A stretch of 64,000 nt of DNA, taken from contig NVQB01000001.1 in NCBI GenBank assembly GCA_002319075.1, positions 1,116,001-1,180,000 of the forward strand, written 5' to 3'. The position numbers and the translations under genes were made by a program. A model generated the notes under the pieces. The model had not been told where the DNA came from and made no database searches. It was given only the letters and a program-made list of their open reading frames with translations. Shown one piece after another: positions 1-64,000 of the stretch. The stretch's first letter is position 1. Each line of letters starts with the position of its first letter. This DNA comes from Sphingobacteriaceae bacterium (GTDB taxonomy: Bacteria; Bacteroidota; Bacteroidia; B-17B0; Aurantibacillaceae).

Positions 1-1
1 A

Positions 2-334
2 GTAGAAGGGATAGGAAATCCCTACGGGATCTTTGAAAATAGCAGTTCTAACGCTGTGCCTGTTTTTATGGAGGGAAATCTTTATGTTCCCAATGCCTTT
101 GCCCCTTCAGGCGTAAACAAGATATGGTTACCCGTTGCCTACTTTATAGAAAAAACAGAGTACCATGTGAGTGTGTTTAACCGCTGGGGCAAAAAAGTTT
201 TTGAAGCCAACGACAATTTAACGGGCTGGGATGGTTCTGATTGCATTTCTGATGTATATGTTTATCTCATAGATTATAAAAACGCCCGCGGAGAATATTT
301 GCAGGTTAAAGGCACCGTTATGCTCCTTCGTTAA
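2..334 (+). CDS. C-terminal end of a T9SS-sorted surface protein (gliding motility-associated C-terminal domain), 5' truncated
   Basis: The reading frame is open to the left edge, so only the last 110 or so residues are present. They match the gliding-motility-associated C-terminal (CHU_C, type B T9SS sorting) domain: a VPNAFAPSG opening, then YHVSVFNRWGKKVFE, GWDGS, DVYVYLIDYK and the terminal KGTVMLLR. In this family the domain directs a large, usually repetitive or adhesin-like protein through the outer membrane by the type IX system. The first in-frame GTG at 56 is not the true start, because family-like sequence continues upstream of it. The passenger part lies outside the window, so its function cannot be read. 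The stop is followed by about 80 bp of AT-rich DNA before the next gene. Confidence 0.85.
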   Translation, partial: VEGIGNPYGIFENSSSNAVPVFMEGNLYVPNAFAPSGVNKIWLPVAYFIEKTEYHVSVFNRWGKKVFEANDNLTGWDGSDCISDVYVYLIDYKNARGEYLQVKGTVMLLR

Positions 335-412
335 TTAATAAAAAAGTAACGTTTAAAACTATTTCACGTTATTTAAAAGGGATTAAATTTCTACCCGTAC
401 ATTTAAAAGATC

Positions 413-1780
413 ATGCGTCTTCTGTATTCAACCTTTTTTGTTTTCACACTTCTTCTTGCAAGCGCTCAAAAAAAAGCTGCGCCCAAACCTGTACGCATAC
501 TATTTGTATTTGATGCAAGTAAAAGTATGATTGCCAAATACGAAAACATGACCCGCATGGATGGGGCAAAAAATCTTTTTTACAAGTTCGTAGATAGTTT
601 GGGTAAGGATAAAACAATGCAGTTCGCTTTGAGAATGTATGGTCATACTGTGAAATATCCTCCAGGAGATTGTAAGGATAGTAAACTTATCGTGCCATTC
701 GGACCAAACAATCTCGCCTTAATAAAACAAAAGGTAAGTGAAGCCAAACCAACAGGAATAACACCTATAGAACATTCGTTGACCGAAGCAGCCAACGATT
801 TTAAGGATAATAAAACAACAAATATAGTTATCATCATTACCGATGGGATTGAAGAATGCGGCGGCGATCCCTGCAAGGCAAGACAAAAATTAATGGAGAA
901 AGGAATTGTCTTTAAACCTTTCATTATTGGCATTGGCCTGAGTCCTGAACAGATAAAAACTTTTGAATGCGTTGGTACTTTTTACGATTATGCCGATGAA
1001 TCCACTTTCTCAACAATCTCTACTATTATTCAGCAGCAGAAAATGAACAAGACCACTGTTCAGGTTAATTTATTGGATCTTACTTCCAAACCTAAAGAAA
1101 CAGACGTGAATATGACCTTTTACGATGTAGATCGCAAAACGTATAAATACAATTATATTCATACTATAAACTACCAGGGCAATCCAGATACGTTATATGT
1201 TGATGATTTTCCGACTTATAAAGTTATTGCTCATACCATTCCACCAACCGAAAGCAAGGAGATGAAATTAACTCCGGGCAAACACACTATCATTCCCATA
1301 GACGCACCGCAAGGATACCTGAGCATCAAAAGAAACGCCGGTGTGTATAATTACAACGATAAAGTAAAATGTATTGTGCGGAAATCGAACGAGATGACTA
1401 CCATTAATGTGCAGCCATTAAACACTAACGAAAAATACATCGTAGGAAATTATGATCTTGAGATTTTAACCTTACCGCGCATAAATATCAGCCAAACCGC
1501 TATAGAACAATCTAAATCTAAAACAATCGATATACCCAATGCAGGCGTGTTACAGGTTAAATGCCTGGAGGCAGGAGACGGCAGCATTCTTATTAAAAGA
1601 AATGGTAAACTCGATTGGGTTTGCAACTTAAGCACTCAAACACTGCAAACCTATTACCTTCAACCAGGAAACTATGTAGCAACCTGGCGCGCCAAAACCT
1701 TAAGGGGAAGTATTTATACCATAGAGAAAAAATTCACCATTACTTCCGATAATCAAACAGTTGTAGAGTTTTACAAATAA
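413..1780 (+). CDS. secreted von Willebrand factor type A domain protein
   Basis: 455 residues. A signal peptide covers residues 1-19 and ends at SAQ. The VWA domain follows (about 27-205) with an intact metal-ion-dependent adhesion site: D34-A-S36-K-S38, T117 in TGITP, and D144-G in the ITDG strand. Four cysteines in the VWA region (CKD, EECGG, PCK, FECVG) could form disulfides, which fits an exported protein. Residues 210-455 look like beta-rich repeats without a family I can name. A weak -7 element (TAAATTTC, 384-391) lies about 20 bp ahead of the ATG. The gene is monocistronic between the surface-protein tail and mntR. VWA proteins with this layout usually bind proteins or metals at the surface or in the periplasm; the ligand is unknown. 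Confidence 0.8.
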   Translation: MRLLYSTFFVFTLLLASAQKKAAPKPVRILFVFDASKSMIAKYENMTRMDGAKNLFYKFVDSLGKDKTMQFALRMYGHTVKYPPGDCKDSKLIVPFGPNNLALIKQKVSEAKPTGITPIEHSLTEAANDFKDNKTTNIVIIITDGIEECGGDPCKARQKLMEKGIVFKPFIIGIGLSPEQIKTFECVGTFYDYADESTFSTISTIIQQQKMNKTTVQVNLLDLTSKPKETDVNMTFYDVDRKTYKYNYIHTINYQGNPDTLYVDDFPTYKVIAHTIPPTESKEMKLTPGKHTIIPIDAPQGYLSIKRNAGVYNYNDKVKCIVRKSNEMTTINVQPLNTNEKYIVGNYDLEILTLPRINISQTAIEQSKSKTIDIPNAGVLQVKCLEAGDGSILIKRNGKLDWVCNLSTQTLQTYYLQPGNYVATWRAKTLRGSIYTIEKKFTITSDNQTVVEFYK

Positions 1781-1817
1781 AGCTTCTGATCTTTCTATCT
1801 CTCAACTATTCTTAATT

Positions 1818-1869
1818 TTTAGGCTAACCTAAATTATTATTTAGAGTTATAAAAATTATAGTACCTTTG
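1818..1869 (+). promoter_or_regulatory. promoter and probable MntR/DtxR operator ahead of mntR-mntH
   Basis: Positions 1818-1833 read TTTAGGCTAACCTAAA, a palindrome with perfect six-base arms (TTTAGG/CCTAAA) that closely resembles the DtxR/IdeR/MntR box TTAGGTTAGCCTAACCTAA. It lies directly upstream of a -33-like TTTA (1840-1843) and a perfect -7 element TACCTTTG (1862-1869). The -7 box ends only 4 bp before the ATG of the repressor gene, so the transcript should be leaderless or nearly so. Autorepression by the adjacent MntR is the natural reading; no binding has been shown. Confidence 0.7.
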
Positions 1870-1873
1870 GCGT

Positions 1874-2542
1874 ATGGAAATTTCACTCACCGAGGAAAAT
1901 TACATCAAAGCAATTTTTTCTTTGAACCAGTCAAATGAAGGTTCAGGGGTAACTACGAATGCTCTTTCTGCTCATTTAAATAATAAAGCAGGTTCGGTAA
2001 CGGATATGCTGAAACGTCTTGCTGAAAAAAAATTAATCAATTATGAAAAATACCAGGGTGTATTTTTAACCACAAAGGGCGAAAAAACTGCTTTGGATAT
2101 TGTTCGTAAACACCGTCTTTGGGAAGTGTTTCTCATGGAAAAACTAAAATTCAAATGGGACGAGGTGCACGATATAGCGGAACAACTTGAACATATTAAA
2201 AGCGACGATTTGATTGATCGCCTCGATGTTTTTCTTGGCAAACCTAAATTTGATCCCCATGGTGATCCAATACCAGACGCGAAAGGCCATCTCAACAATA
2301 TCAGAGCAAAACCACTAAGCACTTTCAACAGTAAAGGAATTTTTATTTTTATGGGGGTCTCCGAACATTCTAAATCTTTTCTGCAACACCTCACCTCTAT
2401 TGGTCTTAAAATTGGAGACATGATAAAAGTAGAAGAGATCAATGAATTTGACAATTCTCTTAAGGTAAAAATTAATAAAAGCAGCAGCCAATTTTTTAGT
2501 AATAAGGTGAGCTCAAATATTTTAGTGGAAGTAAAAAAATGA
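1874..2542 (+). CDS. mntR: manganese/iron-dependent transcriptional repressor, DtxR/MntR family
   Basis: 222 residues in the three-domain DtxR layout: winged helix (about 1-70), dimerisation and metal-binding domain (about 71-140), and a C-terminal FeoA/SH3-like domain (about 150-222). Recognisable metal ligands are H80, E84, H99, E103, E106 and H107. The residue at the DtxR Cys102 position is Glu (E103 in AEQLEH), as in manganese-responsive MntR rather than iron-responsive DtxR. The stop codon overlaps the ATG of the NRAMP transporter (ATGA), so the two are co-transcribed. A DtxR-like palindrome lies 40 bp upstream. The inferred role is a Mn(II)- or Fe(II)-loaded repressor of its own operon. 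Metal choice rests on one residue and the neighbour, so it is likely but not proven. Confidence 0.88.
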   Translation: MEISLTEENYIKAIFSLNQSNEGSGVTTNALSAHLNNKAGSVTDMLKRLAEKKLINYEKYQGVFLTTKGEKTALDIVRKHRLWEVFLMEKLKFKWDEVHDIAEQLEHIKSDDLIDRLDVFLGKPKFDPHGDPIPDAKGHLNNIRAKPLSTFNSKGIFIFMGVSEHSKSFLQHLTSIGLKIGDMIKVEEINEFDNSLKVKINKSSSQFFSNKVSSNILVEVKK

Positions 2543-4401
2543 GTAAGTCGCTGGAAGAAGTAAATTCGAGTGTTAACACACAAAACATAAGTCCATTCCG
2601 AAGACTCCTGGCTTTCTTTGGTCCTGCTTACATGATTAGCGTAGGCTATATGGATCCCGGCAACTGGGCCACAGACATTGCAGGTGGAAGTAAATTTGGT
2701 TACAGCTTATTATGGGTTTTGGTAATGAGTAACATCATTGCACTTTTACTTCAGAGTCATTGCGTAAGATTAGGAGTGGTTACAGGTAAAGACCTCGCGC
2801 AAACTTCCCGTGAAAACTATCCGCGTTTCGTAAATCTCTTTCTTTATGGCTTGGCCGAAGTTGCAATTGCTGCCTGCGACCTGGCGGAAGTAATTGGAAT
2901 GGCTATTGGATTACATTTATTATTTCCAGGCATCTCCATTTTAATGGGCGTTTGCATTACGGTTTTCGATAGTTTTATTCTTCTTTTTTTATTGAACAAA
3001 GGCATTCGTAAACTTGAAGCTTTTATTATAAGTCTTGTCGCACTTATTGGTGTGTCATTTTTTATACAATTAGTAATTGCCAAGCCCGACATTGCAGAGA
3101 TTGCTTCCGGGTTAAAACCTTTTATCGCTAACCAGGAGGCTTTGTACATTGCTATTGGAATTATTGGCGCCACTGTTATGCCTCATAACTTATACCTGCA
3201 CAGTTCGCTTGTGCAAACCCGCGCGTTTAAACGAACACCCGTAGAAATTAAAAAGGCCATTCGTTTTAATACTATTGATAGTACTATTGCATTAAACCTT
3301 GCGCTTTTTGTGAACGCGGCCATACTAATTCTTGCTGCCACCACCTTCCATAAAAATGGAAAACAGGATGTAATGGAAATACAAGATGCCCATCAACTTT
3401 TAGCTCCGATGTTGGGAAGTGCTCTTGCCCCTATTTTATTTGCAGTGGCGTTAATTGCTGCAGGACAAAGTTCTACTATTACCGGAACTCTGGCGGGACA
3501 GGTGGTGATGGAGGGTTATTTGAATTTACGTTTGCAACCCTGGATCAGAAGATTATTAACGCGTTTAATTGCAATCGTCCCTGCATTTCTAACCATCTGG
3601 CTTTTAGGCGATGATGCTACAGGAAAACTTTTAATCTTCAGCCAGGTGATTTTGAGTCTGCAACTGGGCTTTGCCATTATTCCTCTCATTCATTTCGTGA
3701 GCGACAAAAGTAAAATGGGAGAATTTGTTATTCCAAACTGGCAGAAAGTTGCTTCGTGGATAGCAGCTCTTACCATTATTGTACTCAACATTAATTTAGT
3801 TTATAATGAAATTGCTGATTTGATTACAACAAGCTCCAATTCAATCCTGGTGAGTTTTACTATAGTTCCGTTCTGCGTATTTTGTTTTATCATGCTTCTT
3901 TACATTTTGATAATTCCTTTTATTACAAAAAACAGGCACAATGTCGACAAGGGATTTCATGAAGACTTTAAACCTCTTGTTATTGACTCAGTTACCGGAT
4001 TTAACCGCATAGCTGTGACGGTAGATTTTGGAAGCAGTGACAATAAAGCCATTAACAAAGCACTTCAACTTGGAAATGACAGTTCGACATTAATTTTAAT
4101 CCACGTATTGGAAAGCGCGAACGCTATGGTTTATGGAGAAGATGCTTTTGATCACGAACGCGAAGAAGATTATCAAAAACTTTTAATGTATCAGCAACAG
4201 TTGAACTCACAAGGCATAAACACCGAAATTCATTTAGGCTTCGGTAATCCAAAAACAGCTATTCCCGAGATGATTATAAAGAATCATTGTGGCAGCGTTG
4301 TGATGGGTACGCATGGACATAAAACCATTAAAGACATTTTACTGGGAACCACAATTGAAGGAGTGCGACACGCCATCAAAGTTCCTTTGGTACTGGTTTA
4401 G
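2539..4401 (+). CDS. mntH: NRAMP-family divalent metal transporter with C-terminal universal stress (UspA) domain
   Basis: 620 residues; ordinary bacterial MntH has about 410-440. Residues 20-465 form the NRAMP core with about 11 membrane segments. It contains the metal-binding DPGN motif (D39-P-G-N42) in helix 1 and the MPHN motif (M214-P-H-N217) in helix 6. From about residue 485 a cytoplasmic UspA domain follows. Near its end it has the ATP-binding pattern G-2x-G-9x-G-T (GTHGHKTIKDILLGT). The protein should import Mn(II) or Fe(II) by proton symport, with a nucleotide-sensing tail. It overlaps mntR by 4 bp, which supports metal-dependent repression. NRAMP-Usp fusions occur in other Bacteroidota, so this is unusual in general but not unique. 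Confidence 0.9.
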   Translation: MSKSLEEVNSSVNTQNISPFRRLLAFFGPAYMISVGYMDPGNWATDIAGGSKFGYSLLWVLVMSNIIALLLQSHCVRLGVVTGKDLAQTSRENYPRFVNLFLYGLAEVAIAACDLAEVIGMAIGLHLLFPGISILMGVCITVFDSFILLFLLNKGIRKLEAFIISLVALIGVSFFIQLVIAKPDIAEIASGLKPFIANQEALYIAIGIIGATVMPHNLYLHSSLVQTRAFKRTPVEIKKAIRFNTIDSTIALNLALFVNAAILILAATTFHKNGKQDVMEIQDAHQLLAPMLGSALAPILFAVALIAAGQSSTITGTLAGQVVMEGYLNLRLQPWIRRLLTRLIAIVPAFLTIWLLGDDATGKLLIFSQVILSLQLGFAIIPLIHFVSDKSKMGEFVIPNWQKVASWIAALTIIVLNINLVYNEIADLITTSSNSILVSFTIVPFCVFCFIMLLYILIIPFITKNRHNVDKGFHEDFKPLVIDSVTGFNRIAVTVDFGSSDNKAINKALQLGNDSSTLILIHVLESANAMVYGEDAFDHEREEDYQKLLMYQQQLNSQGINTEIHLGFGNPKTAIPEMIIKNHCGSVVMGTHGHKTIKDILLGTTIEGVRHAIKVPLVLV

Positions 4402-4405
4402 ATTT

Positions 4406-5530
4406 CTAAAAAATTTCCTGTAACAATTTTTCGACATTGCCCCTATTATCAAAACCAGAAACCGCATCTGACCTTTCCTTTATCAGGTTTTCCGAAAAGT
4501 TTATGGTAAAAGAAGCTTGAATCGCCTGGATAAATTCTTTCGGAGAATTTGCTATCTGAAGTCCCTGGTTTGCTACTAATCCTGTTCCAGAAAGCATATG
4601 GTTGTTGCAGACAACAAAACGTCCCTTGAAAAGAACATTTAATAATTTAAGTTTGAGTCCGGTTGGCTGAGCTGTATAGAGTACATGAACCTGCGCATTC
4701 TGCAGAAGCTGTGTCATTTCTTCTTCAGGCGGACTTACAACCAACTTAATAAATGCGTATTTTCTTATCTCCGAAATTAAAAATTCAGGCGGATCGAGAC
4801 CTGCAACTACAACAGGAACTTCCAGCTTTGAAAACACATTTTTAATTAACCAAAGAAGTGCTTCGTAGTTTTCTGAAATGCCCAGGTTTCCGTGAAAAAG
4901 AAGATAATCCCCTCTTCCCGCCTTTACCGTGAGTTCTGAATTTGGATGAAAGCTCGGCAAATAAACGGACTTCACTTTTGGATAGTTGATTTTGAAATAG
5001 TCGGTGTCTTTTTGATTAACGGCGAGAATTAAGTCCGCATACTTCAAAACGGCTTCAAATTTTTCAAGTTTCCAGGCTTCAATTTGCAGATAGATCTTTT
5101 TTACGAAACCTTTTTCGGTCTTTGAAAGCTCCCTGTAATAATCGTGTTCTATATTACTATGCCTGTATATTTTTTTTCGCTGCTTGAATCTCTCATCATT
5201 TAAAAGATAACAGGTGTGAAGCACTTCAAATAAAATCGGGTAATCATTCGAAAGCAAATTCCTCTCTAAATCGGCCGATTGACGGGATTTTACCGTGTAG
5301 GGAACCAAAGAAAAATTAGCGAAAATCCCTGTTTTACGTTCATAGTAATAAACTTTTTCGCAAAGACTTTTTAACTCTTGAGAAGGTTTTCTTCCATAAG
5401 CAAAACAATGAAGGTAAATTTTTACGCCTTGTTTTTTTAGCCAGAAAAGTTTGTAATAAACATCGATAACTCCGCCGTAATTAGCAGGAAAAGGAACATC
5501 GAAAGAAACAATATTTAAGGAGTAACTCAA
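4406..5530 (-). CDS. glycosyltransferase, GT-B fold (family 1/4-like)
   Basis: 374 residues. The N-terminus (NIVSFDVPFPANYGGVIDVYY) is the usual opening of GT4-type enzymes acting on nucleotide sugars. The C-terminal half has the second Rossmann domain, with LLFHGNLGISENYEALLWLI and VVVAGLDPPE. The typical EX7E motif of GT4 is not obvious: the region reads PTGLKLKLLNVLFKGRFVVCN, keeping K-L-L-N but lacking the first Glu. No ATG fits; the start is TTG at 5530, placed exactly at the beginning of the domain. It lies 20 bp after the DUF5074 lipoprotein gene on the same strand and so is probably the last gene of the B12-riboswitch operon. Acceptor unknown; glycosylation of a surface component is a guess. 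Confidence 0.72.
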   Translation of the reverse strand: MSYSLNIVSFDVPFPANYGGVIDVYYKLFWLKKQGVKIYLHCFAYGRKPSQELKSLCEKVYYYERKTGIFANFSLVPYTVKSRQSADLERNLLSNDYPILFEVLHTCYLLNDERFKQRKKIYRHSNIEHDYYRELSKTEKGFVKKIYLQIEAWKLEKFEAVLKYADLILAVNQKDTDYFKINYPKVKSVYLPSFHPNSELTVKAGRGDYLLFHGNLGISENYEALLWLIKNVFSKLEVPVVVAGLDPPEFLISEIRKYAFIKLVVSPPEEEMTQLLQNAQVHVLYTAQPTGLKLKLLNVLFKGRFVVCNNHMLSGTGLVANQGLQIANSPKEFIQAIQASFTINFSENLIKERSDAVSGFDNRGNVEKLLQEIF

Positions 5531-5550
5531 GCACCCAAAGATGCCTATTT

Positions 5551-6579
5551 TTATTCGAAATAAAAACCGTTAGCAATAACTCCTGCTTTAAAATCGGTTT
5601 TTACACTTCCATCAGGATTGTAAACGTAAATTTGAGAACGCTGCGAATAATCAAGTGCATCGGCAGCGTAAATACTACCATCATTAGGGTTCACGCCCAA
5701 TCCATAAAAATTTTTAGTTTCTTTCGGAATAAAAACCTGAGAAGGCAAAGAGGCATCTGTAATAGACATTTTATGAATTCCCTCCTCAAGGTAAAACAGA
5801 AGATCCTTTGATTTATTTAAACAAAGACTTCCCGGCAAAGTTCCCGGAGCAAAAATAAAATTTGCTTCTATGCTATTTGTGGCCGGATTAAAGCGCGTTA
5901 AACGCCCTGGGCTCACGGAAGTTTTCCCTGATCCCACTACCCAAATCTTATCATTTTTATCCATCACAACACTTGCAGCATTCCACCCTACATATACACT
6001 ATCGGTAATTGCGTCCTGCAAAGCATCAATAACATAAACATATTCGCGGTCAGTATTAGTAACGAAAACTTTATTGTAATAAGACACCATCTTTTCTGTT
6101 TTTCCGTAGCAAGCGATACTGCCCGTTTTTGCATTTGTTGCGAGGTCTACAATACTTATGGCATTTGCATAAAGATCACTCACGTAAGCCTTTTTATTTG
6201 TTAAGGCTAATATATAACGGGGCGATGTTAGGCCCTTAATTTCAGCTGTTTTCTTCAGCTGATCATTACACACTATAATTTTATTGGCGTTATTCACTAC
6301 AATGTAATAACTGCCGCTAATGTAGTTCATGCTCTGAGCAATATTTCCAATCTCTGCTTTATTCTGCACCTGGTAATAATTTTCCACTACCTCATTTGTT
6401 TGGGGATCATATAAAGAAATAGATCCGTTTCCGTTTCCGCCAAAAGGCCCTTCATTAATCACAAAAACTTTTTTACCACTGCTAAATTCAACAGCTGCAG
6501 CTTCTGCGGGAACAGGTTTATCTTTCACACAAGATGAGAGAATAAACACAAAGAAAAATAGGGCTGCTAATTTTTGCAT
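5551..6579 (-). CDS. DUF5074/YncE-like beta-propeller lipoprotein, candidate surface cobalamin-binding protein (BtuG-like)
   Basis: 342 residues. A lipoprotein signal ends at SSC17, followed by a seven-blade-type propeller (KVFVINEGPFGGNGNGSISLYDP, repeated YVSDLYANAISIVDL and YVYVIDAL strands). This is the DUF5074/YncE-like family. In Bacteroides the related BtuG is a surface lipoprotein that binds vitamin B12 and hands it to BtuB. The gene lies in the same minus-strand run as a TonB receptor with a cobalamin riboswitch, which supports a B12-capture role by context. No lipoprotein-export signal (a K/D/E-rich stretch just after Cys) is strong: the sequence is C-VKDKPVPAE, with several charged residues. 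The start is ATG at 6579. Confidence 0.75.
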   Translation of the reverse strand: MQKLAALFFFVFILSSCVKDKPVPAEAAAVEFSSGKKVFVINEGPFGGNGNGSISLYDPQTNEVVENYYQVQNKAEIGNIAQSMNYISGSYYIVVNNANKIIVCNDQLKKTAEIKGLTSPRYILALTNKKAYVSDLYANAISIVDLATNAKTGSIACYGKTEKMVSYYNKVFVTNTDREYVYVIDALQDAITDSVYVGWNAASVVMDKNDKIWVVGSGKTSVSPGRLTRFNPATNSIEANFIFAPGTLPGSLCLNKSKDLLFYLEEGIHKMSITDASLPSQVFIPKETKNFYGLGVNPNDGSIYAADALDYSQRSQIYVYNPDGSVKTDFKAGVIANGFYFE

Positions 6580-6593
6580 GATCTGTTTATAGA

Positions 6594-6676
6594 AGAGGTT
6601 GTTTCAAAAAATTTCCCTCGTATCGGCTCTAACCTGCCTGAAAGAATAATGGAGAAAATCTTTTAAAACAACCTCT
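6594..6676. repeat. 11-bp perfect inverted repeat spanning the gap between the DUF4465 and DUF5074 genes
   Basis: AGAGGTTGTTT (6594-6604) is exactly inverted as AAACAACCTCT (6666-6676), with a further partial match into the flanking A/T runs and 61 bp in between. It fills nearly the whole 108-bp gap between two genes of the B12 operon. As RNA it would make a long stem-loop that could be a processing, stability or partial termination signal. As DNA it could be a miniature inverted-repeat element. No T-run follows the stem on the minus strand, so it is not a canonical terminator. Confidence 0.5.
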
Positions 6677-6687
6677 GTGTTTTTATT

Positions 6688-7683
6688 TTAGTTCTTAATT
6701 AATTTCTTAATTGTTTTTTGATTACCCGAAGTTAATTCTAAAAAATAAATTCCAGATGGCAATGCCTCAAAATTAAGCGTTGTGCTTTCTTGTTTAAGTG
6801 CTTCGCTATAAATAACTTTTCCGGTAAGATCTTTTAAGCTTACTGAAGCATTACTTTCTTTTGTATTGATTGTAATGGATGATTGAAAAGGATTTGGGTA
6901 AACTTCCAGTTTTAAATCTGCATTGTTCTTCGCAATACCAACAAGGTTAGGAGCTGTAGTTTCAAAGTTATCAATTGCAAAATATCCCGGTGTGTTCATT
7001 CCATACGTTGGATCATTATCACTCGAGCGTAAGAAAAACTGCAAACTGTCTACTTCTCCTATAGAAGTTGTGTTTACGAATTTCCAGCTATTCAAAATAA
7101 AATCCTGAGCATTATTGGTAAAGGTAAAATCAGCAAGCATGTAAGTGACACTGTCATTTTTTATGACACCGTTTTTATATCCTTTAATAACCACTTTAAA
7201 GAAGTCGGGATAAGAACCTTGCGGAATTGTAGTTCCAGATCCAGTACCTGTTGTATCTCCGAATTTTTTCGCAAACATATCGCCGCTAGCCATCGATTTG
7301 TAAGCGTAAGTGGTATTAGTTATATAAAATCCTGTTACGATGTTAAAAGGCGCTTTCAATTTTACAATTGCTTCATTATGTCCTACAACGTAAGTGGCAG
7401 AGTTTGAATATCCTTTATAAGCTCTTACTCCGTGATCATTCGTGTATCCTGCAGTGGATGAGTCATACTTGTTAGTATAAGAAAATCCGCCTGTCCATAA
7501 CGAGAAAGCACTGTAATATTCGTAGTTGAAAATAGCATTACTTGTTTGAAAAGGGGTACTTGTAGTAGGGCTGTAAGCCGAATTTGGCGACAATGAAAAT
7601 GTTTCAAAGTCTGCAACAGTTTGTGCATTTGTCTGAAAAATGCTAAAGGCAAGTGCTAATAGTGTAATTGTTTTTTTGCTCAT
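6688..7683 (-). CDS. DUF4465 protein with type A T9SS C-terminal sorting domain
   Basis: 331 residues. Signal peptide 1-20 (ends QTNAQ), then a DUF4465 beta-sandwich domain (about 25-245: DFETFSLSPNSAY, WTGGFSYTN, GYFAIDNFETT). The last 75 residues are a type A T9SS sorting domain (LEVYPNPF through GIYFLELTSGNQ and KKLIKN). DUF4465 proteins in gut Bacteroides are commonly encoded with BtuB receptors and propeller proteins under cobalamin riboswitches. There they are lipoproteins; here T9SS export would reach the surface instead. The gene is 55 bp downstream of the TonB receptor gene. A role in cobamide capture is an inference from this context; the domain itself has no visible catalytic motif. 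Confidence 0.8.
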   Translation of the reverse strand: MSKKTITLLALAFSIFQTNAQTVADFETFSLSPNSAYSPTTSTPFQTSNAIFNYEYYSAFSLWTGGFSYTNKYDSSTAGYTNDHGVRAYKGYSNSATYVVGHNEAIVKLKAPFNIVTGFYITNTTYAYKSMASGDMFAKKFGDTTGTGSGTTIPQGSYPDFFKVVIKGYKNGVIKNDSVTYMLADFTFTNNAQDFILNSWKFVNTTSIGEVDSLQFFLRSSDNDPTYGMNTPGYFAIDNFETTAPNLVGIAKNNADLKLEVYPNPFQSSITINTKESNASVSLKDLTGKVIYSEALKQESTTLNFEALPSGIYFLELTSGNQKTIKKLIKN

Positions 7684-7738
7684 GGTTTTATTTTTAATTG
7701 TTAAGTATTCGTGAATCTTCGATTTCCTGTTTTTTTAG

Positions 7739-9721
7739 TTATTGATTTTTATTATTTTCTAAATCCTTAAGGGGGGCGTTCTTCATGATTGGTTTAGTTT
7801 TAAGACTGATTCCGATCTCGTAATTGCGCAATGGCGTGGACCTGCCTGCCATTACCTGGTAGTTTTTATTAAAAATATTATTGCAGGCTATAAACAGATT
7901 TGCGCTGATATCTTTAAAGTTTAATTTATAATTCGCTCGCAGGGAAGAAATAGTGTAGGGTTGCAACCAATTTAAATTATCACTTGAAGTAAAGCGGTAT
8001 CCTGCATACTGATTGTAAAAGGAAAGATCGAAATTTTCGTAACCCGCAAAGAGACTTCCATTCAACGTATACCTTGGTGTATAGATCAACTGTTTACCCC
8101 TGGTATTATCGTTTAACTGAGCGTTCAATTCAACGGTTGATAAAACATAAGCTGTAATTACAGCTACCCCGGTTCTGAATTTATTTTTATGGTAACTCAA
8201 TTTCCAGCTGGTTTCTGTACCGCGGCTCCAGACTTTTTGAATATTAACCGGCGAAGGATTTCCATTCGCACCGGGAACCCATAAAATCCAATTATCAATC
8301 ATTCTGCTATAGGCAGAGCCTGATACAAAAACATAAAACGCTTTTAGTTGTTTAGAATAGCTTAATGCTCCTTCGTAAGTAAAACCCTGTTCAGGGTTCA
8401 GATTTATATTCCCTCCCGGAAGCCAGTATAACTCATTTAATGTTGGCTGCCGGTAAACTTTCGCCGCATTTAGTTTAACAGTGATTGATTTTGTTAGCTT
8501 GTAATCCAGTGCCATATTTCCTGTTACGGGCAAGGTACCTACACTAAAATATTCAGCCCTTGCAGAAATATAGGTTAGCAGTTTGTCTTTAAAAAAAGTA
8601 GTTTTATTTCCAATTACGAGAGAAACGCGACTCAAACTTTTTTCATCACTATAGTTATCGGCATTTGCAGAACTCGACAAAACTGTAGCTGCAAGGCTTA
8701 GCAAAGATTTTTCTCCAAGATTAAAATAATTTTCATTTTCGAGCATCAAAGTTCTGGCTTTACTTTTTGAGAATATCTGGCTGATACTATCGTCATAATT
8801 AATCTTATCTATAAAATACGCCCCCCTGATTATGCTCTTGAATTTCTGGTCTGCATAAGTCCAGTTACCTGTTAACCGCATAGCATCATCGCGCTGGTAA
8901 GTTTTGCTTCGGTAAAGTGAAGTGTAATTTGGCAAATGTCTCTGATTGGTATTTACCCAGGCGTTAACGGTGATGAGTTGTTTTGAGTTGACAAGAAACT
9001 TAAATTCCTGCATCAATCCTTTAAAGTTGTATTCAGCATCCTTCTGACGTTTATCGGGATTTTCTTTATCCAGCGTATCTCTATATTTAAAATCGTTGCG
9101 TGAGTTATTCATGTACACTTTGGTGGAAGAAACAAATCGCTTTTTACTTACTAAAAAACCTGCCGCAATGTTTGCAGCACCAAAACTTGCAGCTCCGAGA
9201 CTGATGAGAGAGCTTACACCCTCACCAAATACTGAATTTGTTTTTAAATGAATGCTGCCGCCAATAGCACCACTTCCCCACAAAGAAGAAGAACCGCCAT
9301 ATTCGATAGTTATATTTTCAAATAGAAAAGAAGGTATTAAGGCAAGATCAGATTGGCCCAACATGGCATTTTGCAAATTAAATCCATTCCATAAAATGGC
9401 AGTCTGAGAAGCGTTGCCCCCCCTAAAGGCGGTGGTAGCTAATTGACCCGGACCATAACTCTTGATGAAAACAGAAGAATTATAAGAAAGTAGATCTGCC
9501 AGGGAAGTATATTTAAATTGCTCTTTTGCAAGCGAATCAATAGTCTCTGTCTTTTTTCCAACCTGCGATAATTCTATTTTGCGTGCACTGATCTCAATAC
9601 TTTCAAAGCTTATAGTATCTTGCGCATAACAAGCATTGCAGGCAAAAAAACATGCGAGCAAACACAGATTAACGGCATGCGTTAAGCTGTAAGCAAAAAG
9701 CCTATTTAAATTTAAAATCAC
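7739..9721 (-). CDS. btuB: TonB-dependent outer-membrane receptor, BtuB-like (cobalamin uptake)
   Basis: 660 residues. Signal peptide to about residue 34 (ACYAQ), plug domain about 45-165 (SLADLLSYNSSVFIKSYG, TAFRGGNASQTAILWNGF, EYGGSSSLWGSGAIGGSI), then a 22-strand-type barrel. The size (about 620 residues mature) fits BtuB and not the much larger SusC type. No N-terminal carboxypeptidase-like extension is present. A cobalamin riboswitch ends about 60 nt ahead of its GTG start at 9721, which is the main reason for assigning a corrinoid substrate. It heads an operon with a DUF4465 protein, a DUF5074 propeller and a glycosyltransferase. The GTG start is chosen because it gives a complete signal peptide and no ATG lies before the plug. 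Confidence 0.85.
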   Translation of the reverse strand: MILNLNRLFAYSLTHAVNLCLLACFFACNACYAQDTISFESIEISARKIELSQVGKKTETIDSLAKEQFKYTSLADLLSYNSSVFIKSYGPGQLATTAFRGGNASQTAILWNGFNLQNAMLGQSDLALIPSFLFENITIEYGGSSSLWGSGAIGGSIHLKTNSVFGEGVSSLISLGAASFGAANIAAGFLVSKKRFVSSTKVYMNNSRNDFKYRDTLDKENPDKRQKDAEYNFKGLMQEFKFLVNSKQLITVNAWVNTNQRHLPNYTSLYRSKTYQRDDAMRLTGNWTYADQKFKSIIRGAYFIDKINYDDSISQIFSKSKARTLMLENENYFNLGEKSLLSLAATVLSSSANADNYSDEKSLSRVSLVIGNKTTFFKDKLLTYISARAEYFSVGTLPVTGNMALDYKLTKSITVKLNAAKVYRQPTLNELYWLPGGNINLNPEQGFTYEGALSYSKQLKAFYVFVSGSAYSRMIDNWILWVPGANGNPSPVNIQKVWSRGTETSWKLSYHKNKFRTGVAVITAYVLSTVELNAQLNDNTRGKQLIYTPRYTLNGSLFAGYENFDLSFYNQYAGYRFTSSDNLNWLQPYTISSLRANYKLNFKDISANLFIACNNIFNKNYQVMAGRSTPLRNYEIGISLKTKPIMKNAPLKDLENNKNQ

Positions 9722-9780
9722 TTTACTGAATAAATTTTACACGTCTTAAGTCTCTTCTCCCGAAGACTTTTAACATTGTG

Positions 9781-9932
9781 CAGCAGGCAGGTCTTCTGAC
9801 TTATCCTTGACTTAAACGCCTTCCCGGCTCTATAGAGACAGTGGCTAAGATTGTTTAAGTCCCGAAAAAAAATTCGGGGTCTAAAGGACTCACAGCAGCG
9901 GGTACTATTAGCGAATTTCACGCTATTCCCTT
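9781..9932 (-). promoter_or_regulatory. cobalamin riboswitch (B12 element)
   Basis: Read on the minus strand, this stretch has the conserved parts of the AdoCbl riboswitch in order: GGGAATAGCGTGAAATTCGC (near 9911-9930), CCCGCTGCTGTGAGTCC (about 9886-9902), GCCACTG (9839-9845), GCCGGGAAGGCG (9817-9828), and the B12 box AGTCAGAAGACCTGCC (about 9786-9801). It sits between a perfect -7 promoter element and the start of the TonB receptor gene. It is expected to shut off the operon when B12 is abundant, by blocking translation or by termination. A minus-strand ORF that can be drawn through it is an artefact. Confidence 0.95.
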
Positions 9933-9988
9933 TTAATCTTTATAACTCCAGAAATACTCTGGGCGATTTTAAAGAACCTAATGCGGGG

Positions 9989-9996
9989 CAAATATA
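9989..9996 (-). promoter_or_regulatory. -7 promoter element of the B12 operon
   Basis: On the minus strand this reads TATATTTG, a perfect match to the Bacteroidota -7 consensus TAnnTTTG. It is about 57 bp upstream of the conserved 5' edge of the riboswitch, so the leader would start near 9980. No clear TTTG at -33 is seen. Confidence 0.6.
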
Positions 9997-10047
9997 AAAA
10001 ATACCTGTTATTTAAAAGAATTTATTTTTCTTTGCAGCCTTATTGCT

Positions 10048-10725
10048 ATGGACAACTCGCAGAAAACAGAATTAATAAATTACCTCACCACTTTTATTTC
10101 AGATAAACGTAAAGCACGTTTTGATGAAGTTATTTCGCAACGCACGAATCATTTAAGAATAGTGCTCGAAAATGTTTATCAGGGACATAATGCCAGCGCT
10201 GTCTTAAGAAGCTGTGAAAGTTTCGGCCTACAGGATGTTCATTTTATAGAGAACAGAAATCATTTAAAGATCAGTGATGATGTGGCTATGGGAAGTAGTA
10301 ATTGGATTAACATTCACCGTCACAGAAATTCAGAGAATAATACTGTAGAAGCCCTGCTACATTTAAAAAGCCTTGGCTACCGCATTGTTGCTACCACCCC
10401 GCATAAAAACGACTGCACAATTGACCAACTTCCCGTGGATAAAAAATTAGCGCTTGTGTTCGGAACCGAAATTGATGGCATTTCGCAAGACGTTTTTGAA
10501 CACGCAGATGAATTTGTAAAAATACCGATGTTTGGTTTTACAGAGAGTTTTAATGTGAGTGTTTGCGCTGCGTTATGTATGTATGAATTAACAACCCGCA
10601 TAAGACGAGATGTAAGAGATTACTTACTGTCTGATCAGGAAAAATTAGATGTTTATTTTGAATGGGTAAAACACAGCGTTGATCACAGTGAAGCTTTGAT
10701 AAAGAACTACCTTAACGCTAAATAA
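10048..10725 (+). CDS. trmH: tRNA (guanosine-2'-O-)-methyltransferase, SpoU/TrmH family
   Basis: 225 residues, the usual length of TrmH. It shows the SPOUT motifs: VLENVYQGHNASAVLRSCESFG (motif 1, with the catalytic Arg and Asn), LALVFGTEIDGIS (motif 2) and IPMFGFTESFNVSVCAAL (motif 3, the knotted SAM site). It should 2'-O-methylate G18 in the tRNA D-loop. It is divergent from the B12 operon and converges with hemW, overlapping it by 8 bp at the 3' ends. Paralogues that modify rRNA (RlmB) usually have an extra N-terminal domain, which is absent here. Confidence 0.88.
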   Translation: MDNSQKTELINYLTTFISDKRKARFDEVISQRTNHLRIVLENVYQGHNASAVLRSCESFGLQDVHFIENRNHLKISDDVAMGSSNWINIHRHRNSENNTVEALLHLKSLGYRIVATTPHKNDCTIDQLPVDKKLALVFGTEIDGISQDVFEHADEFVKIPMFGFTESFNVSVCAALCMYELTTRIRRDVRDYLLSDQEKLDVYFEWVKHSVDHSEALIKNYLNAK

Positions 10726-11836
10726 AAAGATCGGAAGCCAGGCCGTCAGCCAGAAAACGGGCCGATTCTTTCAAAGTATAAACGTTTGCCTCTTGATCTA
10801 AAAACGCCATTTTTGACTGAACAATTTTCATAAAATGCCGAAGAATTTCATCGCCGAATTGTTCTTTAATTTCATCCAGGTCGCAGCCCCAAATTGTACG
10901 AAGTCGCGTTAATACGTATTCATTATAACGGTCATGCAGACTCAATTCTTCTTTCTCAAAAAAATCGCTGCCGTTTTTTATTGCATTTATATAGTGATTA
11001 TTATTCTTCACGTTCCACTGGCGGGAAGTTCCATTAAAGGAATGCGCTGAAGGGCCTATACCCAGGTAATGCTCTTGCAACCAATAATTGCTGTTGTGTT
11101 TTGCGAAAAACTCCGGCTTTCCAAAATTAGAAATCTCGTAGTGCAGGAAACCGGCCTCTTTTAGCTTTTTAACCATTAATAAAAATTGCGCTTCACTCAA
11201 TTCATCACTAATTGCAGGCTCTGTACCTTTATTATGTTTAAGTCCTAACACTGTTTTCTGCTCTATGGTGAGGTTGTACGAAGAAATGTGTTGTGTATTT
11301 AAAGCGATGGCGGTATCAAGTGTCTGTGCCCACGAGTCAAGCGTTTGAAACTTACTTCCATAAATAAGATCGATACTGATATTGTTAAACCCCTCTGCTT
11401 GGGCTAGTTTTACAGAAGCAAGCGATTCTTCGGCTGTATGGGCGCGGTTCATCCACTTTAACTCTTCGTTATTAAAACTTTGCAAACCAATACTCAAACG
11501 GTTAATTCCAACTTCTTTCCAGTCTTGCAAACTCTGCATAGTTATATCATCCGGGTTAGCTTCGAGTGTTATTTCTGCAGAATTAGTGTAGGAAAAATAT
11601 TTTTTTAAGGCGTTGAAAATCCTCTGCAACTCTGATTTAGAAAGCAAACTGGGTGTACCTCCACCGAAATAAATACTTTCCAGGTTTTTTTTTGAAAGAT
11701 AACTGTATCGTTTTGAAATTTCTTCAGTTATCGAAGTAACAAGCACATCCTTAGCTTGCAAATTTGTACTAAAGTGGAAGTCACAATAAGTGCAGGCTTG
11801 TTTGCAAAAAGGTATGTGTAAGTAAATGCCAGGCAA
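10718..11836 (-). CDS. hemW: radical SAM heme chaperone HemW
   Basis: 372 residues. The start MPGIYLHIPFCKQACTYCDF contains the radical SAM cluster C11-x3-C15-x2-C18 followed by DF, as in HemW and HemN-like proteins. Further family marks are YFGGGTPSLL, EITLEANPDD, RLSIGLQSFN and DLIYG, then the HemW C-terminal domain. HemW proteins were long called oxygen-independent coproporphyrinogen oxidase but are now viewed as heme chaperones for membrane cytochromes. The start codon is TTG at 11836; it is preferred because the protein then begins exactly like its relatives, and there is no nearby ATG. No other heme gene is adjacent. Confidence 0.88.
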   Translation of the reverse strand: MPGIYLHIPFCKQACTYCDFHFSTNLQAKDVLVTSITEEISKRYSYLSKKNLESIYFGGGTPSLLSKSELQRIFNALKKYFSYTNSAEITLEANPDDITMQSLQDWKEVGINRLSIGLQSFNNEELKWMNRAHTAEESLASVKLAQAEGFNNISIDLIYGSKFQTLDSWAQTLDTAIALNTQHISSYNLTIEQKTVLGLKHNKGTEPAISDELSEAQFLLMVKKLKEAGFLHYEISNFGKPEFFAKHNSNYWLQEHYLGIGPSAHSFNGTSRQWNVKNNNHYINAIKNGSDFFEKEELSLHDRYNEYVLTRLRTIWGCDLDEIKEQFGDEILRHFMKIVQSKMAFLDQEANVYTLKESARFLADGLASDLFI

Positions 11837-12012
11837 GATTATAAAATTACTAATTTACTAACAACAAGGCTCAACTAAGATAGTGGGGAATTATTTACCA
11901 TAAATCAATAATTTTGAATTAGGTTTCGAAAAAAGTACCAAAATCTATATTTTTTTTAAACAATTTAAAAATTATCGTTATTTTAGCAGCCGACTAAACT
12001 TTATTTAGAAGT

Positions 12013-14067
12013 ATGAAAAACATTACCAAGCTTACTTTAGCAGCTGTAGCTGTTTTAACTTTCTGTGTATCAGGCTTTTCACAAAAAGTGTTAACAAAAG
12101 CAAATGAGGCTTTTGAAGCAAAACAGTACTATCAGGCTGCACAGCTTTACAAAGATGCTTACGCTACTGCCGACAAGGCCAAAAAAGGAATTATTCTATA
12201 TAGAGCTGGTATTTCAAGCCAGCGTATTAACGATTACAGAGGTGCTGAGGCTTATTACAATAAAGCAATCGCTGCAGGATTTGACGATCCTGAAGTTTAT
12301 TTACACTTAGCACAGGTGTTAAAAAACCTGATGAAATATCCTGAAGCTATCGTAGAATTTAACAACTACAAGTCTAAGGGTGGCGATGCAAAACAAGCTG
12401 ACCTGGGAGTAAAATCATGTGAGCTGGCTCAAAAATGGATTGATAATCCAATGCGCTACAAAACTGAAAACATCTCTCTTATCAACTCTAAAGGAAGAGA
12501 CTATGCGCCTTCTTTCAGTGATAAAAAATATCAAACTATTGTTATCTCTTCAAACAGAGATGGTGCTTTAGGAAGTTTAGATGCAAACACCGGTTTCAAC
12601 AAAGCAGATCTTTGGGAAGCGAAACTTGATAAAAACGGTAAATGGTCGACACCTGTTTTATTACCTCCCTCTATTTCAACTGAAGTTAACGAAGGAAGAG
12701 GTTGGGTAAGTAAAAAAGGAGATATGATCTTCTTTACACGTTGCCCTGAAGATAAAGGAAAAGAAAATACTTGTGGTTTATATATGGCTAAGAAACAAGG
12801 TAGCACCTGGGGTGTTGCTGAGCGTCTTCCATTCAGTAACGATACTATTATTTTTGCTCACCCTAGCTTGGCTTCTGACGGAAAAACTTTATACTTTGCC
12901 TCTAATATGGCTGGCGGTTACGGTAAATTAGATATCTGGAGCTGTAGTTACGATCCTAAATCAAATTCATGGGGACAAGCTAAAAATGCTGGTCCTACTG
13001 TAAACACTGCGGGTATGGAAGTTTACCCGGCTTTAACCGACGATGGGAAAAAATTATATTTCTCTTCTGATTACCATCCGGGCTTAGGTGGCTTAGATAT
13101 TTTCCTTGCTGAAATTGGCACTGATGGAAAAACTAATAAACCAGTAGAAAACTTAAAGTATCCATTAAACTCTTCTTACGATGATTTCGGTATCGTGTTT
13201 GAAGGAAGAAAAAATCGTGGATACTTCACTTCTAACCGTGAAGGTGGAAAAGGTGATGACGATATCTGGAGCTTTAGCTTACCTCCTTTGAACTTCACTA
13301 CTAAAGGAAATGTATTTAGCGGTGGAGATCCTCAAACAGGAAAAGGTAAAGGTGAAACTGTTGAAATTGTTAAAGTAAAAGTTATTGGTAGCGATGGTTC
13401 TATTAATGAATCGACTACAGGTAAAGACGGTGCTTACAGTTTTAAATTAAAAGAAAGAACTACTTACAGTATTTCTACTGAAACTTCTAAAAACTCTAAA
13501 TCTCCTTCACACCCTAAAGATGGTTTCTTAGCTAACAAAGATCTTCGTGTAATTACAACGGTTGGTCTTGATGCCTCTAAAGATTTCGTTGCTGATTTCT
13601 CTGTGAATCCAATTGTTTTAAATCCTCGTATGCCTGAAGTTCTATATGAAGTAGGTAGTGCTGCTCTTTTACCACAATCTAAAGATTCACTTAACTTCTT
13701 ATATGATATCATGAAAGACAATCCTACCACTGTAGTTGAGTTAAACTCTCATACTGACAGCCGTGGTGATGCTGTGTCTAACATGACTCTTTCTACTGCG
13801 CGTGCTCAGTCATGTGTTGATTACTTAGTAAAAGAGAAAGGAATCAATAAAGACCGTTTGATCGCTAAAGGTTATGGCAAAACACAATTGTTGATTACGG
13901 ATGATCAAATTAAGAAAGCTCCTTCACAACAAGAGAAAGAAGCTTTACACCAAAAAAACAGAAGAACTTCTTTCAAAATCTTAAGTTTTGATTTCGTAGA
14001 TCCAAATGCACCTAAAACTCCGGTTAAGAAAAAACCTGCTGGTGGCGATGACGAAGAAGAAGAATAA
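12013..14067 (+). CDS. OmpA-family protein with TPR, beta-propeller and CarboxypepD-like domains (PorE-like, T9SS-associated)
   Basis: 684 residues with a signal peptide to about residue 23. Domain order: TPR repeats (about 25-150), PD40/WD40-like propeller repeats (about 165-425; SFSDKKYQTIVISSNRDG, LTDDGKKLYFSSDYHPG, GYFTSNREGG), a carboxypeptidase-regulatory-like domain (about 430-535) and an OmpA peptidoglycan-binding domain (about 545-665; ELNSHTDSRGD, N..LSTARAQ). A lysine then acidic tail (KKKPAGGDDEEEE) ends the protein. This order is that of PorE, which anchors the type IX machinery to peptidoglycan. Similar OmpA proteins exist as paralogues, so the exact identity is not certain. A -7-like TATTTTAG lies at 11979-11986 and a strong terminator follows. 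Confidence 0.82.
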   Translation: MKNITKLTLAAVAVLTFCVSGFSQKVLTKANEAFEAKQYYQAAQLYKDAYATADKAKKGIILYRAGISSQRINDYRGAEAYYNKAIAAGFDDPEVYLHLAQVLKNLMKYPEAIVEFNNYKSKGGDAKQADLGVKSCELAQKWIDNPMRYKTENISLINSKGRDYAPSFSDKKYQTIVISSNRDGALGSLDANTGFNKADLWEAKLDKNGKWSTPVLLPPSISTEVNEGRGWVSKKGDMIFFTRCPEDKGKENTCGLYMAKKQGSTWGVAERLPFSNDTIIFAHPSLASDGKTLYFASNMAGGYGKLDIWSCSYDPKSNSWGQAKNAGPTVNTAGMEVYPALTDDGKKLYFSSDYHPGLGGLDIFLAEIGTDGKTNKPVENLKYPLNSSYDDFGIVFEGRKNRGYFTSNREGGKGDDDIWSFSLPPLNFTTKGNVFSGGDPQTGKGKGETVEIVKVKVIGSDGSINESTTGKDGAYSFKLKERTTYSISTETSKNSKSPSHPKDGFLANKDLRVITTVGLDASKDFVADFSVNPIVLNPRMPEVLYEVGSAALLPQSKDSLNFLYDIMKDNPTTVVELNSHTDSRGDAVSNMTLSTARAQSCVDYLVKEKGINKDRLIAKGYGKTQLLITDDQIKKAPSQQEKEALHQKNRRTSFKILSFDFVDPNAPKTPVKKKPAGGDDEEEE

Positions 14068-14093
14068 ATTCTTAATAATAATTCATAATAAAA

Positions 14094-14118
14094 GGCTGCA
14101 AAATCTGCAGCCTTTTTT
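14094..14118 (+). terminator. Rho-independent terminator after the PorE-like gene
   Basis: GGCTGCA (14094-14100), a 5-nt loop, TGCAGCC (14106-14112), then a run of six T. It lies 27 bp after the stop codon and just before the GTG of the helicase-nuclease gene. Confidence 0.9.
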
Positions 14119-14135
14119 ATTTTTAGACTTTACTA

Positions 14136-17100
14136 GTGAGCAATTTTGTAGTCTATAAATCAAGTGCAGGGAGCGGTAAAACTTTTACGCTGGTGAAAGA
14201 GTATTTGCGCCTCTCGCTCTATGACCCAAAAAAATTAAGTTCTAATTACAAACGCATTCTTGCTGTAACCTTCACCAATAAGGCTGCCACTGAAATGAAG
14301 AACAGGGTTGTAGAAGCCCTCGATCAAATTGCCAATAAAGAGGGTTTTTCTTTTATTGGACAACTGCTAAGCGACGAACTGCAGATTAGTCTACCCGAAT
14401 TAAAAACACGCGCAGCATTTGTACTTAGCCATATTTTACATCATTACTCTGACTTCTCTATAGGAACCATTGATAGTTTTACCCACAAGATCGTAAAGAC
14501 TTTTGCGCATGATCTTAAGTTACCGGTGAACTTTAATATTGAAATGGATACGCAGGGCTTTTATGAGAAAGTAATTGCCAATCTTTTTAGCAAAATCGGT
14601 GAAGACGAATACATAGGTAAACTCTTAAAGGAATACGCGCTTACAAAAGCAGAAGATAATGCTTCCTGGGACCCTGAACTCCAGATACAGGAATTCTCGA
14701 AGCTTTTGCAAAAAGAAAATTCAGGAGAATACATCGATCAACTGAAACACTTTAGCGGAGATGAACTTGAATCTTTCAGACAGCAATTTTTAGATTTTAC
14801 GAAACATTATAAGGCTACTTTAAAAAAGAATGCTCAAAAAGCAATAGATCTTATCAGTGAGCACAAATTAAGTGACTCTGATTTTTATTACAAGGCTGCT
14901 GGTCCACAAAATTTTTTTAAAAAGTGTTTAGATTATTCTGTTAATCTCGAATCTACAGAAAAAGGAAGAATAATAGACGCTGTAAAAACGGGCAAATGGG
15001 CTAATGAAACCGGCAATAAAACGGTTGTTGATGCCATCAGTCCACAACTCATTACCATTGCTCTTGAGCTTTTAAATTTTGTAAAAGAAAACTATAAGTA
15101 TTTTTCTCTTTGCGAATTATTAAGCAAACAGATGTATCCTTTAATGTTGCTTAAAAAAATTGAAGAGATAAGCCTTGAACAAAAACAAGAAGAGCGGCTC
15201 GTATTTATCAGCGAATTCAATCACAAGATATTTGAAATCATTAATAACGAACCCACGCCATTTATTTATGAACGGCTCGGCGAACGTTACCAGCATTATC
15301 TGCTCGACGAATTCCAGGATACAAGCAGTTTGCAATGGCATAATATTCTACCTCTGCTCGACAATTCTCTTTCGAGCGGATGGTTTAACCTCATTGTGGG
15401 AGATGGTAAACAAAGCATCTACCGCTGGAGAAACGCCAATGTGAAGCAGTTTGCAACGCTACCCGAAATTGAAAATACTGAAGGCAATTTTATGATTGAT
15501 GAAAGAGCTCAATCCTTAAAACGAAACTTTACGGGTAAGGTACTTAATACAAATTTCAGAAGCCTTAAAACTATAGTCGAGTTTAATAACAAGCTATTTG
15601 AATCATTGAGTTTCAAATTACTTTCAGAAGCTTCGCAAACGATTTATGCCGACCAGTCGCAGCTCGTGAAAAACGAAGCTACCGGCTACATTAGTATTCA
15701 CCTTGGCAAGCAAGAGAAAGAAGAGCTGGATGATTTTACCTGCATAACCATTCGCGACCAGATCAGCAGCGCGATAAATTCAGGATTTAGCTACAAAGAC
15801 ATTTGTATCCTCGCCCGAAAAAATGATCATGGGAATATTATTGCAAACTACCTGGTTAAACAAAAAATTCCGGTTGTCTCATCCGATTCGCTTTTGCTAA
15901 AAAATAATTTCGAAATCAACACCATCGTCAGCTACCTCAATTATCTGGTAAATAGACAGGACATGATCAGTGCAGGTGCTGTAGTAAATTACCTTCTGCA
16001 ATCACAACGTATTTCTGAAAGCGACTACCATTTTTGCCTGGTAGAACTTTCGAGACATAAATCGCTGTTTGATATTTTTAAATTTTGCGGCATTCAATTA
16101 TCAGAAGGCGATCTCAGTTTAAATAATTTATTTGATAACTGCATTGAAATTATAAAAGCATTAGGATTAAACTCCAACGGTTATCACTACGTTCGTTTTT
16201 TTCTGGATGAAGTAAATGAATTTCTCGTGCTAAAAAATTCAAACATCTCTACTTTTTTTGAATGGTGGCAAAGAAGAAGCAGCCGGGCTTCCATGATTAT
16301 TCCAGAAAACACAGACGCAGTAAAGATCATGACTATTCACGCCAGTAAAGGTTTAGAATTTCCTGTAGTAATAGTTCCTTACTGCAACTGGCCGGTTTAT
16401 CGCCCGGGAGAAAGTTGGGTACAGGTTAACAACGAAAAAGTAGAGCTTCCTGTAAGTGTAATTAGTCTGTCTAAAAAAGTGAGCGATTCTGGTTTTGAAA
16501 AAGAGCTTGAAGCCGAACAACAAGACCAAATATTAGATAATTTAAATCTTTTGTATGTTGCATTTACACGAGCTGTTGAAAGACTTCATGTCATCAGTAC
16601 GAGAAGTTTTACAAGTAAATCACCTAACGTTAGTGAATGGATTTCGGATTTCGTGAGCCTGCAGGAAGCGCCTTCAACCGAAAATATTTTTGAGTTGGGA
16701 ATATTATCAAACAAACAATCTTCGCATTCTTCAACAAGTTTGCCTGATTTTGCGTTGGAACCGCTTGCTTTCACTACAAATAAAAACACAATTGAGATTA
16801 AAGCCTCTTACCTTAACAACAACGACCATGCGGAAGAGGCTAAACAGCAAGGAATTTTAGTGCACTGGCTTTTATCCAAAATAAAAATTGCATCCGATTT
16901 GCCGGCAGCGCTTGATGCTGCTTTAATGGAGGGCCTTATCGCCAAAGAAAATATTCCCGAACTTTCAAAAAAATTAAATGAAATTCTTTCACATCCTGAA
17001 TTAGTAACATTTTTTGAATCGGGCATTTCAACAAAGCTTGAAGCTGAATTAATCACTCAAAATGGCGAATTGCTTCGTCCTGACCGTATTATTTTTAAAC

Positions 17101-17264
17101 CTGACGAAACTATTTTAATGGATTACAAGACAGGAAAAGAGAATGATAAATCTTATTTCAAACAATTATACAAATACGAATCCGCGCTTTTGGCGATGGG
17201 CTACACAAATATTAAGAAACTACTCATTTATGTCGACGAGATGAAAATAGTTTCGTTAAATTAA
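14136..17264 (+). CDS. UvrD-type helicase / PD-(D/E)XK nuclease, AddA/RecB-like
   Basis: 1042 residues. Superfamily 1A helicase: Walker A SSAGSGKT (residues 9-16), motif Ia-like TFTNKAATEMKNR, Walker B LLDEFQDTS (about 389-397), motif III VGDGKQSIYRWRNA, motif V ASKGLEFPVVIVPY (about 735) and motif VI LYVAFTRAVERLHV. The C-terminus has a RecB-type nuclease site (RPDRII ... ILMDYKTG, about residues 976-998). It should work as the AddA/RecB-like subunit of a double-strand-break exonuclease; the partner AddB is not beside it. The GTG at 14136 is fixed by an in-frame stop just before it and by the motif at residue 9. The next gene begins 2 bp after its stop. Confidence 0.88.
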   Translation: MSNFVVYKSSAGSGKTFTLVKEYLRLSLYDPKKLSSNYKRILAVTFTNKAATEMKNRVVEALDQIANKEGFSFIGQLLSDELQISLPELKTRAAFVLSHILHHYSDFSIGTIDSFTHKIVKTFAHDLKLPVNFNIEMDTQGFYEKVIANLFSKIGEDEYIGKLLKEYALTKAEDNASWDPELQIQEFSKLLQKENSGEYIDQLKHFSGDELESFRQQFLDFTKHYKATLKKNAQKAIDLISEHKLSDSDFYYKAAGPQNFFKKCLDYSVNLESTEKGRIIDAVKTGKWANETGNKTVVDAISPQLITIALELLNFVKENYKYFSLCELLSKQMYPLMLLKKIEEISLEQKQEERLVFISEFNHKIFEIINNEPTPFIYERLGERYQHYLLDEFQDTSSLQWHNILPLLDNSLSSGWFNLIVGDGKQSIYRWRNANVKQFATLPEIENTEGNFMIDERAQSLKRNFTGKVLNTNFRSLKTIVEFNNKLFESLSFKLLSEASQTIYADQSQLVKNEATGYISIHLGKQEKEELDDFTCITIRDQISSAINSGFSYKDICILARKNDHGNIIANYLVKQKIPVVSSDSLLLKNNFEINTIVSYLNYLVNRQDMISAGAVVNYLLQSQRISESDYHFCLVELSRHKSLFDIFKFCGIQLSEGDLSLNNLFDNCIEIIKALGLNSNGYHYVRFFLDEVNEFLVLKNSNISTFFEWWQRRSSRASMIIPENTDAVKIMTIHASKGLEFPVVIVPYCNWPVYRPGESWVQVNNEKVELPVSVISLSKKVSDSGFEKELEAEQQDQILDNLNLLYVAFTRAVERLHVISTRSFTSKSPNVSEWISDFVSLQEAPSTENIFELGILSNKQSSHSSTSLPDFALEPLAFTTNKNTIEIKASYLNNNDHAEEAKQQGILVHWLLSKIKIASDLPAALDAALMEGLIAKENIPELSKKLNEILSHPELVTFFESGISTKLEAELITQNGELLRPDRIIFKPDETILMDYKTGKENDKSYFKQLYKYESALLAMGYTNIKKLLIYVDEMKIVSLN

Positions 17265-17266
17265 AT

Positions 17267-18721
17267 TTGAACCTAAAAGTGAAATCCATTTTAATACATA
17301 TTTACATGACTTGCTTGTTTCTTTTAGTGTGCACTTCAGCGGGACTTGCACAGCTAAACCTTATAAGCGAAGAATGGAAAAAAGATCCTGATCTAAAAGG
17401 CGCTTCTATAGGTTTTTGCGTAATGAACGCGGCAACATCGGAAATACTGGCGGAATTTAACTCTACACAACTACTGACACCTGCAAGCACTTTAAAAATT
17501 GTTACTACAGCTGCGGCCCTCGATTTATTAGGTTCAAGCTACCATTACGACACCCAATTATATTACACGGGAGATTTTGACAAAACAACAGGCGTACTAA
17601 ATGGCGATATCATTATTGCCGGTAGCGGCGATCCTACTTTACAATCAGATAATTTTACTAAGGATAATAGCCTGGTTACGGATAAGTGGGCAAAGATTCT
17701 GAAGTCGAAAGGATTAAAAGAAATAAAAGGAACTATTATTGGCGACGCTTCGTACTTCGAGAGAAAAATCCCTTCTAATTGGATCTGGGAAGACATCAGT
17801 AATTATTTTGGCGCTGTACCATGCGGACTCTCTTACAACGACAATAAATTTAAAGTCCTCTACAACACTAAAGAACCGGGAAGCTTAGTGTTAGTATCAG
17901 GTTACAATCCTACTTATTTAAGTAATACCATCACACTCAATTCAGATGTTATTGCGCGAGGCAGCGAAGACCAAGCATATGCTTACGGTGATCCATTCTC
18001 GTTTACAAAAGAAATTCATGGAACACTTCCTGCTTACAAAACAAATTATGAAATTGAATTAGCACTACCCGATCCGGCATTGTTATGCGCAGAAAATCTC
18101 TTTACATCCCTCACCCAGTCCGGCATAAAATGCCAAGCAGGTTCGGCACGCTCGAATTATAAAAAAATGGAAGTCCAAAATCCACGCAAACTTGTTTATA
18201 CGCATAGCTCTCCAACACTTGACCGCATCGTTTATTTCACTAATATAACAAGTAACAATCTTTACTGTGAAACGCTTCTGAAAACACTTGGTAAGGGGCG
18301 ATCGGATGCAGGATTAAAAGCCGTAAAAAAATATTGGTTACAACGCGGGCTCGATTCAAATGAAATCTATCTCGAGGATGCCAGCGGGCTTTCCCGAATA
18401 AATGCTATCACTCCGCATTATCAAGCAAGCCTTCTTTCAAAAGTTTATAAAGACAGTACACTTTACAAACACTTTAATGCGTCGTTGCCTGTAGCCGGCA
18501 AACAAGGCAGCATGAGTAGTCTGGGTAAGGGTAAATTTATCGAAGGGAATATGCGCGCGAAGACAGGTTATCTCACGCGCGCGCGCGCCTACTGCGGCTA
18601 TGTAAAAACAAAATCCGGAAAAGAGCTGGCATTTTCAGTGATCTTCAATAATTATAATTGTTCGGCCCGTGAGGCAAAATTAAAAATGGAAAAATTTTTG
18701 GTAGCATTAGCTGAACTTTAG
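17267..18721 (+). CDS. dacB: D-alanyl-D-alanine carboxypeptidase/endopeptidase, PBP4 (S13 family)
   Basis: 484 residues. It has the three penicillin-binding motifs: S74-T-L-K77, S189-Y-N191 and K432-T-G. The long insert between the first and second motifs is typical of class C PBP4. A signal peptide ends near residue 29 (GLAQ). The start is TTG at 17267, 2 bp after the helicase stop. It is preferred over the ATG at 17306 because it gives the lysine-containing N-region a signal peptide needs. The enzyme trims or cuts peptidoglycan cross-links in the periplasm. Just after KTG the gene has an alternating CG run (18576-18588) encoding TRARAY. Confidence 0.9.
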   Translation: MNLKVKSILIHIYMTCLFLLVCTSAGLAQLNLISEEWKKDPDLKGASIGFCVMNAATSEILAEFNSTQLLTPASTLKIVTTAAALDLLGSSYHYDTQLYYTGDFDKTTGVLNGDIIIAGSGDPTLQSDNFTKDNSLVTDKWAKILKSKGLKEIKGTIIGDASYFERKIPSNWIWEDISNYFGAVPCGLSYNDNKFKVLYNTKEPGSLVLVSGYNPTYLSNTITLNSDVIARGSEDQAYAYGDPFSFTKEIHGTLPAYKTNYEIELALPDPALLCAENLFTSLTQSGIKCQAGSARSNYKKMEVQNPRKLVYTHSSPTLDRIVYFTNITSNNLYCETLLKTLGKGRSDAGLKAVKKYWLQRGLDSNEIYLEDASGLSRINAITPHYQASLLSKVYKDSTLYKHFNASLPVAGKQGSMSSLGKGKFIEGNMRAKTGYLTRARAYCGYVKTKSGKELAFSVIFNNYNCSAREAKLKMEKFLVALAEL

Positions 18722-18784
18722 ACGAGAAGAATGCGATTTCTCATCCACTTCAAAATATATTAACTTTACAAAAAAGTTTAAACC

Positions 18785-20125
18785 GTGAGTTACTTAATAA
18801 AAAAAGCCACCCTTGTAAACGAAGACGAAATAGGGGTTTACGATGTTTTAGTTGAAGGGCAAATCATTACCCGTATCGACAGAGAAATAGAAAACACCGG
18901 AAATTTTAAGGAAATAAATGCAGAAGGGTTGTTATTACTACCCGGTGCCATCGATGACCAGGTGCATTTTCGCGAACCCGGTTTAACGCATAAAGGCGAA
19001 ATTTACACAGAAGCAAAAGCAGCTGTAGCTGGAGGTGTAACTTCGTATATGGAAATGCCTAATACCGTACCTCAGGCCACAACTATTGAAGAGTTGGAAA
19101 AAAAATACACACGCGCCGCTCAGTGTTCCCTTGCAAATTATTCTTTTTTCATGGGCGGTACCAATCATAATCTGGAGGAAGCGTTAAAAGTTGATTATTC
19201 TAAAGTATGTGGGTTAAAAATCTTTATGGGTTCTTCCACCGGCGATATGCTTGTGGATCATCAACCGGTACTCGAAGGATTTTTCTCAAAAATAAAAGCG
19301 CTTATAGCTACGCATTGTGAATTTGATCCGATGATCAAAGAAAACCAGGCACGCATCGTGGCAGAGTACGGAGAGGATATACCTGCGTATTTTCATCCGG
19401 TGATCCGCAATGATGAAGCTTGTTACAAATCTTCCTCCATGGCCGTTGAGCTTGCAAAAAAACATAACACACGTTTGCACATTCTTCATATCTCGTCTGC
19501 AAAAGAATTAAGTTTATTCACGAATAAAATTCCCCTGAAGGAAAAGCGTATTACTGCCGAAGCCTGCATTCATCATTTGTGGTTTAGTGATGACGATTAC
19601 GCTGCTAAAGGAAATTTCATCAAATGGAATCCTTCCGTAAAAACGGCTTACGATCGTGCGAAAATTTTCGAAGCAGTACTTAACGATACTATCGATGTAA
19701 TTGCTACAGATCACGCGCCTCACACTCTTGAAGAAAAAAATCAAACCTATTTAAAGGCTCCAAGTGGTGGCCCCCTTGTGCAACATAGTATTTTGGCTAT
19801 GATGGACTTTTATCACGCTAAAAAAATCAGTCTTGAAAAAATAGTTCGTAAAATGAGTCACAATGTGGCGGATCTTTTCAGAATCGAAAATCGCGGATAC
19901 ATTCGTGAAGGCTATTTTGCGGATCTGGTATTGGTGAATCCTAAAAAAAAGACCACTGTAACAAAAGAAAATATTCTCTACAAATGTGGCTGGAGCCCAT
20001 TTGAAGGCCATACTTTTAACAGTAGCATTGCCAAAACATTTGTTAACGGACATCTCGTTTACGACGAAGGTAAATTTGATGAATCGCAGTTTGGAAGCAG
20101 AATGAGCTTTAAATTGGATGTCTAA
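18785..20125 (+). CDS. pyrC: dihydroorotase
   Basis: 446 residues, an amidohydrolase-fold dihydroorotase for pyrimidine synthesis. Motifs: LLPGAIDDQVHFREPGLTHK, GVTSYMEMPNT, KIFMGSSTGDMLVD, LHILHISSAKE and ATDHAPHTLEEK. The first metal-binding His of the usual HxH pair is Gln here (D-D-Q-V-H). I recall the same DDQVHFREPG sequence from other Bacteroidota dihydroorotases, so this is probably a subfamily trait. The start is GTG at 18785. A -7-like TAACTTTA (18761-18768) with TTTC about 20 bp further upstream gives it its own promoter. An allantoinase is the alternative, but the FMGSSTG pattern favours dihydroorotase. Confidence 0.85.
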   Translation: MSYLIKKATLVNEDEIGVYDVLVEGQIITRIDREIENTGNFKEINAEGLLLLPGAIDDQVHFREPGLTHKGEIYTEAKAAVAGGVTSYMEMPNTVPQATTIEELEKKYTRAAQCSLANYSFFMGGTNHNLEEALKVDYSKVCGLKIFMGSSTGDMLVDHQPVLEGFFSKIKALIATHCEFDPMIKENQARIVAEYGEDIPAYFHPVIRNDEACYKSSSMAVELAKKHNTRLHILHISSAKELSLFTNKIPLKEKRITAEACIHHLWFSDDDYAAKGNFIKWNPSVKTAYDRAKIFEAVLNDTIDVIATDHAPHTLEEKNQTYLKAPSGGPLVQHSILAMMDFYHAKKISLEKIVRKMSHNVADLFRIENRGYIREGYFADLVLVNPKKKTTVTKENILYKCGWSPFEGHTFNSSIAKTFVNGHLVYDEGKFDESQFGSRMSFKLDV

Positions 20126-20138
20126 GTCCATTTTAACT

Positions 20139-20240
20139 CAAATTTCGCTGATTTAGTTGATTTTCTTCAATAATTCGGCTTATCCTCTCTCCTAAGATCT
20201 GTAGATCGGATAGCTGCTATCTGCGAAATCTGTGGCTGAC
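20139..20240. repeat. degenerate inverted repeat in the pyrC-C45 gap
   Basis: CAAATTTCGCTGATTTAG (20139-20156) and the reverse complement of the stretch around 20218-20235 (CAGATTTCGCAGAT) match at 11 of 13 core positions. A perfect GATAGCTGCTATC palindrome (20209-20221) lies between. Such TTTCGCAGAT-like tracts occur as scattered intergenic repeats in Bacteroidota genomes, as I recall. No coding potential is seen in the 190-bp gap. A -7 element TATATTTG (20269-20276) follows, serving the next gene. Confidence 0.35.
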
Positions 20241-20316
20241 ATAAGGTCGGAAATGCCCATAGAATGCGTATATTTGCAGGCTAATTTATGAGCTGGAAAC
20301 TGCTCTGCTATTAAAC

Positions 20317-22020
20317 ATGAACAAAACGCCGGGCAGGTTATTAAAGATCACTAAAAGGACATTTGGAATTCTTCTTGTACTCGTGTTTATTTTTGTGATC
20401 TATTTTATCAGCGCAATTTATCAACCCCTTCCTAAAATAGCAGAGACTTCTCTTCAAAACACAGAAGTAAAGGTTATCTCACCTGACTTTAGAACTCTTG
20501 GAAACAATTGGCTTCGCAAAAGCGAGTCTGGTTTGTACGAAATGTATCTTGAAGGGGATGGCTTTGAGCGCGGTGTTGTGAATGGTAAATTAACGAAAGA
20601 TCTTGCTGAGTGGCAGGAAACAGTTTTTATTAAACAAATCAGGGAGCTGGTTCCATCTGAAAATTACCTCAACTTTTTAAAATATTTTGTTGCCTATTTT
20701 AACCGCAACATGCCAGATCATATTAGCAAAGAATATTTGGATGAAATTTACGGCGTGTCCTTAAGCGCGTCTGATAAATACGACCGCCTGGCTCCTAAAT
20801 ATTACAGAATCCTAAATTACCACAGTGCTCACGATATCGGTCATGCGCTGCAGGACAAAAACATGGCAGTGGGCTGCACCTCTTTTGGCGTTTGGAACAA
20901 TAGAACCTCAGACGGAAAAATGCTCCTGGGGAGAAATTTCGATTTTTTTGCGGGAGATGATTTTGCGAAAAATAAAATTGTGTGTTTTACAAAACCTGCA
21001 AAAGGCTATAAATTTATGTATGTAACCTGGGCGGGTTTCACAGGAGTGGTATCCGGAATGAATGATAAAGGATTAACCGTAACTATTAACGCTTCTAAAT
21101 CTGATATTCCGAATAGTGCCGCAACACCCATTTCTTTATTGGCAAAAGAAATTTTACAGTACGCCAAAACAATCGACGAAGCTTATAAAATTGCTCAGGA
21201 AAGAAAAACATTTGTATCGGAATCTATCCTGATTGGATCATCGCTTGATAAGAGCGCGGCACTTATTGAAAAAACACCTAGTAAGATCGATCTCTATACC
21301 GAAAATGGCGAAGAGCTTATTTGTTCGAATCATTATCGCGGAGGCTTGTTTGAGAAAGATGCTATTAATAACAAAAACAAAATAGAAAGCTCTTCGCTGT
21401 ACAGAAATTTCCGAATGCAACAATTGTTGAGTAGAACAAAACGCTTTAACCCCGAAGAGGTTGCAAAGGTTTTGCGTGATCAAAATGGTTTGAATGATCG
21501 TGCTATAGGCTTAACAAATGAAAAAGGAATTAATCAACTTATAGCTCATCATTCCATTATTTTTAAACCGGAAGAAGGCCTTGTCTGGGTTTCTACAACT
21601 CCTTATCAGTTGGGAAAGTATATTTGTTACGATCTTACTAAAGTATTTAACGAAGCTCCAGGGATGTCTGTCAGTAAGGAAATACAAGACAGTTCTAAAG
21701 TCATTGCCGCCGATCCCTTCCTTAGTTCTAATGATTACCAGAAGTTTTTGCTTTTTAAGCGCTTAAAGTCTTACATCCAATATTGCACCAAAAGTGCTTA
21801 CGATTTAAAAGTGGCAGACTCGTTTATTAACGCGTTTGTAAGTTCTAATCCAAACAGTTATTTCACTTACTGGATTATTGGAGATTATTATACGAAAGAA
21901 AAAAATTACGCAGAAGCAAATCGTTATTACCAGGAGGCTTTAACGAAAGAAGTAGCCACCCAGAAAGAAGCGGCTGCAATTAAAGACCGTCTTGTTTCAC
22001 TTGAAAAGAAAAAATCGTAA
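20317..22020 (+). CDS. C45-family autoproteolytic acyltransferase/hydrolase (Ntn fold), membrane-anchored
   Basis: 567 residues. One membrane segment (about 14-34) precedes a C45/acyl-CoA:6-APA acyltransferase-like Ntn-hydrolase domain. The expected autocatalytic site is G186-C187 in VGCTSFGVWNN, with GKMLLGRNFDF after it. The C-terminal 80 residues look helical and TPR-like (YFTYWIIGDYYTKEKNYAEANRYYQEAL). Family members cleave themselves to expose Cys and then make or break amide or ester bonds. The stop overlaps by 1 bp the ATG of a PaaK-like ligase, followed by an acyltransferase, so the three form one operon from a TATATTTG promoter. An acyl-transfer or hydrolysis step in pigment lipid assembly is inferred from this setting. 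The true substrate is unknown. Confidence 0.75.
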   Translation: MNKTPGRLLKITKRTFGILLVLVFIFVIYFISAIYQPLPKIAETSLQNTEVKVISPDFRTLGNNWLRKSESGLYEMYLEGDGFERGVVNGKLTKDLAEWQETVFIKQIRELVPSENYLNFLKYFVAYFNRNMPDHISKEYLDEIYGVSLSASDKYDRLAPKYYRILNYHSAHDIGHALQDKNMAVGCTSFGVWNNRTSDGKMLLGRNFDFFAGDDFAKNKIVCFTKPAKGYKFMYVTWAGFTGVVSGMNDKGLTVTINASKSDIPNSAATPISLLAKEILQYAKTIDEAYKIAQERKTFVSESILIGSSLDKSAALIEKTPSKIDLYTENGEELICSNHYRGGLFEKDAINNKNKIESSSLYRNFRMQQLLSRTKRFNPEEVAKVLRDQNGLNDRAIGLTNEKGINQLIAHHSIIFKPEEGLVWVSTTPYQLGKYICYDLTKVFNEAPGMSVSKEIQDSSKVIAADPFLSSNDYQKFLLFKRLKSYIQYCTKSAYDLKVADSFINAFVSSNPNSYFTYWIIGDYYTKEKNYAEANRYYQEALTKEVATQKEAAAIKDRLVSLEKKKS

Positions 22021-23294
22021 TGGCCGGAACAGAAACAACCCATACAGGTTTAAAAGATTTGTTACGTTATGTGGCCATGCGTTCACCTTTCTACCAAAAA
22101 CTTTTCGAAAAAAATAAAATTCTTATTCAGGATATAAATACTCCCGAAGATCTGAAGAACATTCCCTTCACTGAAAAAGAAGATCTGCAGAACTTCACAA
22201 ATGAATTTATTTGTGTTCCGAAACATAAGCTGATTGACTACGTTACAACCTCTGGAACCACCGGGAAGCCTGTTACATTAGCTCTTACAGATGCCGATCT
22301 GGAACGGCTCGCATTGAACGAATACAACTCTTTTAAGACGGCTGGTATTGGTGAAGAAGATATTATTCAACTAATGACCACCGTAGATCGTCGTTTTATG
22401 GCCGGCCTCGCCTATTTTTTGGGCGCCCGTAAATTGGGAGCGGGAATTGTGCGCGTGGGGAATGGTTTACCAGAGCTTCAATGGGACACTATCAGCAATA
22501 TTGAACCAACAGTTATTATCTGTGTGCCTTCGTTTGTGCTGCATTTGATCGCTTATGCGGAAGCGAATAACATTGATTACAAAAAGTCTTCTATAAAAAA
22601 AATCATTTGCATAGGAGAAGCTATCCGTAATTCGGATTTTACACTGAATACTCTCGGAAAAAAAATTACGCAAAAATGGGATGTTTCACTTTACTCGACT
22701 TATGCTTCAAGCGAAATGGCAACAGCTTTTACAGAATGTGAAGCTTTTAGAGGCGGGCATTTGCAGAGTGATTTATTGATTTCAGAGATAATTGATGAAA
22801 ACGGCAATCCTGCCAAAGCAGGTGAAGCTGGCGAGCTCGTAATTACTACATTAGGCGTGGAAGGAATGCCGCTGATCCGTTTTAAGACCGGAGACATGTG
22901 CATTGCTCATACTGAAATTTGCAGCTGTGGAAGAGAAAGCCTGAGATTGAGCCCGGTATTGGGACGAAAAAAGCAAATGATCAAATACAAGGGAACAAGT
23001 TTGTATCCCAATGCCATTTACGATATTTTAGAAACCATCGACCAGGTAAAAAATTACCAGGTTGAAGTGAGCACAAATAGCAATGGCACAGATGAGATAC
23101 AAATTCACTTGGGCGTGAATGAAAAAACAAAAATTAAGGAAGAGGATATACTAAATACTTTTCGGGCCAAATTACGAGTAGCCCCCCGGTTGAATTTCTT
23201 AAGCCCAGAAGAAGTCAATCAACTACTTCAACCCAAGAACAGCAGAAAACCTATAAAATTTATTGACAGGAGAGAACACAACACATTACTATGA
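22020..23294 (+). CDS. phenylacetate-CoA ligase (PaaK)-like adenylate-forming enzyme
   Basis: 424 residues, the length of PaaK and coenzyme F390 synthetase-type ligases. Motifs: the phosphate-binding loop TTSGTTGKPV (about 76-85), YSTYASSEMATAF (the A5-like region), LIRFKTGDMC and GRKKQMIKYKGTSLYPNAI (C-terminal hinge). A CSCGRES segment near residue 300 may be metal-binding, as in relatives. It activates an aryl or acyl acid as an adenylate and passes it to CoA or a carrier protein. Next to a C45 enzyme and an acyltransferase, and 8 kb from a tyrosine ammonia-lyase, a 4-hydroxycinnamate or fatty-acid substrate is plausible. There are no phenylacetate-degradation genes here. It overlaps the next gene by 4 bp. 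Confidence 0.8.
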   Translation: MAGTETTHTGLKDLLRYVAMRSPFYQKLFEKNKILIQDINTPEDLKNIPFTEKEDLQNFTNEFICVPKHKLIDYVTTSGTTGKPVTLALTDADLERLALNEYNSFKTAGIGEEDIIQLMTTVDRRFMAGLAYFLGARKLGAGIVRVGNGLPELQWDTISNIEPTVIICVPSFVLHLIAYAEANNIDYKKSSIKKIICIGEAIRNSDFTLNTLGKKITQKWDVSLYSTYASSEMATAFTECEAFRGGHLQSDLLISEIIDENGNPAKAGEAGELVITTLGVEGMPLIRFKTGDMCIAHTEICSCGRESLRLSPVLGRKKQMIKYKGTSLYPNAIYDILETIDQVKNYQVEVSTNSNGTDEIQIHLGVNEKTKIKEEDILNTFRAKLRVAPRLNFLSPEEVNQLLQPKNSRKPIKFIDRREHNTLL

Positions 23295-24466
23295 TTGAAC
23301 AAAAAAGGAGCGATTTTGCGCAGGAAATTGATTTCGAGGACATCCGGGTTTTTTATGACGAAGAGGTAAACGAGGTTACTAAAAAATTAATTCACGATCC
23401 GGTTTTTATGCCGATGATAAATTATCTGTGGCCGGATATGACTTTTGAAGAAGTTAAGGAGAAAGCAGAACGTGTGCAAAGTAACAGAGACTTTCAACTC
23501 GAATTTATGCACGGTGCTATTCGCCGGATAATCGAAATGAGCTCTACAGGCCTTACGAGCAGTGGTTTTGAACAGCTGGATCCAAACAAGGGCTATCTTT
23601 TTGTAGGAAATCATCGCGACATTTTATTAGACGCGGCCATCCTGCAGGTGCTTTTGGTAGAACATGGCATGCCCACTTCAGAAATTACCTTTGGAAGTAA
23701 TTTAAAAGAAAAAGGCTTTGTAACTGACTTTGGCAAATTGAACCGTATGTTCACGGTTCAGCGCGAAGGAACCAGCAAAGAGCTTTACGAAATTTCAAAA
23801 AAATTATCGGCTTATATTCGTCACACCATCGTTGACAAAGTTGTTTCTGTTTGGATTGCTCAACGCAATGGCCGGACAAAAGATGGTCACGATACAACTC
23901 AGAGCGGGCTTTTAAAAATGCTGAACATCAGCGGCAAAAAAAGTTTTTCTGAAAATTTTGCCCAGCTGGCAATTGTTCCTATTACGATCTCTTATGAATA
24001 CGAACCCTGCGATCATTTGAAAGTTCAGGAACTTTATTTATCCAGTCTGCATACCAAGTATACTAAAGCCCAGGGAGAAGACCTCAACAGTATTGTTACC
24101 GGCATTAAACAATTTAAGGGAAGAATTCATATGAGTGTGGGTACTCCTATTGAAGAAAAAGAATACCAGTACATTGATAAAATCATTAACGAGAATGATA
24201 AAATCAAAGCTTTAACAGCTATGATAGACAAGCGCATTCACCATGATTACAAGCTTTACCCCGTTAATCACATTGCATGCGACATACTTCACGAAACCAA
24301 CTTATTTGAATCGTTTTACAGCGAAGAGGAAAAAAATAATTTCATTAAATACATGGAAGAAAAAATTTCGCTTATTGAAGGCGAGAAAGATGTTCTTCGA
24401 AACTTGTTTTTAAAGATGTATGCTCAGCCAACCATAAATAAAATTCATCTGAACGAGAATAATTAA
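23291..24466 (+). CDS. 1-acyl-glycerol-3-phosphate-type acyltransferase (PlsB/PlsC superfamily)
   Basis: 391 residues. The acyltransferase block I is NHRDILLDAAIL (about 108-119), which satisfies H-x4-D with L-L between. Block II/III-like parts are FTVQREG and VSVWIAQRNGRTKDG, and block IV is LAIVPITISYEYEPCD. The protein is longer than PlsC (about 240) and resembles the PlsB-type soluble acyltransferases annotated as glycerol acyltransferases in Bacteroidota. It is the last gene of the C45-ligase-acyltransferase operon (4-bp overlap with the ligase) and is followed by a strong terminator. It may act on a pigment-linked or aminolipid acyl group rather than on bulk phospholipid; this is inference. 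Confidence 0.8.
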   Translation: MIEQKRSDFAQEIDFEDIRVFYDEEVNEVTKKLIHDPVFMPMINYLWPDMTFEEVKEKAERVQSNRDFQLEFMHGAIRRIIEMSSTGLTSSGFEQLDPNKGYLFVGNHRDILLDAAILQVLLVEHGMPTSEITFGSNLKEKGFVTDFGKLNRMFTVQREGTSKELYEISKKLSAYIRHTIVDKVVSVWIAQRNGRTKDGHDTTQSGLLKMLNISGKKSFSENFAQLAIVPITISYEYEPCDHLKVQELYLSSLHTKYTKAQGEDLNSIVTGIKQFKGRIHMSVGTPIEEKEYQYIDKIINENDKIKALTAMIDKRIHHDYKLYPVNHIACDILHETNLFESFYSEEEKNNFIKYMEEKISLIEGEKDVLRNLFLKMYAQPTINKIHLNENN

Positions 24467-24471
24467 AAAAT

Positions 24472-24510
24472 AAAAGCCGTCTCAATAACCACCAGGACGG
24501 CTTTTTTTTT
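24472..24510 (+). terminator. Rho-independent terminator of the C45-ligase-acyltransferase operon
   Basis: AAAAGCCGTC (24472-24481) pairs with GACGGCTTTT (24496-24505) around a 14-nt loop, followed by more T. It is 6 bp past the acyltransferase stop codon. Confidence 0.9.
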
Positions 24511-24565
24511 AAACCATGCTTTATATGCTGGTACTTTAAATTTAGATTATATATTCCAGTCACCT

Positions 24566-24596
24566 TTTGTGATTCAAAAAATAGAGTCTATATTTA
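24566..24596 (+). promoter_or_regulatory. promoter of the 24625 gene
   Basis: A -33 TTTG (24566-24569), a 19-bp spacer, and a -7 TATATTTA (24589-24596): a near-ideal Bacteroidota primary sigma promoter. Confidence 0.7.
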
Positions 24597-24624
24597 TCTC
24601 ATATTTAATCTCAAACCATCAACT

Positions 24625-25233
24625 ATGAAAAAATTAAAATTAGCTTTATCAGCGTTTATTTTGCTTGCATCATTTGTAACCAGCCAGGCTCAAGTTAGGC
24701 TTGAAAGTGGCGATTTAGCTCCGCTAAAAGGAGTTACAAAAGTAAATATTGTTTATGATTATTCTAAAATGGCAGTTGGCGGTTATGCTACTGAACAAGA
24801 ATACATAAACAAAAAGATGGACGACTATAAAAAAGAGCCTGAAAAACAGACTAAATGGAAAGATGGTTGGTTTGGTGCCCGTAAAGCACGTTATGAGCCG
24901 AAGTTTGAAGAGTTGTTTAACTCTGTTGGTTCTAAAACAGGTATTATGGGAGTAAACAATGCAACAGACGGTCCGGTAACATTAAAAGTTGAAACAACAT
25001 TTACTGAGCCAGGTTTTAACGCAGGAGTTGTTAGAAAATCTGCTTCATTAGACTTTAAATGTACTTTCTCTAAGGACGGAAAAGATTTTGCAACCTATAC
25101 GATCAGGAATGTACCCGGCGGAACTGCTATGGGATATGATTTTGATGCGGGCTCCCGTATCGCAGAAAGCTATGCTAAAGCAGCAAAAATGTTAATGAAA
25201 GACGTAAACAAGCGTTTGAAAAAAATTAAATAA
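24625..25233 (+). CDS. secreted protein of unknown function
   Basis: 202 residues with a clear signal peptide (KKLKLALSAFILLASF, ending SQAQ at about 23). The mature part is basic and lysine-rich. It starts with a strand-rich segment (VRLESGDLAPLKGVTKVNIVYDYSKMAVGGY) and ends in an amphipathic helix (IAESYAKAAKMLMKDVNKRLKKIK). It has no cysteines for anchoring except one in DFKCTF. It resembles the small periplasmic, DUF4136/LPS-assembly-like proteins only in general shape, so I do not assign a family. It stands alone between its own promoter and a two-way terminator. Confidence 0.65.
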   Translation: MKKLKLALSAFILLASFVTSQAQVRLESGDLAPLKGVTKVNIVYDYSKMAVGGYATEQEYINKKMDDYKKEPEKQTKWKDGWFGARKARYEPKFEELFNSVGSKTGIMGVNNATDGPVTLKVETTFTEPGFNAGVVRKSASLDFKCTFSKDGKDFATYTIRNVPGGTAMGYDFDAGSRIAESYAKAAKMLMKDVNKRLKKIK

Positions 25234-25249
25234 AATTCAGTTTGCATAA

Positions 25250-25280
25250 AAAAAGCCGGACAAGTTGCTCCGGCTTTTTT
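25250..25280. terminator. bidirectional terminator between convergent genes
   Basis: AAAAAGCCGGA (25250-25260), 8-nt loop, TCCGGCTTTTT (25269-25279). A-runs on one side and T-runs on the other let it end both the plus-strand 24625 gene and the minus-strand 25295 gene. Confidence 0.9.
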
Positions 25281-25294
25281 GTTTGCTATCAGTA

Positions 25295-26977
25295 CTACTT
25301 AATCTCTATGGAATAAAGTACATTTTTCTTTTTTCTTCTTTCAGAACTAATAAGATTTGTATGACCTCCATTCACAAATTCGCGAACCGAAAATCTGGTT
25401 TTATAATCTTCAATTTCTCCAAGATTGTACTTTTTTACGTTACCGTTTGCACTCACCGTTACCCCATTTAAAAAACCTCCACGACCATCCTGGTGCCACT
25501 TCGGAGCCTCATCTACAGGCAGATTAAAGTTTTTCAAATTATCCACATAAAAAATATGAAGATCATTGTTTGATGTCATTAAAGTATTAATAGAAATCCC
25601 GGGACCATAAGCACCGGCGGAGTGCTGTGCTTTCGGAATTTTTTTAACCCAGTCTAATTTTCCGCCTGATCCGATGGCCAATATAAAAACGTCAAGCGCA
25701 TAAGTATCATATTTTGTTCTCATACACTTACAACCTGCGTCATAATAAGTAGATACAACAGTGTAGTATTGTTCAGCCACTATACGAGTAGAGCCATCTG
25801 AATTCGTAAAGATAGAATTGATCTCAAGATTTGTAATCCCTAAATCAAAATCGTCATCCTTCCTCTCCTTCTTCTCAATTTTTCTTCTCTCTTTGTCAGA
25901 TGTAAAGGCTTTAATCACCTCCGCTGGAATTTCGAAATATCCCCCATTTATTTTAGTAAAAGTTCCCTTTTCATTGTCCATCTTAACCATATAAGCGCCA
26001 TCAACAGGCTTATTCAGACCTTTGGAATAAAAACCGGTTATAGCGATAGCATGTGTTGCATCTTCATATATCCACGCTTCGGTAGGAAAGCGATTATTAT
26101 CCAACTGAATTTTATTCATTTTCGCCGCTTTTTTTCCTTTTTCGTAAATTAAGACTTCAAAATGGTAATTTGGTTTCTCTTTATCTTTTCTTCCCTCTTT
26201 TGCATTATCGCCTTCATAAACTTTGGCAAGAAGATAAACCGATCCATCATCTGCAAGAATAAACCCTAAATTATCCATCTTAGCTTCCACGTATGGCATT
26301 TCATATTCTCCGCCCCAAAGCTTGCTTAGGTTCTCATCATATACATGAATTCCTACAATTTCTTTGTTTATAGCATCTTTTCTCTCCTTAGGCTTTAACG
26401 AATAGGTATATAGAAATTTCGTTTTATCTTCCGATATTTTTAAATCATAACCACCCATACTGCCATTGTAACCATATGCCGGTATGCCGTATGCAAAGCT
26501 GTAGCCCATGCCCCATCCTCCATTAATAAGGACTTTATCCGACGATTTAAAAAGACTCTTTGCACTTCCTGTAAAACTTAAAGTTTTAGGATTAAATTCA
26601 AGAGCGGCAATACCTTCTTTATCTTCCTCTCTGAATACTTCGCGGGCAAATAAATAGGTTTTGTTTTTGAATTTTACGAAGCTGTTAAAATTTGAACGCT
26701 CACTGAATTTTCCTTCTATATCAACCGTGTTTTCAGTTTCATACTTTAAATCGTTCGAAAATTTTTGAAAATTGAAAGACCTCAGATCCCTCATGTTCAC
26801 CTGGATAATTCCATAATCTCCGTATGGAATCGGATTAGCGACAAGATGTTTTTTCGGTGATTTAAATTCAATAGAATTTCTAACAGCATACGGACCTTCC
26901 ATATGTTGCGGTTTTTGAGCTTGTACAGTTTTACATAATGCAAGCGAGAGGCACGTAGCCATCAGTGTTTTGTTCAT
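25295..26977 (-). CDS. large secreted protein of unknown function, probably beta-propeller
   Basis: 560 residues from the ATG at 26977. That start gives a standard signal peptide (MNKTLMATCLSLALC, ending VQAQ). A longer frame from 27031 would put 18 extra residues ahead of the signal. Repeated strand patterns such as KTYLFAREVF, KTKFLYTYSLKP, GSVYLLAKVYEG, STRIVAEQYYTVV and DLHIFYVDNL suggest a propeller of about seven blades. There is a lysine/glutamate-rich loop (KAFTSDKERRKIEKKERKDDD). No catalytic motif is seen. It converges on the 24625 gene and is not near obvious partners. Confidence 0.65.
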   Translation of the reverse strand: MNKTLMATCLSLALCKTVQAQKPQHMEGPYAVRNSIEFKSPKKHLVANPIPYGDYGIIQVNMRDLRSFNFQKFSNDLKYETENTVDIEGKFSERSNFNSFVKFKNKTYLFAREVFREEDKEGIAALEFNPKTLSFTGSAKSLFKSSDKVLINGGWGMGYSFAYGIPAYGYNGSMGGYDLKISEDKTKFLYTYSLKPKERKDAINKEIVGIHVYDENLSKLWGGEYEMPYVEAKMDNLGFILADDGSVYLLAKVYEGDNAKEGRKDKEKPNYHFEVLIYEKGKKAAKMNKIQLDNNRFPTEAWIYEDATHAIAITGFYSKGLNKPVDGAYMVKMDNEKGTFTKINGGYFEIPAEVIKAFTSDKERRKIEKKERKDDDFDLGITNLEINSIFTNSDGSTRIVAEQYYTVVSTYYDAGCKCMRTKYDTYALDVFILAIGSGGKLDWVKKIPKAQHSAGAYGPGISINTLMTSNNDLHIFYVDNLKNFNLPVDEAPKWHQDGRGGFLNGVTVSANGNVKKYNLGEIEDYKTRFSVREFVNGGHTNLISSERRKKKNVLYSIEIK

Positions 26978-27144
26978 TGGTTGTGTGAATTTTGAGTTGT
27001 GGCTAAAAGTAGTTAAAATTTTCCGAGACACACGAAAAATTCATCTCTCCATAAAACAAAAACAATCTTGCCGTCTTTAAAATTTAGAAGTTGTTGCGCG
27101 GGCTTGCATTTTGTTGGGTTATTTGGTGATGCCTTATTAAATTA

Positions 27145-27173
27145 TTTGAAACACGAAACAATTTTTATATTTA
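27145..27173 (+). promoter_or_regulatory. promoter of the 27200 gene
   Basis: TTTG (27145-27148), 17-bp spacer, TATATTTA (27166-27173). It implies transcription from about 27180 and therefore rules out the first possible start codon (TTG at 27068) for the downstream gene. Confidence 0.6.
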
Positions 27174-27199
27174 CGGGCAATAGTAATACCCATGCAAAA

Positions 27200-28042
27200 T
27201 TGAAAACACGCGCTCTAATTCTGCTCATCACTTTTCTAGTCTGTCATAAGTTTGGCTCGGCACAAGAGCGCCTTAGTTTTTGCACTTATAAAGACGCTTT
27301 GATTGAAGTAAATGAGTGCGTTATACTTTTGAAAGATACCTATACACGAAAAAATTTATTTACGCGAACTACTGTTTACTTTACAAATCCAACCGATAAC
27401 TTTGTAATTCTGGATACTAAAAATATTTTTTTGAGCTCGGACAAAAAAAGTAAATTATCTGGTAAATACGATCGGCTGATTATTATTGCTCCCCATTATA
27501 CAAGAAAATTTTACCTCAAGTTTCCCGCGAAAACTTTTATGAACGACAGTATTTGTTTCGATTTTAGCAGAATGGATATTTCAAATGGCCCTGGCAAAGG
27601 ATACGAAGCACAAGAAATACCTGCAAAGACAGATAATACAATGACGTGGGACAACCTAACGCTTCACATTCTTGAAAAAAAACGGGCGGACGAAAATTAC
27701 ATTCTCAAACTTCAAATAAATTATAAAGGGAGTGGCTTCTTAGCTGTGGATGAAAAAAAAGTTAGCATGAAATTTTCTCACCGCGAGCAACTTTGTATCA
27801 ATAGCTCTATCTATCCTGCTCATTTCTATTTCAGTGCCGGACCTACAAATGAAATTCTTACTGTTGCCTTTCCGATAAACTGTTATGTAGCGGAAGATCG
27901 CGATAAAGTTCTTTTTTTGAAAGACGTATTTACTGAATATCCGGTGGCATTAAAACCCGGAGGTAGAATTATTTTGAAAATTTCGGAAGACAGTGCGCTG
28001 CATCTGGATGACAAAGAGGAAGAAAAAGGGGAGAAAAACTAA
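27200..28042 (+). CDS. secreted protein of unknown function
   Basis: 280 residues from a TTG at 27200. This start gives a good signal peptide (KTRALILLITFLVCHKFGSAQ) and lies about 27 bp after a promoter. An upstream frame opening at 27068 has no promoter ahead of it and a poor N-terminus. The mature protein has two beta-rich segments: CTYKDALIEVNECVILLKD with FVILDTKNIFLSS, then NLTLHILEKKRADENYILKLQINYKGSG. It ends in an acidic-basic tail (DKEEEKGEKN). It has no motif I recognise. Convergent with the YdcF-like gene, 14 bp away. Confidence 0.55.
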   Translation: MKTRALILLITFLVCHKFGSAQERLSFCTYKDALIEVNECVILLKDTYTRKNLFTRTTVYFTNPTDNFVILDTKNIFLSSDKKSKLSGKYDRLIIIAPHYTRKFYLKFPAKTFMNDSICFDFSRMDISNGPGKGYEAQEIPAKTDNTMTWDNLTLHILEKKRADENYILKLQINYKGSGFLAVDEKKVSMKFSHREQLCINSSIYPAHFYFSAGPTNEILTVAFPINCYVAEDRDKVLFLKDVFTEYPVALKPGGRIILKISEDSALHLDDKEEEKGEKN

Positions 28043-28056
28043 ATGAAGTTGCTTTC

Positions 28057-28716
28057 TTAATCCTTCTTTTCGTAATCAATATTCCTTCCCATAGTGCCCC
28101 TGAAACGTTTCCATTTTCCTTCGCGTTGGGTGATGGGCACGAATTCTTTTACTTTAAAATCCTGGTACTTTACGGCGGGCGTATCGTGCGACAAAATTCG
28201 CACTGTGTCAAATATCGCGGGTAAAAAATAAACCTCTTTGTGTGTTTTTCTTTTCGCAAAACGGTAAAGCAATTTTGACTGAAACGGATCGCTGCAAACG
28301 GCTATAGATTTGAATCCATTACGTTTTGCCAGCTTATACCCGTACCATACATTTTCGGTGCTGTGTTCTGCTTTGTCTTCCACAATAATATGTTCGCGTG
28401 GAACGCCCATAGCGACGAGGTACTCAGCCATAATTACACCTTCCACATAGGGCGTGTAAACAGAACTTCCGCTGGTAATAATGTTTTTTGCTATGCCTTT
28501 ATCATATAAGTGCTTTGCCCATATCAGGCGCAGCTGCAACACTTTATCCCAGGCTGGTTCTACAAACTGAATTCCAGGAACGATAATAGCATCATACTGT
28601 GCGTGGGCTCTGAGTGCCCTGCGCTCCATTCCCCTCGCCGAGGGTTTAAATAAGAGACAACTACTTAGAAAAATAAAAATTGCACCTAGAAGAAAAATGA
28701 TCAGTAAACGGTTCAT
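28057..28716 (-). CDS. YdcF/SanA-family (DUF218) protein, probable lipoprotein
   Basis: 219 residues from the ATG at 28716 (a TTG two codons earlier is possible). The N-terminus is a lipoprotein-like signal (IIFLLGAIFIFLSSC20). The DUF218 domain shows DAIIVPGIQFVEP, LYDKGIAKNIITSGSSVYTPYVEGVIMAEYLVAMGVP, IVEDKAEHSTENVWYG and IAVCSDPFQS. Members such as SanA and ElyC act on the cell envelope, but their chemistry is unclear. The stop is 14 bp from the halogenase gene end upstream on the same strand, so it may be the last gene of that operon. Confidence 0.75.
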   Translation of the reverse strand: MNRLLIIFLLGAIFIFLSSCLLFKPSARGMERRALRAHAQYDAIIVPGIQFVEPAWDKVLQLRLIWAKHLYDKGIAKNIITSGSSVYTPYVEGVIMAEYLVAMGVPREHIIVEDKAEHSTENVWYGYKLAKRNGFKSIAVCSDPFQSKLLYRFAKRKTHKEVYFLPAIFDTVRILSHDTPAVKYQDFKVKEFVPITQREGKWKRFRGTMGRNIDYEKKD

Positions 28717-28736
28717 ACCCAACCAAGGTACGAAAT

Positions 28737-29975
28737 TTAATTTATTACTTTTCTGTGACGGATAATTTTCGCCAGGGAAGCAATGGCCTTGTCGTGTTTT
28801 TTCACGAATGGATTTTCAAGATCCCAAACATACCCTGCTAATACCGAACAAATTTGTTTTTTAAATTCGGGATCCGGATTTTCAGAAAAGAAAACATCGT
28901 GAAGATCACCTGTGTACCAGGCCGCCACGTAAGAACGGAAAGTGTTTATTCCTTGCATCATGTGATCGGTGTATTGCGTTTGCCAGTCGACAGATTTTCC
29001 ATTTAAAAAATCGCAAACAAGTTTACCTGCTTTATTTCCTGATTCCATGGCGAAAGTAACACCTGAAGAAAAAATAGGATCTAAAAATTCTGTAGCATTT
29101 CCACAAAGCACAAAACCGTCTCCAAATAATTGTTTGGTGGAAATCGCATACCCTTCAATGCTGCGCGGTTCAAACATCATTTCTGCATCACTAAAACGCT
29201 CTCTTGTATTATCGTCCTTATGAATGATGGCTTTCATTCTTTCAGTAGGATCTTGTGGCAGATCCTTGTAAAATTCGGGATCAGCAACAAACCCAACGGA
29301 TGTCACCCCATTTGAAAAAGGAATGATCCAGATCCAGGTACGGGGCTCATGCACCACAACCGTTATACGATTGCCATCCACACCCTCAGGACGTTTCAGA
29401 TCTTTAAAGTGAGTGAAATGTGTTTTACGGGGCTCAAAATTTGAAGGTTTATCCAAATTAAACATACGGGGAATCACTCTTCCGTAGCCACTTGCATCAA
29501 CAATATATTTTGCTTCTATGTGTTTTTCTTTGCCTTCTTTATCTACAACAGTTGTTACAGAATCCGTTCCGTGAAATTCAATTTTAGTAACTGCTGTTTC
29601 GTGTTCCACATCAACTCCCATTGAAGCAACGGTTTGCGAAAGAATCTGATCAAATTGACTGCGTGGCACTTGCCAGGTCCAGTTCCAGCCTTCGCTAAAC
29701 TGATCTGTAAAATTAAAATCGCAAATTTCCTTACCGCGAACAAATTTGGCACCGAATTTTTCCTGGAACCCGGCTTTTTTTACCGCTTCCAGCAATCCTG
29801 CTTCATCCAGGTGATCCATCACACGTGGCAGTAAACTTTCGCCGATAACAAAGCGAGGAAATTTTTCTTTCTCCACAACCTTTACTTTAAATCCTTGTTT
29901 GTTTATCATAGAACTGGCTATGCAGCCCGCAGGGCCTGCACCAATTACTAACACATCCACCTTTTCTATTTGCAT
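28737..29975 (-). CDS. flavin-dependent halogenase-like FAD oxidoreductase
   Basis: 412 residues. FAD-binding GAGPAG (12-17), the GESLLPR loop (45-51), K73 in EKFGAKF at the place of the catalytic lysine of flavin halogenases, and W214-I-W216-I-I218-P219, a match to the WxWxIP motif that separates halogenases from monooxygenases. A VDASGYGR strand and LCGNATEFLDPIFSSG at the second FAD motif follow. It is most like the phenol/carrier-bound substrate branch, not the tryptophan halogenases, which are about 520 residues. It overlaps the upstream methyltransferase gene by 1 bp and is transcribed away from the tyrosine ammonia-lyase. Chlorinated flexirubins are known, so ring chlorination is the likely role. 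Geranylgeranyl reductase-type oxidoreductase is the alternative. Confidence 0.78.
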   Translation of the reverse strand: MQIEKVDVLVIGAGPAGCIASSMINKQGFKVKVVEKEKFPRFVIGESLLPRVMDHLDEAGLLEAVKKAGFQEKFGAKFVRGKEICDFNFTDQFSEGWNWTWQVPRSQFDQILSQTVASMGVDVEHETAVTKIEFHGTDSVTTVVDKEGKEKHIEAKYIVDASGYGRVIPRMFNLDKPSNFEPRKTHFTHFKDLKRPEGVDGNRITVVVHEPRTWIWIIPFSNGVTSVGFVADPEFYKDLPQDPTERMKAIIHKDDNTRERFSDAEMMFEPRSIEGYAISTKQLFGDGFVLCGNATEFLDPIFSSGVTFAMESGNKAGKLVCDFLNGKSVDWQTQYTDHMMQGINTFRSYVAAWYTGDLHDVFFSENPDPEFKKQICSVLAGYVWDLENPFVKKHDKAIASLAKIIRHRKVIN

Positions 29976-31054
29976 TATTTTATTTTTTTACACTTTAATA
30001 AAGAATGACTTACGCCAATATTATCGATCTGTTCAACAACTTCCAGCCCAGATTGTTTAATTAAATTTAAAAACACTTTGCTGTCGTACATTTGACTGTT
30101 ACCGTTAGCCATGGCTGTAAAATATAACGAAGTCATCTGCAAACAAAATGCCGAGGCACTAAAACGCTGTTTGTCCCAAAATAGCTCGAGAATATAAACA
30201 TAACCATCATCTGCCAGTGCAGCGGTGCAACGCGTTAAAATCGAAACAATTTCCGCATCCGAAAAACAATCCAGAAACTGGCTCATCCAAATACCGTCGC
30301 AATCTTTTGGAAACACGGTATCTTGTTTAAGAATATCAGCTTCGTGAAAATCTATACGGTGTGAAAGTCCTTTGCTGGCTATATTTTCGCGGGCCATCCT
30401 CGTCTGTCCGGGAAGATCCATGATGGTCATTTTAACATCGGGTGAATAGTTTGCACAGGCTATAGACCATTTTCCTGTATTGCCACCAATATCAAGAATA
30501 CGTTTTGGTTTATGGTCGAGCACATGAGGTAAAACCTGTTCGAATGCATTATCAGAATAATAGTGATCAAATTTAAACCAGCTTTCTTTGGCAGGTTCCG
30601 GAAAAGTGGAAAGTCCTTCGTAAAGGGTTTTCCAGTCACCCAACTCCTTTAAACCTTCCGGCTTACCTTTTTCTAAACTTTTATCAAGATGTGCTAATCC
30701 TTTATAACACACATCGTTTGTAAAATCAAGATTCACACGGGTTAATTCGTCATTTAAAATAAAATAACCGGTTTTTGTCAGAAAATATTTGTTTTCGCTG
30801 ATATACACCAAACCTATACCCAGGCCCGCTTCGAGCAATACTCTCACAGTGTAAGTTGGTAATTTAACTTTTTCAACTAAATCCTCCAGTGTAATGCCAA
30901 TTCTCCTGGTTTTCTCGATTTGCTGAAGTATTCCGTTGTCGCGCATGATGCGGCTTGCCTGAAACACCATGGGCGCAAAGGCGATCCATTGCGCATATTC
31001 TTTGGCCTCCAAAGCGTTGCGGGTGTCTGCTGTAAAAAATTCCATAGTTTTCAT
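29975..31054 (-). CDS. SAM-dependent methyltransferase, O-methyltransferase-like with N-terminal dimerisation domain
   Basis: 359 residues from ATG 31054; the TTG at 31081 would add 9 residues lying within or near the promoter. N-terminal winged-helix dimerisation domain (about 15-110; GITLEDLVEKVKLPTYTVRVLLEAG) and C-terminal Rossmann domain with SAM motif RILDIGGNTGKWS, MTIMDLPGQTRMA, RIDFHEADIL and WMSQFLDCFSDAE. This is the acetylserotonin/CrtF-like class. The usual catalytic His of plant-type O-methyltransferases is not evident (WMSQFLDCF in place of the LxxVLHxW pattern), so C-methylation is possible. It overlaps the halogenase and is divergent from the TAL gene. Methylation of the aryl ring of the pigment is the likely job. 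Confidence 0.78.
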   Translation of the reverse strand: MKTMEFFTADTRNALEAKEYAQWIAFAPMVFQASRIMRDNGILQQIEKTRRIGITLEDLVEKVKLPTYTVRVLLEAGLGIGLVYISENKYFLTKTGYFILNDELTRVNLDFTNDVCYKGLAHLDKSLEKGKPEGLKELGDWKTLYEGLSTFPEPAKESWFKFDHYYSDNAFEQVLPHVLDHKPKRILDIGGNTGKWSIACANYSPDVKMTIMDLPGQTRMARENIASKGLSHRIDFHEADILKQDTVFPKDCDGIWMSQFLDCFSDAEIVSILTRCTAALADDGYVYILELFWDKQRFSASAFCLQMTSLYFTAMANGNSQMYDSKVFLNLIKQSGLEVVEQIDNIGVSHSLLKCKKIK

Positions 31055-31067
31055 TGTGTAAAGAGGG

Positions 31068-31196
31068 TAAATATAAGACAAAGAAAAGCACTAAATCCTG
31101 ATAAATATCCGCTTTTTTCAAGACCACCGGCTTTGTTAATTTAGCCGCTTTTCAGCAAAAAGTTTTTGTATATTCGCGGTCCGATAATTAGCGGAC
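31068..31196. promoter_or_regulatory. divergent promoter region of the methyltransferase/halogenase and TAL operons
   Basis: Minus strand: TATATTTA at 31068-31075, 14 bp before the methyltransferase ATG. Plus strand: TATATTCG at 31169-31176, 40 bp before the TAL start. A small inverted repeat GTCCG (31179-31183) / CGGAC (31192-31196) lies in the expected 5' leader of the TAL transcript. The 161-bp gap is the natural control point for the pigment locus. No regulator gene lies next to it. Confidence 0.5.
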
Positions 31197-31215
31197 TTTA
31201 GCGTAAAAAAGAAGT

Positions 31216-32742
31216 ATGGTAAACCTGGGTGGCAGTAAATTAACTTTTAATGAATGTTATGATATTCTTGTACATAACAAATCCATTGAATTGAATGATA
31301 ACGCCATGTCGCATGTGTATCAAAGCTATTTCTTTTTAAAGGAATTTATAAAAGATAAACTGATTTACGGAGTTAACACAGGTTTTGGCCCGATGGCGCA
31401 GTATAAGATAAGCGACAAAGATCAGGCACAATTACAATACAACCTCATTCGCAGTCACTGTTCGGGTAGTGGCAATCCCATTGAACCTATAAATGTGAAA
31501 GCCCTTATGCTTGCCCGTTTAAGTACTTTAATGCGTGGTTATTCGGGCATTCATCCAGATGCTGTGATCTTATTAAAGGAGCTCATCAACCGCAATATTT
31601 ATCCTGTTATTTATGAGCACGGTGGCTTGGGCGCGAGTGGTGACCTGGTTCAGTTGGCACATTTAGCGCTTACTCTTATTGGAGAAGGTGAAGTGCATTA
31701 CAAAGGAGAAATTGCAGATACAGCAGAAGTTTTTAAAAAAGAAGGAATTACTGCACTTACTGTTCATATTCGCGAGGGATTAGCCCTAATGAATGGAACT
31801 TCAGCCATGTGTGGCATTGGATTGATCAATCTTATTCACGCAAAAAACCTGGTTAAGCATTCGGTTGCCGCTACCAGTATGATAGTAGAAATGGTTCAGT
31901 CTTATGACGATCACTTTTCAAATGAATTAAACTCCGTAAAATATCACGCGGGACAAAATAAAATAGCTAAAGAAATGCAGGACTTTCTGCAGGACAGTAA
32001 GCTTATTAAAAAACGCGAAAAGCATTTATACCACGCTCCTATTAAAGAAAACATTCTTAAAGATAAAGTTCAGGAATATTACTCTATTCGTTGTGTGCCG
32101 CAAATCTTAGGGCCGGTGCACGACACCATAGCTTACGCGGAAGAAGTTATTATAAACGAGATTAACTCCGTTAACGATAATCCCATCATTGATTACGAAA
32201 ACAAAAACGTTTTTCACGGTGGTAATTTTCATGGAGATTACGCCGCGCTTGAAATGGATAAGCTGAAGATTGTTATGACCAAGCTTTCTATGCTTTGCGA
32301 ACGTCAACTGAATTTTTTACTGAACGACAAACTGAACGGCATTTTACCGCCTTTTATAAATCTTGGTACAATTGGTTTAAACCTTGGAATTCAGGGTGTA
32401 CAATTTACCGCCACCTCCACAACGGCAGAAAATCAAACTTTGAGTTTTCCAATGTATGTGCACAGCATTCCCAGTAATAACGATAACCAGGATATTGTGA
32501 GTATGGGTGCAAATGCCGCTTTAATCACTCAAAAAGTCATTAACAATTCTTACGAAGTTATTGCGATAGAATTTCTTGCCTTGATACAAGCTTTGGATTA
32601 CCTGGAATTTTTACCGAAAATTTCAAAAAAAGCGCGTAATTATTACGAAGAGTTGCGTGTTTTAGTGCCAACATTTAAAGACGACAGCATTCGTTATAAA
32701 GAACAAAAGAAGATCGTTACCTATTTAAAAAGCAAAATTTAA
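31216..32742 (+). CDS. tyrosine ammonia-lyase, aromatic amino acid lyase (HAL/PAL/TAL) family
   Basis: 508 residues. The MIO cofactor triad A140-S141-G142 lies in GGLGASGDLVQLAHL. Other marks are YGVNTGFGPMAQY, NLIRSHCSGSG, MNGTSAMCG, VQEYYSIRCVPQILGP, SVNDNPIID, GGNFHGDY and TATSTTAENQ. The S80-H81 selectivity pair and the GFGPMAQY segment match what I recall of the Flavobacterium johnsoniae tyrosine ammonia-lyase. That enzyme prefers tyrosine despite a histidase-like pair. It should turn L-tyrosine into 4-hydroxycinnamate, the aryl starter of flexirubin. Histidine degradation is unlikely, since no hutU, hutI or hutG is present. It heads the main pigment operon. Confidence 0.9.
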   Translation: MVNLGGSKLTFNECYDILVHNKSIELNDNAMSHVYQSYFFLKEFIKDKLIYGVNTGFGPMAQYKISDKDQAQLQYNLIRSHCSGSGNPIEPINVKALMLARLSTLMRGYSGIHPDAVILLKELINRNIYPVIYEHGGLGASGDLVQLAHLALTLIGEGEVHYKGEIADTAEVFKKEGITALTVHIREGLALMNGTSAMCGIGLINLIHAKNLVKHSVAATSMIVEMVQSYDDHFSNELNSVKYHAGQNKIAKEMQDFLQDSKLIKKREKHLYHAPIKENILKDKVQEYYSIRCVPQILGPVHDTIAYAEEVIINEINSVNDNPIIDYENKNVFHGGNFHGDYAALEMDKLKIVMTKLSMLCERQLNFLLNDKLNGILPPFINLGTIGLNLGIQGVQFTATSTTAENQTLSFPMYVHSIPSNNDNQDIVSMGANAALITQKVINNSYEVIAIEFLALIQALDYLEFLPKISKKARNYYEELRVLVPTFKDDSIRYKEQKKIVTYLKSKI

Positions 32743-32794
32743 TCCGTAAAATATAAATTCGTTAAATTTGTATTAAGTAAGCACTAAAAAAACT

Positions 32795-33526
32795 ATGACA
32801 AAATTTGCTTTGGTTACTGGAGGCTCGAGAGGTATTGGCAGAGCTGTTTGCCTTACTTTGGCCGAAATGGGCTATAATATTCTGGTAAACTACCAATCTA
32901 ACGAGGAAGAGGCCAATAAAACTCTAGCCCTTGTAAAAGAAAAAGGAGTGACCGGAGAAATTATGAAATTTGATGTTTCAAAATTAGATCAGGTTACTGC
33001 AGTTTTAGATACATGGATGCAAGCCAATAAAGACAAAGAAATTGAAGTACTCGTAAACAACGCCGGTATCCGTAAAGATAACCTGATGATGTGGATGAGT
33101 GATACCGAATGGCACTCCGTAATGGATATAGCCGTAGATGGGTTCTTCTATGTAACACGACTGGTAATTAAGAACATGCTCGTTAAAAAACACGGTCGTG
33201 TAATCAATATTGTTTCTCTTTCAGGATTAAAAGGGTTGCCCGGACAGACTAATTATTCAGCTTCTAAAGCAGCTGTAATAGGCGCTACCAAAGCCCTCTC
33301 GCAGGAAGTTGGCCGTCGTGGCATTACTGTAAATGCTGTGGCTCCCGGTTTTATTAAAACAGAAATGACACAGGACCTGAACGAAAAAGATTTTAAATCA
33401 TTGATACCAATGAACCGTTTTGGAGAAGTACAGGAAGTAGCCGACGTTGTAGGCTGGCTGGCTTCCTCTAAAGCGACGTATGTTACAGGACAGGTTATTT
33501 CTGTAAACGGAGGATTATATTCTTAG
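32795..33526 (+). CDS. fabG: 3-oxoacyl-ACP reductase (FabG-like SDR)
   Basis: 243 residues, short-chain dehydrogenase. NADP-binding TGGSRGIGRA (about 8-17), NNAGIRKDN, active-site S...Y-S-A-S-K (YSASKAAVIGATKALS) and the PGFIKTEMT loop. It should reduce the 3-keto group in each cycle of polyene building, as ApeQ does in aryl polyene clusters. A -7 element TAAATTTG (32763-32770) suggests an extra promoter, though read-through from TAL is likely. It is 5 bp from the next ketosynthase gene. This could also be the cell's general FabG, but its place argues for a dedicated one. Confidence 0.88.
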   Translation: MTKFALVTGGSRGIGRAVCLTLAEMGYNILVNYQSNEEEANKTLALVKEKGVTGEIMKFDVSKLDQVTAVLDTWMQANKDKEIEVLVNNAGIRKDNLMMWMSDTEWHSVMDIAVDGFFYVTRLVIKNMLVKKHGRVINIVSLSGLKGLPGQTNYSASKAAVIGATKALSQEVGRRGITVNAVAPGFIKTEMTQDLNEKDFKSLIPMNRFGEVQEVADVVGWLASSKATYVTGQVISVNGGLYS

Positions 33527-33531
33527 ACAAG

Positions 33532-34749
33532 ATGAGAAGAGTTGTAATTACTGGAATGGGAATTTGGTCGTGCCTTGGCGATAACCTCGACGAAGTGAAA
33601 AAATCTTTGTACGAAGGTAAATCGGGCGTGGTTTACGACGCTGAAAGAGAGCAGTGGGGCTACCGTTCTTGTTTAACCGGAAAGGTAACAACCCCTCAGT
33701 TAAAAGGTGTATTAGACCGTCGCGCCAGAGTGCAACTTTCACAGGAGGCTGAATACGCCTATCTTTCTACCGTTGAAGCATTGAAGAATGCCAAAATGGA
33801 TCAAGAGTGGATTGATAAAAACGAAGTCGGCATTTTATTTGGTAACGACAGTTCTGCGAAAGCCGTAATGGAAGCCATTGATATTGTACGTGTAAAAAAG
33901 GATACTACACTCATTGGTTCAGGCTCTATATTTCAGTCGATGAATTGTACCGTGACAATGAACCTTTCTACAATTTTTAAATTAAAAGGTCTCAATTTTA
34001 CTATCAGCGCTGCCTGCGCAAGTGGCTCCCACTCTATTGGCATGGCGTACCTGATGATTAAATGGGGGCTTCAAAATCATATTATTTGTGGCGGCGCGCA
34101 GGAGGTAAATCCTTTTGCTTTTGGAAGTTTCGACGGCTTAAGTGCCTTCTCTGTCAATCAAAGTGATCCTACAAAAGCTTCTCGTCCCTTCGACAAAGAT
34201 CGTGACGGACTGGTGCCAAGCGGTGGTTCTGCTACTTTAATTTTAGAAGACTATGAATCTGCGGTAAAACGTGGCGCGCCTATTCTTGCTGAAGTTGTAG
34301 GTTATGGATTTTCTTCAAACGGAGAACATATTTCCAATTCAAGCGTTGATGGCCAGGTACGGTCTTTACAAATGGCTTTAAAAGACGCCAATATGACCCA
34401 GGCTGATATCGATTACATCAACGCTCACGCAACTTCTACCCCGGGCGGCGATACCGCTGAGGCAATTGCTATAGATACTGTATTTGGAGAAAGTAAACCT
34501 CTGGTAAGTTCAACAAAATCAATGACGGGTCATGAGTGCTGGATGGCGGGTGCCAGCGAGATAGTGTATTCTATGCTGATGATGCAAAACGACTTCGTAG
34601 CGCCGAATATTAACTTCGAAAATCCCGACGAGGCATCTGCTAAATTGAATATTGCCACTAAAACTGTTGATAAAAAGATAACTACTTTCCTCAGTAATTC
34701 TTTTGGATTTGGCGGAACAAATTCAACTTTGATAATTAAAAAAATATAA
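33532..34749 (+). CDS. beta-ketoacyl-ACP synthase (FabF-like), pigment pathway
   Basis: 405 residues. Catalytic triad C162 (AACASGSH), H299 (NAHATSTPGGD) and H334 (MTGHECWMAG). The last motif departs from the usual GHxxGAAG, which shapes the acyl tunnel; the GHECWMAGASE form seems peculiar to a subgroup. As part of the TAL-fabG-KS-ACP set it is a candidate for the first elongation from the 4-hydroxycinnamoyl starter, as ApeR is proposed to do in aryl polyene systems. That step assignment is inference. It has no chain-length-factor partner next to it, unlike the KS genes at 42301 and 47563. It begins 5 bp after fabG. Confidence 0.85.
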   Translation: MRRVVITGMGIWSCLGDNLDEVKKSLYEGKSGVVYDAEREQWGYRSCLTGKVTTPQLKGVLDRRARVQLSQEAEYAYLSTVEALKNAKMDQEWIDKNEVGILFGNDSSAKAVMEAIDIVRVKKDTTLIGSGSIFQSMNCTVTMNLSTIFKLKGLNFTISAACASGSHSIGMAYLMIKWGLQNHIICGGAQEVNPFAFGSFDGLSAFSVNQSDPTKASRPFDKDRDGLVPSGGSATLILEDYESAVKRGAPILAEVVGYGFSSNGEHISNSSVDGQVRSLQMALKDANMTQADIDYINAHATSTPGGDTAEAIAIDTVFGESKPLVSSTKSMTGHECWMAGASEIVYSMLMMQNDFVAPNINFENPDEASAKLNIATKTVDKKITTFLSNSFGFGGTNSTLIIKKI

Positions 34750-34771
34750 CACCCGAAAATAGACTCAAACA

Positions 34772-35029
34772 ATGACAAAAGATCTGATTATATCAAAAGT
34801 TAACGAGTTTTTAGTTGACGAATTCGAAGTAGAAAGCGCGAAAATAGTGCCAGATGCTAATATGCGCGAGACTTTAGATCTGGACAGCCTTGATTACGTT
34901 GATCTTGTTGTGGTGATTGAAAGTAATTTCGGTTTTAAAGTGGTGGGTGAAGATTTTATCAGCATCCATACTTTCCAGGATTTTTACGATTACTGTTACG
35001 AAAAAGTAAGTCAAAAAGACGCTGCTTAA
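34772..35029 (+). CDS. acyl carrier protein
   Basis: 85 residues, acidic, four-helix ACP. The phosphopantetheine site is S39 in ETLDLDSLDYVD. It differs from the other two ACPs in the locus (GLGLDSID), having DLDSLDY, so it may serve a separate set of enzymes. It lies between the GHECW-type ketosynthase and the LpxL-like acyltransferase, 7 bp ahead of the latter. A phosphopantetheinyl transferase must come from elsewhere in the genome. Confidence 0.92.
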   Translation: MTKDLIISKVNEFLVDEFEVESAKIVPDANMRETLDLDSLDYVDLVVVIESNFGFKVVGEDFISIHTFQDFYDYCYEKVSQKDAA

Positions 35030-35036
35030 TTGCGCC

Positions 35037-35939
35037 ATGCCTGAGAACAGCAAGTGGGAAGGAAAAACCAGGGGCGGGCTCAGCGGGCACAAAATTTTTG
35101 TATTTATTCTCAACACATTCGGGCTACCAGTTGCCTATTTCTTTTTGCGATTTGTAGCCTTTTACTTTTTTCTATTTACCAAATCCACAAAAACAGCGCT
35201 GAAATATTTTCGTGAAATTCACGAATATAAAGGCCTTAAGGCTTACCGCGCCACCTATCAGAATTATTTCCTATTCGGCCAGATTCTCCTCGATAAAGTA
35301 GCTTTATTATCCGGTGTAAAAACCAATTTTACGATCGAACACGATGGTCATGCCGAAAACCTCGAAAGTTTAAAAACTTCGGGCAAAGGCAGTATTCTTT
35401 TAAGTGCACATATCGGAAATTGGGAGATTGCCGGACAAATGCTGAACTCGTTAGACACGAAATTTAACGTGCTCATGTATGATAACGAAGCTGAGAAAAT
35501 GAAAGAATACATGAGCAAAGTGATGGGCAAAAAAAGCTTTAATGTAATAGCTATTCGCGATGGAGACATGAGTCACCTCATAGAACTTCACAGAGCTTTT
35601 TCAAATAACGAACTCGTGGTGATGCACGGCGACCGTTTTCTTCCCGGTACGGCCACCATTGAGAAAAATTTTATGGGTAAGCCTGCAAAATTCCCGTCCG
35701 GGCCATTTATAATGGCGGCCAAATTCGGCGTTCCTGTTACGCTTGTTTTCGCGGTTAAAGAAACCAAAACCCATTACCATTTTTTTGCACGCAAACCCAT
35801 TGAAATGAAACGTGCCCGAACAAAAGAAGACATGGAACTGGCGGTAAAAACAGGCTCCGATCAGTATATAAAAGAACTGGAGTTTATGCTTAAAAAATAC
35901 CCCACACAATGGTTCAATTTTTATGATTTTTGGAAGTAA
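35037..35939 (+). CDS. LpxL/HtrB-like acyltransferase
   Basis: 300 residues, lipid A biosynthesis acyltransferase fold: one N-terminal membrane segment (FVFILNTFGLPVAYFFLRFVAFYFFL, about 21-46), the H-x4-E motif H125-I-G-N-W-E130, then GDRFLPG and FPSGPFIMAAKFGVPVTLVFAV. LpxL-type enzymes move acyl chains from ACP onto a lipid hydroxyl. Placed directly after an ACP gene in a pigment operon, it is better explained as moving an acyl group from that ACP to a pigment precursor or anchor lipid than as a lipid A enzyme. Homologues are standard members of aryl polyene and flexirubin clusters. Substrate is not visible from sequence. Confidence 0.85.
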   Translation: MPENSKWEGKTRGGLSGHKIFVFILNTFGLPVAYFFLRFVAFYFFLFTKSTKTALKYFREIHEYKGLKAYRATYQNYFLFGQILLDKVALLSGVKTNFTIEHDGHAENLESLKTSGKGSILLSAHIGNWEIAGQMLNSLDTKFNVLMYDNEAEKMKEYMSKVMGKKSFNVIAIRDGDMSHLIELHRAFSNNELVVMHGDRFLPGTATIEKNFMGKPAKFPSGPFIMAAKFGVPVTLVFAVKETKTHYHFFARKPIEMKRARTKEDMELAVKTGSDQYIKELEFMLKKYPTQWFNFYDFWK

Positions 35940-35987
35940 TTTTTCCAATTAATAACAATTACCGCCACTATTTACAAAGTTTAACCC

Positions 35988-36018
35988 TTTGCTGAAATTT
36001 CATTTTGTGTTATCTTTA
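35988..36018 (+). promoter_or_regulatory. internal promoter ahead of the darA-darB segment
   Basis: TTTG (35988-35991), 19-bp spacer, TATCTTTA (36011-36018), 14 bp before the ATG at 36033. It is the best promoter inside the main cluster and could uncouple dialkylresorcinol genes from the TAL-led part. Confidence 0.65.
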
Positions 36019-36032
36019 AGCACCCCTATTTT

Positions 36033-36506
36033 ATGCAGTTGAAATTTACCATTTTGTTTACCCTTTGGCTTGGTGTTATTACTGCTCAATCGCCCTTTAC
36101 GCGGAGCACATTTTACCATGCTTTTATGGGCAATAAAATAGAAGGAATCGACAAAGAATTGGAAGCTTTAAATGCGGTGAGCGGAAACGAAGCATTTAAA
36201 GGTGCTATGTTGATGAAAAAATCGGGCCTGGTTTCGCAAACCAAAGAAAAACTCAAGCTTTTTAAAGAAGGACATAAAGCTTTGGAACTCACTATACACA
36301 ACGACTCTACAAATGCAGAATATCGGTTCCTGCGATTGGCGATTCAGGAAAATGCACCAAAAATCGTCAACTACAACAAAGAAATTAAGGCAGATGCTGC
36401 TTACCTTCGTAGAAATTACCAAGGTCTTTCACAAGGTTTGCAGAGAGTTGTAATAAACTACAGCAAAACCTCTAAAGAATTAAAGCCAGAGGATTTTAAA
36501 CACTAA
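36033..36506 (+). CDS. small secreted helical protein of unknown function
   Basis: 157 residues with a signal peptide (LKFTILFTLWLGVITAQ, cut near residue 19). The rest looks wholly helical with many lysines: KIEGIDKELEALNAV, LVSQTKEKLKLFKEGHKALEL, EYRFLRLAIQENAPKIV. There are no cysteines and no known catalytic motif. It is 3 bp upstream of darA and downstream of a good promoter, so it is co-expressed with the dialkylresorcinol enzymes. A periplasmic binding or chaperone role for the pigment would fit, but nothing in the sequence proves it. Confidence 0.65.
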   Translation: MQLKFTILFTLWLGVITAQSPFTRSTFYHAFMGNKIEGIDKELEALNAVSGNEAFKGAMLMKKSGLVSQTKEKLKLFKEGHKALELTIHNDSTNAEYRFLRLAIQENAPKIVNYNKEIKADAAYLRRNYQGLSQGLQRVVINYSKTSKELKPEDFKH

Positions 36507-36509
36507 GTT

Positions 36510-37409
36510 ATGAGTAAAAAAATACTAGTTCTTTATTATTCACAAACAGGACAGCTCACAGACATCCTGAACAGTTACACTCAGCCTTTAATTCAGGCTG
36601 GTAATACTGTGGAATTTGTAAGAGCGCATCCCCAAATTGAGTATTCTTTTCCATGGTCTGGTAAATCCTTTTTTGCTGTAATGCCAGATTGCATACAAGG
36701 TATTACTACAAATTTAAAACCATTCGAACTTAAAGAAAGCAAATACGATTTGATTATTTTTGGCTACCAGGCCTGGTTTTTATCGCCAAGTATCCCTGCC
36801 AACTCTCTATTGCAGGATCCACGGGTGCGAGCACTTATGAAAGATACGCCGGTAGTAACAATAACGGGTGCAAGAAATATGTGGATCAGCGCTCTCGAAA
36901 AAATTAAAGTCACTTTTAAAGAAATTGGCGCGAAACATGTAGGTAATATTGTTCTCGTGGATAAGCATCACAACCTTATTAGCTTTATAACTATTTTTCG
37001 CTGGATGTTCAAAGGTAAAAAAGAACAAGCCGGTTCGGTATTCCCAGCATCGGGAGTTTCACAGGAGGATATTAAACATACCCGGGTTCTTGGCGAAATT
37101 ACCAATAAGCATTTAACAAATAGCGACTGGAGTACCTTGCAAAATGAACTTTTTGCCAATAAATCTGTTGTAGTAAAATACAATTTAATGTACACTGAAT
37201 CAAAAGCCGTTCGTTTGTTTGGAATCTGGGCCAACTTAATAGTAAAAAGAAAAAACCGCGATCCATGGCTGGTAGCTTTCAAATATTATATTATTATCGC
37301 TTTGTTTATTGCGGCACCAGTCATTATTACCGTGCACACAATTTTCTTTAAGCCTTTTATGAGATCAAAAACAAAAAAACAATTAGCATATTACGCAGGA
37401 GTTAACTAA
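36510..37409 (+). CDS. darA: dialkylresorcinol condensing enzyme DarA
   Basis: 299 residues. The opening MSKKILVLYYSQTGQLTDIL has the flavodoxin-like phosphate-binding loop SQTGQL. Other family segments are EFVRAHPQIEYSFPWSG, LIIFGYQAWFLSPSIPANS and VVTITGARNMWI. A single membrane helix lies near the C-terminus (YYIIIALFIAAPVIITVHTIFF, about 263-284). DarA works with DarB to form the 2,5-dialkyl-cyclohexanedione/resorcinol core from two acyl units; it is known from Azoarcus, Pseudomonas and flexirubin producers. The pair darA-darB is the best marker of this pathway. 4 bp before darB. Confidence 0.9.
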   Translation: MSKKILVLYYSQTGQLTDILNSYTQPLIQAGNTVEFVRAHPQIEYSFPWSGKSFFAVMPDCIQGITTNLKPFELKESKYDLIIFGYQAWFLSPSIPANSLLQDPRVRALMKDTPVVTITGARNMWISALEKIKVTFKEIGAKHVGNIVLVDKHHNLISFITIFRWMFKGKKEQAGSVFPASGVSQEDIKHTRVLGEITNKHLTNSDWSTLQNELFANKSVVVKYNLMYTESKAVRLFGIWANLIVKRKNRDPWLVAFKYYIIIALFIAAPVIITVHTIFFKPFMRSKTKKQLAYYAGVN

Positions 37410-37413
37410 ATCT

Positions 37414-38559
37414 ATGTCTTTAAACAACGTCTACATAACCAATACGTCCTCATTTTTTCCTAACGACCCCATTGCCAACGATGAAATGGAAGGGTTTTTA
37501 GGTCAGCTTAACGGAAAACCTTCGAAATCAAGAGCGATAGTTTTACGCAACAACGGCATTAAACGCCGCTTCTACGCGATCAAAGAAGGAAAACTAACAC
37601 ATACAAACGCAGAAATGACGGCTCTTGCCGTGAAAGGATTATTCAAGGATAAACCTGAAAATATCAAGTCTGTGGAGCTTTTAAGTTGCGGGACTTCCTC
37701 GCCCGATCAGATGTTACCTTCTCACGGCGTAATGGCCCATGGCTATCTTCCGGAGATGAATCATATTGAGGTGGTTTCACCCTCAGGGGTTTGTTGCGCG
37801 GGAATGCATGCTTTAAAGTATGCATATATGTCGGTAAAGTCTGGTGAAATTGAAACAGCTGTAGCTACAGGTTCCGACAGATTTTCTGCTTCTTTACTTG
37901 CAAATAATTTCCAGGATGAAATCGAAAAATTAAAAGAGCTGGATAAAGATCCTTACATAAGTTTTGACAAGGATTTTTTACGCTGGATGCTCTCGGATGG
38001 TGCTGCTGCTTTTTTACTTTCAGATAAACCAAATACAAGCGGACTCAGCTTAAAGATAGAATGGATAGAAGGTTTTTCCTTCGCCAACGAATACGAAGCC
38101 TGCATGTATATGGGTGCTGAAAAAAATACAGACGGCACTTTAACGAGCTACCTCGATTATACTCCCCAGGAAGCAATGTCTAAATCTGTTTTTTCAATAA
38201 AACAGGACGTAAAATTATTGAGTAAAAACATTGTGGTTCTTGGAGGCATTGGGCTAAAACAATCTCTTGAAAAACATAAAGTTTCTACAAACGAAATAGA
38301 TTATTTTTTACCGCATTTATCGAGTGGATTTTTTAAAGAAAAAGTATATGAACAATTAATCGTTAACGGAAATCCAATTCCTTACGACAAATGGTTTGTA
38401 AATTTAAGTGAAGTTGGAAATGTGGGAGCTGCCTCTGTTTACCTAATGGTAGACGAATTATTTAAAAGTGGAAAACTGAAAAAAGGAGAAAAAATTTTGT
38501 TACTCGTTCCTGAAAGCGGACGTTTCTCCTACATGTATGCCCTGCTTACTGTTTGTTAA
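37414..38559 (+). CDS. darB: dialkylresorcinol ketosynthase DarB (KAS III-like)
   Basis: 381 residues of thiolase fold, KAS III type. Catalytic residues by pattern: C128 (SGVCCAGMHALKYA), H301 (FLPHLSSGFF) and N336 (EVGNVGAASVY). DarB performs the Claisen and Michael-type condensation of a beta-ketoacyl thioester with an enoyl thioester, and DarA then helps form the ring. This gives the dialkylresorcinol half of flexirubin. It immediately follows darA. General FabH is the alternative, but the darA partner and the long N-terminus (NNGIKRRFYAIKEGKLTHTNAEM) make DarB the better call. Confidence 0.9.
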   Translation: MSLNNVYITNTSSFFPNDPIANDEMEGFLGQLNGKPSKSRAIVLRNNGIKRRFYAIKEGKLTHTNAEMTALAVKGLFKDKPENIKSVELLSCGTSSPDQMLPSHGVMAHGYLPEMNHIEVVSPSGVCCAGMHALKYAYMSVKSGEIETAVATGSDRFSASLLANNFQDEIEKLKELDKDPYISFDKDFLRWMLSDGAAAFLLSDKPNTSGLSLKIEWIEGFSFANEYEACMYMGAEKNTDGTLTSYLDYTPQEAMSKSVFSIKQDVKLLSKNIVVLGGIGLKQSLEKHKVSTNEIDYFLPHLSSGFFKEKVYEQLIVNGNPIPYDKWFVNLSEVGNVGAASVYLMVDELFKSGKLKKGEKILLLVPESGRFSYMYALLTVC

Positions 38560-38587
38560 GATTTAAAATTCCAGCTATAAATCACAA

Positions 38588-39001
38588 ATGAAAAAAGAAG
38601 ATATTCCTCAAGACCCGAGCGCCCTTAACCGGCACACAAAGGAGTTGTGTTATGCTACCGACAAAGACGGTAACTATGTAACTGCCCTTAGCGCCGGCTG
38701 GGACGTAAAAATAAAAGCTCTGGACCTTGCCTGGGAAGATATCGAAAAACGCATTGCAGAAGTAAAACAAAAAGTACTCAAAAAAGAAGCGAGTCCCCTG
38801 CTCTACTTTATGGAGCTGCGACTAATGGACATGATTATTCTTTCTGCTTATTCCGGTTTCTGGCAATGGCAGATCAAAAGACATATGAAACCGCAGGTTT
38901 TTGAAAAATTATCTCAGAAAAAATTAGAAAAATACGCCAAAGCATTTAATGTGAGTGTTGAGGAATTAAAAACGATGAACGTAAATGCAAGCTCAATTTA
39001 A
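38588..39001 (+). CDS. conserved small protein of the dar segment, function unknown
   Basis: 137 residues, cytoplasmic (no signal), largely helical and lysine-rich. Segments of note: DKDGNYVTALSAGWDVKIKALDLAWEDIEKRIAE, then FMELRLMDMIILSAYSGFWQWQIKRHMKP and a short helical C-terminal domain (LSQKKLEKYAKAFNVSVEELKTM) with a LysM- or HTH-like look. It starts 28 bp after darB and overlaps the BtrH-like gene by 17 bp. Its strict position between darB and the BtrH-like gene suggests a helper for one of them. No catalytic motif seen. Confidence 0.65.
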   Translation: MKKEDIPQDPSALNRHTKELCYATDKDGNYVTALSAGWDVKIKALDLAWEDIEKRIAEVKQKVLKKEASPLLYFMELRLMDMIILSAYSGFWQWQIKRHMKPQVFEKLSQKKLEKYAKAFNVSVEELKTMNVNASSI

Positions 39002-39992
39002 ACACCTGCAGGCCGCGCACTGCGAAAACGGTGTCACCACCAACCTACTCCAGCATGTTGGCGTAAATATTACCGAGCCTCTTGCTTTTGGCATCGGCTC
39101 CGGGTTATTTTACATCTATATTCCTTTTTTAAAAATCAATAATGGCCCGGCAATCGCTTTCAGAACGCAGCCGGGAAATATTTTTAGACGCACCTGCAAA
39201 AGTTTGGGCATTGAAGTCGTTCGTAAAAAATTCAGCTCTGAAAAAGAAGCTCAGAAATTTTTAGAAGAATGTATCGCTAACAATCAACCTGTGGGATGCC
39301 AGGTAGGTGTTTATTACCTGACGTATTTTCCAAAAGAATACCGCTTTCACTTTAACGCACACAATTTAATTGTTTACGGAAAAGAAGGCGACAATTTTTT
39401 AATCAGTGATCCTATCATGGAAAACGTTACCACACTTTCAAGCTACGAGCTGGAACGCGTGCGCTTTGCAAAAGGACCCTTTGCTCCGAAAGGACAATTG
39501 TATTACCCTAAAAAGAAAGCCGAAATTACTCCAGAGAATATTAAACAAGCCATTGTAACCGGCATCAAACGTAACGTGCGCGACATGCTGCACATACCCG
39601 GCCCTATTGCCGGAGTAAAAGGCATTAAATACACAGCGAACAAAATTAAAAAGTGGCGCGACACTTTAGGACTTGAAAAAGCAGGTTTATATTTAGCCCA
39701 GCTAGTGCGTATGCAGGAAGAAATTGGAACGGGCGGTGGTGGCTTCCGTTACATTTATGGAGCTTTCTTACAACAAGCCCAGGCTTATCATCCCAACGCC
39801 CCTTTAACCGAGCTTTCTAAAACATTTACGCAGGCCGGCGATCTTTGGCGTACTGCAGCTGTTCAGGCTTCCGGAATTTACAAAGGACGTATCACCGCAC
39901 AAGCTGATTTTAACGTGATGGCTGATTATTTATATGAAATTTCCGATTTAGAAAAACAAGCTTTTATTTCGCTTTCTAAAATCAAATGGTAA
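38985..39992 (+). CDS. BtrH N-terminal domain protein, candidate acyl-ACP-dependent acyltransferase
   Basis: 335 residues. The BtrH-type N-terminal domain starts at once: FKHLQAAHCENGVTTNLLQHVG, with C13-E14 after H12, then EPLAFGIGSGLFYIYIPF and GNIFRRTCKSLGIEVV. H in FHFNAHNLIVYGKEGDNFLISDP (about 123-145) could complete a papain-like Cys-His pair. The C-terminal half (about 175-335) is a helical DUF4872-like domain. BtrH in butirosin synthesis moves an acyl chain from ACP onto an amine. A relative encoded just after darA-darB could move the polyene acyl group from ACP to the resorcinol hydroxyl, the ester step of flexirubin; this is inference. Overlaps its upstream neighbour by 17 bp. Confidence 0.78.
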   Translation: MQAQFKHLQAAHCENGVTTNLLQHVGVNITEPLAFGIGSGLFYIYIPFLKINNGPAIAFRTQPGNIFRRTCKSLGIEVVRKKFSSEKEAQKFLEECIANNQPVGCQVGVYYLTYFPKEYRFHFNAHNLIVYGKEGDNFLISDPIMENVTTLSSYELERVRFAKGPFAPKGQLYYPKKKAEITPENIKQAIVTGIKRNVRDMLHIPGPIAGVKGIKYTANKIKKWRDTLGLEKAGLYLAQLVRMQEEIGTGGGGFRYIYGAFLQQAQAYHPNAPLTELSKTFTQAGDLWRTAAVQASGIYKGRITAQADFNVMADYLYEISDLEKQAFISLSKIKW

Positions 39993-40748
39993 ATGAGCAT
40001 CCCGGCCGTAGATATACACGCTCTGGATTTCAGTTATTCCAGTCCTCCACAAACTTTATTTGCGGGACTTAGTTTAAAGATCAATGCAGGTGAACGTTTT
40101 GGACTTTTTGGCCCGAACGGTGCAGGAAAAACAACTTTAATGAGTTGCATGACCGGTCTCTTAGCCTACAATGGAGGTACTATCCATTTGTTAGGAAAAG
40201 AAATTAAGAAAGAATCAAAAGACATAAAAAAACTTATTGGCTTTGTGCCACAGGATCTTGCTTTTTACCAGGAGTTAAGTCCTAAAGAAAACCTGGAGTA
40301 CTTCGGAGCCCTTTCAGGGATGAACTCCACAAGCATCAAAAAAAGAACTGCTGAACTATTGGACGTTTTAAGCCTTACAGATGTAAAAGATAAACCCGTT
40401 CACAAATTCTCAGGCGGTATGAAACGCAAAGTGAATCTCGCCATCGGAGTGATTCACAATCCTGCTTTGTTATTTTTAGATGAACCCACCGTTGGTGTGG
40501 ATATTCAAACGCGCAGAGTGATTGTGACTTATCTTAAAGAATTGAATGCCCAAGGTACAACGCTTGTGTATACTTCTCATCAGCTAAGTGAAGCACAGGA
40601 ACTTTGTACAGACATCGCTATGATTCATGAAGGAAAACTTATTGAACAGGGTAGTCCCGAAACTCTTTTTACTAAACACCAGGAAAAAAATCTGGAAGGT
40701 TTATTTATAAAACTCACCGGCAAAAATTACAAAGAACTAAATGTTTAA
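39993..40748 (+). CDS. ABC transporter ATP-binding protein
   Basis: 251 residues. Walker A GPNGAGKTT (about 39-47), Q-loop GFVPQDLAFYQEL, signature FSGGMKRKVNLA, Walker B ALLFLDEPTVGVD and H-loop TSHQLSEAQEL. It belongs to the CcmA/DRR-type exporter ATPases. It begins the base after the BtrH-like stop and overlaps the permease gene by 8 bp, so the two make one exporter. It probably helps move the pigment, or a lipid precursor, across the inner membrane. Confidence 0.92.
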   Translation: MSIPAVDIHALDFSYSSPPQTLFAGLSLKINAGERFGLFGPNGAGKTTLMSCMTGLLAYNGGTIHLLGKEIKKESKDIKKLIGFVPQDLAFYQELSPKENLEYFGALSGMNSTSIKKRTAELLDVLSLTDVKDKPVHKFSGGMKRKVNLAIGVIHNPALLFLDEPTVGVDIQTRRVIVTYLKELNAQGTTLVYTSHQLSEAQELCTDIAMIHEGKLIEQGSPETLFTKHQEKNLEGLFIKLTGKNYKELNV

Positions 40749-42021
40749 GCTTTGGGCCAGCATAAAAAAAGATCTGCGCCTTTTAACGCGTGATAAGGTA
40801 GGCTTGGTCCTCATGTTCGCCATGCCTATAATCCTCGCTATTCTTATCGCTGCCATTCAAAACAACACATTTAAACTGGTTAACGACAACAAAGTTTCCT
40901 TACTCATTTATAATGCCGACAATGCAGAAATCAGCAAACACTTCTCCCAGGCCATGAAAGAAGCCGGGATGTTTGAAATCAAAGAATATACTGGAAGCGC
41001 GACTCCCTCAGAAATTGTAAAGAGCATGGATAACGATGATGCTTTAGTAGCGATTATTATTCCCAAAGACTTCTCTGAAAAACTCGAAAATAAAGCAAAG
41101 GGACTAAGCTCCAGAGTATTAACAGATCTTGGACTTGGAACGGATACTTTAAAAGAAACGGCTCCGAACTTAGATGCTATGGAAGTCTATTACAGTCCTG
41201 TTTTACAAACATCGTTTCGTCAATCCATTAACGGAGCTATTCACGCTTCCCTACAGCTCATTGAAAATAAACTCCTGATAAAAAACATTTATGCTCTGGT
41301 AGATGAGAAAAAATCTCCCGGCAAATTAGAAGACGACATCTTAAAAGGTCAGATCGAAATTCGCGAGGTAGCGGCGGCGCGCAATGGTAGCCGAACAATT
41401 CCTAACGCCACGCAACATAACATTCCAGCCTGGACCATCTTCGCCATGTTTTTTATTGTTATTTCTTTAGGAAGCAGTGTGGTGAAAGAAAAGTTGAATG
41501 GCAGTTTTGTCCGTTTAAAAACATTGCCCAGCTCTTACCTCCTTTCTTTACTTTCGAAACAAATTACCTATTTAAGTGTTACCCTTTTGCAGGTAGCGGT
41601 TATTTTTGCTTTAGGTATTTATTTATTCCCACTTATGGGATTGCCGAAATTGAATCTGCCCGACGATATTTTTGCTTTGTTCCTTGTTTCCTTTGTTTGC
41701 GGATGGTGCGCTGTGAGTTACGCCATTACAATTGGCGTATTTTCGAACACACAAGAACAGGCCAATGGCTTTGGAGCCGTAACCATCGTTATTCTTGCGG
41801 CTATAGGTGGCTTATTAGTTCCGTCTTTTGCCATGCCAGACTCTTTTAGCGTAGCAATGAAAATTTCACCGCTACATTGGTGTCTTGAATCGTATTACGG
41901 TTTGTTTTTAGAAAATGGAACGCTGAAAGATATTATGGTGAATATTCTACCTTTATTAGGAATTACGATTTTACTCCAATTAATAGCATTCTGGGGTTTA
42001 AAGCGAAAAAATTTAATTTAA
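40741..42021 (+). CDS. ABC-2 type transporter permease
   Basis: 426 residues. One N-terminal membrane helix (KVGLVLMFAMPIILAILIAAIQ, about 20-41), a large periplasmic loop (about 45-225), then five helices (about 230-420), the YhhJ/DrrB-like ABC-2 layout. The conserved segment is SLGSSVVKEKLNGSFVRLKTLP after helix 2. It pairs with the ATPase upstream (8-bp overlap) and is followed 3 bp later by an ACP gene. The loop-rich form is usual for lipid and drug exporters. Confidence 0.88.
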   Translation: MFKLWASIKKDLRLLTRDKVGLVLMFAMPIILAILIAAIQNNTFKLVNDNKVSLLIYNADNAEISKHFSQAMKEAGMFEIKEYTGSATPSEIVKSMDNDDALVAIIIPKDFSEKLENKAKGLSSRVLTDLGLGTDTLKETAPNLDAMEVYYSPVLQTSFRQSINGAIHASLQLIENKLLIKNIYALVDEKKSPGKLEDDILKGQIEIREVAAARNGSRTIPNATQHNIPAWTIFAMFFIVISLGSSVVKEKLNGSFVRLKTLPSSYLLSLLSKQITYLSVTLLQVAVIFALGIYLFPLMGLPKLNLPDDIFALFLVSFVCGWCAVSYAITIGVFSNTQEQANGFGAVTIVILAAIGGLLVPSFAMPDSFSVAMKISPLHWCLESYYGLFLENGTLKDIMVNILPLLGITILLQLIAFWGLKRKNLI

Positions 42022-42024
42022 AAT

Positions 42025-42297
42025 ATGGAAAAAGAACAATTGAAAGAAGAGTTGAAAGCACAGGTAATAGAATTTTTAAACCTTGCGCCAATGACTGCAG
42101 CGGAGATTAAAGACGATATGCCATTTTTTGGAGAAGGCTTAGGACTTGATTCTATCGACTCGCTGGAGCTTGTTGTGATGTTGAAAAGACAGTACGGGAT
42201 TGACATTCAGGATCCTAAAGAAGGCCGTAAAATCCTGGTCGACATTAATACCATGGCTGACTACGTAGAAAAAAACAGAACAATTCCTGAGCATTAA
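42025..42297 (+). CDS. acyl carrier protein (first module)
   Basis: 90 residues. Phosphopantetheine site S43 in GLGLDSIDSLEL. Near-identical surroundings (FLNLAPM..., FFGEGLGLDSIDSLELVVMLKRQYGI) are found in the ACP at 47277 (LNLEGMKPED, LFGSGLGLDSIDALELIVLLEKNYNV), so the two look like duplicates. It starts the ACP-KS-CLF set at 42025-44534, and is 3 bp upstream of the ketosynthase. Confidence 0.92.
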   Translation: MEKEQLKEELKAQVIEFLNLAPMTAAEIKDDMPFFGEGLGLDSIDSLELVVMLKRQYGIDIQDPKEGRKILVDINTMADYVEKNRTIPEH

Positions 42298-42300
42298 AAC

Positions 42301-43488
42301 GTGAGTAGAATTTTTGTAACTGGAATTGGAGTCATCAGCGCTATCGGGAATAACGTTTCCGAAAATCATGCTGCCCTTAAAGCAGGCAAATGCGGGATGA
42401 GTAGCCTTGAAATGCTATCGTCCAACTTTGCAGACAAACTTCCTTTCGGAGAAGTAAAAATCAGTACTTCTGATTTAAAAGAAAAATTAAAGGCTCATGA
42501 GCCGGGCGTAACACGAACCAGTTTATTGGCTTTGCATGCCTGTGAAGAAGCTTTAAAAGACAGCGGCCTCTCCCTTGCAGATATTCAATCTAAAGACACT
42601 TGTTTAATCGGTGCTAGCACAGTAGGCGGCATGTGCCTTACGGATGAAATGTACCACGATGCAAACGAAAAAACCGTTGGTTCGGAATATCTGGGCTCCT
42701 ACGATTTTGCTTCTGTGAATTTATATTTGCAGGAACGTTACAACATAAATGGCATTGTAAATACAATCAATACCGCTTGCTCTTCCTCCGCAAATGCGAT
42801 TATGTATGGAGCAAGATTAATGAAACAAGGCCTCGCTAAACGCGCCATTGTTGGCGGTGTAGATAGCCTCGCAAAATTTACCATCAACGGATTTAATTCG
42901 CTAGCGATTCTTTCCAACGACATCTGCCGACCTTTCGATGCAGCGCGCAAAGGATTAAATCTTGGCGAAGGCGCAGCTTTTTTAATTTTAGAAAAAGAAG
43001 AAGATTGCTTTGGCAAAAAAATCTATGCCGAACTAACCGGCTATTGTAATGCCAACGACGCCTTTCATCCTTCGTCTTTATCTGATCAAGGTGATGGTCC
43101 CTTCCTGTCTATGCAAGGTGCTTTGAACTTAGCAAATTTAAAACCTGAAGACATTAGTTTTATAAACGCGCATGGAACCGGAACAGAAAATAACGATTCA
43201 GTAGAAAGTACAGCCATGCAACGTATTTTTTCAAAGGTTCCCGATTTCGCATCTACCAAATCCAATATTGGTCACACTCTTGGTGCTGCCGGATCTATTG
43301 AAGCGGTTTATAGTATTTTAAACATTACTCATAACGAAATTTATCCAGGACTTAATTTTTCGACCCCCATGGCAGACAAAGGTTTGAGTCCCGTTACAGA
43401 ATACAAACAAAAAGAGATTCGCCATGTGCTTTCCAATTCTTTTGGATTTGGTGGCAATTGCAGTTCTTTATTATTTTCGAAAGTTTAA
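42301..43488 (+). CDS. beta-ketoacyl-ACP synthase (KAS I/II type), KS subunit of a KS-CLF pair
   Basis: 395 residues from GTG 42301. The catalytic triad is complete: C160 (NTACSSSANAIM), H291 (NAHGTGTEND) and H325 (SNIGHTLGAAGSIE). The protein is followed 2 bp later by a partner that lacks the Cys, as in the ApeO-ApeC heterodimer of aryl polyene systems and in type II polyketide synthases. Its task would be repeated condensation with malonyl-ACP to lengthen the polyene. Close relative of the KS at 47563 (same motif spacing: 131 residues Cys to His, 34 to the second His, against 133 and 35 there). Confidence 0.9.
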   Translation: MSRIFVTGIGVISAIGNNVSENHAALKAGKCGMSSLEMLSSNFADKLPFGEVKISTSDLKEKLKAHEPGVTRTSLLALHACEEALKDSGLSLADIQSKDTCLIGASTVGGMCLTDEMYHDANEKTVGSEYLGSYDFASVNLYLQERYNINGIVNTINTACSSSANAIMYGARLMKQGLAKRAIVGGVDSLAKFTINGFNSLAILSNDICRPFDAARKGLNLGEGAAFLILEKEEDCFGKKIYAELTGYCNANDAFHPSSLSDQGDGPFLSMQGALNLANLKPEDISFINAHGTGTENNDSVESTAMQRIFSKVPDFASTKSNIGHTLGAAGSIEAVYSILNITHNEIYPGLNFSTPMADKGLSPVTEYKQKEIRHVLSNSFGFGGNCSSLLFSKV

Positions 43489-43490
43489 GC

Positions 43491-44534
43491 ATGTTATACA
43501 TTCATCATACTTCCTGCATCTCTGCTCAAAGTACATTTAAAGACCTGGATCTTGAGACCTTGCACGAATCGCATGAAAATAAATTAAAGGCCATTGAACC
43601 CGTTTACGAAGGCATTCCTCCCAACATTCTAAGAAGAATGGGAAAAGCCGTGAAGATCACGGTGGGCGCGGCTCTTCCGCTGGTGAACAAAACATACAAA
43701 CTCGACGGAATCATTATTGGCACAGCGAATGGTGGTATGGAAGATTGTATTAAATTTATGAACCAGATCATAGAATATAACGAAGGTCTGCTAACTCCCG
43801 CCAATTTTGTACAAAGCACACCCAATGGACTCGCGGCGCAATTAGGTTTATTAAAACAAAACAAAGGCTATAACATCACGCACGTGCATCGTGGACATTC
43901 CTTTGAAAATGCAATTATTGATGCAAAACTTCTTTTGGAAGAATATCCCCACAATGTTTATTTGCTGGGTGCTGCAGACGAGATTTCCTCTTATAATTTT
44001 AATGTCGACTTTTTAGGCGGCTGGTACAAAAAAGAAACCGTTTCCAACAAAGATCTTTATACTGTTGATTCTCCCGCCAGTATTGCGGGAGAAGGGGCAA
44101 CCATGTTTATAGTAAGCGCTGATAAAAAAGATGCTGTTGCAGAATTAAAAGCCATACATACTTTGCACAGCACAGATGCCCGTTATGTGAACACAGAATT
44201 AAAGTCTTTCTTACAAGAACACTTAAAAGGAGAAAGTCCGGATATGCTGATCACCGGCGAAAACGGAGATAACCGTTTTACCCACTTTTACGAAGATGCT
44301 GAAAAACTAATGCATGAGGAAACTACGATTTTGCGTTTTAAACACATGAGCGGAGAATATCCCACTGCGTCGGGACAAGCTGTGTGGCTGGCCTGCCAAA
44401 TTTTACAAGGCCAGGCTATTCCAAAGCACACGATCAAAAAAGAAGGGACAGGAAACAACTTCAAAAACATTCTTATTTACAATAATTATAAAGGGTTGCA
44501 ACATAGTTTTATGCTTCTTACCAATAATTTATAG
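43491..44534 (+). CDS. chain-length-factor-like ketosynthase paralogue (no active-site Cys)
   Basis: 347 residues from ATG 43491, 2 bp after the KS stop. A longer frame from 43458 would overlap the KS and lacks the LYIHHTSCISAQ-type opening shared with the other CLF. It keeps the thiolase fold (IIIGTANGGMEDC, PANFVQSTPNGLAAQLGL, HMSGEYPTASGQAVWLA). The nucleophile region reads THVHRGHSFENAIID, with Gly135 at the Cys position. It is therefore a catalytically dead partner that likely sets chain length or gates the tunnel. The motif VH-x3-SFE-x-A is shared with the CLF at 48755. Confidence 0.82.
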   Translation: MLYIHHTSCISAQSTFKDLDLETLHESHENKLKAIEPVYEGIPPNILRRMGKAVKITVGAALPLVNKTYKLDGIIIGTANGGMEDCIKFMNQIIEYNEGLLTPANFVQSTPNGLAAQLGLLKQNKGYNITHVHRGHSFENAIIDAKLLLEEYPHNVYLLGAADEISSYNFNVDFLGGWYKKETVSNKDLYTVDSPASIAGEGATMFIVSADKKDAVAELKAIHTLHSTDARYVNTELKSFLQEHLKGESPDMLITGENGDNRFTHFYEDAEKLMHEETTILRFKHMSGEYPTASGQAVWLACQILQGQAIPKHTIKKEGTGNNFKNILIYNNYKGLQHSFMLLTNNL

Positions 44535-44602
44535 AAACAGATGACTATCGTTGAATCAAAGTTTTTTAAATTAATCGTATTTTAGATTCTTAATTTTAAG
44601 CT

Positions 44603-45049
44603 ATGCAAGCTCCTTTGGTTTCCAAAGAAAATATAACAGAATACATCCCACAAGCGCATCCGATTGTGATGATTGACACCTTGACTTATTGTGAAGGCGA
44701 CACCACAAAAACCACTTTCAAGGTAGAAGAAGGAAACATTTTTGTAAAGAACGGCATTCTTCACGAACCCGGAATTATTGAGAACATCGCTCAGACTGCC
44801 GCCGCCAAAGCGGGTTACGAAGTCAAAAAATTAGGCGCCGAACCTTTGTTGGGATTTATAGGAGCGGTGAAAGATCTTAAAATCCATGCTTTTCCTAAAG
44901 TGGGAGATGTTTTAGAAACAACGGTTGTTATAAAAACGGAAATCATGGGTGTGACTTTAATAGAAGGAAGTTCTGTTTGCAATGGGGTTAAAATAGCGGA
45001 CTGCGAAATGAAAATATTTATTCAAAGACCCGATCAAGCTAGTATCTAA
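44603..45049 (+). CDS. hotdog-fold 3-hydroxyacyl-ACP dehydratase (ApeP-like)
   Basis: 148 residues. Single hotdog domain with IPQAHPIVMIDTLT at the start (the place of the FabZ/FabA opening HR-P-LLVD) and KNGILHEPGIIENIAQTAAAKAGYE (about 49-72). The latter corresponds to the G-x-L-P ... IE-x-MAQ stretch of the ApeP-type dehydratases in aryl polyene clusters, with E60 as probable acid. It should remove water to give each double bond of the polyene. A weak promoter-like TATTTTAG (44578-44585) lies in the 68-bp gap ahead, the largest break in this part of the cluster. It is 2 bp upstream of the thioesterase. Confidence 0.8.
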   Translation: MQAPLVSKENITEYIPQAHPIVMIDTLTYCEGDTTKTTFKVEEGNIFVKNGILHEPGIIENIAQTAAAKAGYEVKKLGAEPLLGFIGAVKDLKIHAFPKVGDVLETTVVIKTEIMGVTLIEGSSVCNGVKIADCEMKIFIQRPDQASI

Positions 45050-45051
45050 TT

Positions 45052-45474
45052 ATGTCAAGATCTTTAACACACACGAGTTTTGTACACATCCGTTTTAGCG
45101 AGTGTGATCCCTTAAACATTGTCTGGCACGGAAACTATGTAAAATATTTTGAAGACGGTCGCGAGGCTTTTGGAAAAGCACATCAGTTTTCTTACGGAGA
45201 ACTCTATACTCAGAACGGGGTTTCTGTTCCTTTGGTGCATATGGAAATGGATTTTAAACGCTCAGTGAGTTTTGGCGAAACCATTCGTGTGGAAACAAAA
45301 ATGGTGGATAATCCAGCCGCTAAAATAGTTTTTGAATACAAATTGTTTAACGACAAAAACGAGATTCTTTGCACAGGCAAAACCATACAGGCCTTTGTGA
45401 ATATGGAAAAGAAAGAACTCCTGATCACCATGCCTCCGTTTTTTGAAGCCTGGAAAGAAAAGCATTTAAAATAA
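45052..45474 (+). CDS. acyl-CoA/ACP thioesterase, 4-hydroxybenzoyl-CoA thioesterase family
   Basis: 140 residues, YbgC/FadM-like hotdog thioesterase. Signature FSECDPLNIVWHGNYVKYFEDGREAF, with D19 as the catalytic Asp. ApeK-type thioesterases sit in the same place in aryl polyene clusters. It could release the finished polyene or edit wrongly loaded ACPs. In flexirubin synthesis release is expected to be by esterification, so an editing role is as likely. 3 bp from the next ketosynthase. Confidence 0.85.
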   Translation: MSRSLTHTSFVHIRFSECDPLNIVWHGNYVKYFEDGREAFGKAHQFSYGELYTQNGVSVPLVHMEMDFKRSVSFGETIRVETKMVDNPAAKIVFEYKLFNDKNEILCTGKTIQAFVNMEKKELLITMPPFFEAWKEKHLK

Positions 45475-45477
45475 AGT

Positions 45478-46617
45478 ATGAGTGTTTTTTTCGGAGCGCA
45501 TAACATCATCAGTCCACTTGGCTTTACCAGCCGTGAAAACTTCGATGCGCTTCTGAATGGAAAATCCGCACTCAAAAAAAAATCTTTCCCTTTTTCAGAA
45601 AAAGAAATCTTCTGCTCCACTCTGGAAGAATCGGAAGTAGACAAAAGATTTTCAAAACTTGGAAATGCAAAAAACTTCACGCATCTCGAAAAACTCTCTA
45701 TCCTTTCTGTAAAAGATGTGGTGGATCAATCGGGGATTGATCTCTCCGACAAAAACAATCTCCTCATTGTATCTACTACGAAAGGCAACATTGATATTTT
45801 AGAAAATAACTATCCCCATCTTCCTCAAAAACGTGCATATTTAACAGAGTTTGCGAAAATCGTTGGCGATTTTTTTAAGTCGGTAAATACACCTATCGTT
45901 GTTTCGAATGCCTGCATTTCCGGACTTCTTGCCATTATTATTGCAAAACGTTTTATAGACGCAGATAAATATAAAAACATCATTGTCTGCGGTGCAGATC
46001 TGGTTTCTGAATTTACCTTATCCGGTTTTAAATCTTTTAATGCCATGAGCGACGAAGCCTGTAAACCTTTCGACGCCAATCGTACCGGTATTAATTTGGG
46101 CGAAGCTGTTGCGAGTATTCTTCTTAGCTATGATAAACTTAGCAACATTCAAATCATTTCCGGAGCAAGCGCCAATGACGCCAATCATATTTCAGGACCA
46201 TCACGCAATGGCGACGGACTTTACCAGGCTGTTACAGAAACGTTAGCAAAAGCAAATAAAACAAATGTTGATTTTATTTCAGCGCATGGCACGGCAACCG
46301 AATACAATGACGAAATGGAATCTATTGCTTTTTCAAGAGCGGGCATCAGCTCTTCACCTTTAAATAGTTTAAAAGGGTATTACGGTCATACTTTAGGAAC
46401 GGCGGGTGTTTTAGAGAGCATTATTTCTATTTTATCGCTCCAGGAAAATACACTCATAAAATCTATGGGTTTTGAGATTCCCGGTACCAGCCAGGTTTTA
46501 AACATGATCACCAAAACAGAAACTAAAGATCCGATAGCTATCGGATTAAAAACCTGCTTAAAAACAACGTCCGGATTTGGAGGATGTAATGCAGCGGCTA
46601 TTTTTGAAAAACTATAA
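45478..46617 (+). CDS. beta-ketoacyl-ACP synthase, third KAS of the cluster
   Basis: 379 residues. Triad C146 (VSNACISGLLAIIIAK), H270 (SAHGTATEYND) and H304 (GYYGHTLGTAGVLE). It is more divergent than the KS at 42301 and 47563: the nucleophile elbow is ACISG rather than ACSS, and the N-terminal part is shorter. It is followed with no gap by a half-length KS-like protein, so the pair may be a second kind of KS-partner unit. Possible tasks are making the beta-ketoacyl substrate for DarB or a specific elongation step. The C-terminus (TSGFGGCNAAAIFEKL) is standard. Confidence 0.82.
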   Translation: MSVFFGAHNIISPLGFTSRENFDALLNGKSALKKKSFPFSEKEIFCSTLEESEVDKRFSKLGNAKNFTHLEKLSILSVKDVVDQSGIDLSDKNNLLIVSTTKGNIDILENNYPHLPQKRAYLTEFAKIVGDFFKSVNTPIVVSNACISGLLAIIIAKRFIDADKYKNIIVCGADLVSEFTLSGFKSFNAMSDEACKPFDANRTGINLGEAVASILLSYDKLSNIQIISGASANDANHISGPSRNGDGLYQAVTETLAKANKTNVDFISAHGTATEYNDEMESIAFSRAGISSSPLNSLKGYYGHTLGTAGVLESIISILSLQENTLIKSMGFEIPGTSQVLNMITKTETKDPIAIGLKTCLKTTSGFGGCNAAAIFEKL

Positions 46618-47274
46618 GTGGAAACAAGTATACTTTCATATTGCAAAATTAAAAACAACTCCGTTTGGATCAACGGTACACTGGTAGCGCAGGCAGAGAC
46701 TAATGAAGAGGCTACAACATTTTTAGCGACCCTTTATAAAACCAATGAACTGAATTATCCTAAATTTTTTAAAATGGATAAACTTTGCAAGCTTGGAGTA
46801 CTTACTACTGAACTTGTGATCCGCAGTATTCAAGACTTTTCCGATATTCCAAAAAACAAAATAGCATTGGTTTTTTCAAATAGTGCATCCAGTTTAGAAA
46901 CAGATAGAACACACGCTAAAACTATAGCTGACAAAGAAAATTATTTTCCAAGTCCCTCCGTTTTTGTGTATACACTTGCCAACATTGTGATTGGTGAAAT
47001 TGCCATCAAACATAAAATAACCGGAGAAAATGCTTTTTTTGTTTCTGAAAAATTTGATGCAGAACTTATGGCTTCTTACACGGCTACATTATTGCAGGAT
47101 ACAGCTACTACCACTGTATTAGCAGGCTGGATCAACGTTGACGGTCCCGATTTAGAAGCCTTTGTATATTGCGTTAAAAATCTTAATTTTAAACAGGAAA
47201 AAAATACCGGAAATCCTGACGCTTATCAGCAGGAACACAATTCAAAAAACATACATTATTTATATAGTTTATAG
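46618..47274 (+). CDS. half-length ketosynthase-like protein, no catalytic residues
   Basis: 218 residues from a GTG at 46618 that touches the upstream stop. The fold of the N-terminal half of a KAS is recognisable: KIALVFSNSASSLETDRTH, the FPSPSVFVYTLANIVIGEIAIKHKITGEN segment (as in P-x-x-F-x-x-x-x-x-N-x-x-G-x-x-A), FFVSEKFDAELMASYTATLL and TTTVLAGWINVD. It ends where the C-terminal half with both His residues would begin, and there is no Cys at the nucleophile position. The frame is clean and the stop is followed 2 bp later by an ACP, so it is a real small gene, not a broken one. A structural partner for the KS at 45478 is the best guess. Confidence 0.72.
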   Translation: METSILSYCKIKNNSVWINGTLVAQAETNEEATTFLATLYKTNELNYPKFFKMDKLCKLGVLTTELVIRSIQDFSDIPKNKIALVFSNSASSLETDRTHAKTIADKENYFPSPSVFVYTLANIVIGEIAIKHKITGENAFFVSEKFDAELMASYTATLLQDTATTTVLAGWINVDGPDLEAFVYCVKNLNFKQEKNTGNPDAYQQEHNSKNIHYLYSL

Positions 47275-47276
47275 AC

Positions 47277-47537
47277 ATGGAAGTACAGGAAATAGTGACA
47301 AATTTGAAATCACAAATTATTGAGCAATTAAATCTGGAAGGAATGAAGCCCGAAGATATAGATACTGATGCGCCCTTATTTGGATCAGGTCTGGGACTTG
47401 ACTCTATTGATGCCCTGGAACTTATTGTACTTCTTGAAAAAAATTACAATGTTAAGATTGAAGATCCTAAAGAATCGAAAGCGATTTTTGCCTCTGTAAA
47501 AACAATGGCCGATTACATTGCTGTTCATTCAAAATAA
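47277..47537 (+). CDS. acyl carrier protein (second module)
   Basis: 86 residues; phosphopantetheine site S43 in GLGLDSIDALEL. It is a close paralogue of the ACP at 42025 and opens the second ACP-KS-CLF set (47277-49813). Both lead into KS genes with similar starts. It lies 2 bp after the half-KS gene. Confidence 0.92.
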   Translation: MEVQEIVTNLKSQIIEQLNLEGMKPEDIDTDAPLFGSGLGLDSIDALELIVLLEKNYNVKIEDPKESKAIFASVKTMADYIAVHSK

Positions 47538-47562
47538 AAATTTCTTTATTTTTTCTTAATTC

Positions 47563-48753
47563 ATGTCAACCCGCGTTCATATAACAGGAATGGGAATAAT
47601 TTCAGCCATTGGTGATTCTGTAGAGGAGTCTTTTCAATCGCTGAGCACCTGTAAAACCGGCATTGGCAAGCTGAATTATTTACAAACGAATCATAAAGAG
47701 GAATTTGTTTGCGGAGAAGTAAAACACACCAACGAAGAATTAAACAAAATCGCCGGAACAGAAAATTATAACCGCACAACCGTTCTTGGCCTCATCGCGG
47801 CCAAAGAGGCGATTCACAACGCAGGGATAAAAAACATTAAAGAAGTGCGTACGGGTTTTATTTCTTCTACCACCGTAGCAGGTATGTCGCATTCAGAATT
47901 AGTATACAAAGATTTTTTCGAAAACAGAACCGATGAAAATTTTATTGATACCCATTTCAGTGGCGTAAGCACCAACGAAATTGCCGCACACTTGGGCATT
48001 GATGAATTTGTGACAACAATCAGTACCGCCTGTTCGTCTGCAGCCAACGCTGTGATGCTCGGAGCAAGATTGATTAAAAACAATATGTTAGATCGCGTTA
48101 TTGTGGGCGGTGTAGATGCACTTTCAAAATTTACGTTGAATGGATTTAATACATTAATGATTCTTGATACGCAATGGTGCAAACCTTTTGACGAAAACCG
48201 CAAAGGTCTGAACCTTGGTGAAGGTGCTGCTTACCTCGTTTTAGAATCGGAAGAACAAGTTAAAAAATCCGGCAAAAAAAGTCTGGCCATTTTAAGTGGT
48301 TATGGAAACGCGAACGATGCCTACCATCAAACAGCATCTTCCGCTGAAGGTCACGGTGCTTTTTTAGCGATGAAAAAAGCTTTCCAGGTTTCCGGATTAG
48401 ACCCTCAAAGTATCAGTTACATCAACGCTCACGGTACCGGAACACCCAATAACGACTCTTCTGAAGGTATTGCGATGCAGACTATTTTTGAAAATAAAGT
48501 TCCGAAATTCAGTTCAACCAAAGCTTATACAGGTCATACACTGGCGGCGGCTGCCGGCATTGAGGCTGTAATTTCTATCTTGTCGCTGCAGAACAATATG
48601 ATCTTTCCTTGTTTAAACAGATCTGAACAAATGAAAGATTTAACCATCACACCCGTAGATAATCTGGAAAAAGGCGTGCAGTTAAACCATGTGATGTCTA
48701 ACTCTTTTGGTTTCGGCGGCAATTGTTCCACTCTCATTTTCAGTAAAAATTAA
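47563..48753 (+). CDS. beta-ketoacyl-ACP synthase (KAS I/II type), KS subunit of second KS-CLF pair
   Basis: 396 residues. Triad C157 (STACSSAANAVMLG), H290 (NAHGTGTPNND) and H325 (AYTGHTLAAAAGIEA). It is clearly related to the KS at 42301: both start with a V/I-TG-G-ISAIG motif and share GGVD(S/A)L-KFT-NGFN and NLGEGAA(F/Y)L-LE. The CLF gene follows 1 bp later. Two KS-CLF pairs imply that two chain types or two phases of growth are handled separately, for example the aryl polyene and the alkyl chains of the resorcinol. Confidence 0.9.
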   Translation: MSTRVHITGMGIISAIGDSVEESFQSLSTCKTGIGKLNYLQTNHKEEFVCGEVKHTNEELNKIAGTENYNRTTVLGLIAAKEAIHNAGIKNIKEVRTGFISSTTVAGMSHSELVYKDFFENRTDENFIDTHFSGVSTNEIAAHLGIDEFVTTISTACSSAANAVMLGARLIKNNMLDRVIVGGVDALSKFTLNGFNTLMILDTQWCKPFDENRKGLNLGEGAAYLVLESEEQVKKSGKKSLAILSGYGNANDAYHQTASSAEGHGAFLAMKKAFQVSGLDPQSISYINAHGTGTPNNDSSEGIAMQTIFENKVPKFSSTKAYTGHTLAAAAGIEAVISILSLQNNMIFPCLNRSEQMKDLTITPVDNLEKGVQLNHVMSNSFGFGGNCSTLIFSKN

Positions 48754-48754
48754 G

Positions 48755-49813
48755 ATGGAAGCCTACATCAATTCACAAGCCTGTATTTCGCATCATAATA
48801 CCATCAGTGATGATTTCTTTTTTGAAGAAATTCCTGCTACTCCCTCTTCTAATTTACTTTACGTCACCGCACCTGATTACAAAAATTATATACCGGCCAA
48901 TAGCATTCGTCGCGCTTCACATATTTTAAAAATGGGGATCAGCGCGGGCCTCATGTGCCTGCGCAATTCCGGAGAAGAAAAAACAGACGCGATCATTGTT
49001 GGTACAGCCATGGGCTGTTTTGAAGATACCGATAAGTTTTTACGTTCAATAGATGAGAATAATGAACGGATGCTCACCCCTACTTCCTTTATTCAATCGA
49101 CGCACAATACTGTTGCCGGGCAACTAGCTTTATTAGTAAAATGTCACGGATATAATTTCACCTACGTCCATCAGAATTTATCTTTCGAATATGCTTTGTT
49201 GGATGCTTTACTCTTATTAAAAGAAGATGAGGCAAAAACTATTTTAGTTGGAGGAGTAGATGAATTAATTCCACCATTGGTTGAATTATTTGAAAGAGCA
49301 GGGCACATAAAAAAAACACCTGATCTCCACGAGCCTCTGTGGTCAAGCACCAGCAAAGGGTATGTAGCAGGAGAAGGAGCCGCTTTTTTTAATCTTAGTA
49401 AAACAGTAACGGATAAAAGTATTGCCAAAATAAATGGCCTAAAAACCTTTCAAAGGATTTCAGATTCAACTACTCTTCTCGAGCAAAGTCAAACTTTTTT
49501 AAAAGAACTTGGCTTAAAGCTGGAAGATATGAGTCTTATTTTAAGTGGCATAAATGGTGATTCAGAAAAAGACCGGCACTTAACAGAGTTGGAATCTAAA
49601 ATAGACCTGCCTTTCGCCTACTTCAAACACTTTTGCGGAGAGTATTTTACCTCTGGCGGTTTTGCTTTGTGGTTCGCTGCTTCCATCATTCAAAAACAAC
49701 TGGTGCCCCAGGCGGCAACAAGAGACGAGGCTCCAAAAAAAGTCAAACACATTCTTATCATTAATCAGTACCAGGATGCCCTCTACTCTATGATTTGTGT
49801 TTCGCAATGTTAA
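48755..49813 (+). CDS. chain-length-factor-like ketosynthase paralogue, second pair
   Basis: 352 residues from ATG 48755, which leaves a 1-bp gap to the KS stop; a frame from 48707 would overlap the KS and has no family match. The nucleophile region is FTYVHQNLSFEYALLD, with Asn141 where the Cys should be. Conserved with the first CLF: AIIVGTAMGCFEDTDKF, TPTSFIQSTHNTVAGQLALL, FKHFCGEYFTSGGFALWFAA. It should be an inactive partner of the KS at 47563. It overlaps the deacetylase gene by 7 bp. Confidence 0.82.
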   Translation: MEAYINSQACISHHNTISDDFFFEEIPATPSSNLLYVTAPDYKNYIPANSIRRASHILKMGISAGLMCLRNSGEEKTDAIIVGTAMGCFEDTDKFLRSIDENNERMLTPTSFIQSTHNTVAGQLALLVKCHGYNFTYVHQNLSFEYALLDALLLLKEDEAKTILVGGVDELIPPLVELFERAGHIKKTPDLHEPLWSSTSKGYVAGEGAAFFNLSKTVTDKSIAKINGLKTFQRISDSTTLLEQSQTFLKELGLKLEDMSLILSGINGDSEKDRHLTELESKIDLPFAYFKHFCGEYFTSGGFALWFAASIIQKQLVPQAATRDEAPKKVKHILIINQYQDALYSMICVSQC

Positions 49814-50577
49814 GACATCGAAACATACTTATTCTTTTTCAAATTATTTTTGTCGCATTGATTTTACTGGATATCCGTTACAACGTTTCCTGGATCATTT
49901 ATGTGCTGACCTTTTTAATTTTTTCGCTAATCGAGTTTTACGGCGCTTATTTTATCCACTCCAATTTTCACTTAACTGCCGTTTGTAAAACAGAGACTGC
50001 TGAAAAAATAATCGCATTAAGCTTTGATGATGGTCCTGTAGATGAAACGGAAAAAGTTCTGAAGGTTTTAAAAGAGTTTGATGTCAAAGCTACTTTTTTT
50101 TGCATTGGACAGCGTATTGCCGGAAAAGAAACTATTTTAGAGAAAATTAACTCAGAGGGCCACTTAATAGGTAATCACAGCTATTCCCACAGTTTTTTCT
50201 TCGACTTTAAAACAAAATCTGCCTTTATCAAAGACCTGGAACTCTGCAACAATTTAGTTTTTAAAGTAATTCAAAAGAAACCGAATTTTTTTCGTCCACC
50301 GTACGGGGTAACAACACCCGCACTTTCACGAGCTACAAAAACAATGAATTTTGACGTTATCGGCTGGAATATCCGTTCACTCGACACCAGCATTCAGAAC
50401 AAAGAAACAGTTCTTCAACGCATTAAAGACAGGCTACAACCCGGATCCATCCTGCTTATGCACGACACCGTAACTGGCATAGATCTTGTATTAAAACAAG
50501 TACTAATTCACTTAAAAGAACAAAATTACAGAGTAGTTCCATTGGATCAGCTCATTCAAAAAAAAGCTTATGCCTAA
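49807..50577 (+). CDS. membrane-anchored polysaccharide deacetylase (NodB-like, CE4)
   Basis: 256 residues from ATG 49807 (an alternative start at 49795 adds 4 residues and a longer overlap). Two N-terminal membrane helices (ILILFQIIFVALILLDI and WIIYVLTFLIFSLIEFYGAYF), then a NodB domain: ALSFDDGPVDETEKVL (catalytic Asp pair), GNHSYSHSF (metal His pair), FFRPPYGVTTPA and ILLMHDTV. It removes an N-acyl group from a sugar or similar amide. Such genes recur in pigment clusters of this type; what it deacetylates there is not known. It overlaps the upstream CLF by 7 bp and the LolA gene by 8. Confidence 0.85.
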   Translation: MLRHRNILILFQIIFVALILLDIRYNVSWIIYVLTFLIFSLIEFYGAYFIHSNFHLTAVCKTETAEKIIALSFDDGPVDETEKVLKVLKEFDVKATFFCIGQRIAGKETILEKINSEGHLIGNHSYSHSFFFDFKTKSAFIKDLELCNNLVFKVIQKKPNFFRPPYGVTTPALSRATKTMNFDVIGWNIRSLDTSIQNKETVLQRIKDRLQPGSILLMHDTVTGIDLVLKQVLIHLKEQNYRVVPLDQLIQKKAYA

Positions 50578-51202
50578 ATACCTCGTCTTTTTTATAGCTA
50601 TTTTTTCATCGGTCATCTGTCATGCACAGGTTTTTAAGCCTATGAAAGACACTCTTGCCTTTAAGCAAAAAGTTGAGAAAATGTCAAAAGAAACTAACTC
50701 TATTGAGAGTGATTTTGTTCAGGTTAAGAATTTATCTGTACTCTCTGAAAAAATAACAAGCAAAGGTTCGTTTTCTTTCATGAAACAAAATAATCTACGC
50801 TGGGAATATGTAGATCCCTACAAGTATGTTATCGTTATAAACAAGGACAAGATCCTGATCAAAGACGAAAATAACAAAGTCAAAAAATACGATATGAATG
50901 CGAACAAAGTATTTAAAGAGATCAATGATATTATGATCTCCTGCGTAAATGGCGATATTTTGAAGTCAAATAAATTCAGTATTCATTATTTCGAAAATGA
51001 GAAAGGTTATAAACTCGAACTTCTTCCTAATGTGAAATCCATGAAAGAAAGTTTGAAAAAAATAAACATGTATTTTGACAAAAATGTAACTTCGGTCGTT
51101 AAACTTGAAATGATTGAAAATGGTGACGATAATACGACTATTGATTTCATGAATAAAAAATTAAATGCGCCAGTTTCTCCGGATAAATTTATTCTTAAGT
51201 AG
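50570..51202 (+). CDS. LolA-like outer-membrane lipoprotein carrier protein
   Basis: 210 residues, signal peptide 1-20 (ends CHAQ). The LolA fold is visible in SIESDFVQVKNLSVLSEKITSKGSFSFMKQNNLRWEYVDPYKYVIVINKDKILI. Aryl polyene clusters carry a LolA homologue (ApeL), which is thought to carry the lipid across the periplasm. It is separate from the housekeeping LolA because it lies inside the operon, overlapping the deacetylase by 8 bp and the next lipoprotein gene by 38 bp. Confidence 0.85.
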   Translation: MPKYLVFFIAIFSSVICHAQVFKPMKDTLAFKQKVEKMSKETNSIESDFVQVKNLSVLSEKITSKGSFSFMKQNNLRWEYVDPYKYVIVINKDKILIKDENNKVKKYDMNANKVFKEINDIMISCVNGDILKSNKFSIHYFENEKGYKLELLPNVKSMKESLKKINMYFDKNVTSVVKLEMIENGDDNTTIDFMNKKLNAPVSPDKFILK

Positions 51203-51812
51203 TATTCTTTGCCTCGCGCTCGTTTCCTGCTCTCCGGCAAGCGGACATAAATTTGTGCGTACAGCAATTGTCACCGACAAAGATGTTCATCCCATTGTCA
51301 ATAAAAACACCTCTCTTCTTTACAAAGCAAAAATTGATTTATTTAACCGTCACTTTAGCGGTTTAATAGTTCTGAAGCAGCTCGATGAAACCACTTCACA
51401 TCTGACCTTTGTAACCGAAATTGGCATGAAAATGTTTGATTACGAAATAAGAGACAAAGACTTCAAATTGGTTTACGTCTTCGAACCTTTAAATAAACCT
51501 AAAATTACAAAGCTACTAACAGAAGACATGAAACTTATTTTATTGCAGCATCTTTTGAATCACGATGCAAACATGTATGAAAAGGAAGATCATAAAGTAT
51601 ACAAGGTTAAAGAAGATTTCCGATACTATTACGCGATAACGAATAAAACACAAAACGTTGGAAAAATAATTAAAAAAGGAACTCTGTTTAAAAAAGTAAA
51701 AGTCCTTTACCTTTACAACGATAGTCTGAATGCCAGCAAAATCAAGCTAAAACACAAAGGGCTCATCCGACTAAAAATAGAATTAAACGCGATTACTAAA
51801 ACAGCCTCCTGA
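51165..51812 (+). CDS. lipoprotein of the pigment cluster, function unknown
   Basis: 215 residues. Lipoprotein signal ending LALVSC22 (RQFLRINLFLSSILCLALVSC). The mature part is basic and beta-rich (FNRHFSGLIVLKQLDETTSHLTFVTEIGMKMFDYEI), recalling the DUF3261/ApeN-like lipoproteins of aryl polyene loci. It overlaps the LolA-like gene by 38 bp, an unusually long overlap, and the dehydratase-like gene by 1 bp. A LolB-like acceptor for the LolA-carried pigment is plausible. Confidence 0.72.
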   Translation: MRQFLRINLFLSSILCLALVSCSPASGHKFVRTAIVTDKDVHPIVNKNTSLLYKAKIDLFNRHFSGLIVLKQLDETTSHLTFVTEIGMKMFDYEIRDKDFKLVYVFEPLNKPKITKLLTEDMKLILLQHLLNHDANMYEKEDHKVYKVKEDFRYYYAITNKTQNVGKIIKKGTLFKKVKVLYLYNDSLNASKIKLKHKGLIRLKIELNAITKTAS

Positions 51813-52198
51813 TGAAAAACACTTTACTTACTGACTTTTTTACTGAGCTTTCTTCCACTTATACTTCTGAAAATTCTTCAGATTTTAAATGTCGCGTACG
51901 TTTAAATCCCGACCATCCCGTTTACAAAGGACATTTTCCTCAAATTCCGATTGCGCCCGGAGTATGTTTAACCCAAATGCTCAAAGAAATTTTAATGGAA
52001 AAATTTCAAGAAGAACTGGTAATGAAAAGCGGCGACAACATCAAATTTTTGGCCATGATCAATCCAAAAGAAACCCCGGAACTCGAAATTACTTTTTCAG
52101 TAAAAAAAACAGACGCTACTTTGGATGTAAATGCCACATATTCTAACGATAGCAGGGCTTACACCAAGTTTAAAGGCAAGTTTTCTATCGGGGAATAA
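51812..52198 (+). CDS. FabZ-like hotdog protein with Glu-to-Gln change at the catalytic site
   Basis: 128 residues, single FabZ-type hotdog domain: HPVYKGHFPQIPIAPGVCLTQMLKEI (residues 35-60). The catalytic His is present (H41). The residue 14 after it, where FabZ has the essential Glu (GHFP-x6-8-GVL-x2-E), is Gln55, followed by MLKE. It is therefore either inactive as a dehydratase or uses another acid. ApeI-type proteins hold this position in aryl polyene clusters. Together with the ApeP-like protein at 44603 it might form a heteromer, as some hotdog pairs do. ATG overlaps the upstream stop by 1 bp. Confidence 0.75.
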   Translation: MKNTLLTDFFTELSSTYTSENSSDFKCRVRLNPDHPVYKGHFPQIPIAPGVCLTQMLKEILMEKFQEELVMKSGDNIKFLAMINPKETPELEITFSVKKTDATLDVNATYSNDSRAYTKFKGKFSIGE

Positions 52199-52273
52199 AA
52201 TGCCTTAAAGCTGCCGGAAATCGCCCTTTTTTGTTATTTTTACACTCCCCTTTTTTTTGGGCAGTTTAGGGTT

Positions 52274-53458
52274 ATGAGCGAAGACAGATACACATTAAAT
52301 CAGCGATTTGCAGACTTAAAATGCTGTGTCATTATTCCGACCTATAACAACGAAAAAACACTTTCAAAAGTGATTAGTGACACCCTGCAGTACACCGATA
52401 AAATTATCGTGGTTAATGATGGTGCAACCGACAGTACACCAAAAATCCTTGAAACGTTTGGAGATTCCATTAAAGTTTTAACGCATGCTGGTAATCTTGG
52501 AAAAGGAATGGCTTTGCGAGACGGTTTTAAAAAATCTGTTGCGCTAGGTTATGATTATGCCATTACTATTGATAGCGACGGACAACACTTTCCAAGTGAT
52601 CTCGAAAATTTTCTGAATAAAATTGAAGAGCATCCGGGATCTTTAATTATCGGTGCAAGAAACATGAACTCAGAAAATGTTCCCGGTAAAAGTAGTTTCG
52701 GACATAAATTTTCAAACTTTTGGTTCCAGGTGGAAACAGGCATTAAGATGCCGGATACACAATCTGGCTACCGTTTGTATCCGGTAAAAAAACTTGAGAA
52801 ACTGAATTTTTTTTCTCCGCGCTTTGAATTTGAAATTGAGGTCATTGTAAAATCAGCATGGCGCGGTATCCCTGTGATCTCGATGCCTATTAAGATATTT
52901 TATGCAAAAGGCGCTGAGCGAATTTCACACTTTCGCCCTGCAAAAGATTTTACGCGCATCAGCATCCTCAACACTTACCTGGTTATCCTGGCATTTAGCT
53001 GGTACAAACCATTACGCTTTTTTCGCGGACTCACTCCGGCTAACCTCAAGGCTTTTATTCAAAAACATTTCTTTAATAAAGATGAGTCTGTTCTTAAAAA
53101 ATCGTTATCAGTTAGTCTTGGCATTTTTTTCGGAATCGTGCCCATTTGGGGCTATCAGCTGGTTGCGGCAATAGCAGCTTCCTATTTATTTAAGTTAAAT
53201 AAGGCCATAGTGATTCTTACGGCAAACATTAGTATTCCGCCTTTGCTGCCTTTCATTCTAATTGCAAGCGTAAAAACGGGAGAACTTTTTACAGGAACAG
53301 AAACTGATTTGTCCCTCCGCAACATTTCATTGAAAACATTAAAATTAAATGCTTTTACTTATCTTGCAGGAGCCTGTATTCTGGCGGTTCTTTTTTCGCT
53401 GTTCATGGGTCTCACAACCTTTATTACCCTTAGCGTGATCAGAAAGAAAAAAAGTTAA
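52274..53458 (+). CDS. glycosyltransferase family 2 with C-terminal DUF2062 domain
   Basis: 394 residues. GT-A domain about 15-235: VIIPTYNNEKTLSKVI, VVNDGATDSTP, AITIDSDGQHFPSDLE (the D-x-D metal site) and TQSGYRLYP. After it, a DUF2062 domain (about 270-390) with three or four membrane helices: SVSLGIFFGIVPIWGYQLVAAIAA, AIVILTANISIPPLLPFILIAS. This two-part architecture resembles dolichol-phosphate-mannose-synthase-like GT2 proteins, and ApeJ-like genes in aryl polyene clusters also combine a GT2 with another domain. It would attach a sugar to the pigment anchor or to a lipid. A 75-bp gap precedes it and 3 bp separates it from the MMPL gene. Confidence 0.82.
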   Translation: MSEDRYTLNQRFADLKCCVIIPTYNNEKTLSKVISDTLQYTDKIIVVNDGATDSTPKILETFGDSIKVLTHAGNLGKGMALRDGFKKSVALGYDYAITIDSDGQHFPSDLENFLNKIEEHPGSLIIGARNMNSENVPGKSSFGHKFSNFWFQVETGIKMPDTQSGYRLYPVKKLEKLNFFSPRFEFEIEVIVKSAWRGIPVISMPIKIFYAKGAERISHFRPAKDFTRISILNTYLVILAFSWYKPLRFFRGLTPANLKAFIQKHFFNKDESVLKKSLSVSLGIFFGIVPIWGYQLVAAIAASYLFKLNKAIVILTANISIPPLLPFILIASVKTGELFTGTETDLSLRNISLKTLKLNAFTYLAGACILAVLFSLFMGLTTFITLSVIRKKKS

Positions 53459-53461
53459 TCT

Positions 53462-56400
53462 ATGTTGGCCCTACGCTTATATAACTTTTTTCAACGGCAT
53501 AAAGCTTTGCTCTTTAGCAGTTTGGTTCTATTGTTTTTGACCTTTGGCTATTTTAGTTCTCAGATCGAAATGGAAGAAGACATCACCAAGTTTATTCCTA
53601 AAGATAAAAAGCTCGACGAGGTAAATTTTATTCTTCAGAATCTGAAGATAAAAGACAAACTCGTTATCAATCTTTATAATTCCGACAGTACAGCATCCGA
53701 CCCTTCAGATTTAATGGCCTGTGCCGACCGTCTTGCGGACACTTTACAAAAAACGCACGAAGAGTTTATTAAAGAACTGAATTACAAAGTTTCTGATGGT
53801 TTAATGATGCAGACCTATGGAACTTTTTATAACAACCTGCCTCTATTTTTGGAAGAAAAAGATTATTCAAAAATCGAAGGTCTGCTACAGGTCGATAGTA
53901 TTAAAAGTACGCTCCGTTCAAACTATAGAACTTTATTGTCACCTACCGGCATGATCCTCGGGCGCTACATGAGGCGTGACCCGTTGAACTTAACGCCTTT
54001 AACTCTCAAAAAAATCCAAAGTCTGCAATTCGATGAAAATTTTGGTGTTAATGAAGGTTACATACAAACTCAGGATCACAAAAATCTTTTGCTTTTTATC
54101 ACGCCGTCGGTCCCTCCAAATGAAACAAAGATCAATAAAGCCTTTATTGAATCACTGGATGGCATAGTAAAACACCTTACAGAAGAATTTCAGGGAAAAG
54201 TTGTTATTGAATATTATGGGGCTACGCCCGTGTCGGTAGGCAACTCGGTACAAGTTCGTCACGATAGCATTTTCACTTCTCTCATCGCGCTTTGTGTGAT
54301 CATGGTGCTGTTGTTTTTATTTTTCCGCCGTCTCCTGGTAATTCTCTACATTCTTTTACCCGTAGCTTTCGGCGGACTATTTTCCCTTACGCTTCTCTAT
54401 TTTATTAAAGGAGAAATATCGGCTATTGCTTTAGGAGCCGGTTCTATAGTATTGGGAATTGCCATTAATTATTCCCTTCATTTTTTCACCCATTATAAAC
54501 ACGAACGTTCGGTAAAAAAAGTTATTGAAGATCTTACCTTACCCATGTTGGTGGGATGTACTACAACAGTTGGCGCTTTTTTAAGTCTGCAGTTTGCTAA
54601 ATCACAAGCTTTGCATGACTTCGGTATGTTTGCAGGTTTCAGTCTTATTGGAGCTGTTCTATTTTCAATTATTGTTCTTCCACACCTGTTAAAAACAAAA
54701 AAAGATAAAAAAGAAGAAGATGCTCATCCCGCCAAAGAATCTTTCATCGACAGAGCATTGTCTTATCCACTCGACAAAAATAAATCGGTTGTCATACTGG
54801 CTTTTATTTTCACCATCATTTTTGCCTTCACTGCCCGCAACGTAAGTTTCGAAAGCGACATGATGAAAATGAATTATCAGTCGGATCAATTAAATAAGTC
54901 ACAACAAAATATTGAGCGTATAAATAAATATTCTCTAAAGTCTGTTTATGTTATTTCGAAAGGAAAAGATCTTAACGATGCTTTAAAAGCAAATGAGCGG
55001 GCTACAGCAAAATTAGCCGCGCTAAAAAATGAAGGCTTTGTGGGAAAATATTCTTCTATCAGCTCCGTACTTGTATCTGATTCCTTACAAACCTTGCGTA
55101 TAGAGCGCTGGAATACTTTCTGGACAAAAGCCCGTAAAGATTCTTTGAAACAAAATCTTCAGCGTTACAGTAAAGCTTACAAATTTAAAGAAGATGCCTA
55201 TAATGAATTCTTTGCATTGTTAGATAAAGACTTTAAACCAATTGCTCTTTCAGAATTAGATAGTCTTAAAAAATTAGTGGCCAACGATTGGATTACCGAA
55301 AACAAAGATCTCACAACAATTGTGAGTCTCGTAAAAACGGAGCCAGAAGTCAAACAAAAAGTCTACGATAAATTCGAAGGAGATTCAGATGTTCTTGTCT
55401 TTGATAAACAATTCATGACAAACCAGTTTATTGAGATCATCAGTTCTGATTTTAACCTGATTCTTTTAATTACCGCTTTGCTTGTTTTTGGATTCATGTT
55501 GTTATCGCATGGAAGAATTGAACTGGCAATTATAAATTTCCTGCCAATGTTTATCAGTTGGCTTTGGATCTTAGGAATAATGGGCATCCTGGGACTCAAA
55601 TTCAACATTATAAACATTATCATCTCGACTTTTATTTTTGGTTTAGGCGACGACTATTCTATTTTTATTATGGATGGTCTTGGTCATGAATACAAATACG
55701 GCAGAAAAAATCTTGCTTCTTATAAAACTTCCATCTTTCTTTCCGCACTCACAAACATTGTTGGTGTTGGTGTTTTAATTTTCGCCAAACATCCGGCTCT
55801 TAAATCCATTGCTGCTATCACTATTATCGGCATGTGTACCGTTCTGTTCATTTCTTTCATAGTGCAACCGCTTTTTTATAATTTTCTGATTCTAAATCGC
55901 CGTAAGCGTGGTTTACTGCCCTACACCTTATTCAATCTTCTTCTAACAGGCGTTGGGTTTTTAATCTTCATTGCAATTAGTTTGCTGGCACACGCTTCTG
56001 CTGTAACACTCTTTACCATTACCCCGGCCCCTCGCAAAAAGAAAAAATTAATTTTTCATTACCTGATCATGTATGCCTGCCGCATTATGGTATATCTTGT
56101 TGCTAACGTAAAGAAAAACATTATTAATCCTCAAAATGAAATATTCGAAAAACCTGCTGTCATTATAAGCAACCATCAATCCTTTATTGACCTTGCCTTA
56201 CTTTTAATGTTGAATCCTAAAATTGTTGTCTTCACAAATGATACTGTTTGGAATTCGCCACTCTACGGACTCATAGCGCGTATGGCCGATTATTATCCTG
56301 CCTCGCGGGGTTACGAAAGTGCCATAGACCAAATGAAAAAGCTTACAAATGACGGTTATTCTGTTTTAATTTTTCCGGAGGGAACCCGTTCTGAAACAGG

Positions 56401-57340
56401 AGAAATTCTTCGGTTTCATAAAGGCGCATTTTATTTAGCAGAACAATTAAACCTTGAAATTCTTCCCATACTTTTGCATGGCGCTGGAGGCGTTGTTCCC
56501 AAAGGCGATTTTCACTTCAAAGAGGGTGAAGTAACCGTAAAATACCTCCCAAGAATTTTGCCAGAGGAAACAACTTACGGAACGGGATATAAAGAAAAAT
56601 CGAAAGCGATTCGTGACTATTTTAGAACGGAATATTCTGCCCTGCAAAAAGAAAAAGAAACAGTAGATTATTTCCGTTCAAAATTAATAAAGAATTACAT
56701 TTATAAAGGTCCAGTACTCGAATGGTATTGCCGCATCAAAGTTGGGCTGGAAGGAAATTATAAAAACTTTGAAAGTTACCTGCCTAAAAAAGGAAAGATC
56801 GTCGACATTGGTTGCGGCTACGGATTTTTGTCACTCATGCTCGGTTTCATGAGTAAAGAACGTGAGATTACAGGCATCGATTACGATGAAGAAAAAATAA
56901 ACATAGCTGCGAACTGCGTTTCTAAAAATAAAACCACAGAATTTATTCATGCCGATGTTACGCAGTATGAATTTTCAGAATCAGATGCTTTTATAATCAA
57001 TGACGTGTTGCATTACCTGCCGCAAGAACAACAAGTGGCCCTTATAAAAAAATGCATAAGGAACTTAAATCCAAAAGGTGTCATGATTATTCGCGACGCG
57101 GATGCAGATAAAAAACAACGTCATCGTGGCACGCGTTACACTGAATTTTTCTCAACTAACTCAGGCTTTAATAAAACAAAAGAGGGCGGACTTCATTTTG
57201 CCTCAGCAGACCTTATTCGCTCTACTTTAAACGAATTTAATTTTATAGAATACCAACTCATCGACGACACCAAATTAACATCGAATGTTACCTTTGTTAT
57301 TCGTCACACAAACAAACTACAAAGTGGGATTAACGGATAG
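53462..57340 (+). CDS. MMPL exporter fused to LPLAT acyltransferase and SAM methyltransferase
   Basis: 1292 residues with three parts. (1) 1-860: MMPL/RND transporter with about 12 helices in two repeats, each with a large periplasmic loop (VNFILQNLKIKDKLVINLYN; SFESDMMKMNYQSDQLN). The helix 4 and 10 segments are GAGSIVLGIAINYSLHFFTHYK and IFGLGDDYSIFIMDGLGHEYKYG, the expected proton-relay sites. (2) About 870-1075: a PlsC-like LPLAT domain, SNHQSFIDLALLL (H-x4-D) and FPEGTRSETGEI. (3) About 1085-1285: a class I methyltransferase, KIVDIGCGYGFLSLML and TGIDYDEEKIN, INDVLHYLP. Aryl polyene loci encode these as separate proteins. The frame has no stop or frameshift. It overlaps the next gene. 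Confidence 0.88.
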   Translation: MLALRLYNFFQRHKALLFSSLVLLFLTFGYFSSQIEMEEDITKFIPKDKKLDEVNFILQNLKIKDKLVINLYNSDSTASDPSDLMACADRLADTLQKTHEEFIKELNYKVSDGLMMQTYGTFYNNLPLFLEEKDYSKIEGLLQVDSIKSTLRSNYRTLLSPTGMILGRYMRRDPLNLTPLTLKKIQSLQFDENFGVNEGYIQTQDHKNLLLFITPSVPPNETKINKAFIESLDGIVKHLTEEFQGKVVIEYYGATPVSVGNSVQVRHDSIFTSLIALCVIMVLLFLFFRRLLVILYILLPVAFGGLFSLTLLYFIKGEISAIALGAGSIVLGIAINYSLHFFTHYKHERSVKKVIEDLTLPMLVGCTTTVGAFLSLQFAKSQALHDFGMFAGFSLIGAVLFSIIVLPHLLKTKKDKKEEDAHPAKESFIDRALSYPLDKNKSVVILAFIFTIIFAFTARNVSFESDMMKMNYQSDQLNKSQQNIERINKYSLKSVYVISKGKDLNDALKANERATAKLAALKNEGFVGKYSSISSVLVSDSLQTLRIERWNTFWTKARKDSLKQNLQRYSKAYKFKEDAYNEFFALLDKDFKPIALSELDSLKKLVANDWITENKDLTTIVSLVKTEPEVKQKVYDKFEGDSDVLVFDKQFMTNQFIEIISSDFNLILLITALLVFGFMLLSHGRIELAIINFLPMFISWLWILGIMGILGLKFNIINIIISTFIFGLGDDYSIFIMDGLGHEYKYGRKNLASYKTSIFLSALTNIVGVGVLIFAKHPALKSIAAITIIGMCTVLFISFIVQPLFYNFLILNRRKRGLLPYTLFNLLLTGVGFLIFIAISLLAHASAVTLFTITPAPRKKKKLIFHYLIMYACRIMVYLVANVKKNIINPQNEIFEKPAVIISNHQSFIDLALLLMLNPKIVVFTNDTVWNSPLYGLIARMADYYPASRGYESAIDQMKKLTNDGYSVLIFPEGTRSETGEILRFHKGAFYLAEQLNLEILPILLHGAGGVVPKGDFHFKEGEVTVKYLPRILPEETTYGTGYKEKSKAIRDYFRTEYSALQKEKETVDYFRSKLIKNYIYKGPVLEWYCRIKVGLEGNYKNFESYLPKKGKIVDIGCGYGFLSLMLGFMSKEREITGIDYDEEKINIAANCVSKNKTTEFIHADVTQYEFSESDAFIINDVLHYLPQEQQVALIKKCIRNLNPKGVMIIRDADADKKQRHRGTRYTEFFSTNSGFNKTKEGGLHFASADLIRSTLNEFNFIEYQLIDDTKLTSNVTFVIRHTNKLQSGING

Positions 57341-58853
57341 TAAATACGATATAGTAATTATCGGAAGCGGCCTGGGAGGCTTGTGCTCGGCTTACATTAT
57401 GTCAAAAGAAGGATACAAAGTATGTGTGCTTGAAAAAAACAGGCAACTCGGCGGAAGTCTCCAGATCTTTTCAAGAGACAAGGTTATTTTTGATACAGGC
57501 ATTCATTACATTGGTGGTTTAAGCGAGGGTCAGAATCTAAACAGGTACTTTAAATATTTCAACCTGATGGATAAACTGAAATTAAAGCAGATGGATAAAG
57601 ATGGTTTTGATATTGTTACTTTCAGAGGCGATCCAAATGAATACAAACATGCGCAAGGTTATGGCAATTTTATAAATACACTTAGCGCACAATTTCCTGG
57701 TGAGAGGGCCAACCTCGAGCGTTACTGTAATAAAATGAAGGAGATATGTAGCTTTTTTCCACTCTATAATTTAGAAGAAGGAACAAAAGATCTTTTCACT
57801 GCCACATTTTTAGAAACAGACACCAAAGCCTATATTGAATCGGTTACTTCGAATAAAAAACTACAAAATGTACTCGCCGGCACAAATCCTTTATATGCTG
57901 GCGAACCAAATAAAACACCCCTTTATGTACACGCACTGGTGGTTAACACCTACATAGAAAGTGCCTGGAAGTGCATTGATGGCGGCGCGCAGATAGCCAA
58001 ACACCTTTCTGACAGCATAAAAGAAATGGGCGGGGAGATTTACAATTATTGCGAAGCGGCAAAATTTAATTTTAGCGGCCACGAAATAAAAAGTGTGGAG
58101 CTTACCGACGGACGTAAGATTGAAGGAAAAACATTTATCTCAAATTGCGACCTATCAAAGACAATGGACATGATCGAGCCGGGGCATATTCGTCAGGCAT
58201 ACCGTCACAGAATTCAGAGTCTTGAAAACACGCCTTCCTCTTTCATTTTATACATTGTACTTAAAAAAGAAACCATTCCTTACTTTAATCATAACAAATA
58301 CCATTATGATATTGATGACGTTTGGGATGCCATTAATTACGACGAAAATACCTGGCCAAAAGGCTTCGCTTTATTTCCGCAATCTTCAACAAAAAATCCT
58401 GCTTATACCGAAAGTCTGATCGTTATGGGTTATATGAACTACAAAGAAATGCAGGAGTGGTCGGATGTAGTAAATATTATTCCAAACAAAGTAAATGAGC
58501 GTGGTGAAAACTACGAAGAGTTTAAAGAAAGAAAATGCCAGTTACTCTTTAAGACTCTTTTTGCGCACATGCCAGAGCTGAAAGGTAACATTGAATCCTA
58601 CTATTCCTCTACCCCGCTTACTTACAGAGATTATATTGGCAGTCGCGATGGCACCATGTATGGCATAGCAAAAGACTACCGCGATCCTCTAAAAACATTT
58701 ATTTCTCCGAAAACAAAAGTTCCGAATTTATTGCTCACCGGGCAAAACCTCAATCTACACGGTGTACTGGGCGTAACGGTTAGCTCTGTTGTTACCTGTT
58801 CAGAAATTTTGGGTCAACAATACCTGATTAAAAAAATAAAAGAATATTCGTAA
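57324..58853 (+). CDS. CrtI/retinol-saturase-like FAD-dependent oxidoreductase
   Basis: 509 residues from GTG 57324, chosen because the Rossmann motif KYDIVIIGSGLGGLCSAYIMSKEG starts within 8 residues. An ATG at 57285 would add 13 residues and a longer overlap with the MMPL fusion; both stay open. The phytoene-desaturase-type fold follows: GGSLQIFSRDKVIFDTGIHYIGG and a C-terminal LLLTGQNLNLHGVLGVTVSSV, the FAD tail. This family includes carotenoid desaturases and retinol saturases. In flexirubin loci such an enzyme could desaturate, saturate or isomerise the polyene. Overlaps the downstream phosphatase gene by 1 bp. Confidence 0.8.
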   Translation: MGLTDSKYDIVIIGSGLGGLCSAYIMSKEGYKVCVLEKNRQLGGSLQIFSRDKVIFDTGIHYIGGLSEGQNLNRYFKYFNLMDKLKLKQMDKDGFDIVTFRGDPNEYKHAQGYGNFINTLSAQFPGERANLERYCNKMKEICSFFPLYNLEEGTKDLFTATFLETDTKAYIESVTSNKKLQNVLAGTNPLYAGEPNKTPLYVHALVVNTYIESAWKCIDGGAQIAKHLSDSIKEMGGEIYNYCEAAKFNFSGHEIKSVELTDGRKIEGKTFISNCDLSKTMDMIEPGHIRQAYRHRIQSLENTPSSFILYIVLKKETIPYFNHNKYHYDIDDVWDAINYDENTWPKGFALFPQSSTKNPAYTESLIVMGYMNYKEMQEWSDVVNIIPNKVNERGENYEEFKERKCQLLFKTLFAHMPELKGNIESYYSSTPLTYRDYIGSRDGTMYGIAKDYRDPLKTFISPKTKVPNLLLTGQNLNLHGVLGVTVSSVVTCSEILGQQYLIKKIKEYS

Positions 58854-59641
58854 TGCTGCCAGATAACATTTTAAATCAGGTAATCCTGACTGCAAAAACC
58901 GCCGGAGCCTTTATCAGACAAGAGCGTGAAAATTTTAATTACGCAAATGTCGAAATTAAAGGTTTGAATGATCTTGTGAGTTACGTAGACAAAACAGCAG
59001 AAGAGCTTATCGTGAAAGAGCTACATAACATTTATAAAGATGCCGGTTTTATAGTAGAAGAAAATACAAGAAGTGAAAAAAGAGACTATAATTGGATAGT
59101 TGACCCTTTGGATGGCACAACAAATTTTATACACGGCATTCCTTGTTATGCTGTAAGTATTGCTTTAGAATACAAAGGTGAAATAGTTCTTGGTGTTGTT
59201 TATGAAGTGAGTCGCGATGAGTGTTTTTACGCGCAAAAAGATAAAGGCGCTTTTTTGGACGGAAGAGCTATCCAGGTTTCGTCGCGTCAAACTGTTTCTG
59301 AAAGTCTTATTGCCACAGGCTTTCCCATTTATGACTTTGGAAGGGTTGACAACTACCTTGGCGCTCTAAAATATTTTATGGAGCGTACGCATGGCTTGAG
59401 AAGAATTGGTGCTGCATCTGTTGATCTTTGTTACGTGGCTTGCGGCCGAATGGATGCCTATTTTGAATACAATTTAAAACCCTGGGATGTTGCTGCAGGG
59501 GCGCTCATAGTAAAAGAAGCAGGTGGATCAGTTTATGATTTTTCGGGTGGAAATAATTGGCTCTTCGGTAAAGAAGTCTCGTGCTCGAATAAATTACTCG
59601 ACGAAGAGTTTAACACAATCATTAGGGAATTTTTTTCGTAA
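58853..59641 (+). CDS. inositol monophosphatase family protein
   Basis: 262 residues. Metal and phosphate sites DPLDGTTNFIHG (about 84-95), VEENTR with the upstream Glu, and WDVAAGALIVKEAGG (about 208-222). It belongs to SuhB/IMPase-like Mg-dependent sugar phosphatases, of which CysQ is a more distant cousin. It is the last gene of the cluster, with ATG overlapping the upstream stop. It may be a passenger with a general role or may dephosphorylate a sugar phosphate for the GT2. No terminator is seen in the 13 bp before the convergent 59655 gene. Confidence 0.85.
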   Translation: MLPDNILNQVILTAKTAGAFIRQERENFNYANVEIKGLNDLVSYVDKTAEELIVKELHNIYKDAGFIVEENTRSEKRDYNWIVDPLDGTTNFIHGIPCYAVSIALEYKGEIVLGVVYEVSRDECFYAQKDKGAFLDGRAIQVSSRQTVSESLIATGFPIYDFGRVDNYLGALKYFMERTHGLRRIGAASVDLCYVACGRMDAYFEYNLKPWDVAAGALIVKEAGGSVYDFSGGNNWLFGKEVSCSNKLLDEEFNTIIREFFS

Positions 59642-59654
59642 AAGCATTTGTCAG

Positions 59655-59966
59655 TCAGTTAGCACAGCATTCAATAGTGGTTTTGTGCGTTGCGGAGTGC
59701 TTTCTGCTTGCATTTATCAGCATCGAAATTCTGTAGCCTTGTTTATAGGGAATAATATCCTGAATCTCACTTGCTTCGCCTCCAAACACCACTTCTACAA
59801 AAAAACCTTGCAGAAAATAAAGGCAGGTAATTCCCTCTTTTTCAGAATCCTGGTCTAAAAAAACACCATCTTTTCTCAGAAGATTTACTTGTTCACTTAT
59901 ACTTAGTTTTACGAAATCGTAAAAAGATTGAATATTTAGTAGCGGGAGTAAATTTTCTGTTCTCAT
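59655..59966 (-). CDS. small protein of unknown function
   Basis: 103 residues, ATG start at 59966, no signal peptide. Segments NIQSFYDFVKLSISEQVNLLRKDGVFLD and CLYFLQGFFVEVVFGGEASEIQDIIPYKQGYRI suggest an alpha-beta fold. I recall small proteins of this form (an F-x-x-L-x-x-x-E-Q-x-x-x-L opening and an aromatic-rich middle) as common in Bacteroidota, without a known function. Its codon use resembles its neighbours. A 14-bp palindrome overlies its probable promoter, which suggests a controlled gene. Convergent with the pigment cluster's last gene, 13 bp away. Confidence 0.65.
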   Translation of the reverse strand: MRTENLLPLLNIQSFYDFVKLSISEQVNLLRKDGVFLDQDSEKEGITCLYFLQGFFVEVVFGGEASEIQDIIPYKQGYRISMLINASRKHSATHKTTIECCAN

Positions 59967-59979
59967 AATTCTTATTTTA

Positions 59980-59993
59980 CTGTAAAATTACAG
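59980..59993 (-). promoter_or_regulatory. 14-bp palindrome overlapping the promoter of the 59655 gene
   Basis: CTGTAAAATTACAG: arms CTGTAA and TTACAG with a 2-bp centre. On the minus strand a -7-like TAATTTTA lies within it, 14 bp before the ATG. It could be an operator for a dimeric repressor; nothing identifies which. The 220-bp gap beyond it, to the prmA end at 60188, holds no other feature I can support. Confidence 0.45.
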
Positions 59994-60187
59994 CGATCAG
60001 AGTCCACCGGCAATCCACAGAACCTTTTGCCATTACACATGTAAGATTTTAGAGAAAATGCACAGGCTTTTGCATCCATAAAACAACTTTGCACTTCAAG
60101 CAAGATAGCTCGAAACCCTTATAATCAGAAAGATACAGAGGCTTGCAAATTCACCGCTGAAAAATAATATTCGCCTCTATTTATTTT

Positions 60188-61015
60188 TTAGACTTTTTTG
60201 AGCTGCATCATGGCCCATTCATTTTCATTTACTGTTCTTACAAAGTCAAAACCATTTGCTTTGGCCACCTGTGTCAATTCTTCAACGTCTGTAGTAAAAA
60301 AACCACTCAAAAAGAGCAGCGCATCTTTATCCATGATCTTTGAATAAGAAGGAATTTGGGCTTTAAGAATATTTTTATTGATGTTAGCTAAAATAATTTC
60401 GAAAGATTTTTCGTTGTCAAGCAGATCAACATCTCCCTGCTTTAAAAGGATATCCGGAAAGCCATTGGCACTGCAATTCTCTTTTGCATTTTCAACGCTC
60501 CATTCATCAATGTCGATTCCAACAGTATCACCCGCACCTAATTGCTTAGCGAGAATCGCAAGAATTCCAGTGCCGCAACCCATATCTAATACCCGTTTAT
60601 TCTTTACTTCTGTAGAGAATAGTTCCCGGCACATCAACCTTGTAGTTTGGTGGTGACCTGTGCCAAAACTCATTTTTGGCATGATCACAATTTCCTGTTT
60701 TACAGTTGCGTTTTTTTCGTGGAAGGGAGCACGAATACATAAAAGATCATCCACAAAAACAGGTTCAAAGTTTTTTTCCCACTCAGCATTCCAGTTTGTT
60801 GCCGCAATTTTTTCAACCGTAAAAGCAAATACAAAATCTTCAAATTGAAACTCTGAAAAATCAAGCGTCGTTGCTTCTTCTTCCTTTATATAAGCTGTGA
60901 ATCCTGTATCAGAATAGTCGAAACTTTCAAAACCTAGTTCTGAAATCATGGCCACAAGAATCTCTGACCCGGGCTGTGGTGGTTCTACGGTAAACCTGTA
61001 TGCTAAATAACTCAT
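60188..61015 (-). CDS. prmA: ribosomal protein L11 methyltransferase
   Basis: 275 residues from ATG 61015. The frame can be extended to 61129 inside tpiA, but the family begins as MSYLAYRFTVEPPQPGSEILVAMI, and this start overlaps the tpiA stop by 4 bp (ATGA), the typical arrangement. N-terminal substrate-recognition domain (1-100), then SAM motif VLDMGCGTGILAILAKQLGA, VGIDIDEWSVENAKEN and LANINKNILKAQIPSY. It trimethylates ribosomal protein L11. It is the last gene of the permease-tpiA-prmA operon. Nearby, 59967-60187 shows no gene. Confidence 0.9.
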   Translation of the reverse strand: MSYLAYRFTVEPPQPGSEILVAMISELGFESFDYSDTGFTAYIKEEEATTLDFSEFQFEDFVFAFTVEKIAATNWNAEWEKNFEPVFVDDLLCIRAPFHEKNATVKQEIVIMPKMSFGTGHHQTTRLMCRELFSTEVKNKRVLDMGCGTGILAILAKQLGAGDTVGIDIDEWSVENAKENCSANGFPDILLKQGDVDLLDNEKSFEIILANINKNILKAQIPSYSKIMDKDALLFLSGFFTTDVEELTQVAKANGFDFVRTVNENEWAMMQLKKV

Positions 61016-61773
61016 GAGAAAGATTCCATGATAATACAAAAATCGTCTGCCTTCAAACTCGCTCCGCCAATTAAACCGCCATCCACATCGGGACAAGAGA
61101 AAAGCTCTTTTGCATTTTGAGCATTGCAACTTCCACCGTAAAGGATAGGCATTTCGTTCGCGATATCCTCCGAAAAAATTTCACCAATTACCCTTCTTAT
61201 AAAAGCATGCATTTCCTGGGCCTGCTCAGGGCTGGCTGTCTCACCCGTACCTATAGCCCATACAGGCTCATAAGCTAAAACGAGTTGTGTTATTTTATCC
61301 TTCGGAAAATGATTTAAAACACTTTCCAATTGTTTTCTTACTACTTCAAAGTGTTGCTCCGCTTTGCGTTCTGCCAGCACTTCTCCAAAACAAAAGATAA
61401 CATTAAGATTACTTTTTAAAGCCTGATCAATTTTCAAAGCCAGTTGAGAATCGGTTTCCGAAAAATAAGCACGTCGCTCGCTATGTCCTACCAGCACGCA
61501 ATTACCACCTGCCGATTGAATCATTGCAGCCGAAACCTCACCTGTAAAAGCTCCTTTATCATGCTCACTGCAATTCTGAGCGCCAATATAAAAATCACGG
61601 TCCTCTCTAAAAATAACACTTAACATTTGAAGATAAGGTAAAGGAGGAAAAATGACTTTCTGTATCCCACCAATAGTGCCTGATTTTTCTTTTATAGCAG
61701 AGGCCAGGTCAAACGCCTCTTCCCAATTTAAGTTCATTTTCCAGTTACCTGCAACAATTTTTTTTCTGCTCAT
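61012..61773 (-). CDS. tpiA: triosephosphate isomerase
   Basis: 253 residues from ATG 61773; a TTG two codons earlier is possible. The catalytic set is complete: N10-W-K12 (GNWKMN), H in VLVGHSERR and E in LAYEPVWAIGTG, with the phosphate loop GGSCNAQNA and GLIGGASLK. It interconverts dihydroxyacetone phosphate and glyceraldehyde 3-phosphate in glycolysis. It lies 7 bp after the ABC permease gene and overlaps prmA by 4 bp, so housekeeping genes and a permease share one transcript. Confidence 0.95.
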   Translation of the reverse strand: MSRKKIVAGNWKMNLNWEEAFDLASAIKEKSGTIGGIQKVIFPPLPYLQMLSVIFREDRDFYIGAQNCSEHDKGAFTGEVSAAMIQSAGGNCVLVGHSERRAYFSETDSQLALKIDQALKSNLNVIFCFGEVLAERKAEQHFEVVRKQLESVLNHFPKDKITQLVLAYEPVWAIGTGETASPEQAQEMHAFIRRVIGEIFSEDIANEMPILYGGSCNAQNAKELFSCPDVDGGLIGGASLKADDFCIIMESFS

Positions 61774-61780
61774 GATCAAT

Positions 61781-62857
61781 TTATTTTACCCGTACACGTG
61801 GATCTAAAATGCCATAAATAATATCCACTACTATATTTATGATTACAAAAATAGAAGCAAAAATTAAAGTGGCTCCCATTACTACAGGAAGATCGTTATT
61901 ATTTAAAGCTTCTACCACTTCGTTTCCTATTCCTTTCCAACTGAAGATCTTTTCTACAAAAACTGCGCCAGCCATTAAACCCGCAAACCAACCCGAAATA
62001 GCTGTAATAACAGGGTTTAAAGCGTTTTTTAAGGCATGTTTAAAAACAATCTTGCTAAACGATAATCCTTTCGCTCTCGCGGTACGAATATAATCCTGCG
62101 ACAAAACATCCAGCAAAGAACTTCTGGTTAATTGAATAACAATGCTCAAAGGACGCATGCCTAAAGTTAATGCCGGCAGTATAAGATTTTTCAATTTTAA
62201 TTCTTCACCATCAATGTTGAGTTCAAATAAACTTCCCGAGGGATTTAATCCGGTGTAATCCGCCAGTACATAGCCGAATAACCAGGCCATAATCAACCCC
62301 ACAAGAAACGAAGGAGCGCTCATACCAAAAACCGTAGCCAGGAAAAAAATACTCCGGTCAAGCACCGAATTCTTTTTTACAGCAGTTACAATGCCCAATA
62401 GAATACCAATTACGGACGCAATAATGATGGCTACAAAGGCCAGGACGGCCGTTTCAGGTAAGGTTTCTTTAATAATTTCTGAGACGTTCTTTTTTGTAAT
62501 GTAACTCCTTCTCAGGTAGGGAAATTTTAAAACCACTACTTCTTTTTTCCCAAGGGTAAATAAAGGGGTCCAATCGTATTTATCCGGATTGAGATAAGAA
62601 AGATCCCCCTCATCCCTGTAGTTATGAAGCGAAACAGGAGAAAGATCATTCAGATAATTGAGGTATTGACTACTTATTGGTTTGTCGGTTCCTAAATCCC
62701 TGTGAATCGCATCAATGGCATCCTTGTTGGCTCTTTGTCCAAGCATAACCGAAGCCGGATCGCCTGGCAAAACATTAAACAAAAAGAAGATGGTGGTAAT
62801 AACTCCTAAAAGTACAACCAGCCCATAAAATAATTTTTTTAAGACAAATTTTATCAC
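61781..62857 (-). CDS. ABC transporter permease, DppB/OppB type
   Basis: 358 residues from GTG 62857. Six membrane helices; the first is LFYGLVVLLGVITTIFFLFNVLPGDPAS, followed by a periplasmic loop enlarged by about 60 residues (residues 45-110) compared with DppB. The EAA loop is SQDYIRTARAKGLSFSKIVFKHALKNALNPV. The end, YGILDPRVRVK, is typical and complete. It would import peptides or similar solutes with a second permease, ATPases and a binding protein, none of which is here. Upstream, 62858-63028 is a divergent spacer without a gene. Confidence 0.85.
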   Translation of the reverse strand: MIKFVLKKLFYGLVVLLGVITTIFFLFNVLPGDPASVMLGQRANKDAIDAIHRDLGTDKPISSQYLNYLNDLSPVSLHNYRDEGDLSYLNPDKYDWTPLFTLGKKEVVVLKFPYLRRSYITKKNVSEIIKETLPETAVLAFVAIIIASVIGILLGIVTAVKKNSVLDRSIFFLATVFGMSAPSFLVGLIMAWLFGYVLADYTGLNPSGSLFELNIDGEELKLKNLILPALTLGMRPLSIVIQLTRSSLLDVLSQDYIRTARAKGLSFSKIVFKHALKNALNPVITAISGWFAGLMAGAVFVEKIFSWKGIGNEVVEALNNNDLPVVMGATLIFASIFVIINIVVDIIYGILDPRVRVK

Positions 62858-63028
62858 GTTTACAGCCCCTAATATAATATTTTATCCGAAGTGGAATAGG
62901 TCGCCCCTACCTTCTTTTTACACGATAATTCACCCAAAAACATCGCCGCTAAATTCCAGGCTTAATTCTTATAATAACTATTACAAATACTGCGTTATAT
63001 CCGTACTTTTACAAAACAAATTCCTTTT

Positions 63029-64000
63029 GTGATTACCCCTAAACTGATACTCATAGCGTTTCTTTTTTTTATCGCCTGCGGTTCTATTCAAGCGCAAAAA
63101 ATCGGCCTGGTACTTAGTGGCGGCGGAGCCAGTGGAATGTGCCACGTAGGCGTTTTAAAAGCTCTGGAAGAAAATAATATTCCGGTTGACTACGTGTGTG
63201 GTACCTCCATCGGCGGACTAATAGGTGCCTACTACGCTGTAGGTTATTCTCCCAAAGATATTGAGAGGCTTGTTAAAACTGCTTTTTTTGGAAGTATTTT
63301 ACGGGGCGAACTACCTGTAAAATATGAATACATGGTAAAAAAACGGGATGATTATGCTGCCTGGGTAACTTTTAAATATGATTTCAGAAACAACTATTTA
63401 AAGAATCTTCCAACCAACGTTATAAATTCTATGCCCATCGATTATTACCTGATGGAAACTTTTACAGGGGTTGCGAATAAAATGCATAACAACTTTGACA
63501 GTCTTTTTGTACCATACCGTTGCGTGGCTGCCGACATTGAATGCAAACAACCGGTTATTTTTAAAAATGGAGATCTGCCGAGCGCTGTCAGAGCCAGTAT
63601 GAGCTATCCCTTTTACCTCAGACCAATTAGTATTGATGGAAAGTTGTTATTTGATGGCGGTCTTTACGATAACTTTCCTACAGATGTGATGCAGAATGAT
63701 TTTAAACCCGATTACATCATTGGCTCCAATGTTTCGGAAAAACCAGTAAAACCAGACGAAGATAATTTGTATTTACAGATCAGGAGTTTGCTCATGAGCC
63801 AGACAAACAACAATCCGAAGTTTGAAGGTGCTCTTATTGAACCATGGAGCGATGTGAATGTTTTTAATTTTGATAACGTACAGCGTCTTATCGATAGCGG
63901 TTATGCAGCGACAATAAGAGCTCTGCCCGAAATTAAAAAACAAATTTCCCGCCGTGCTAATGATGAAACACTTGCTGCAAAAAGAGAAGACTATAAAAAA
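63029..64000 (+). CDS. patatin-like phospholipase, 3' truncated by the window end
   Basis: 324 codons, open to the right edge. The GTG at 63029 opens a signal peptide (ITPKLILIAFLFFIACGSIQAQ). The catalytic parts of a patatin follow: the oxyanion loop SGGGASGMCHVG, nucleophile elbow GTSIGG with its Ser, and the Asp in LLFDGGLYDNFP. This Ser-Asp dyad hydrolyses acyl lipids. The signal peptide and the Bacteroidota setting fit PlpD-like proteins that end in an outer-membrane barrel, but the barrel part would lie outside the window. A -7-like TACTTTTA (63004-63011) is 17 bp upstream. Confidence 0.85.
   Translation, partial: MITPKLILIAFLFFIACGSIQAQKIGLVLSGGGASGMCHVGVLKALEENNIPVDYVCGTSIGGLIGAYYAVGYSPKDIERLVKTAFFGSILRGELPVKYEYMVKKRDDYAAWVTFKYDFRNNYLKNLPTNVINSMPIDYYLMETFTGVANKMHNNFDSLFVPYRCVAADIECKQPVIFKNGDLPSAVRASMSYPFYLRPISIDGKLLFDGGLYDNFPTDVMQNDFKPDYIIGSNVSEKPVKPDEDNLYLQIRSLLMSQTNNNPKFEGALIEPWSDVNVFNFDNVQRLIDSGYAATIRALPEIKKQISRRANDETLAAKREDYKK

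Follow-up and report, generated by a model that had tools for sequence, protein, structure and literature searches.

Does a pigment-type locus of a Sphingobacteriaceae bacterium, with four ketosynthases (KAS), several chain length factors (CLFs), three acyl carrier proteins (ACPs) and its genes in three arms, lead to an unusual product, or is it a common flexirubin cluster in another arrangement? We investigated this question in a window of 64,000 nucleotides (assembly GCA_002319075.1, contig NVQB01000001.1, positions 1,116,001 to 1,180,000), which is the whole stretch of DNA analysed and to which all coordinates refer. We consider it very likely that positions 20317-59641 are best explained, as regards the reactions, the gene order and the placement of the dialkylresorcinol (DAR) block taken together, as a complete-looking locus for flexirubin biosynthesis and export in a species that its relatives place in Bacteroidota. 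Judged by its sequence, it belongs to the ordinary family of flexirubin-type yellow-orange pigment clusters of Bacteroidota, and the product is most likely a ring-methylated, probably chlorinated aryl-polyene ester of a dialkylresorcinol.

Identity of the locus

The genes of the locus are as follows.

20317..22020 (+): C45-family autoproteolytic acyltransferase/hydrolase, putative pathway role (NF040521, 210 bits, cut-off 85)
22020..23294 (+): FlxY, 4-coumarate-CoA ligase (NF053551, 672.6 bits, cut-off 520)
23291..24466 (+): PlsC-like acyltransferase, often 3' of FlxY (PF01553, 22.3 bits, just below the cut-off of 23)
24625..25233 (+): sp202, secreted-looking, recurs near FlxY (no Pfam family)
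28737..29975 (-): flavin-dependent halogenase-like enzyme, putative ring chlorination (Trp_halogenase, 93.8 bits)
29975..31081 (-): FlxJ-type methyltransferase, putative ring methylation (NF053543, 523.9 bits, below the cut-off of 560)
31216..32742 (+): FlxA, tyrosine ammonia-lyase, TAL (NF053541, 824.1 bits, cut-off 700)
32795..33526 (+): FlxB, ketoreductase, KR (NF053542, 396.9 bits, cut-off 340)
33532..35939 (+): KS1 (33532; Cys-His-His motifs), ACP1 (34772), LpxL-like acyltransferase; first half of the flx operon
36033..36506 (+): sp157, opens the DAR block in several genomes (no Pfam match)
36510..37409 (+): DarA, dialkylresorcinol aromatase (named from position and homology)
37414..38559 (+): DarB, ketosynthase/cyclase (NF053539, 617.7 bits, cut-off 550)
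38588..39992 (+): DarG (NF053545, 196.7 bits, cut-off 170) and DarH (NF053550, 469.2 bits, cut-off 300)
39993..42021 (+): ABC ATPase (39993) and permease (40741) of the DAR block
42025..44534 (+): ACP2 (42025), KS2 (42301) and CLF1 (43458), the DAR-linked type II synthase triad
44603..49813 (+): DH1 (44603), thioesterase (TE), KS3 (45478), short CLF (46618-47274), ACP3 (47277), KS4 (47563), CLF2 (48707); second half of the flx operon
49795..53458 (+): polysaccharide deacetylase (PDA), LolA (50570), LolB2 (114.3 bits, cut-off 60), DH2 (51812), GT2-DUF2062; assembly and export set
53462..57340 (+): MMPL exporter-PlsC acyltransferase-methyltransferase fusion
57285..58853 (+): FADox, FAD oxidoreductase of the phytoene-desaturase type
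58853..59641 (+): inositol-monophosphatase-family gene, pathway membership doubtful

Seven proteins (FlxA, FlxB, FlxY, DarB, DarG, DarH and LolB2) pass the cut-offs of the curated NCBIfam flexirubin and DAR models, with scores far above chance, and the type II set of KS, KR, dehydratase and ACP genes as well as the outer-membrane transfer genes (LolA, LolB2, MMPL, GT2) are all present. DarA has no Pfam or NCBIfam match; it is named from its position before DarB, and the protein is 38-40% identical to that encoded at the equal position in three Flavobacterium clusters. DarH is, by its relation to BtrH, an acyltransferase and a candidate for forming the ester bond. The curated models together with the gene order common to Flavobacterium (see below) bear out the flexirubin/dialkylresorcinol identity proposed in a preliminary description of this DNA, and the genes named there (TAL, DarA, DarB, three ACPs, four KAS, dehydratases, LolA, MMPL and exporters) were all found in their places. 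Both of the CLFs that it counted exist, at 43458 and 48707, but there is a third, short CLF-like gene. Likewise, the main operon that it drew from 31216 to 59641 is indeed a gene run, but its last gene (58853-59641) is a doubtful member of the pathway: it directly follows FADox in both congeners that have the cluster and had no retained match in five other clusters compared.

Comparison with known systems

The proposal to compare gene content and order with other flexirubin clusters was followed with F. phragmitis (loci L100-L101), Flavobacterium sp. CF136 (L108-L109) and F. subsaxonicum (L110-L111), and all three share with the window the main order TAL-KR-KS1-ACP1-LpxL-DarA-DarB-DarG-DarH-ABC-ABC-TE-KS3-shortCLF-ACP-KS4-CLF2-PDA-LolA-LolB2-DH2-GT2-MMPL/PlsC-FADox, as well as a halogenase divergent from TAL and C45 before FlxY. 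The differences are as follows: the C45-FlxY pair lies at the 3' end in Flavobacterium, whereas it is on the 5' side in the window; the Flavobacterium clusters have no FlxJ match, have about 1.2 kb without any match separating TAL from KR, and carry two DH1-type matches adjoining DarB; a weak sp157-like match lies between DH2 and GT2 there, whereas sp157 precedes DarA here; and two of the three have a weak FADox match before DarA. In structure, our locus is a flx operon that carries an entire DAR block between LpxL and DH1 and has C45-FlxY-PlsC on the 5' side instead of at the 3' end.

In Chitinophaga pinensis, where FlxA and FlxY were characterised and the activity of FlxY was shown, the flx (Cpin_1853-1877) and dar (Cpin_6850-6851) genes lie apart, in contrast to their interleaving in the window; β-ketoacyl synthases, a deacetylase, LolA, a glycosyltransferase and an exporter are also listed for this cluster and are likened here by their descriptions (PMC3992019). 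A parallel to the DAR block is found in Azoarcus sp. BH72 (arcuflavin), whose genes darA-B-D-E-F-I-C-J-K, in the order printed in Table 1 of PMC3949708, correspond to DarA-DarB-DarG-DarH-ABC-ABC-ACP2-KS2-CLF1, darE being BtrH-like, darF an ABC ATPase, darI a permease, darC an ACP and darJ a KS. Our locus thereby suggests a chain length factor identity for darK-type genes, which are printed as hypothetical. The Azoarcus operon contains a Phd/PilT pair that is missing in the window, and its polyene is of the xanthomonadin type, from 3-hydroxybenzoate (PMC3949708). Aryl polyene (APE) systems (ApeO-ApeC, ApeR) also combine a KS-CLF heterodimer with a further KS (PMC8358021); unlike them, our locus has three KS-CLF sets, would start from tyrosine/coumarate and includes a resorcinol half.

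Recurrence of the arms

Such loci are abundant: a study of 2,680 Flavobacteriaceae genomes counted 1,234 flexirubin clusters (PMC10734526), and our FlxY scan gave at least 546 confirmed stretches. Among the named loci, which are the best 80 of these at least 546 so that the counts lean to close relatives, and many of which are cut by contig ends so that the denominators vary, C45 lies at most 2.5 kb upstream of FlxY on the same strand in 37 of the 66 with enough upstream sequence, a PlsC-like acyltransferase follows FlxY within 2.5 kb in 21 of 80 (69 with 2.5 kb there), sp202 lies no more than 6 kb from FlxY in 11 of 80, and the order FADox-C45-FlxY is found in 28 of 60. In a set of 14 sp202 homologues, three Pfam models each match one member. 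The separate C45-ligase-acyltransferase arm of the preliminary description does exist, but it ends at 24466, so it lies 6.75 kb before the main operon and 4.3 kb from the halogenase arm.

A halogenase divergent from TAL and just upstream of it was found in six of the eight other clusters whose stretch before TAL was read (G001 and G018, both with FlxJ between, G060, G061, G077 and G057) and is absent in G063 and G424; genome G405 was left out of this count because it was read only from inside TAL onwards. The fusion of MMPL, PlsC and methyltransferase was considered as an odd member and rejected: MMPL and the acyltransferase share a single reading frame in 40 of the 43 distinct clusters, the window and its congeners included and G060/L060, G061/L062 and G077/L093 each counted once as the same clusters. 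The idea that the three arms and the odd members point to an unusual product is not supported, and we do not regard the arms as novel: the same blocks are found elsewhere, differently ordered, and the two congeners that have the cluster show a layout identical to that of the window. A promoter pattern of the Bacteroidota type was matched 5 times in the window, where 4.8 matches are expected, which is no evidence.

The DAR block and the ACP2-KS2-CLF1 triad

The locus tells the ketosynthases of the polyene from those of the resorcinol: its four KAS, its CLFs and its three ACPs resolve into a polyene (flx) set, made of KS1, KS3 with the short CLF, KS4 with CLF2, ACP1 and ACP3, and a DAR-linked set. 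The DAR block reads sp157-DarA-DarB-DarG-DarH-ABC-ABC-ACP2-KS2-CLF1, and the extra ACP, KAS and CLF at its end most likely belong to the dialkylresorcinol half. In G405, G424 and the Aureispira anguillae plasmid pAUEa, DH1 comes immediately after LpxL and no DAR genes intervene; in G405, G358 and G424, a triad-ended DAR block lies next to the flx run but outside it. Within the block, sp157 precedes DarA in G405, G246, G423, G424 and G166, and the ABC-ABC order is kept in G405, G418, G246, G423, G358 and G424. DarB is present in all 23 genomes with an established CLF1-type gene versus 71 of 395 overall, the 23 of 395 being a lower bound since the sorting by CLF type covered only the 30 matches that gave loci. 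CLF1 is separated from ACP2-KS2 in G119 and G436, and DarA-DarB lie on a contig other than that of the rest of the block in G213 and G304. Among FlxA genomes, CLF1 occurs in 21 of 61 with DarB and in 0 of 7 without it, a weak link (Fisher one-sided p 0.065).

The trees (LG+G4, SH-aLRT supports, midpoint root, quick runs) were built from aligned tblastn pieces with gaps removed and stops set to X, rows below 80% of the query length being dropped; the rows of G246, G420, G426 and G423 have an internal stop in the match, and for the KS tree the program warned that long branches meet, namely KS3 with KS1 and a stray G166 row. CLF1 and CLF2 split at SH-aLRT 100, and KS2 and KS4 form sister clades with support 98/97; the KS2 clade has 16 rows, its outlier being a G166 match (19045) of 30% identity that is KS2 by best query only. 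As far as these trees tell, the triad is an old paralogue and not a local duplication. That it might be a recent local copy of ACP3-KS4-CLF2 with no role of its own, as the equal gene content and order ACP-KS-CLF and the sister position of KS2 and KS4 could suggest, is extremely improbable: its recency is refuted by the KS and CLF trees, in which KS2 and CLF1 fall into well supported clades with genes from other families of the class, away from KS4 and CLF2 of their own genome, and KS2 keeps its Cys-His-His motifs.

One could argue that the layout is a real departure and that the locus makes two polyenes, via KS4-CLF2 and KS2-CLF1, or a hybrid. There are two full KS-CLF pairs, a third with a short CLF and three ACPs, KS2 could also act on polyene-like chains because KS2 and KS4 are sister clades, and the triad adjoins no DAR genes in 9 of the 23 CLF1-type genomes (two of them have it within about 5 kb, so that in 7 of 23 the stretch read shows no DAR genes beside the triad or in its vicinity). 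However, no ketoreductase, dehydratase or starter ligase in the window is dedicated to the triad, the triad stands directly 3' of DAR-block genes in 12 of the 23, and the equal DAR order in Azoarcus belongs to a pathway for which one pigment is described (PMC3949708); we consider such a product unlikely. It is also very unlikely that darA/darB and the flx genes have different end products, the former making free dialkylresorcinol signals and the latter an aryl polyene that is not esterified. The triad-ended DAR block and TAL do lie on different contigs in G418, G246, G423 and G182, and 7 of the 68 genomes with FlxA lack DarB within the E limits applied, but in the window both halves share one 28-kb single-strand gene run with the BtrH-related DarH inside it, and a darB mutation rendered F. 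johnsoniae flexirubin-negative (as cited in PMC3992019).

Our best guess for the role of the triad is a dedicated supply of β-ketoacyl-ACP for DarB. The triad is absent from the three Flavobacterium clusters, the G166 DAR block has ACP2 and no adjoining KS2-CLF1 match, and a CLF1-type gene was not established in 48 of the 71 DarB genomes; flexirubins as a whole therefore do not depend on it. Searching plasmids with DarB and CLF1 turned up no named DAR operon that has the triad. It could be, and we propose it tentatively, that many Bacteroidota DAR operons carry their own minimal type II synthase, which would pass unreduced β-ketoacyl chains on a private ACP to DarB with CLF1 setting the length of one resorcinol side chain, and that triad-free lineages, such as the Flavobacterium clusters read, would use general fatty-acid intermediates. 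The locus renders this role of a DAR-linked KS-CLF-ACP set testable.

Proposed pathway

From the genes present we infer the reactions in the host, including ring chlorination and the functions of DarH, of C45 and of the triad. FlxA would convert tyrosine to 4-coumarate, which FlxY would activate, and KS1, KS3 with the short CLF and KS4-CLF2 would build the aryl polyene on ACP1 and ACP3 together with FlxB and the two dehydratases, while the FlxJ-type methyltransferase and the halogenase may decorate the ring. DarB and DarA would condense two fatty-acid-type thioesters, one of them probably prepared by ACP2-KS2-CLF1, to a dialkylresorcinol, and DarH would most likely join the polyene-ACP to a resorcinol hydroxyl. 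Placement of the pigment in the envelope is probably the task of LolA, LolB2, MMPL, GT2 and the ABC pair. The FlxA and FlxY reactions, DAR formation by DarA/DarB, and the requirement for darB and some of the cluster were shown in other species (PMC3992019, PMC3949708).

Motifs and structure matches

The protein at 28737..29975(-) is halogenase-like by motifs and homology. It carries WIWIIP at residue 214 and FLDPIFSSG at 297, which fit WxWxIP and FxxPxxSxG, motifs of flavin-dependent halogenases; its closest PDB chain is 3nix ('Flavoprotein/dehydrogenase', E 3e-193), followed by the halogenases 5bva, PltA and CmlS at E 1e-44 to 5e-42. Among solved structures, C45 and DarH had no matches, CLF1 had none either as a single sequence or as a profile, and KS3 had none at E 1e-30. 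KS2 matches FabF-type enzymes and, lower down, 6qsp, which is ApeO (PMC8358021). In CLF2 the pattern ACIS occurs once, at residue 25, which is distant from the active-site position. The short CLF gave no PDB match as a single sequence, but its 13-sequence profile matches the ketosynthase-family chain 6kxd_B (E 1.3e-4), and in L044 and L049 it is fused in one reading frame with KS3.

Gene Content and Order

The preliminary description of a flexirubin/dialkylresorcinol (DAR) locus at 20317-59641 is confirmed: the locus is real and correctly named, since seven window proteins (FlxA, FlxB, FlxY, DarB, DarG, DarH and LolB2) exceed curated flexirubin/DAR cut-offs. The window belongs to a 5.65-Mb genome and has a G+C content of 34-41% (2-kb steps). 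Its genes were assigned by Pfam and NCBIfam scans:

20317-24466, + strand: C45 proenzyme (autoproteolytic acyltransferase/hydrolase family), FlxY (4-coumarate-CoA ligase) and PlsC-like acyltransferase (Pfam/NCBIfam)
24625-28722: four genes with no clear pathway role, between the FlxY arm and the halogenase
28737-31081, - strand: halogenase and FlxJ-type methyltransferase (Pfam/NCBIfam)
31216-59641, + strand: same-strand gene run that starts with FlxA (31216) and ends with an inositol-monophosphatase-family gene (59641)

The FlxJ-type methyltransferase scores 523.9 bits, below its model cut-off of 560. DarA matched no model in the Pfam and NCBIfam scans; the gene before DarB is presumably DarA, a name given by position. 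Eleven of the 80 named loci examined (the best 80 of at least 546) have, at most 6 kb from FlxY, the gene of a secreted-looking 202-aa protein without a Pfam family (24625-25233 in the window), a candidate unnamed flexirubin gene. The inositol-monophosphatase-family gene (58853-59641) directly follows FADox, a phytoene-desaturase-type oxidoreductase, and is retained in both congeners with the cluster (G001 and G018).

Comparison with the clusters of three Flavobacterium species shows that the main order and the divergent halogenase are common to them and the window, with several differences. C45-FlxY and an sp157-like match occupy other positions there, and unlike in the window two DH1-type (dehydratase) matches adjoin DarB, an unmatched gap separates TAL from KR, and a weak FADox match precedes DarA in two of the three. 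Neither FlxJ nor ACP2-KS2-CLF1 was found in these clusters using the window's proteins.

The three-arm layout had been taken as a possible sign of an unusual product; however, the cluster is ordinary, as C45-FlxY, the divergent halogenase and the MMPL-acyltransferase frame all recur in other clusters. Of 43 distinct clusters, including the window and its congeners (three double rows removed), 40 encode MMPL and acyltransferase in a single frame, and in 19 of these 40 the frame also contains a methyltransferase match. Named genomes were searched for FlxY using an alignment built from seven proteins of this type, and the best 80 of at least 546 confirmed loci, with source titles in Bacteroidota plus Chlorobiota for a few MAGs, were examined using the window's proteins; the denominators that follow are loci of these 80 with enough flanking sequence. 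In 37/66 loci, C45 is located no more than 2.5 kb upstream of FlxY. Among the 60 loci with 5.5 kb upstream, FADox-C45-FlxY occurs in 28, FADox without a C45 match in 9, C45 without FADox in 8 and neither in 15; therefore, the commonest single arrangement has C45-FlxY behind FADox at the operon's 3' end. Among the 54 loci that extend 8 kb downstream, one (L017) has FlxY in the window-like position 5' of TAL. This position is likewise found in the genomes G057, G424 and G166 and on a short contig, L025, which carries C45-FlxY-PlsC-Hal(-)-TAL inside 6 kb.

Two Probable Sets of Ketosynthases

The new point is the division of the ketosynthases into a polyene set and a resorcinol set. A literature search of limited coverage found no paper giving a function to a DAR-linked KS-CLF-ACP. 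All four KAS enzymes have the Cys-His-His motifs, while CLF1 and CLF2 have neither the His motifs nor a Cys motif at the active-site place. The 218-aa product of 46618-47274 has none of the three KS motifs. The profile of this short CLF (13 relatives) matches 6kxd chain B, called 'Ketosynthase', which we take to be the CLF of ishigamide synthase. In two Bacteroidales loci, L044 (4034-5743) and L049 (3979-5715), KS3 and the short CLF form single reading frames of 570 and 579 aa, a natural KS-CLF fusion. We read the product as the putative CLF partner of KS3, in a role comparable to that of ApeC beside ApeO (PMC8358021).

A CLF1 profile built from the window, G001 and G018 matched 74 of 395 class genomes (E up to 1e-10), both CLF types included; typing by tree covered the 30 matches that became loci, and the CLF1-type count is at least 23. 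In this tree, 23 loci with CLF1 are split from 7 with CLF2 (SH-aLRT 100); in a separate ketosynthase tree, KS2 and KS4 (16 rows each) are sister clades with support 98 and 97. DarB (E up to 1e-60) is present in 23/23 CLF1-type genomes versus 71/395 overall, and FlxA (E up to 1e-130) in 21/23 versus 68/395. Among FlxA genomes, CLF1 occurs in 21/61 with DarB versus 0/7 without, a weak contrast (p 0.065).

A DAR Block Within the Polyene Operon

The ACP2-KS2-CLF1 triad directly follows DAR-block genes in 12 of the 23 CLF1-type genomes: it comes after the ABC permease in the window, G018, G424, G405, G418, G246, G319, G423, G213, G358 and G182, and after DarH in G304. DarA-DarB are on a separate contig from the triad in G213 and G304, and a contig end divides the region in G319. 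Two genomes (G119 and G436; L155, L174, L154, L179) keep ACP2-KS2 in the DAR block with CLF1 elsewhere, two (G045, G107) have some DAR genes within about 5 kb of the triad, and seven (G420, G426, G370, G262, G206, G143, G175) show no DAR gene near it on the stretch read, the contigs of G420 and G426 being shorter than 14 kb. In Azoarcus, the published DAR operon has the same gene order as the window's DAR block and ends in darC (ACP), darJ (ketosynthase) and darK (hypothetical protein) (PMC3949708, Table 1). From these neighbourhoods and the Azoarcus order, we regard the window as a polyene (flx) operon in which a complete DAR block lies between LpxL and DH1. LpxL is followed directly by DH1 in G405, G424 and the annotated Aureispira anguillae plasmid pAUEa, which reads TAL-KR-KS1-ACP1-LpxL-DH1-TE-KS3-shortCLF-ACP3-KS4-CLF2-PDA-LolA-LolB2-DH2-GT2 (tblastn, window's proteins). 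This plasmid-borne operon (L164 3733-18833) has a phosphopantetheinyl transferase gene in front.

Proposed Pathway

The reactions of FlxA and FlxY were demonstrated in C. pinensis and DAR formation by DarA/DarB in other species, and a darB mutant of F. johnsoniae is flexirubin-negative (PMC3992019). The polyene would be extended by KS1, KS3-short CLF and KS4-CLF2 on ACP1/ACP3, and the ring would be methylated and chlorinated. DarH probably forms the ester, because the Azoarcus pigment is also taken as a polyene-DAR ester and its DAR operon has a BtrH-like gene, with no C45 gene in Table 1 (PMC3949708). More tentatively, the triad could provide the beta-ketoacyl-ACP to DarB. The KS motifs are kept, as is an ACP site of the DSID type, and the triad brings neither reductase nor dehydratase, so that an unreduced product fits. 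Chain length may offer a lead: the resorcinol made by F. johnsoniae, whose genus-mates read here are without the triad, is of the hexyl/propyl type (as cited in PMC9606717), whereas a heavier resorcinol fragment, m/z 293, is common to Azoarcus and C. pinensis (PMC3949708, PMC3992019).

Congeners and DarB-Like Genes

The clusters of G001 and G018 follow the window's gene order. They differ from it in the genes that lie within the gap preceding the halogenase, and G001 has 2.1 kb more between CLF1 and DH1 (L095, about 8924-11038), without a frame of 150 codons on the + strand, the strand read. This gap lies at the junction of the DAR block and the flx operon. Of the 37 genomes of the genus, some of them incomplete, 3 have FlxY above the cut-off, the window's own among them; therefore, the pigment is patchy within the genus.

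Plasmids of Bacteroides and Phocaeicola also carry DarB-like ketosynthase genes (8992-10134 in L163, a Bacteroides ovatus plasmid; also H2 and H3), with no annotated DAR block around the gene in L163. Further DarB-like matches fall in open frames of 616-635 aa (G025, G047, G078, G085, G243, G289, G429), long enough for a putative fusion of DarB to another domain; G025 is a congener without a FlxY match.
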